Made by a program: the position numbers and the translations under genes. 26,444 nucleotides of DNA. Source: Mitosporidium daphniae (taxonomy: Eukaryota > Microsporidia). Positions 1 to 26,444 of this stretch are shown one piece after another. Positions within the stretch are counted from its first letter, which is position 1; every line of letters starts with the position of its first letter. The stretch covers positions 1 through 26,444 of the forward strand of contig NW_013546155.1 in the NCBI RefSeq assembly GCF_000760515.2. The letters are read 5' to 3'. The notes below the pieces were generated by a model. The model saw only the letters and a program-made list of their open reading frames with translations, was not told the origin of the DNA and did not search any database.

Positions 1-263
1 AAAAATGGGTTTTGTCCACTTCCCAAATCACAGCTGATCACAATGATGCCTGGGGCTATGGTGAGGTTGTCGCTGACGGCTTTGGGTTGCCCTATTCTAT
101 ATATGACGACCATATTTACGTTGGAGTTTCTTCTCGCTCCTCGCTCAATGCCGATACAGAGAAATTTAAAGAAATCCTTTCCAAAACTTTGCTTTCAATG
201 TCTGAATTGATCAAGAAGATCCGCGGCGATGGCTTTGCTAGCATGCCCTCATCCTCGCTTTGA
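1..263 (+). CDS. Carnitine O-acyltransferase, C-terminal end (5' truncated by window)
   Basis: The open frame enters from the left edge (codons from position 3) and stops at TGA 261-263, so only about 86 C-terminal residues are visible. They carry the family's carnitine-binding STS motif (LSTSQ), then GYGEVVADGFGLPYSI and DHIYVGVSS. These match the C-terminal half of the choline/carnitine acyltransferase fold (family pattern FGPVVPDGYG...Y). Such enzymes move acetyl or longer acyl groups between CoA and carnitine in mitochondria, peroxisomes or cytosol. The catalytic histidine lies upstream, outside the window. The tail ends in MPSSSL, which is not a clear peroxisomal SKL signal. Carnitine acetyltransferase is more likely than a palmitoyltransferase, but this fragment cannot settle it. 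Confidence 0.88.
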   Translation, partial: KWVLSTSQITADHNDAWGYGEVVADGFGLPYSIYDDHIYVGVSSRSSLNADTEKFKEILSKTLLSMSELIKKIRGDGFASMPSSSL

Positions 264-304
264 GTTGACCCATAATAGAGCAGTAAACCATTTAATTTTG
301 GGCA

Positions 305-320
305 GGGTTAGGGTTAGGGT
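305..320. repeat. Short TTAGGG telomere-like tandem
   Basis: Two to three copies of GGGTTA in a row (GGTTAGGGTTAGGG) lie in the short spacer between two convergent genes. The match to the TTAGGG telomere unit is visible, but it is far too short to be a chromosome end. Confidence 0.6.
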
Positions 321-331
321 CGATTTTGGTT

Positions 332-1514
332 TTATTTACATTTGCTGCCGTCATTGGCGCATTGCATCGACTGTAGGACGTTGTGGAAAAAGCGATAATC
401 ACTCATGATAAAAGTCGGATTTGTTATACCTTGTGGAATGTCCAATTGCTTCAATAAGTGCATGTACTTTGACGAAAGCAAGGGATCGATGTTCTGGCTC
501 GCCTCCAGCACAGTGTGATAAAGAAACGCAACAAACACGTTTAAATGGACCGATTCTTCCAACGTGGGAAAGTAATGAATAGGCGCTTCAAAGGAAAGCC
601 TGACAAAGCGCTCAGCTTCTTCCAAAAATTTGGGGATTATTTTTTCTAGCTTGTAAAGAGCATATGTTGATGGAACTTTTTGCTCCGTGGTTATGCCATT
701 ATGTGGTTGACGAAAGTAGGTTGGATTTAGAGCGGAAAACAATCCAAGCCAATTGTCATATGTGGCCATCAAACTGATAAATGAATTTAAAATCCTCCAA
801 GGCAAGGAAGCCTCAAGTTCGTGAACTTGAGCAAGTTTCTCAAGGGACCTCGACATAGAAACAAGGCCATTAACATTCCTCAAATCTAAGTAAAATTTAC
901 ATCATAAATACTAGAAAAGTATCGCACCAGCAAAAACGAATGGTTGATAATGGAATGTGGAATCGACTCGTCTAGTGCCAGTGAAAACCAGTCGAGCGAG
1001 TCTATGAGACCAAATTGATCAGACGAAATATATCTAGTCCATCTAGAATGATCAAATGACAAGTTCAAAAAGGATAATTTTTTGTCACTTAGCATATGTG
1101 AAATGGAAGTGGAATCCTAAAATTATAAAATTGACTAACCCTAAACGGAAATAAAGAGACCAACTCAATAAAAGATCCAAGAGGAATAGTACTTTGCAGT
1201 CTATGGAAGGATAAAAGCAAATATCCGGGCAGCTCGGAAGGTAAATGAATAAAAGCCATGTTTAAAAGTTTACACAGCCATTCAAGCTGAAGGTCGTCAG
1301 ACAAATAAAAAGTGCACGAAATGGCCTCAAAAAACTAGAAAAGAACCAACAAAACTACCTTTCTTTGCGTACAAAACTGGCCGATTTTTTGATCAAAAAC
1401 AACATCAAGGACATGTTGGCTTTTTGGAACATTGAACCTCGATTCAATAAAATAGGACAACTCATCAATAGGGATGTCATGATATGACTTTGAAGGAATA
1501 TCAAAATATTCCAT
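332..1514 (-). CDS. Unrecognised protein, four exons with 23-26 nt introns
   Basis: Four overlapping open frames join into one 369-residue protein when three tiny GT-AG introns are removed: 1335-1358 (24 nt), 1117-1139 (23 nt) and 886-911 (26 nt). Exons on the minus strand are 1514-1359, 1334-1140, 1116-912 and 885-332; their total is a multiple of three. I chose the ATG at 1514 (MEYFDIPSK), which lies only 26 bp from tRNA-Asp; the upstream TTG in the same frame is not needed. The product is predominantly helical and rich in Leu, Phe and Ser, with no signal peptide and no convincing membrane segment. I recognise no catalytic motif. A scaffold or complex subunit is possible, but no function is assigned. 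The intron 2 donor overlaps a TAACCCTAA box (read on +). Confidence 0.7.
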
Positions 1515-1540
1515 TAAAAAATATTGCAATCAACCAAAAA

Positions 1541-1612
1541 CTCTCCCTCGGGGAATCGAACCCCGGTCACCCGCGTGACAGGCGGATATACTAACCACTA
1601 TACTAAGGAAGA
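1541..1612 (-). tRNA. tRNA-Asp(GUC)
   Basis: On the minus strand the 72 nt fold as a cloverleaf. The acceptor TCTTCCT pairs with AGGGAGA (one G-T pair), the D arm begins TAGTATAGTGG, the anticodon loop is CTGTCAC giving anticodon GTC, and the T arm is CGGGG-TTCGATT-CCCCG. The discriminator base is G. There is no intron. The body closely follows the standard eukaryotic tRNA-Asp. The A box and B box (GGTTCGATTCC) serve as its internal Pol III promoter. Confidence 0.95.
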
Positions 1613-2538
1613 CATAGTTTCTGTTTTAAAAAGATATTTATTATAATTATTAACCTTTCACAGTTGGTTAGTATTTTTTCAATCAAACAGAGAATGATCC
1701 GGTATAGTGGACGAATCTTTCAAAGAAAACCAATATTAAGTTTTATAATTTAATTTCTCAAACTCATGAAAGTAGATTCAAAAAATATGCAAAGCATTGC
1801 TTCAAGGTCTGACATCGAAATCACAGATAAACTCATTAAGAATCTAAAAAGCTGATGTTTGATATTGGCCTCAATTATTTATTTTAATTGCAACGCATTA
1901 AGGCATCCCTCCAACAACTTGAAGAGGGCTTTTTTCGATCGTTTGAATCATTTCTAGGACCAGAAAAGGGCGATTTATCTCAAATATCCGACTTGAGCAG
2001 GCATCTGACTAACTGAAAGATAACATGCTTTAGCTGAAAATTAAAGAGGTCGATATGGTAGGAAGTTCTTTTGATCTTATTGCCGCCACTACTATCCGGG
2101 GTCAAAACCACCGTACTCATTTGGATAACGTCATTAACTTGCTTCAATATGATGATCCGTTTGAAAAGTTTCTTGTTCCCTTGCTGCCAGCTTGTATCTA
2201 GCCTGATTTTTCCCACACCCTCGAGTTCAATTTAGTTCTGATTCTGATCTATCCATGGCTCTTTACCTCTGACTTTGAACCGCAGTCAAATACCGGTACT
2301 GACTAGCCTGGGACCAAATACTCTATCTCCCATGATTACGTTTATTACGACATAAAGAATAGCAAGCCCAAAGTTTAATTCTAACCCTACATTGTGGGTT
2401 TCAGATATTTAATTTTCAAATTTATGTATTTAATTGACCAGTTTAGTAATTATCTAGCATCATGTTGCATTGGTGTGAAATTTATGGTACAAAAGGGTTT
2501 ATATGTCTCGCATGATTTTTAACCCATTTCATACTTAA
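1613..2538. other. Gene-poor interval with two weak open frames
   Basis: No gene here can be supported. Two protein-like fragments are visible. One is a plus-strand frame at 1888-2016 (42 codons, ending in SDLSRHLTN). The other is a minus-strand frame at 2216-1980 (78 codons starting with GTG, containing MSTVVLTPDSSGG). They are convergent, overlap by 37 bp, and neither has an in-frame ATG near its start nor a clean GT-AG intron leading to one. A TAACCCTA box lies at 2382-2389, about 150 bp before the next gene. Confidence 0.4.
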
Positions 2539-2985
2539 ATGGAGATCCAAACGATTTTATTTCCCATCCTTATGATTTTACTTCCCACTACTTTTGTGCA
2601 ATACACTACTGCAAATAACAACAAAAATAGTATATTTGACCTTCAATCTTGTGAAGTCGATCTTCATGACATTGATGATCTGGAAAACATTGTTAAAGAA
2701 GCTAGGAACAGCACGTTTCAAACTAATTTGGCAATTTCTTCGTTAAACTTCTTGATTGGAAATACAACTATAGAAATCCAAAAATACCTACCGAGCGTAA
2801 TTAACTTCGAGAAAAATCATCAAGTCGATGAATTAGAACACCTGAAATCCAAACACATGAAGCAGTTATGTTTATTAAATTTCTTGAAAAAGCTTGAAAA
2901 ATTTCCCTCCGAGCTAAAAGTACAACTCAAAAGCAAAATTTCTCTCGGACTCAACAACACCGCCAAAAAACCGCCAGCTTGGTAA
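2539..2985 (+). CDS. Putative small secreted protein, orphan
   Basis: A single-exon frame of 148 residues starting at ATG 2539. The first 25 residues look like a cleavable signal peptide: a short polar start, a hydrophobic core (ILFPILMILLPTTFV), then small residues near YTTA. The mature part is about 120 residues, helical and charged, with candidate N-glycosylation sequons (NST, NTT, NNT) and three cysteines. It ends KKPPAW. I do not recognise a family. In a parasite or endosymbiont it could be an exported or surface protein, but that is inference. The spacers around it are unusually long and AT-rich for this window, so it may be lineage-specific. Confidence 0.55.
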   Translation: MEIQTILFPILMILLPTTFVQYTTANNNKNSIFDLQSCEVDLHDIDDLENIVKEARNSTFQTNLAISSLNFLIGNTTIEIQKYLPSVINFEKNHQVDELEHLKSKHMKQLCLLNFLKKLEKFPSELKVQLKSKISLGLNNTAKKPPAW

Positions 2986-4489
2986 AGCATTAAATTGAAT
3001 CGCATACAAACATTTTTAAAGGTTTTCATCTGGGGCCCAATTAATATCGTAGACGCTCTGTTCTCTGAATTAACCCCCCCCCCCCATTATTTTCAGACGT
3101 CCTAAAAAATCCCAAGTACACAAAAAAAGCTAGATATATTGCAAAGAGACAGTTTTAAGGATAGTTTCTATTAACGAATGTAAAAAATCGAGGTAAGCCG
3201 CATTGGAGAAGAAAATTGGCCCAAGTACATATAATTTTTGTGGTAAATATCCCGTTTTGCTAAAATTGCGAGAATCCTCTGATTTGGGAGGTAAATTTGT
3301 TCCAAAATGGGCATTAGAGTTAGCCAATTCTCATCCAGACCGCTCGCTAGCGCTTTTTAGTTTCGTTAGATAAAGAGGCCATCGCAGAAGCTTTGAAAGG
3401 CCTTTGGAGCTTGACACAAGAAAGAATCGTTCGAAAAACATTTAGGATTTCCCTGATCGTATGGTCATTTATGTTCACAGCCATTTAAGCGTATCGGTCG
3501 TGATCAATCGGACACCCGCCTGCTCTAGGTCATCCTGGAGGTGGTACAATTGCCCTATAAATTCTTGATGGTCGTTATGGCCACTAGATTTTCGGAACCC
3601 GAGACTCTTTTCGATGGCATTGCCTAACCCAAACCTAAAAGTGACCTTTACCCAGGCCCGGGTGGGTGCGTACCCCTTTGAACTTACAAATGCCGTATTT
3701 GTTGTAAGCCGACGGCCGAGAGAGAAATGTTTGCGCTAATAGATGGATATATCTCATTTTCCTGCCTATCATAGCATTGTTACAAAAGTGATCTCTATTT
3801 GTCGTTATAAAGATTATTCATAGGCAACTTCGAGTTGGGCTCAAAATCAAATTTTAATACGTTTTTGGTAACATTTGTGGCCTGCAAGGCCCTATGCGCC
3901 ATTAACGTCTGGTTTTTATCAATCATATTGATTCAAGTGCTAAAATAGAAATAAGCGATCAATTTACATGGATAACCTCGAGGATTTCTTCGGGGCAGTT
4001 TGTAAATGGCCAAAGCTCCATCGATTGCTAGCCCTTCAAGAGACAGACCCCAAAGATTGAAGTATCATCTTGCTGATTATTAGATGGGTTGTGTACTTTG
4101 ATCGCATAGATCTTTAGAGCAATTTCGTTACTCTATGGATCCCGGACGGTTTGATTGGCTTTACAGTTTACATGAGAAAGTCGTTCAAAATAAAATTGCT
4201 TGAACAGCCATAAGTGACAAGCTTGACTCGATAGTGTCCATAAAGTCTGTTTCCGATTTTTTTATGCTGCCACATGATAACCATATGTTTTCTCGATTCG
4301 CTTCAACTCGGGCATGTTTGTGGATCCGATAGCTTGAAATTGCGTCCAACCGAAATAGTTTTAAAAACGGGTCATTTTTACTGCTTTTGCCGGCATGTGC
4401 TTGCAATTTAAAACCATTTTCTTGTGGATTAAAATTTTGAATATTTCCTCCAATTCAAATACCATCATCCTATTTGTCATCTTCATGAA
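2986..4489. other. 1.5 kb stretch without a supportable gene; scattered open frames
   Basis: No RNA gene or complete coding sequence is evident. The plus strand has several short frames with protein-like composition but interrupting stops and no consistent start. Examples are about 3193-3370 (contains GGKFVPKWALELANSHPDRS), 3368-3480, 3621-3735, 3830-3945 (a hydrophobic segment ending IILIQVLK) and an ATG frame at 3968-4060 (MDNLEDFFGAVCKWPK). Some can be joined by plausible 22-28 nt GT-AG introns, but I cannot extend this to one reading frame. It could be a decayed gene, a fast-evolving gene I fail to splice, or chance. Confidence 0.35.
3074..3085. repeat. Homopolymer C tract
   Basis: Twelve consecutive C residues follow TAA in AT-rich intergenic DNA. 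The length may be unreliable because such runs are prone to sequencing slippage. Confidence 0.9.
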
Positions 4490-6297
4490 ATGACCAAAGA
4501 ATCCATCGCCACTCATGGTACACATCGTATCCTCTTTCCCAAGTTATATAATAACATATCAGAGATACCGACCGATAGATCCAATAACACATGCTATCCG
4601 TTGTCTTCGATTACAAAAAATGCATTGACTGAATCAAACATTCAGAGGGTGATGGGATCGATTGCTACCCATTACCTTGAAAATCCAGATGAGTCTAAAA
4701 AATGGAAGGTTCAAACAAATGTTGAAACATTGGCATTGTCCGCACCATCGCAGCCTTTAGGTTCGTCCTTTTCATCGCTAGGTTCTTGCTGCACCTCTGC
4801 TTCGCCCGTTGAAAATATAGTATCAATAGATCCACAATCTTATGTTGACCAGATTTTAGCCTCTAGCAAAGAAGCCGAAAATTCGCCTCTCCCTTTGCTG
4901 TATTTTTCTTCCTTACCTGAATCAATTACAAATCCAAAAAAAGCTACCACTAGTGGCCATGTTTTTGCCAATACTGATTTTAACGCCAATTTCGATACTT
5001 TGCTTTGCTCTGAAGCTGAAGGCAAAACGAACATCTTTTATTTATTGAATGAAAGCAAAAGAAAGCTCGGCATTGATTTGGATTTTCACAATAATTTCCC
5101 ATCTGAGCGAGATGTTGAAATTTTCCACACCTCCATTGCCAATGTTAAGCGGCAAAAGGTTGACTCGGAACCGTTGGGCAATTTATTTCTCAACAGCGAT
5201 GAAATTCAGCAAAAAATCAGAAACTTTTATGCGCCACCAAGCACCATTGACGATAGCAGAGCGAACCAACTTTGCCGACAAAAACTGCCGCATTTTTTAG
5301 AGCCAAAAAGAGATGTTTTTAAGCCTATGTTATGTTCCATTATTCTTGGCGACATTTTCATGGATGTCTGGTATAACTCTCCCTTTCCAGCCGAATATGT
5401 CAATGCACCAAAATCGGCATTATGGATCTGTCCTTGGTGTCTTAAATATTGTAGTCTTACCATTAATGCGCAAAGACATAAGCAAAAATGCCATCTGAAC
5501 CGCCCTCCTGGTAAGGAGATCCACCGTCAAGCAATTGATGATGGCAGCAGGCTTCTCATGCTTTTTGAGCTAGATGGCTCCAGGCATAAGCTTTATTGCC
5601 AAAACCTTTGTCTTCTTGCAAAATGCTTTTTAGACCATAAAATCTTATACTACGATGTTAATTCATTCTTGTTTTATGTTTTGGCAGAATATCAAACGGC
5701 CGATGATCGCCAGCATGGAGCGATGCGAATTGTAGGCTATTTTTCAAAGGAACGAAATGCAGATGTCCACAATAATGTCTCCTGCATAGTGATTTTCCCA
5801 GCATATCAGGGATTGCGCTACGGACAATATCTTATTGATTTTAGTAGGAAAATATATCTCTAAATTAGGTTATACTTTGACCAGAGCAGAGGGCCTCATA
5901 GGCGGGCCTGAAACTCCTTTATCAGATTTAGGCTTTTTGTCGTATTCAAAGTATTGGATGGAGGTATTAGTTTCAGAGCTTAAAGCCTACCTTCTATCAA
6001 AAAACGATCGGCCATTGTCGTGGACAAGTAATCTTTTGAACTTTATATTTAGATTTATCTAAAAAGACTGGAATCCACATAAACCACATCCTAACCACCC
6101 TTGAGTGGATGAACTGCCTGATGAAAGGCAGAGATGGGAAAATCTCTGTTGATGCAGATAGGCTGTTGAAATATCCGGATTCTTTGCAGGGGAAAACTAG
6201 GCCGAAGGATGAATTTCTGAGATGGAAAATTAAAAAAGTTAAAAAGTGTCACCTGTGGGATTTGAACCCACGCCCAATTACTCGGATAGCATCTTGA
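4490..6297 (+). CDS. MYST-family histone acetyltransferase, three exons
   Basis: Exons 4490-5843, 5869-6027 and 6053-6297, with 25-nt introns at 5844-5868 and 6028-6052, give 585 residues. The first ~280 residues are Ser/Asn-rich with no chromodomain or PHD finger seen. The MYST domain follows: a C2HC zinc finger (CPWC...HKQKC, from about residue 314), PPGKEIHRQ, YCQNLCLLAKCFLDHK, the catalytic Cys at about 432 (NNVSCIVIFP), the acetyl-CoA loop YQGLRYGQYLIDFS, and the base Glu in GGPE before PLSDLGFLSY. Splicing restores FSYTLTRAEG and the C-terminal helix LSKKTGIHINHILTTL, both expected in the family. The acetyl-CoA loop is unusual: family members read QRxGYG, here QGLRYG. The stop lies inside the antisense tRNA-Leu gene. 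The enzyme would acetylate histone tails; which MYST subclass (Esa1-, Sas2- or Sas3-like) is unclear. Confidence 0.9.
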
Positions 6298-6330
6298 GTG
6301 CCACGTCTTAGACCGCTCGACCAAAGTGAC
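6246..6330 (-). tRNA. tRNA-Leu(CAA)
   Basis: On the minus strand 85 nt fold as a class II tRNA. The acceptor GTCACTT pairs with AGGTGAC, the discriminator is A, and the D region is TGGTCGAGCGGTCTAAG. The anticodon stem TGGCA/TGCTA encloses loop CTCAAGA (anticodon CAA). There is a long variable arm and a T arm GTGGG-TTCAAAT-CCCAC. No intron is present, unlike the CAA leucine tRNAs of budding yeast. Its 3' two-thirds overlap, antisense, the last codons of the MYST acetyltransferase gene. Confidence 0.95.
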
Positions 6331-6407
6331 ATATGGAAAGGGTTAAAATGAACAACTAAATAAATTAGCTTACCTATACAAAAGATTGTTCAATTTATAT
6401 TTTTCAT

Positions 6408-6811
6408 ATGCCTATTCCAAGAGTAAGCTCTCAAATTGTTGCCTCATGGATTAAAACACCGACTTTGAAAACAAAGCCACTGATTATAGACGTTAGAGAT
6501 TGTGATTACACAGTAAATTACGTGATTTATTTTAGGATGTAAAAATACGATCGTCCTTTAACTTTCCATACGCCTCTTTTCAGAAGGATGGACTTCGAGA
6601 GCTGATGGCCCTCGTTAAGCAATCTGCGCCCGAAAAGGTTGTTTTCCACTGTCATCTAAGTCTTCAACGTGCAGTTTCTGCTTCTGAAATGTTTGCAAAG
6701 GAAATCGAGTCTGATCCATCGATAGACTGTGAAGTTTCCATATTGGATGGAGGCATCTGCGAATGGAAGGCCTTGTATGCCTCCGATCCAATGCTTACCG
6801 TAAAACTTTAG
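6408..6811 (+). CDS. Rhodanese/Cdc25-like small phosphatase (Ych1/Ibp1 type)
   Basis: Exons 6408-6512 and 6536-6811 flank a 23-nt intron (6513-6535) and give 126 residues, close to the ~140-150 of Ych1/Ibp1 proteins. A single rhodanese domain is visible: LIIDVRDCDY, FNFPYASF, the active-site loop FHCHLSLQRAVSA with the CX5R signature (Cys and Arg present), and LDGGICEWK near the end. A seven-residue phosphatase-type loop indicates a Cdc25-like phosphatase or arsenate reductase rather than a sulfurtransferase, whose loop is usually six residues. The usual GGHIxGS segment after DVRDxDY is replaced by DVKIRSS, exactly at the exon junction. The substrate is unknown. Confidence 0.85.
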
Positions 6812-6913
6812 AATTAAATTGTTTAAAAATTAAAGTTATCAGGCACCTAAATCCTGTCCCTTTTACCCTTTTTGATTTTCATCCATTATCGTTAGAACGT
6901 TGATATTAGATTT

Positions 6914-9613
6914 ATGTCGTTTATTGCCTTTAAGCCTGAAAATGCGTTGAAAAGAGTGGAAGAACTTATCCTTGTCGGCCAGTCGTCGCTTGCATTTCAG
7001 AATTTACATGACTTGATTATGTCCAAGCGCCTCAGATATAACCAAGTAAATTACGAAAACATCATGCTTCGGTATATAACACTTGCGGTGAACATGAAAA
7101 AAGGAAAAAATGCAAAAGAGGCGCTCACGCAATATAGAAACCAGACTCTGTTCTCTAACCTTAGCTCCTTCGAGCAGGTGATGCTGAAGTTTGTGGAGAG
7201 CGCTGAAAGCAAAGTACCTTGTGATCTCCATGTTGCATCCGAGGTAGAGGATTTTGATTCTTCAGATACGCCTGAATCGGCTATTGAAAGAATTCTAAAC
7301 GGTGAAGATGAAGCAGACTCTGGATTCGTCAACACACCAGATTCTGAAGATTCGTCCACTACAGCAATTCGCTTTCTTTGGGAAGCATATAGAATTTCTT
7401 TAGACATTGTGCGAAATAATACAAAGCTTGAAGTGTTTTACCGCTTTGTAGCGACCAAAGCATTTGAATTCTGCGGAAAGTATGGCAGGAAATCCGAATT
7501 TCGTCGTCTTTGTGACGTTTTGAGAAACCACCTGTCTCAAATCATAAAGACCATTCCATCGAGCATGTCACACAGTGGGATATCTCTTCTAAACCAGGAG
7601 AGCATGATTATGCAAATGCAGATCCGGTTTACGCAGTTGAATACGGCGATTCATCTCGAGGTTTGGCCGGAGGCATTCAAATCAATCGAAGATATTTACG
7701 AGCTTCTGTGCATCAACAAGAAAGGCATTGTGGACCATCAACTGATGATCAATTACTATGAGGCATTGACGAAAATCTTTCGTGTGTCAGGAAATTCTCT
7801 GTTTCTTGCAGCCGCTTGGAATAAATATCTGTCATTTGTTGGCTCGCAATCGGAAACGGTCCCACAGGCAAAACTGCAGGAATTGACCACCTGCACGCTC
7901 CTATCCGCACTTTCGGTTCCCATTCATATCTCCTCGAATTCGCCGTTTAAGGACCTTCTCAACGAGTCGGCAATGGACTACCAGGAATCTCAGTTATCTA
8001 GAGATTCAAAAATAACGGCCATGATGGGGCTCTCGAAAATCCCTACCAGGGATCAACTGATCTCCGAGGCCTCATCCTTGCACTACTGGAACCATGTGGA
8101 TACAGATGTTAAGGTCTTATACGAGATTTTATCTGCTTCTTCGGAAACGGAGTCTCCGTTTGCGATCAGCGAAAAGCTACTAGCCACTTTATCTCGGCTC
8201 AACTCGAAAAAGGTTTATGTTCAGTTTATGCCGATTGTCCAAAAGACAATATTTTCGTCCCTTTTTGAGAAAATCATCACCAGTTTGCCGCAAATTTCTT
8301 TCGATGATCTTTTGACGATCTCATCAAATATTTTCCTCTCCAAAATCTCTCTCTTTGATTTGGAGATTGCAGTTTTGCAAGAGGCTCAGCACTATTCTCA
8401 ATCTTTCAAAATATTAATTGACGATCTCACTCGCACCTTTTACATCAGGCCCGTCTTTGATATCGACTCGATTTTGGCACCAGTTTTTGAGCCCATTAAA
8501 GTGGACCTTTCGGACGCCGCTTTGGCCTCTCCGCTTGACGAAAATTCTGTGCCGGAAAGCAACAATTTAGGGTCGATTGAAGCCCAAATTTCGTCAATTC
8601 TGCCGTTAAGATCCGCGGCGTTTACTCCAGAGTCTATCTCAAACCTGAGCAAGATGCTTCGTGAAATTAGCCTTGCCCTTCAGCATGAGCAATATTTGAT
8701 CCAGCTTAATAAGGAAATCATTGCTCAAAATAAACAGACTTCAGAGGCCGTGTCCAAAGCAAAGGAGCTGAAAGAAGCAGCTGAGCTTGCCGAAAAGGCT
8801 AGTGTAGAACAGGAGTTATTCCGTGCCCAAAGAGCCGAACTATTAGAAGCGCATGAGCAGGAGCGAAAAAAAAACGAGCTTCTTGAAATTCAACTGCTGG
8901 AAAAGAGGAAGCTTATCGACCAAGTGGTTCAGAAAATTTCTGGCTACGGCAAGACTATTGATCCAAACACACTTTTATCGATGTCTCGCGAGGAGATCCT
9001 TAGGGTGCAAGCAGAATTGCTGGCTGAAGGAAAAAGAGAGGTGGAGAAAAAGGTATCCGCCATTGCCAAAAGAATGGACCATTTTGAGCGCGCTCTGCGC
9101 CAAGAGGAGCGACCCATTCTCACCAAAGATTATGAGGCCCAACGCATCCTCGATCAAGAGAGTCATGTAATTCTTAATGAAAAAAAGCGCGCTTTGGCAG
9201 CTGCTAAACATGCCCTTCAGATGGCCACAATCAAAAGTGCCGTTCTGCGTCAAGAAGAGGCCTCTTCCTATTTTGAGGCATTAAAACATGCACGTACGGC
9301 AGCAATTAGCGATGTTGCCGAAAAAATGGCCAAGGATCTTTCTTTAGCCAAGGAGGAGCGTATTGCAAAGGCCACCGCAGCTTTGCTTCAGAAAAAGGCA
9401 GATGAAGAGTATATTTCCAAAAAGCGGGCCCAGGAGGCAGAGGCCGCTGCTCGCTTACAAAAGCAGCAAGAGATGCAGCGGGCGCGAGAGGCTGAAATTG
9501 AAGCCAAGCTTGAAAAGCAGCGATCCTCGATCGGCAGTGCATCAAGCCCCTCTTCAATCCCAACCCCAGCCCGTGCATCAACCACCGGTTACAAGAAGAA
9601 GCATTATTATTAA
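6914..9613 (+). CDS. EIF3A: Eukaryotic translation initiation factor 3 subunit A
   Basis: A single exon of 899 residues. The N-terminus (FKPENALKRVEELILVGQ, then LHDLIMSKR) is the hallmark start of eIF3a/Tif32. Helical repeats and a PCI domain fill roughly residues 1-520. From about 580 to 880 there is a long, highly charged coiled coil (Glu/Lys/Arg/Ala-rich, repeated EAAELAEKA-like stretches), the spectrin-like region that contacts eIF3b and the 40S subunit. The C-terminus is a short Ser/Pro tail ending KKKHYY. Yeast Tif32 is ~960 residues and the human protein ~1380, so this is compact but complete. It scaffolds eIF3 on the 40S ribosome. The ATG at 6914 directly precedes the conserved start and follows a 102-bp spacer. 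Confidence 0.95.
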   Translation: MSFIAFKPENALKRVEELILVGQSSLAFQNLHDLIMSKRLRYNQVNYENIMLRYITLAVNMKKGKNAKEALTQYRNQTLFSNLSSFEQVMLKFVESAESKVPCDLHVASEVEDFDSSDTPESAIERILNGEDEADSGFVNTPDSEDSSTTAIRFLWEAYRISLDIVRNNTKLEVFYRFVATKAFEFCGKYGRKSEFRRLCDVLRNHLSQIIKTIPSSMSHSGISLLNQESMIMQMQIRFTQLNTAIHLEVWPEAFKSIEDIYELLCINKKGIVDHQLMINYYEALTKIFRVSGNSLFLAAAWNKYLSFVGSQSETVPQAKLQELTTCTLLSALSVPIHISSNSPFKDLLNESAMDYQESQLSRDSKITAMMGLSKIPTRDQLISEASSLHYWNHVDTDVKVLYEILSASSETESPFAISEKLLATLSRLNSKKVYVQFMPIVQKTIFSSLFEKIITSLPQISFDDLLTISSNIFLSKISLFDLEIAVLQEAQHYSQSFKILIDDLTRTFYIRPVFDIDSILAPVFEPIKVDLSDAALASPLDENSVPESNNLGSIEAQISSILPLRSAAFTPESISNLSKMLREISLALQHEQYLIQLNKEIIAQNKQTSEAVSKAKELKEAAELAEKASVEQELFRAQRAELLEAHEQERKKNELLEIQLLEKRKLIDQVVQKISGYGKTIDPNTLLSMSREEILRVQAELLAEGKREVEKKVSAIAKRMDHFERALRQEERPILTKDYEAQRILDQESHVILNEKKRALAAAKHALQMATIKSAVLRQEEASSYFEALKHARTAAISDVAEKMAKDLSLAKEERIAKATAALLQKKADEEYISKKRAQEAEAAARLQKQQEMQRAREAEIEAKLEKQRSSIGSASSPSSIPTPARASTTGYKKKHYY

Positions 9614-9664
9614 ATTGACAAGTTTATGTAGCGAGCTAATTTTAAACAAATGCCGGAGCGGGCT

Positions 9665-10111
9665 TTAGAAAGATGCTGTGGAGCTTTCTGCAGGGCCCGA
9701 GCGGCATTGGCTCAATAAGTCCATGTAGAATTGACAAGAGGAGGAATCCCCTTCTTTGTTGCGGTCCATGCAGGCAAAAAGCTGTGCGAGCTGTGGCTGG
9801 CAGCTTGCTTCGATGCTTTTGAAAGGCTCTTCAGCAGGAACAGAGCTACCATTACCCATGACCATGGATGCGGCGCCACTAAGTGCCCTGCCAAGAACAT
9901 GGCCAACCGCCACGCCCGTAGCTGTTTCGGCAACGCGCGCCAGAAAGCCCTGCGCGGGCTGGGATGCCATGGCTGCAGAGGCTGCCGCAGGCTTTGGGGC
10001 TGGGACCGGTGCAGATGCTGGCCTTGCGGCCGGCGCTGATGACGATCTTGCCGACGTCGATGCGGATCTTGAGGAGGCTCTTGATTGTGCGGCAGGCTGT
10101 TTCCTTGCCAT
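9665..10111 (-). CDS. Twin-CX9C CHCH-domain protein, CHCHD2/CHCHD10/Mix17-like
   Basis: 148 residues from the ATG at 10111 (MARKQPAAQ). An in-frame ATG at 10135 would add eight residues, but the start at MARK fits the family. The N-terminus is Arg/Ser/Ala-rich, like a mitochondrial targeting region, followed by an Ala/Pro-rich linker. Next is a Gly/Ala-rich helix (TGVAVGHVLGRALSGAASMV), then a CHCH domain with two CX9C motifs (CQPQLAQLFAC and CQFYMDLLSQC). These cysteines normally form two disulfides through the Mia40 relay in the intermembrane space. The family supports respiratory complexes and cristae. The gene converges on eIF3a (51-bp spacer) and diverges from eIF2-beta. Confidence 0.9.
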   Translation of the reverse strand: MARKQPAAQSRASSRSASTSARSSSAPAARPASAPVPAPKPAAASAAMASQPAQGFLARVAETATGVAVGHVLGRALSGAASMVMGNGSSVPAEEPFKSIEASCQPQLAQLFACMDRNKEGDSSSCQFYMDLLSQCRSGPAESSTASF

Positions 10112-10187
10112 TTTAAAATCGCATTTGCATTTCAATTGTTTTGAGTAAAATTTATTTCAAATTTTTAAACCGTAAATTTCAGTTTTC
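10112..10187. promoter_or_regulatory. Short divergent promoter between CHCHD2-like and eIF2-beta genes
   Basis: Only 76 bp separate the two start codons, so both promoters and 5' leaders must lie here. The spacer is AT-rich and holds repeated AAATTT cores (TAAAATTTA, CAAATTTTTAAA, GTAAATTTCAG). Similar AAATTT motifs recur upstream of other genes in this window. Confidence 0.5.
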
Positions 10188-10922
10188 ATGGAGAGCCTCC
10201 CTGCCGATATGCGCTCCACACTGCCACCTGGTGCCGACGCAGACGTTGACGAGTTCAAGGCCTCGTTGATGTGCGCAAAGAAAAAATCAAAGCCAAAGAA
10301 GGCCATGCCTGCCGAGATGCAAGAGGACCATCTTATGTCATCGGACCCGCTTGGCCAGAAAAATACGCATGCCCCCATGGCTGCAGACGTAGCGTCGGTA
10401 GCCCAAGAGCGGGATGCAAAATATGCAAAGGTAAGCCGCACTTTAAATTTCTAGCTACTTAGCCGGATATTCACCATCCTACGCGAGCAGAATCCTGAGC
10501 TGTCAGGCGATAGGAAAAAGTATTCCATCGTCCCTCCGAGCATCCACCGTGAAGGAAACAAAAAAACCCTTTTTGCTAATCTTGCCGAGATCTGCAAGCG
10601 AATGAATCGCCCCCAGGAGCATGTGACTATGTTTCTTTTTTCTGAGCTTGGCACGACAGGCTCCACAGATGCCAAGCAACAGTTGATCATCAAGGGCCGT
10701 TTCCAACAAAAGCAGATTGAAAACGTACTCAAGCACTACATTATGGAATATGTGACATGCAAGACATGCAAGTCGCCCAATACCATCCTGAAACGGGAGC
10801 ACCGGCTCTTCTTCCAGCAGTGCGAAGCCTGTGGCTCGACGCGTTCCGTATCAGCAATCAAGACGGGCTTCAAAGCACAAACAGAAAAGCGCGCCTCGCA
10901 GCGCAACCGGGAAGCATCCTAA
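10188..10922 (+). CDS. EIF2S2: Translation initiation factor 2 subunit beta
   Basis: Exons 10188-10430 and 10455-10922 around a 24-nt intron (10431-10454) give 236 residues. The intron is required to continue RDAKYAK into [16 protein letters not shown], the conserved start of the eIF2-beta core. The core continues [42 protein letters not shown] and a C4 zinc finger (CKTC at 10758-10769, then CEAC). The protein is part of the eIF2 GTPase complex that carries initiator Met-tRNA. Compared with yeast (~285) and human (~333), the N-terminus is short. Only one lysine box (KKKSKPKK) is visible where family members usually have three that bind eIF5 and eIF2B-epsilon. An AATAAA signal follows at 10941. 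Confidence 0.95.
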
Positions 10923-10940
10923 TTAACGTATTCAGAGTCA

Positions 10941-10946
10941 AATAAA
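10941..10946 (+). promoter_or_regulatory. Poly(A) signal of eIF2-beta gene
   Basis: AATAAA begins 19 bp after the stop codon, typical of the very short 3' UTRs in this window. Confidence 0.6.
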
Positions 10947-11146
10947 TAGCGCCAATTCCAAAGATGCTGTAGCATGCAAGGGTTTAATGCATGCAAATGT
11001 AAACGGAGATCTAAGTGGAGGTGGAGCAGGTTCCACACTAAAATTTACAAATTACAATTGCGCCAGCGCGCTGTTGCCATTTACCATGGTACCACCATGA
11101 TGCAAGAGCCCAGGATGAAATGTTAGCCAAATTGCAGGAGATAATC

Positions 11147-11155
11147 TAACCCTAA
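11147..11155. promoter_or_regulatory. Telo-box-like TAACCCTAA upstream of coiled-coil gene
   Basis: TAACCCTAA lies about 60 bp before the ATG at 11216. The same nonamer or a close form precedes the genes at 2539 and 14083. It resembles telo-boxes bound by Myb-type factors such as Tbf1 in other eukaryotes; a regulatory role here is inference. Confidence 0.4.
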
Positions 11156-11215
11156 ATGTAAATTAGGTTGCAATCATTAATTTTAAAGAACAATTTGAGC
11201 CAATTCCCGCCACCA

Positions 11216-13895
11216 ATGATGATGATCCCTGCACCCACTGACCGGGACAACTCTCATTTTCTTTCTACTGCCATTGGACGTCGGGTTCCACTTGCTAAGC
11301 GAACGCCAACGCGACAGCGCCAAGCGCCAAGTGCTCTTATCAATGGCGCTGACTTGAGCTTCCTGGACGACGCTTCTTCAATTACCTCCATCGCTATGGG
11401 AGATGTGGATATGCCACCGCAGTTAACGACAGTTCCATTGCCATTTGCCGAAAAAAATATGGAAAGTGCACTGCTTTCTGACGAAGCCGAGATTTCGCTG
11501 ATCCTACCATCAGGCACAACTCCAGAGCAACCCATAACCGCTAATGGTGGCCTTCTCAAGGAGCAGGACCGGGCACTAGATGCTTCAAAGCGCGAAATTT
11601 TTGCCTTGAAGCTCAAGATCTATCACTTGGAAGAGCGATTACGTCGCTTTGCTCAGCCTGCGGAACCTTTGCACCAACAGCTTGAAACACAGAACCAAAA
11701 ACTAGATGCCCAAAGTCAAGAACTAGCTGCCCTCACTCGTCGGAACGAGTCATTGGCGATGGAAAATTCAGCACTAACCCATGAAAACTTGACGCTTACC
11801 CAAAAATTTTCTACTCTGGCTCAGGAAAGATCCGCCCTTGCCCAAGAAAAGTCGATGTTGACCAAAGAACACTCAATATTATCCAAAGAAGGGTCAAAGC
11901 TGGCAGCTGAAGGAGAAACAGCAATTCGGGCACGGGATACGGCGTTGGCAGCCTTAGAGGCAGAGCGCATTGCACATAAAGAGGCCGCTCAGCGCAACAA
12001 CCACGAAATAGAGCAACTTCGCACAGAAGTGTCCGTCCGTACGCGTGAGGCACAACATCAGCGCTTTCTAGCACAAGCAGAGATTGAGGAACTGTTGGGG
12101 AGAGCAAACGGAGCTGAGCTCAAAGCTGCCGCACTAGAACGCACGCTGGCTGAGCAACGACATGAAGCCCAGCAATTGCTGGAACGGGCCGCCGAGAAAA
12201 ATAATGCTCAAGAGGCTGAGGTCTCTCGTCTTCGTACCCAGTTACAACAGCTTTCCACCGGCCAGCAACAGGAGCTCGCCCATCTTTCTGCAGAGCTTGA
12301 AGAAGAGCGTTCTCAACGCGCGCGAACGATCGAAGAGGCGGTTAATTCACATCCAAATGTTCGACGCCAACTGAGGACTCTAGAGATAGAGCTTCAGCGC
12401 ACAAGTGGCGAGTTGGACTTCACGCGGGCACAGCTGGACCGTACTCGTACAGAGCTGCAACAGACCATTCTGGCGCATCAGCAAGAACTTACCAACGAAA
12501 AAGAAACATTGCGATCTGAGAGAGACGCCCTTCGAATGGCACAAGAATCTTTACGTGCAGAACGAGAGGTGATATGTATCCAGCGTGATGCATTTACTTC
12601 AGACAAAAGTTGCGATCGCAATCTTCTTGAGAAGCAACTTAGTGAAGCCACTCGCGCACTTGGTGATGCAGCTCGTTCTTACGCGCAAAGCGAAAGGGTT
12701 CGCGAGGAGGCATTGCGTGAACGTCGTATCGCTGAGGCTGAGGTCCAGCGTCTTAGTTCCGAATTGCACGCCATTCGTGAAGAAGCGTCGCATTTTCTGG
12801 GTGCATATTCGCGTGAGCGCTCTACAGAAAGCGCAGCTACGGCCGCCTTGACTGCTGAGCGCGACTCATTACGCGAAGAGCTTCAGGCGCTGCGCCACAG
12901 GACAGAGGCAGAAACCGCTTCATTGACTCGCTTCAAGGCAGAAACGGAAGCCGAACGTGCAAGATTGCAGAGCGGTTTTTCTGCTCAGTTGACACGATCC
13001 ATGGAAAAGCTGCGCGATTGTGAACTGGAGCTTTTGCGTGAGCGCGCGACTATTGAACGCTATGAGCGTACCATGGCCCAGGAACGCGAGCGTTTCGCCG
13101 CAGAATTACGCGCACTCCGTGCTGCCCTGGATTCCCAAGCTAAAAGTGGTGAGGATCGCCACAATCCAGCTGCTGATCACAATGGTACCACGGACTCCAG
13201 TCTTGGACCCGTCATTGATGCCATAGTTGCGGGGCTCTCACAGCGCCTGGGTGGTACCGCCATTCATGGAGAGACGGCTGTAAGCGCTGGAACTGCGGCT
13301 CACCTTGATCACTTACAGGTAGGGATTGGGATCGGCTCATTTTTAGGAAGCGCTTAAACTTGTGCGTAGCGAGAACCTCGAGCTAATGGAGCGACTCCGC
13401 GCAGCAGACCTTGCGCTCGCAGACCAGCGCATGGTGGCCAATCGTGAGCACGTCCAACTTGAAGAACTGATACTGGAGAAGCAACGGTTACAAGCACAAT
13501 TTGAAGCCCAAAAAAGCCTTCAAGTAGACCCGCCAAAACATGCATCGAATTCGCAGCTGGAGATGCAACTAGAGGCTGCCGATGCTCGTATACAGACTCT
13601 TTCACTCAAGGTGAGTCTTTTTTTTCATCTCTAGGTCGAGCAGCAAACGCGCACTATTCAGAGGCGAGAAGACCTTATTCGCAAAGCTATTTCCCGCATC
13701 GAACGGTTGCAGGCAAAACGGGAAGCTTTGGCGCACCAACTTGCGCTCTTTTTTAAAGGGGCACCAATAAAGTCATTGGGGGCCCGCCGAAACCAGCATA
13801 CCATCCCTCGTGAAGGCCATTCATTTTTAGCTCGTGAGGGTCGTTCCTTTGCCACTCTGGCACAGGGTGCCCTCGCCCGCAGCCGCCGTCTCTAG
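11216..13895 (+). CDS. Long coiled-coil protein, three exons, unrecognised
   Basis: Exons 11216-13318, 13347-13610 and 13635-13895 (introns 13319-13346, 28 nt; 13611-13634, 24 nt) give 875 residues. The frame is open further upstream to 11168 but lacks an ATG there; ATG 11216 in CCACCAATGATG is the first. The first ~120 residues are low-complexity and Ser/Thr/Pro-rich. From about residue 120 to 650 there is almost unbroken coiled coil with Gln/Glu/Arg/Leu heptads and short imperfect repeats (ALTHEN, TLTQKF, ALAQER, ALAQEK, MLTKEH). A Gly/Ala-rich break at ~655-700 precedes a second coiled coil and a basic tail (GARRNQHTIPREGHS, ending RSRRL). This architecture suits a centrosomal/spindle-pole, golgin or cytoskeletal scaffold protein; no family signature is recognisable. 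Confidence 0.8.
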
Positions 13896-13901
13896 AGCCT
13901 C

Positions 13902-13907
13902 AATAAA
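13902..13907 (+). promoter_or_regulatory. Poly(A) signal of coiled-coil gene
   Basis: AATAAA begins seven bases after the TAG stop, implying an extremely short 3' UTR. Confidence 0.6.
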
Positions 13908-13995
13908 TGGCGCTTTGTATTTACAAGTTTTATTTGCCTGGTTGCTGATATTCGTCCCATTAGATGAGAGTATTCGCAATTGTAACCTGCTATCT

Positions 13996-14072
13996 TAACC
14001 CTAATTTACCGACATCGACCCACGGCCAGTCATAAAATCTGCAGTACGAATTAAAATAGCCACAAACCCTAG
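13996..14072. promoter_or_regulatory. Two telo-box-like motifs upstream of CDC50 gene
   Basis: TAACCCTAA at 13996-14004 and AAACCCTAG at 14064-14072 lie in the 187-bp spacer before the ATG at 14083. The nearer copy is only 10 bp from the start codon. The motif is visible; its function as a transcription factor site is inferred from telo-boxes elsewhere. Confidence 0.4.
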
Positions 14073-14082
14073 CTGAGATTAA

Positions 14083-15185
14083 ATGATTGCCACTGACGAG
14101 AGCGCGCCACGATCCCGATTTGCGCGCGTGACAAATCGGCTGCTTGTCCGCAGCACCATAGTTCAGCAGAAAACATGGGCTTACAGACCGTATCTTTCGT
14201 TTCGTCTTTTCTTGCTATTGACTTTTGGTGCTGCAGCATCGCTGCTCATACCTGCTATTTTGCTCTGGATAGAACAGTCTATGGTACTACTTTGTAGTAA
14301 TTTCAGGTTTTCGAGGCAGAGCTTCGGTATACAGGATGCGGGAGCAGCTCTGAGGCTCCGGCTCCCGGAACATCACGATGCCCGACATGCAAGCTGCAGT
14401 TGCCGCTGCCGCAGGACCACCGCCGCCTCTTTCTTTATTATCGGCTAACAAACTACTACCAAAGCTCGGTACAATACGTCACCAGTATTGATCGCTCCCA
14501 GCTTCAAGGCGCTGCCCTGGGTGTCTCCGATCTTGGTGACTGCAGCCCAATAATCAAGGAAGGTAGCGTTCCATTTTATCCTTGCGGACTGATTTCGGAC
14601 TCGCGCTTCAATGACACATTTGCTGCCGATGGTCTCCCGACTGGGGTCTCTTTCACTCAAAGTGGTATTGCCTGGCCATCGGATGTAGATGCGCTCTACA
14701 GAGCCACGGCATATGGAGCAAATGCTACCCTCCCACCGCCCTCCTGGGCTCAGGCTCAAGGTAATTTATGGCCGCCATCGCCAGATTGGATCACTGGCGA
14801 TGAGCATCTGATGAATTGGATGCGTGTCTCTGCATTTCCAACTTTTCTCAAGCTTTATGGGATCATCAACGGACTTGGTGGGGATAACAGTAACCCATCC
14901 GAATTGACGCTTCTCGTTTCAGACTGCTTCCCGATTGGTAGCGCTTTTGGCGGTACAAAATCGATTTTCATCTCGTCGCAGTCGTTTTTTATCGGCGGAA
15001 AGATTTTGGCATTACCTATAATTTTTACCGCTTCTGGGACGGTTCTTCTTCTGACAGCCCTCATTATTCTGCTGCTTCATAAAAAGCGAAATCGCATGGC
15101 GACCGAGTTCGATGCATACCCCGGGGCCGCCGCAGAAACGGAAATGTTTCAAATGCTCCAGCGCATGCAAGAAGAGTCGATGTAA
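14083..15185 (+). CDS. CDC50/LEM3-family P4-ATPase (flippase) subunit
   Basis: Exons 14083-14283 and 14307-15185 around a 23-nt intron (14284-14306) give 359 residues. Splicing converts a frame ending in stops into SMVFEAELRYTGCG, joining the first membrane helix to the luminal domain. Family features in order: a cytoplasmic N-terminus with QQKTWAYRP (compare QxLxAWxP), a membrane helix (~38-62), luminal YYRLTNYYQSSVQYVTS with DRSQLQG, CGLISDSRFNDTF, paired cysteines, then a C-terminal helix (ALPIIFTASGTVLLLTALII) followed by HKKR. CDC50 proteins chaperone P4-ATPases out of the ER and are needed for aminophospholipid flipping. The luminal region has a Gly/Ser/Pro insertion near GSSSEAPAPGTS. 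The gene converges with the ABC transporter gene (91-bp spacer). Confidence 0.92.
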
Positions 15186-15237
15186 AGCAACACCCTGTAC
15201 AGTATGAATGAATGTCAAAAGTAAACGTCCAGTGTTA

Positions 15238-15243
15238 TTTATT
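15238..15243 (-). promoter_or_regulatory. Poly(A) signal of ABC transporter gene
   Basis: On the minus strand AATAAA occurs about 34 bp after the stop codon at 15277, inside the spacer shared with the convergent CDC50 gene. Confidence 0.5.
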
Positions 15244-15276
15244 GGCTGGAGAGTTGTTATCTATACGCCTTGTCAG

Positions 15277-18200
15277 TCAGGCCTCGCCTGGATCTCCGCC
15301 GAGTAAAGCGGCAACATGCTGATACTCGGCTTGGCCAAGTTCCCTGACGAGCTGGGTGAAAAGAGAGTCTGGATTTTTAAACAGCGAGCGAGGCGTGTCC
15401 AGTTCCGCAATGAACCCATCTTGCAGCACCATGATCCGATCGTAATCCAGGATGGAGAGCAGCCGATGTGCAATTGTGATCACGGTAACAGGATGCTCAA
15501 TGATATCAAATGGAGAAAGGTTAGGGTTCGATTGGTCTATGCGTGCCAAAGTTGGAACCGAAACACGGCGGATGGTCTCCTGGATGAGCGTATCGAGAGC
15601 CTTGTCAACATTGGAGGTTGCCTCATCCAGCACCAAAATGCGCGAGTTTTTAAGTAGTGCCCGGGTAAGGCAAAGTAACTGAGACTGTCCCTGCGATAGC
15701 ATTGCCGAGCCCTCTCTGAGTATGGTGTCCAGACTGGGTGGCACCAGTGTTGCTCGCAAATGAGGACCAATGGCACATGCCTCTAGCATCGCCCATATCC
15801 GTTCATCGGAATAGCAGTTTAGTGGATCGAGATTGAAACGCAAGGTGCGTCCATAGAAGATCACCGGATCTTGGGGAATAATGGCTAAGCGTTGGCGAAT
15901 CATGGAGCCTGGAATGCACGAGATGTCAACGTTATCAATCTTAATACAGCCTTCCGAAACCGGTATTAGTCCAAAGAGGGCCTGCACTAGTGTACTTTTT
16001 CCAGACCCTGTGCGGCCGATGATGGCCAGGCGTTCGCCAGGCCTCACTTCAAAGTTAATGTCACAAAGCACAGGACGTCCGCCGTCCGGAAGATATGAGA
16101 GCGTGACATTTGAAAACTCAACGGCGCCTTCATATGGCCAGTGATCATTTTGAAACAGCGGGGATGAATGTGGCTGAACGGCATTTTTATGAAGGACAAA
16201 TGAAGTGGCCCCGAAGGATAAACCTGGGGGCAAGGTGGTTGGAAGTGGATATGATGGCATCTCTTTGACGGAAGCTCTAGATTCATCCCCAAGCTCATAG
16301 AGACGTCTGAAACTGCACAGGGCGATTTCGAGATCGGCAAATGAAACTATAGAAGTGTATAATGACTTGGCCAGCATCATCAATTGATGTATGACAAGAC
16401 CGGCTAGGGCGGGTGAAATACCTTCATATACACAGAAAAACGTCGTTGCAGCCACGCTTAAATTTGCTACAAGCTCAAAGCGGAGTGACGCCCACGACCT
16501 CAACGAGGCCAAAAGAAGCGTCGGCGCAACTAGCCAGTCACTTGCAGCAAAATTTTTCTCCATGAAAAGCTCCTGTACGGATGGCAAACCCATATTGAGC
16601 GGCATAATTACTTTTGGACACATCAAGGCTTGTATGTCTAGTTGATTGTCCTTGCTTGGGAAACTTCGGGAACGGATGAGCGGGAGACCGCCCAAAGTAT
16701 CTCGAACCTGCCCCAAATATGCTGAACGGGCATGCGAGCACAGGCGCTCCAAGTCCAGCATTGGTCGGTGGTAGAGACGCAAAAGCGTCCAGTTAGCCAG
16801 CAACAAAAAGACAGGCAGAAAAAACGCCATCCATGGAGACATGGTAAATGCCACCAATACCAGAACAGAAAACACAGCGCAAGCCTTTCCTAAAAGATCA
16901 CGCCCCGCATCGAGGATGTCAAAATCTGAACATTCAGTATCTTTGGTAAGCCGGTTCATCAAAAACCCGAATGGGAATTTGTCGATGAACGCGAGAGGAG
17001 TCATCATAAGAATGCCTGAAAAAGCGTCGCGGTATGTGGAACGAGCCGCATTCCAAGCACCTACTGACACCAAAAGGGTAAAGAAAGCTGTTGAAGTGAC
17101 AAAGGCAAATGCCATCGCCCAGATCATCCATCTATCCTTAAGACTGCTTTCGCCAATCTGAGCAAGCATTCTCTCTGTGGAAATTCTGGAGAAATTTACC
17201 AGCACTAAGAAGAAAAGGGTCAATACAAATAGAACCCATCCAAAACGATCGAGAAAGCGTACATAAATTGACAGGGGAAGTGAACTAATAGAGGGAATTT
17301 TCTCTTCGTCAAATTCACTTTTATCTTCTTTTAGGGGGAAACGGTGCCCTTTTCGTGGGCCTTCTTCAAAGGTTTCAAGCTCTCGGAGCTCATCAGCAAA
17401 AATGGACTCCGTTTCTTGGATTGGGGCCTCCATGAAGGGTTCTTTAGGTGTTTCCGGGTCTTGCGGCCGGCAAGTAATCGACTCAAGAGAGTGGATTGTT
17501 TTCATCGAGCTGATTGCGAATGATGTATGCGGGCAATCGGTTGAAATTCTTGCTGTATTTCCCGCTTGAGGCTGCTGGATATTTTCGTTGGCCAAAAGTA
17601 AAGGAATTCTATTGGGCATCCTCTCTGCATGAGAAGCGAACCATTCTTCTGGCGGACCCTGCCACTTGATGCGCCCTTTATCCATGCAGACGATCCAGTC
17701 ACAGCTATCCGGCCTAATTAGGTGAAGCGCATGCGTAGAAATTATCTTTGTCTTCCCATTATTAAGCGTGGAGCTCTTAACAATGGCATTTTCCCAGACA
17801 ATTTTGGCCACTTTAGCGTCCAGTGCAGAGACGGGATCATCCAGTAGCAAGATCTCTGCATTTGAATATAGAGCCCTTGCAAGTGAAATCCTTTGCCGCT
17901 GACCGCCAGAAAGGGCAGATGTGGCCCCTCCAATCTCAACCAGGTCTCCCAATGGAAAGCTTTTAATGTCTTCGCGAAGCTGGCAAGCTGATAGGATGGC
18001 CCCGTAACGAGAGGAGTTGAATTTACACCCAAAAAGAATATTTTCTCTCAGAGAGCCATGGCTAATCCAGGGTTGCTGCGGAGAATATCCGAAAGTATTG
18101 CGGTCCATCAGTGATGGAGATATGTGAAGGCTTCCGCTGACAATGTTAATTTCGCCCAAAATAGCCTGAAGAAGAGATGATTTTCCAGAGCCAACAGGCC

Positions 18201-19728
18201 CAATCAGGATGACCGTGGCGCCAGTTGGAATTGAAAGTGTAATATCCCTCAACGAGGAGAGCGATTTCATAATTTTAGTGGAAATAAAAGGCTTTGAAGA
18301 CTCTTCATTTTTGACGCCACTCCAAGATGCCCAAAAATCTTTCAGCTCAATGGCTGTATCCATCTCTATTGGACCCATTGATGATGGGTGAAGCTCCTCC
18401 GAGCGTAGAAGCTCGGAGATTCGTTTTAAAGAAATTTTAGCATCAATCAGCCTGCTTAAAAACGGCGGAAATGTGCCCATCGCTGACCGAAGCTGACTAA
18501 ACATCGAAATAGCGGCGAAAATGGTTGATGTCGATAGCGTTGAAGCTGTCGGTGCGAGAAAAAGTGCCATTGCAAAAGCAACCAAAGATGCCATGATTGG
18601 CGTCGCATTCATGAGTGTAGTCAGCATGGCAATCAGTGAGTGTAGTGCCAGTTGTTCCGAAAGTTCTTTTGCGCGAAGGTCGTCTGCATATTTGCAGAAG
18701 GCATCCTCCCAGTCGTTAAGGACAACGACGCGGATACCTGTCAGCATCTGATCGACGAACCTGACTCTGCAATCAGTGGCGGAGATTGCTTGGATTCTCT
18801 TCTTTGCAAGCCGCTGGACAATTAAATATTGGATAGGAACACTGCCGATCATCATGGCAAGTCCGGCACCAGCCGCTGGACCCAGTATCCAAAACAAAAG
18901 CCCAGAAATGATGAGTATTTGAAGCGGACCTAACCAAGCCACATGAATATGATCAACAGCAACATCAATTCGACTGACATCGCTAGTGATGAGGGTGAAT
19001 ATCCGCCCATTGGTATGGGAAGATCTGGTATGTGGGGCAAGCCGGAAAATCTTGCGATAAATTGCTGCGCTAAGCGCAGCTTGCACAGAAGTTCCGGTGT
19101 ACCTCAATATTTCTGCCGAGCGTTTGCTCGAATACGAGCTGAAAGAGGAAAGGATGAAAATAGAAACGCCCAAAGCATAAGCCAAATGGCGAGAATCGAT
19201 GGAAAAAGCCAAAACTACAAATTGAGTATTTCCGCTGAGCGCATTTAAAAAGTAAAAAAGCAGCAATGGAATAATTAACAAAGAAACTTCTGAGATGGCT
19301 TTGAAAATGCCACTGAAAACCAAATCTCGGTACACCATTTTACCGAGACAAATGAAAATATATTTAGCCGAAATAACCGAATCGTCTTGAAAGCCTTTTG
19401 TAGGCATAGTTTCACCTAAAGGGACTTTCACCGGCTGAAATCGGGACTTTTGGAGCCTCAACCAGGAATCTTTCGAAGTAAATGGATGAGGAATGTCCCC
19501 TATGTCGGATTCCAAAAGATTGCGGTTAATTTTGCTCAGAGGAAGCACCGCCTTTTCCTTTTTGTTGCGCAGGGCCTGTTTTTTGTACAGCCTCCTTCTA
19601 TCTAGACTGATGACCAGCAGAGGTTTTAGCCAGGAGTAATGGAATTGAGACCATAGACTTGCATTCTTCCTCTGGACCAAAGGTCCCCGCAAGGCCTCCG
19701 ATTTGTCTTTGGGAAAATCTTTTGCCAT
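15277..19728 (-). CDS. ABCC/MRP-type full ABC transporter (no TMD0)
   Basis: A single exon of 1483 residues with TMD-NBD-TMD-NBD order. The N-terminus has the ABCC lasso-like segment (NASLWSQFHYSWLKPLL) but no extra TMD0 helices, so it resembles MRP4-type or short MRPs. NBD1: Walker A GPVGSGKSS (~508), signature LSGGQRQR (~605), Walker B ILLLDDPVSALD. The Asp in place of the catalytic Glu is normal for the degenerate ABCC NBD1 site. An acidic linker follows. NBD2: Walker A GRTGSGKST (~1237), signature LSQGQSQ (~1341; most ABCCs have LSxGQRQ), Walker B LVLDEATSNVD with the Glu, and H-loop TIAHRL (~1417). About 20 extra residues sit between Walker B and the H-loop. It should export conjugated organic anions or drugs across the plasma or vacuolar membrane; the substrate is unknown. 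Confidence 0.95.
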   Translation of the reverse strand: MAKDFPKDKSEALRGPLVQRKNASLWSQFHYSWLKPLLVISLDRRRLYKKQALRNKKEKAVLPLSKINRNLLESDIGDIPHPFTSKDSWLRLQKSRFQPVKVPLGETMPTKGFQDDSVISAKYIFICLGKMVYRDLVFSGIFKAISEVSLLIIPLLLFYFLNALSGNTQFVVLAFSIDSRHLAYALGVSIFILSSFSSYSSKRSAEILRYTGTSVQAALSAAIYRKIFRLAPHTRSSHTNGRIFTLITSDVSRIDVAVDHIHVAWLGPLQILIISGLLFWILGPAAGAGLAMMIGSVPIQYLIVQRLAKKRIQAISATDCRVRFVDQMLTGIRVVVLNDWEDAFCKYADDLRAKELSEQLALHSLIAMLTTLMNATPIMASLVAFAMALFLAPTASTLSTSTIFAAISMFSQLRSAMGTFPPFLSRLIDAKISLKRISELLRSEELHPSSMGPIEMDTAIELKDFWASWSGVKNEESSKPFISTKIMKSLSSLRDITLSIPTGATVILIGPVGSGKSSLLQAILGEINIVSGSLHISPSLMDRNTFGYSPQQPWISHGSLRENILFGCKFNSSRYGAILSACQLREDIKSFPLGDLVEIGGATSALSGGQRQRISLARALYSNAEILLLDDPVSALDAKVAKIVWENAIVKSSTLNNGKTKIISTHALHLIRPDSCDWIVCMDKGRIKWQGPPEEWFASHAERMPNRIPLLLANENIQQPQAGNTARISTDCPHTSFAISSMKTIHSLESITCRPQDPETPKEPFMEAPIQETESIFADELRELETFEEGPRKGHRFPLKEDKSEFDEEKIPSISSLPLSIYVRFLDRFGWVLFVLTLFFLVLVNFSRISTERMLAQIGESSLKDRWMIWAMAFAFVTSTAFFTLLVSVGAWNAARSTYRDAFSGILMMTPLAFIDKFPFGFLMNRLTKDTECSDFDILDAGRDLLGKACAVFSVLVLVAFTMSPWMAFFLPVFLLLANWTLLRLYHRPMLDLERLCSHARSAYLGQVRDTLGGLPLIRSRSFPSKDNQLDIQALMCPKVIMPLNMGLPSVQELFMEKNFAASDWLVAPTLLLASLRSWASLRFELVANLSVAATTFFCVYEGISPALAGLVIHQLMMLAKSLYTSIVSFADLEIALCSFRRLYELGDESRASVKEMPSYPLPTTLPPGLSFGATSFVLHKNAVQPHSSPLFQNDHWPYEGAVEFSNVTLSYLPDGGRPVLCDINFEVRPGERLAIIGRTGSGKSTLVQALFGLIPVSEGCIKIDNVDISCIPGSMIRQRLAIIPQDPVIFYGRTLRFNLDPLNCYSDERIWAMLEACAIGPHLRATLVPPSLDTILREGSAMLSQGQSQLLCLTRALLKNSRILVLDEATSNVDKALDTLIQETIRRVSVPTLARIDQSNPNLSPFDIIEHPVTVITIAHRLLSILDYDRIMVLQDGFIAELDTPRSLFKNPDSLFTQLVRELGQAEYQHVAALLGGDPGEA

Positions 19729-19836
19729 TCAACAAAAAAATTTCGATTTGCCAATCGGTAGCTTGTTATCTAATTCGGCATAATAAGCATTGGTTCAGCC
19801 AATAAAATAGCTTAAATTTTAATTAAATTTGGCATA

Positions 19837-20390
19837 TTAGTCAGATGAACGATTAAGGGCAATTTTTCTTTGAAGCTCTCCAATGATAACTGTAAAATTT
19901 ACAAAAATATTAATACCCGAGTGCATGTCTTGCTTGGCAGACAAATTCTGGATGATCGAATTTAGCTGTTCTTGTAAAAAGGACTCCTTGCGTTTATAAA
20001 ACTCTTTGGCTGAAGAGATGGACTAAAGCTGGGAGGATACAGCAAAAAATACCTTTTCGACATAATAGCCGGCACCAATATCTACGGTGGCCCTGCTGAT
20101 GTCGGAAAGGTTTCCAGGGACATAAACAGAGCTGGAAAGTGGGACAAGGATTTCCCCGCCCTGTGCTTCCGAACCAAGCTCATCCAAGCTCTGTCTGCAG
20201 GAGGCAAATCTATCAAGGGCGATTTTTAGACTATCATACGAGGCTTGAAATAGATCCACTTCCTAAAATGAGAGGCAGAAAAAACCTTTTCCAGTTGCTC
20301 CCGAAGCTGGTTAAGCTGTGCTGGTAATAGCTGAGATATCGAAACCGGGGAAGCTGATCCAGGCGGACCAGAAACCTTGGGGGATGACAT
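19837..20390 (-). CDS. PFD5: Prefoldin subunit 5 (alpha-type), four exons
   Basis: Minus-strand exons 20390-20286, 20262-20053, 20022-19917 and 19889-19837, with introns of 23 nt (20263-20285), 30 nt (20023-20052) and 27 nt (19890-19916), give 157 residues (human PFD5 is 154). The order fits alpha-prefoldin: N-terminal helix (LLPAQLNQLREQLEKE), central strands LVPLSSSVYVPGNLSD and VDIGAGYYVEK, then C-terminal helix (FYKRKESFLQEQLNSI, KQDMHSVIIGELQRKI). Removing the 27-nt intron makes the last helix the same length as in human PFD5, although that intron has no stop and keeps frame. The ATG at 20390 (MSSPKV) is the first in frame. Prefoldin hands nascent actin and tubulin to the CCT chaperonin; a beta-tubulin gene lies nearby. 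Confidence 0.92.
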
Positions 20391-20499
20391 AAACTTTGTA
20401 AAATAGTTTCCCGAATCATTAAACTTGAGTGCCAATTAAATTTTGCCTCAAATCCAACCGAACCGAGCCAGAGTAAACCAAAACGAAACGAAAAGGGAT

Positions 20500-20942
20500 T
20501 TATTTATCACAGGTAATCATGGCCTGAATACGGGGAATGGCTTTTGCAAGAGCATTAAATTGATCGAGGCTCAAGGAAATACCTAACATTGAAGATATGC
20601 CAATACCCTTCCTTCCTGGCTTGGTCTCTCCAAGAGAGTCTGAGTAGTATTCACGGATATCTACTTGAGGCTTTCCCTTCCAGGAGCGCAGGGAGATCCG
20701 TCTTTGTGGGGAGATCTTAAATAAACGAATACTGTTACTTCGACATAAAAAGAGCCATCTTCGTCCTTTTTTACCTAAAAGGGAAATAGAATTGAAAATA
20801 CCATTTCGTCTGCACAATTCAGTTTATTAGAAGAAGTGACGATGTTTTGGGGACAATCCTCTTGGATATCTTTTTCCGCTGCCTGGACATGCTTTTCGGC
20901 GGCTTGGACTTGTGTATCCCCAGACGGGCAATGTCGCTTCAT
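20500..20942 (-). CDS. SUB1: Transcriptional coactivator PC4/Sub1, four exons
   Basis: Minus-strand exons 20942-20802, 20774-20739, 20715-20607 and 20582-20500, with introns of 27 nt (20775-20801), 23 nt (20716-20738) and 24 nt (20583-20606), give 122 residues. Exon 2 encodes only 12 residues. The spliced C-terminal half reads KKDEDGSFYVE-ISPQRRISLRSWKGK, then VDIREYY, KPGRKGISLSLDQFNAL and IPRIQAMI. This is the single-stranded-DNA-binding PC4 domain. The N-terminus is short, with an imperfect repeat (VQAAEKHVQAAEK-like) instead of a long Ser-rich region. PC4 helps assemble Pol II initiation complexes and binds ssDNA. The 24-nt intron keeps frame and has no stop, but its removal is needed for the family sequence GRKGISL. 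An AATAAA overlaps the region just after the stop. Confidence 0.93.
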
Positions 20943-20987
20943 ATTTAAAAATAGAAAATTTTTATTGAAATTTTTATTTATCCACCG
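20943..20987. promoter_or_regulatory. 45-bp divergent promoter between PC4 and a small helical protein
   Basis: The two ATG codons are separated by only 45 bp, made almost entirely of A and T with AAAATTTTT and GAAATTTTTATTT cores. Both genes must be transcribed from overlapping elements, or start within one another's 5' leaders. Confidence 0.5.
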
Positions 20988-21391
20988 ATGGGTCCGTGTG
21001 AACCTACTGGCACAATCGGACCCAATTCAACGCTTTCCCAGCACGCAAATTTTGTTGCAAACTCGCTCCATCGATTCGCAGTTCTGACAGAGAAATATTT
21101 GGACGTCTTAACCTCACCCACTCCCCCCAATCATGACGGCGATACCGAGTTCAAGGTGATTCTTGAAGAATTGGTTTCCTTGGACCAAAGCATTTCAGAA
21201 AAAATCGACGAGCGTAAGGATAACCTCATATCTAATGGGTAGTCAATTCCTTCCTGGCAACCAATGACCGGATTTCTGCAATCTCATTCGACCTGGATCT
21301 GATTTCCTCAAAAATCCTATCAATCGAGTCCTTTGTGTTTGAAATGGAAGAGGAGTTTCAAAAGACATTATTTGTCGATGTAGGCAGGTGA
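20988..21391 (+). CDS. Small helical protein, two exons; BLOC-1/BORC-like or Mediator-like subunit (uncertain)
   Basis: Exons 20988-21213 and 21243-21391 around a 29-nt intron (21214-21242, strong GTAAGG donor) give 124 residues. Without splicing the frame stops at 21240. The product starts MGPCEPTGTIGPNST. It then forms two or three amphipathic helices: HRFAVLTEKYLDVLT, EFKVILEELVSLDQSISEKI, and DRISAISFDLDLISSKILSI followed by an acidic end. No catalytic motif or membrane segment is present. The I--I-DLD-I--KI--IE spacing is reminiscent of KxDL/BLOC-1 subunits, but small Mediator or kinetochore subunits look similar. No function is assigned. Confidence 0.65.
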
Positions 21392-21834
21392 GCATCGCCT
21401 CGCCTCGCCTCACATCACCTCACATCATATCATATCACATCGATTGCATCACAAAGCATTTGCTGCACAAATCTGTGAAATTTAAGCCTTTAAATTTTGC
21501 GATTGCCAAATTGTAATTTGGTCGCCATTTAATTGGCACTGAATCGTCGTTGGCCATGGCAATGATAATAAATTGCATGCTAGCGAAATGTACACATTTA
21601 GAAACAACTCTAAATTGGCGAATCCACATTTTAAAATGATGCCCATTTTGCTTTTAATTTAAAAATCGTACCCAGTCCCCCTATTGATTGCAATGCAAAT
21701 TACTTTGCACTTTCCCTCCAAAATCCGGCATATAAGATGGTGCATTAATCACTATTTTCTAGCAAGTGATCATCTCGGCTCGTTTTCCCACCCTTTTGGT
21801 ATGGCGCTTTTCTTACCGCTTAGACTGATAACAT
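21392..21834. promoter_or_regulatory. Upstream region of beta-tubulin
   Basis: 443 bp without a gene, long for this window. It begins with a CATC/CGCCT simple repeat, continues with AT-rich DNA containing inverted copies such as GCCATTTAATTGGC, and has a TATA-like element (GGCATATAAG, about 21727-21736) roughly 100 bp before the beta-tubulin ATG. The size fits a more heavily regulated, strongly expressed gene, but that is inference. Confidence 0.45.
21393..21442. repeat. Imperfect CGCCT / CACATC simple repeat
   Basis: Three CGCCT units are followed by CACATCACCT, CACATCATAT and CATATCACAT units, a gradual drift of a 5-10 bp pattern. It lies immediately after the stop codon of the preceding small gene. 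There is no G-rich or coding signal. Confidence 0.65.
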
Positions 21835-23202
21835 ATGCGCGAAATTGTTCATATCCAAACCGGCCAGTGCGGAAATCAAATTGGCGCCAAATTTTGGGAA
21901 GTGATCTCCGACGAACACGGAATTGACCCCTCTGGCGCATATGTTGGGGACTCTCCAATCCAGCTAGACAGAATCGATGTGTATTATAATGAAGCCAATG
22001 GCAAAAAGTATGTTCCGCGAGCGGTGCTTGTTGACCTTGAGCCAGGGACAATGGATTCTGTCCGTGCTGGTCCTCTTGGACGGCTCTTTCGGCCCGATAA
22101 TTTTGTGTTCGGACAAAGCGGAGCGGGAAACAACTGGGCTAAGGGGCATTACACCGAAGGTGCCGAGCTCGTTGACTCGGTTTTGGATGTTGTGAGAAAA
22201 GAAGCCGAGTCTTGCGATTGTCTGCAAGGGTTCCAAATCACACATTCCATTGGAGGCGGAACCGGCTCTGGTCTTGGAACCCTTCTTATCTCCAAAATCA
22301 GAGAGGAATTTCCAGACCGAATGATGTGCACCTTTTCTGTCGTTCCCTCACCAAAGGTACGTTGACTGATGATTAATTTTTTGGTGTCCGATGCGATTGT
22401 TGAGCCATACAATGCCACTCTTTCGGTCCATCAGCTTGTCGAAAACTCGGACGAAACTTTCTGCATCGATAACGAGGCTTTGTATGATATTTGCACCAGA
22501 ACCCTCAAATTGAATACCCCCTCCTACGGCGATTTGAATCATTTGGTCTCGGTGGTGATGTCTGGCGTTACCACTTGTCTGCGATTTCCAGGGCAGCTCA
22601 ATGCAGACTTGAGGAAGTTGGCCGTTAATATGATACCATTCCCACGTCTGCACTTCTTCATGGTTGGCTTTGCCCCGCTTACTGCCAGGGGCGCAATGCA
22701 ATATCGTGCCTCTTCTGTTTCAGAACTGACGCAGCAGATGTTTGAATCGAAAAACATGATGGCTGCTTCTGATCCGCGTCACGGCCGATATTTGGCCGTC
22801 GCCGCAATGTTCCGAGGCCGTGTGTCGATGAAGGAAGTAGACGACCATATGTTCAATATCCAAAATAAGAACTCCTCTTATTTCGTTGAATGGATCCCAA
22901 ATAATGTCAAGACGGCCGTTTGTGATGTGCCGCCCAGAGGCCTAAAAATGTCGGTAACGTTCATCGGAAATTCTACCGCCATTCAGGAGCTTTTCAAACG
23001 CATTTCTGAGCAGTTTACAGCCATGTTCCGTCGCAAGGCATTTGTTCACTGGTACACCAGTGAGGGCATGGATGAAATGGAGTTTACTGAAGCAGAGTCC
23101 AATATGAATGACCTTGTCTCCGAGTATCAGCAATATCAAGATGCCACTGCTGATGATGACATGCTAGGGTATCAGGAAGGTCAGATGGAGGAGGCTGATT
23201 AG
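21835..23202 (+). CDS. Beta-tubulin, two exons
   Basis: Exons 21835-22356 and 22384-23202 give 446 residues. The N-terminus is [17 protein letters not shown], including the MREI element that governs tubulin mRNA autoregulation in animals. The GTP-binding motif GGGTGSG is at about 140-146, followed by [36 protein letters not shown], and an acidic tail ending GQMEEAD without the usual terminal Tyr/Phe. A 27-nt insert (22357-22383) after Lys174 carries an in-frame TGA. It has a good donor (GTACGT) and a pyrimidine-rich end but finishes TTTTTTG rather than AG. Removing exactly these bases restores the invariant PKVSD. No other sign of decay is seen, so this is probably a functional gene with an atypical intron, unless a base is missing from the sequence. 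Confidence 0.95.
22357..22383 (+). other. Beta-tubulin intron with apparent non-AG acceptor
   Basis: 27 nt beginning GTACGTTGAC and ending TTAATTTTTTG, between codons for Lys174 and Val175. Conservation of beta-tubulin across the junction fixes its extent to within a GGT direct repeat, and none of the equivalent cut points gives a 3' AG. The other 20 introns deduced in this window end in AG. Confidence 0.75.
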
Positions 23203-23234
23203 CCCAAATTGTGTCTCAACTATCATGATTGTCT

Positions 23235-23240
23235 AATAAA
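23235..23240 (+). promoter_or_regulatory. Poly(A) signal of beta-tubulin
   Basis: AATAAA begins about 33 bp after the stop codon. Confidence 0.6.
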
Positions 23241-23331
23241 TATTCAAAATTGCCCCGTTAAAGAGGGTCCACTTTAACTGCAAAATTATCAAAATGCCCT
23301 TTTACGGATTTTTTTCTTCTTTCGCAGTTTA

Positions 23332-24354
23332 ATGTCATTGGTACCAAAACGCTCTCGCTTGTTGAGTGCGGTTGTTAAGGCTTTTTCTAAAATCTCGCCC
23401 CTCTCTCTTGCCGAGAATGACTGGGATAATGTCGGTGTTCTGATCGAGTGTCACGAGAAATGGAATATCAGACCATTGGACGTCACAGCCGCTCAAAAAT
23501 CGACAATTCTTTTGACCATCGATTTGAATCACGAAATTATTGATGAGGCTCTGCACCATCAATCCAGTGGTACGCATCCGGTTGTCATTGTTGCCTACCA
23601 TCCAACAATTTTCAAGCCCATCAAGAAACTGACTCTCGATTCCCTTGAAGGCGGATATTCGCACATCAACGAGCTCGTTGTCCGTTGCATACAATCCGGG
23701 CTTTCAGTATTTTCCCCACACACGGCGCTTGACAATTGCCACGCAGGGAGTACAATTTGGTCCTTATTTTATAGTTAATGACTGGATTTGTTCGTTGATT
23801 GGCAACGGGACTTTTGCTCCAATAATTCCGAATCCATCACCACAGGCAACCGTGCAGGGTGACATAGTTGGATCTGGCCGATATTTGACGCTAGCTGAGC
23901 CGAGTCCTCTTGAAGAGATTGCAGACCGTCTTATGAAGGGGTTTGCAACAACATATGGTGAGATTTGCACCAACTAAGGTCAATTAGCTCGGATTGCAAA
24001 GAGCGCCAAATATTCTTGCCAACAAAAGCCGATTTCGAAGCTCGCTGTTTGTGCTGGATCCGGTTTGTTTGTAGCAAATAACCCTGCATAGGCGGGTCTA
24101 TTCTTCTTTCACCAAAGCTCAACAGCGATACCGAGCTTCTCATAACTGGGGAGATGAGCCATCACGACGTTTTAGCTGCAACTGCCAAGGGATACAATGT
24201 AATGCTTTTTGAGCACACGCATACAGAAAGGGGCTATTTATCGCAAATGCTGAAGCCTAAACTTGAAAGTGCATTGAGCGAGGAAGTTGATATTCAAATT
24301 TTCGTGTCAAAATATGACAGGGATCCAATCCAACTTTATAAAATTAAAAATTAG
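23332..24354 (+). CDS. NIF3: NIF3-family (NIF3L1/DUF34) metal-binding protein, four exons
   Basis: Exons 23332-23749, 23775-23957, 23988-24062 and 24092-24354, with introns of 25 nt (23750-23774), 30 nt (23958-23987) and 29 nt (24063-24091), give 312 residues. Splicing restores the family blocks HAGINDWICSL and AVCAGSGGSILL. Metal-site regions are visible: WDNVGVL, VAYHPTIFKP (the eukaryotic YHP form), FSPHTALD, LLITGEMSHHD and EHTHTERGYL, including the late His and Glu ligands. Intron 2 could instead end at 23978 (21 nt), adding Gly-Gln-Leu and keeping frame. I prefer 30 nt because every other intron is 23 nt or longer. NIF3 proteins are conserved in all domains, with proposed GTP cyclohydrolase-like or metal-chaperone roles; the exact function is unsettled. 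Confidence 0.92.
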
Positions 24355-24390
24355 CTCTCCCATAAGCAAAAAAATTTGCATGACAGATGC

Positions 24391-24398
24391 TATAAATA
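24391..24398 (+). promoter_or_regulatory. TATA box of the U6 gene
   Basis: TATAAATA lies about 30 bp before the 5' end of the U6 transcript, the standard position for a Pol III type 3-like promoter. It is only 36 bp after the NIF3 stop codon. Confidence 0.8.
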
Positions 24399-24420
24399 GA
24401 TTTTCAAGCATTTGATGTTG

Positions 24421-24540
24421 TGTTCTCTTATGAGACACATAAACTAAAATTGGAAAAATACAGAGAAGATTAGCATGGCCCCTGCGCAAGGATGACACGC
24501 AAAACTTGAGATGGATCAGAGGCTTGCCTCTGGCAATTTT
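24421..24540 (+). ncRNA. U6 spliceosomal snRNA
   Basis: The core contains the ACAGAGA box (ATACAGAGAAGATTAGCATG), then GCCCCTGCGCAAGGATGACA with the AGC triad and internal stem-loop, nearly identical to human and fission-yeast U6. The 5' end forms a small stem-loop (GTTCTC-TTAT-GAGAC). The 3' part is longer than the ~100-107 nt of most U6 RNAs. After CTTGAGATGGAT there is a perfect hairpin (CAGAGG-CTTG-CCTCTG), then GCAA and a T6 run (24537-24542), the Pol III terminator. U6 catalyses splicing with U2, fitting the many introns here. The exact ends are estimates. Confidence 0.95.
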
Positions 24541-24542
24541 TT
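24537..24542 (+). terminator. Pol III terminator of U6
   Basis: Six consecutive T residues follow the 3' hairpin of U6; this is the canonical Pol III stop. Confidence 0.75.
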
Positions 24543-24672
24543 CGCACATGTGCGGCGCTTTATTATTATAAAGCAGCTACATGGTGACAAGCGGGGGCCG
24601 CATTTGTTATTCCATGTTAAAAGTGGCACACAATCGTGATGATATTGGGTGAAATGGCGATTTATAAATCCT

Positions 24673-26444
24673 CTAAACTTTAGCGTCTTGGAAAGCCTGC
24701 TCAACGAGCTTTTCCTCCTCCACGATATGGGTATGCTTTAAACCTGTAGAGACGGCTGCAGATGGATGTCTTGCAACAACTTTGAGAGCTGTCCTGCATT
24801 TTGTGTCTGGATGGGCCAAAACGGTTTCCAATCTAGGCTCAACATAGCTCCAAAAGCCCATATTCAGCGGCTCCTCTTGTACCCACATGACACTTTCGAG
24901 TTTCTTTCCATAAGCATTGATTTGGTCCTGGATATCATGATATGGAAATGGCGAAATTTCCTCAACTCGAGCAATGGCCACATGCTTAATTTTCAGATCA
25001 GCTCTTGCCTTTTCTAGTAAATAGAATACTTGTCCCGAGCAAAATATAAGTTTTTTAACCGATGCAGGAGATTTTTCTGCTTCAAGGTCACCGATTACCT
25101 TCCTGAGGCAGGTGTTTGGCCCCAGCTCCTCTAGGGTGGCTCTGGCGGCAGGATGTCTAAGAAGTGACTTGCTCGTGAAAACGATCAGAGGCTTCCTGAA
25201 TTCCCTGACCTGTTGGCGCCTAATGGCATGAAAATATGTTGCAGGCGATGAGGGCACGACTACTTGAATGTTACAGTCCTGGTGTTGACGGTTTTTGGCT
25301 CTTGGCGGGAAAAACGAGGGCAAATCATCACAAAGCTGCAAAAATCGCTCTGGGCGGGCGCTCGAGTGTTCGGGTCCATTTCCATCATATCCGTGGGGCA
25401 AAAGCAAAACAAGGCCTGAGCGTTGATGCCACTTTCGTTCCCCAGAAACGATGAACTGATCTATGATGCATTGGGCATTGTTGGCAAAATCTCCAAACTG
25501 AGCTTCCCAAAGCACAAGAGTTCGGGGAGACACTAGCGAATATCCAAGCTCAAAGCCCATAACGGCATACTCTGAAAGATGCGAATTGCTTATTGAAAAG
25601 GAGCCTTGAGTGGTTGGATCTAACACGCCCAATGGAGTGTACTTGTTGTCCGTATTTTGGTCGTGAAGAACTGCGTGTCGTTGCGAAAACGTTCCTCTTT
25701 CAACATCTTGCCCAGAGAGCCTTACGTTAAAGCCCTCCAGGAGAAGAGACCCAAAGGCCAAAGCTTCTGCAGTGGGCATATCAATTCCAGAGCCTGATTG
25801 TATGGCGAGTTTTCTGGTTTGAAGAATTTTAACCAATCCCTTGTGAATTGTGAACCCATCTGGATAGCTAGAAACCGAATTTCCCACCATACCAAGTCTA
25901 TCCAGTGAAGCTCCGGTCATCGGATCCGGAATATACTCTTCAGCAAGTTCCTTTGGCGATTTAAAGCCCAGCCACGACGAAGAAAGCCATTCGTTAACTT
26001 TTGGGATATAATTTTTTGCCTGGTCAAATGAATTTTCAAGGTTGGACCAAATGGAGGCTTTAAGGGCATCTGTAGTTGACTTTTCAAAAAAAGGGAGCGC
26101 AGAATATTGATCTGCAGCGCGCTTTTTCTTGGAAATCGATTGATACATTTTGGGTTGCGTAAAAGAAGGCTCATCAAATTCATTGTGACCATATCTGCGA
26201 TACCCAACAATGTCAATGACGATGTCTTTTTTCCAAGCACTTCTGTATTCAGCTGCAAAAGTACAGGCGAACACGACTGCCTCGACGTCATCCGCGTTCA
26301 CATGCAGAATGGGGGCCGATATGCACTTGGAGATATCTGTGCAGTAAGGTGTTGAGCGCGAAAGTGTTGGATCCGTTGTAAACCCAATTTGGTTGTTAAC
26401 GACTAAATGAACGGTGCCTCCCGTTTGGTATGAAGGCAAGCCGG
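24673..26444 (-). CDS. OGDH: 2-oxoglutarate dehydrogenase E1 component, C-terminal ~590 residues (5' end outside window)
   Basis: The minus-strand frame enters at the right edge and ends at TAA 24673-24675; about 590 residues are visible of the usual ~1000. The visible part starts just before VVNNQIGFTTDP, the end of the thiamine-diphosphate motif. It includes YRRYGHNEFDEPSFTQP, SGQDVERGTFSQRHAVLHDQ, WEAQFGDFANNAQCIIDQF, LPHGYDGNGPEHSSARPERF and the C-terminal VEEISPFPY, MGFWSYVEPR and RHPSAAVSTG. E1 decarboxylates 2-oxoglutarate and reductively acylates the E2 lipoyl group in the mitochondrial TCA cycle. No intron is needed in the visible part. Its presence argues that the organism has a working TCA cycle, which classical microsporidia lack. 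The downstream neighbour is U6, converging with a 130-bp spacer. Confidence 0.97.
   Translation of the reverse strand, partial: GLPSYQTGGTVHLVVNNQIGFTTDPTLSRSTPYCTDISKCISAPILHVNADDVEAVVFACTFAAEYRSAWKKDIVIDIVGYRRYGHNEFDEPSFTQPKMYQSISKKKRAADQYSALPFFEKSTTDALKASIWSNLENSFDQAKNYIPKVNEWLSSSWLGFKSPKELAEEYIPDPMTGASLDRLGMVGNSVSSYPDGFTIHKGLVKILQTRKLAIQSGSGIDMPTAEALAFGSLLLEGFNVRLSGQDVERGTFSQRHAVLHDQNTDNKYTPLGVLDPTTQGSFSISNSHLSEYAVMGFELGYSLVSPRTLVLWEAQFGDFANNAQCIIDQFIVSGERKWHQRSGLVLLLPHGYDGNGPEHSSARPERFLQLCDDLPSFFPPRAKNRQHQDCNIQVVVPSSPATYFHAIRRQQVREFRKPLIVFTSKSLLRHPAARATLEELGPNTCLRKVIGDLEAEKSPASVKKLIFCSGQVFYLLEKARADLKIKHVAIARVEEISPFPYHDIQDQINAYGKKLESVMWVQEEPLNMGFWSYVEPRLETVLAHPDTKCRTALKVVARHPSAAVSTGLKHTHIVEEEKLVEQAFQDAKV

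Follow-up and report, generated by a model that had tools for sequence, protein, structure and literature searches.

A narrow class of very short predicted introns in Mitosporidium daphniae, an early-branching microsporidian with canonical splicing components

Mitosporidium daphniae is an early-branching microsporidian that parasitizes water fleas and has retained mitochondria. The window described here is the whole analysed stretch of 26,444 nt of its contig NW_013546155.1, which carries, besides 11 genes with putative introns, a U6 spliceosomal RNA gene and several coding regions without interruption. The eIF3a and ABC transporter genes served as uninterrupted comparison genes, and the 2-oxoglutarate dehydrogenase E1 gene is uninterrupted over the part that lies inside the window:

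6914..9613, forward strand, eIF3a gene (PF22591, 358 bits)
15277..19728, reverse strand, ABC transporter gene of 1483 codons (ABC_tran and ABC_membrane)
24420..24525, forward strand, U6 spliceosomal RNA gene (RF00026, 90.8 bits, full length, ACAGAGA intact)
24673..26442, reverse strand, 2-oxoglutarate dehydrogenase E1 gene (E1_dh, Transket_pyr, OxoGdeHyase_C)

This E1 gene, the identity of the organism and PMC12449221, which backs a mitochondrion in M. daphniae (here and below, papers are cited by PMC number for single passages), bear out the mitochondriate host proposed in an earlier note on this DNA. In the 11 genes, 19 putative introns of 23-30 nt were placed by script, a count that excludes the pieces around 1740-2200:

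1335..1358, reverse strand, intron 1 of gene 1514-332 (24 nt); frame restored, in-frame stop removed
1117..1139, reverse strand, intron 2 of gene 1514-332 (23 nt); frame restored, no alternative within 18 nt
886..911, reverse strand, intron 3 of gene 1514-332 (26 nt); frame restored, no alternative within 18 nt
5844..5868, forward strand, intron 1 of the MYST histone acetyltransferase gene (25 nt); join at 451 within MOZ_SAS 339-529
6028..6052, forward strand, intron 2 of the MYST gene (25 nt); join at 504 within MOZ_SAS
6513..6535, forward strand, intron of the rhodanese/CDC25-like gene 6408-6811 (23 nt); join at 35 within Rhodanese 15-114
10431..10454, forward strand, intron of the eIF2-beta-like gene 10188-10922 (24 nt); frame restored, in-frame stop removed
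13319..13346, forward strand, intron 1 of the coiled-coil gene with Cnn_1N motif 11219-13895 (28 nt); frame restored
13611..13634, forward strand, intron 2 of the coiled-coil gene (24 nt); its removal restores the frame and eliminates an in-frame stop
14284..14306, forward strand, intron of the CDC50/LEM3 gene 14083-15185 (23 nt); join at 67
20263..20285, reverse strand, intron 1 of the prefoldin subunit 5 gene 20390-19840 (23 nt); join at 35
20023..20052, reverse strand, intron 2 of the prefoldin subunit 5 gene (30 nt); alignment unbroken over the join at 105
20775..20801, reverse strand, intron 1 of the PC4/Sub1 gene 20942-20500 (27 nt); frame restored, in-frame stop removed
20716..20738, reverse strand, intron 2 of the PC4/Sub1 gene (23 nt); join at 59, where the PC4 match (59-117) starts
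21214..21242, forward strand, intron of the Med4-like gene 20988 to about 21390 (29 nt)
22357..22383, forward strand, intron of the beta-tubulin gene 21835-23202 (27 nt, GT..TG)
23750..23774, forward strand, intron 1 of the NIF3/DUF34 gene 23332-24354 (25 nt); join at 139 within NIF3 12-304
23958..23987, forward strand, intron 2 of the NIF3 gene (30 nt); the NIF3 match crosses the join at 200
24063..24091, forward strand, intron 3 of the NIF3 gene (29 nt); the join yields CAGSGGS as in most homologues shown

The lengths are 23 (five introns), 24 (three), 25 (three), 26 (one), 27 (two), 28 (one), 29 (two) and 30 nt (two). The earlier note had counted 21 introns in 11 genes; the number of genes stands, whereas one intron of 23 nt and two of 24 nt fewer were placed, and its own list of lengths adds up to 22 instead of 21. 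It had further described nearly all of them as GT...AG, which is the case for 18 of the 19, the exception being the beta-tubulin intron that ends in TG, and had reported a TTAA/CTAA-like segment ahead of the 3' end, which is present in only 5 of the 19. An A at -9 to -6 is found in 16. Splicing leads to an open frame in all 11 genes; without it, the first join is followed by a stop no more than 19 codons away in 10 of them and, in CDC50, at a distance of 54 codons. Nine of the 19 joins are flanked on both sides by 10 or more residues of a domain or structure alignment. For 10 introns another frame-keeping GT-AG pair is present within 18 nt of each end, so that individual lengths may shift; the least fixed boundaries are those of NIF3 intron 2, PC4 intron 2, the CDC50 intron and the first intron of gene 1514-332. 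Judged from the sequence, the earlier observation of very short introns holds in substance and is partly confirmed.

At several joins a protein alignment runs across. In the MYST gene (4490 to about 6250), the KAT8 alignment is unbroken over both joins and the Pfam score for MOZ_SAS is 213.5 bits for the spliced protein vs 138.3 bits for the first open exon alone. The alignment to a solved prefoldin subunit 5 (14-141) crosses the join at 35, and the spliced protein reaches 88.9 bits for Prefoldin, while the spliced rhodanese/CDC25-like, PC4/Sub1 and NIF3 proteins score 28.9, 68.6 and 161.4 bits, respectively (Pfam). Fungal homologues are continuous over the join of NIF3 intron 1, and intron 2 keeps the frame in a 21 nt form, too. 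A Med4 match (58-120) crosses the join at 75 with 21.4 bits, below the cut-off of 26.9. In CDC50 the Pfam match (62-330, 188 bits) starts 5 residues ahead of the join, and forms of 32 or 38 nt keep the frame as well; a 30-nt intron (14277-14306) proposed by an early finder with another start codon was rejected, as the CDC50 frame is lost. PC4 intron 1 precedes the PC4 domain, intron 2 has frame-keeping forms of 17 or 29 nt, and in the eIF2-beta-like protein the Pfam domain (100-209) does not reach the join at 81. Forms of 30 or 33 nt keep the frame in intron 2 of the coiled-coil gene. In gene 1514-332, whose spliced protein gave neither a family nor a homologue in the Pfam search, a 33-nt form of intron 1 (1326-1358) and shorter ones keep the frame, and the 24-nt form is free of A from +7 to -3.

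In the beta-tubulin gene, the alignment to a solved beta-tubulin is unbroken over the join PSPK/VSDA (Tubulin, 219.1 bits, Pfam), and no frame-keeping GT-AG pair is present within 18 nt of the ends of the intron. If the GT..TG intron is constitutively used in this gene, it would be a real non-AG 3' splice site. The TG end could also be a one-base error, which would suit the view that the segments are assembly errors, pseudogenes, or subject to translational bypassing or DNA-level excision. We regard this view as extremely improbable, since the NIF3 frame of a relative (P0349) has unrelated residues at the corresponding places, the pattern is seen again in ten further predicted genes, and GT-AG ranks first of 64 dinucleotide pairs at 23-32 nt. 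The last result comes from a motif-free control on 296,346 bases outside the window, in which lengths of 12-120 nt were equally allowed: GT-AG accounts for 21 junctions of 23-32 nt, whereas the 63 other pairs have a mean of 3.4 (sd 2.0, maximum 11), corresponding to a Poisson P of about 1e-10 against the control mean and of 0.005 against the highest control. At the other lengths in this control no clear GT-AG excess was found. Short GT-AG segments therefore exceed chance.

A gene finder on codon bias alone was abandoned, as the coding signal, at about 0.04 nats per base, is too weak; therefore, splice motifs were learnt and the motif-free control was run apart. With the learnt motifs and a flat length prior of 12-200 nt, 83 of the 113 strict predicted introns in a sample of 322,790 bases measure 23-35 nt, and only 3 fall at 12-22 nt, which gives a sharp floor at 22-23 nt. 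Moreover, there is a longer tail, comprising 8 predictions of 36-60 nt and 19 of 61-200 nt, at least one of the latter being a finder error: a 143-nt dynamin intron, when read by hand, turned out to be introns of 36 and 32 nt flanking a 75-nt exon that reads SPIFLKICSSSVPNLSLVDLPGITK, and a third intron of 24 nt in the same stretch was discarded. An 84-nt intron in a kinesin gene appears real from its sequence. Thus, the introns called uniformly minimal in the earlier note are so inside the window, but not in the wider sample. The density in the predicted coding sequence is 0.5-1 predicted intron per kb, and the introns occur in genes of many types, among them the core genes for beta-tubulin, UGP1, RPN7 and NIF3, with up to seven short introns in one gene and many joins internal and away from the start codon. 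Outside the window, ten predicted genes contain 36 introns of up to 40 nt, of which 22 fall inside Pfam matches that extend for 10 or more residues to either side (counted by hand, TPR and HEAT repeat matches left out). Eleven of the 29 predicted introns of 22-40 nt with a length divisible by three have no in-frame stop, so that their support consists of coding score and motif. A stop-free 27-nt intron of UGP1, which appears as a 9-residue insertion relative to the solved structure, was missed by the finder; hence, introns of this kind are undercounted. Overall, the narrow short class is supported as general across the sample and not local to the window. In practice, gene models of M. daphniae, of which a more recent assembly in 10 contigs exists (PMC12449221), require a splice model that allows introns of 23-35 nt. 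Aligners in common use may overlook introns this short, as those of E. cuniculi escaped detection by TopHat (PMC3629993). No earlier description of these introns was found in the literature searched, a scope outside which the genome paper (10.1073/pnas.1410442111) and Whelan 2019 fall. The spliced NIF3 protein has no match above 49% identity among the best 120 of 4616, which means that the exact M. daphniae protein is absent among those 120.

The consensus of the predicted introns is roughly AAG/GTATGT ... TTTAG/G with low information apart from the ends, and the frequency of A has a weak peak of 0.44 at -8 and 0.36 at -7. All five snRNAs U1, U2, U4, U5 and U6 are present in the genome, the pairing motifs of U1, U2 and U6 being canonical, and so are the splicing proteins Prp8 (100% identical to DI09_1p450 over 2419 aa), U1-70K, Prp18 and Slu7. 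The U1-70K gene itself looks interrupted, as its 276 nt exceed the 83 profile positions by 27 nt and contain one in-frame TAG. The search for SF1-HH gave no match and is uninformative by its own account, U2AF large subunit gave matches only under the cut-off, and an Rfam scan of the window alone listed no U11 or U12 snRNA. The earlier note had suggested a spliceosome tuned to ultra-short introns. A specially adapted machinery with lost or altered factors would fit the narrow lengths with their hard floor, and for Stentor, with introns of 15-16 nt, Slu7 and Prp18 are given as not found in the passage concerned (PMC9505925). We had anticipated the loss of both here, but both were found; furthermore, U1, U2 and U6 have standard sequences for pairing, and introns of 36-84 nt seem to be tolerated in some cases. 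Special tuning is therefore unsupported and in our view unlikely; the canonical snRNA motifs and splicing proteins instead point to a canonical spliceosome acting on very short introns.

It is very probable that the segments are U2-type spliceosomal introns, excised from the pre-mRNA by the canonical major spliceosome, and to that extent the interpretation in the earlier note is partly supported, as the segments seem to behave like spliceosomal introns. The A at -7/-8 would be the branch point; in the shortest introns it would be separated from the 5' splice site by about 15 nt. This spacing, rather than a special machine, may set the floor, to which deletion bias or selection for compactness could have driven most introns. 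Recognition of each intron as a single unit, i.e. intron definition, is plausible at such lengths. The segments might also be introns by descent that are poorly spliced, so that much of the mRNA retains them in a non-functional or regulated manner: in Spraguea lophii, 6 of 8 motif-matched introns are unspliced, and the short introns of the E. cuniculi orthologues are spliced in <15% of transcripts (PMC3749934). However, core genes are interrupted here by up to seven introns each, many of them internal, and each of the 11 window genes acquires a stop on retention, which makes poor splicing even less likely than a specially adapted machinery.

A dense set of short predicted introns is of relevance for the history of Microsporidia, which are cited as a fungal group with nearly all introns lost. 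Among 644 fungal genomes, intron density averages 0.01 per kb in 15 microsporidia, and the microsporidian ancestral figure is 0.22 introns per kb vs 2.53 for Rozella (PMC8476143); the name Mitosporidium is absent from the main text of that paper. Given the predicted M. daphniae density of about 0.5-1 intron per kb, the ancestral figure would rise. We see an even chance that shrinkage came before loss: the ancestor that M. daphniae shares with the core group would have had about 1 intron per kb, nearly all of 23-35 nt, and a canonical complete spliceosome, and the core group would have lost introns later and splicing factors after the introns. If true, the density in M. daphniae would order these events, with shrinkage earlier and loss afterwards.

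Paramecium has mitochondria. The combination of short introns with a mitochondrion, called notable in the earlier note, was thus already known from Paramecium, since its introns, like those of Nyctotherus, measure about 25 bp, and both are reported to carry ultra-short introns exclusively (PMC5014332). Their introns resemble those of M. daphniae as a narrow class of similar length over many genes, but the latter have a longer tail and the lineages are unrelated. Nor are 23-30 nt the known lower limit, to which the earlier note had called them close, because 15-16 nt are known from heterotrich ciliates, 16-17 nt from mikrocytids and 18-21 nt from chlorarachniophyte nucleomorphs (PMC10245619). 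Mikrocytids are likewise intracellular parasites with short introns, almost all of them of 16 nt and conserved in sequence, and have a much reduced spliceosome in which U2, U4 and U6 were found (PMC10245619), whereas M. daphniae has mostly 23-35 nt, weak sequence conservation and all five snRNAs. Stentor shares the canonical U1 and U2 pairing motifs, with the branch A at position 10 of 15 (PMC9505925), but its introns are shorter and of near-fixed length, and Slu7 and Prp18, not found there, are present in M. daphniae. The nucleomorphs share a compact genome and a narrow intron size class, which is, however, shorter and narrower and belongs to the relict nucleus of a plastid and not to the main genome of the organism. 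The core microsporidia belong to the same phylum: E. cuniculi has 37 introns of 22-76 nt with relatively strict 5' and branch motifs (PMC3629993), the search motif for T. hominis places the branch point near the 3' end (PMC3486916), and microsporidian introns are often found in ribosomal protein genes (PMC3749934, PMC3486916). Very short length and GT-AG ends are common to the introns of the core microsporidia and of M. daphniae, and so would be a branch point near the 3' end, but M. daphniae has 0.5-1 predicted intron per kb in varied genes and with degenerate motifs. The new element is the dense set of predicted introns in a microsporidian.

Nineteen introns were placed by exact string position across 11 genes of the window, and after splicing the reading frame is open in all 11. 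Left unspliced, ten of the genes meet a stop codon no more than 19 codons from the first join, i.e. the residue where two spliced exons meet, and CDC50 meets one 54 codons past it. The lengths are 23 nt (five introns), 24 nt (three), 25 nt (three), 26 nt (one), 27 nt (two), 28 nt (one), 29 nt (two) and 30 nt (two). The earlier note had counted 21 introns in 11 genes; the number of genes and the range of 23-30 nt hold, whereas the count is 19. Its GT...AG ends were found nearly throughout, since 18 of the 19 introns end with AG and the remaining one, in beta-tubulin, with TG. Nine joins are crossed by Pfam or structure matches with at least 10 residues on either side (two each in MYST and prefoldin, one each in rhodanese and tubulin, and three in NIF3). 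A Med4 match scoring below the cut-off crosses one further join, the CDC50 match begins 5 residues ahead of its join, and the eight other introns are supported by the reading frame. As 10 of the 19 introns have at least one alternative GT-AG pair that preserves the frame and lies no more than 18 nt from each end, individual lengths may turn out different; for the MYST, prefoldin and third NIF3 introns, homology speaks for the boundaries given here. The genes for eIF3a (closest relative P0001), an ABC transporter of 1483 codons and, as far as it lies within the window, 2-oxoglutarate dehydrogenase E1 (OGDH E1) are uninterrupted. Features of the window with their positions are:

308, 1137, 11148, 13997 and 15521: AACCCTAA/TTAGGGTT boxes
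1335-1358: intron whose 24-nt form lacks any A between +7 and -3; a 33-nt form, with the end moved 9 nt later, would contain one
1740-2200: short open frames resembling pieces of one gene, for which no cleanly fitting GT-AG joins were seen by eye; possibly the place of the additional introns of the earlier note
6246-6330, minus strand: tRNA-Leu(CAA), overlapping the MYST reading frame at its 3' end; this frame is open as far as 6297
9665-10156, minus strand: frame whose translation, by eye, ends with a twin-cysteine pattern resembling CHCH mitochondrial proteins
22357-22383: beta-tubulin intron with the 3' end TG

The alignment with a solved beta-tubulin is unbroken across the join of the GT..TG intron, and up to 18 nt from its ends there is no GT-AG pair that preserves the frame. 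Human genes with TG 3' splice sites have been reported (PMC2374985); in beta-tubulin an error of one base in the assembly is an equal possibility. The open frame P0349, from a relative, matches the part of NIF3 from intron 1 to intron 2 and the part downstream of intron 3, while its residues at the NIF3 intron places are unrelated and an in-frame match is absent between introns 2 and 3. Both would be expected from intron read-through, which is suggestive of introns at the same places in P0349.

The window (contig C113) is one of the 147 contigs of an assembly totalling 4,662,434 bases. From this assembly 29 segments of 10 kb each, together with three shorter loci, were fetched, picked non-randomly by contig order and from one contig. 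With the window added and one overlapping locus removed, the 32 loci of the sample add up to 322,790 bases, or roughly 7% of the assembly. In a motif-free control excluding the window, with coding statistics learnt from open frames only and junctions of 12-120 nt equally allowed, 64 dinucleotide pairs were tested as intron ends. At 23-32 nt, GT-AG gave 21 junctions versus a mean of 3.4 (sd 2.0) for the 63 other pairs, the highest being CA-AG with 11; no clear GT-AG excess appeared in this control at 12-22 nt (6 junctions), 33-60 nt (13) or above 60 nt (16). A second finder, whose splice matrices were seeded with 18 window introns and then relearnt, used a flat length prior, and its predicted lengths again concentrated at 23-35 nt: the strict set of 113 introns contains 3 of 12-22 nt, 83 of 23-35 nt, 8 of 36-60 nt and 19 of 61-200 nt. 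Certain long introns of this set are wrong joins. Inspection by hand resolved a 143-nt intron in a dynamin gene into introns of 36 and 32 nt flanking a 75-nt exon. An 84-nt intron in a kinesin gene has an in-frame stop inside, as likewise seen by hand inspection, the kinesin match extends 8 residues past it, and it looks real. Judged from sequence and homology, the introns exist. Their size class is narrow, as the earlier note proposed, and recurs throughout the sample, although longer predictions exist.

Ten of the 63 intron-bearing predictions were examined, picked non-randomly and mostly for several short introns, and all ten fall in known families (UGP1, ribosomal L1, dynamin, actin-related, DnaJ/TPR, RPN7, HEAT-repeat, kinesin, lipase and E2F). 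Their introns of up to 40 nt number 36, and by manual count 22 of these lie inside Pfam matches with at least 10 residues on either side, TPR and HEAT repeat matches being left out. UGP1 has seven introns, six of which the finder recovered (25, 26, 26, 28, 24 and 37 nt); the seventh, of 27 nt and without an in-frame stop, was overlooked and appears as a 9-residue insertion in the alignment with a solved UGP1. Among predicted introns of 22-40 nt with a length divisible by three, 18 of 29 contain an in-frame stop. Such lengths account for 28 of 89 introns, no clear deficit, with a finder biased against stop-free introns of this kind.

The consensus is approximately AAG|GTATGT at the 5' site and TTTAG|G at the 3' site, with low information except at GT, the third base and the final three bases, and the introns are rich in AT, with a GC content of 0.31 for the window and 0.36 for the sample. 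A TTAA/CTAA segment before the 3' end, described earlier as a common feature, is present in only 5 of the 19 window introns. A is enriched upstream of the 3' end (0.44 at -8, 0.36 at -7), which is likely the branch region; together with the 23-nt floor this would place the branch A about 15 nt downstream of the 5' end.

Of the spliceosomal RNAs, U6 is encoded in the window directly after NIF3, and U1, U2, U4 and U5 elsewhere in the assembly, each above the Rfam cut-off, with ACTTACC at the U1 start and GTAGTA within U2. Prp8, U1-70K, Prp18 and Slu7 have Pfam family matches above the cut-off, the U2AF large subunit gave assembly matches below it only, and SF1-HH gave none in an assembly search that is by its own account uninformative. 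The Prp8 gene lies on contig C59, and its protein is 100% identical over 2419 aa to DI09_1p450 of M. daphniae. The U1-70K match spreads 83 profile positions over 276 nt and includes a single in-frame TAG, consistent with a 27-nt intron in this gene itself. The Prp18 domain occurs with equal score and frame length at three loci (C56:50046-50384, C80:2158-2496 and C118:10369-10707), so either a repeat exists here or one stretch entered the assembly three times. Among these components nothing points to a spliceosome that is reduced, altered or, as suggested previously, specially tuned. A canonical U2-type spliceosome would remove the introns, each probably recognised as one unit, and the length floor may be set by the spacing between 5' site and branch.

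The AACCCTAA/TTAGGGTT boxes number 38 in the 322,790-base sample, 33 of them outside predicted exons, which make up 61% of it. The telomeric repeat TTAGGG is described for one contig of a newer M. daphniae assembly (PMC12449221), and the boxes are possibly an interstitial promoter element.

M. daphniae, listed at NCBI as Microsporidia incertae sedis, is described as a microsporidium possessing a mitochondrion (PMC12449221), and the OGDH E1 gene in the window is consistent with a working one. Introns are reported at 22-76 nt in E. cuniculi (PMC3629993) and about 25 nt in ciliates (PMC5014332). Since those cited for mikrocytids (16-17 nt), nucleomorphs (18-21 nt) and heterotrichs (15-16 nt; all PMC10245619) are shorter, the size in M. 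daphniae is no record, and the known lower limit for spliceosomal introns, close to which the earlier note had placed the 23-30 nt class, lies below it. The unusual feature for a microsporidian is the predicted intron density: 202 introns no longer than 60 nt (98 in the strict set) are predicted, which over a predicted coding sequence of about 196 kb corresponds to 0.5 to 1 per kb, versus the 0.01 per kb that a survey of fungi gives for 15 microsporidia (PMC8476143).
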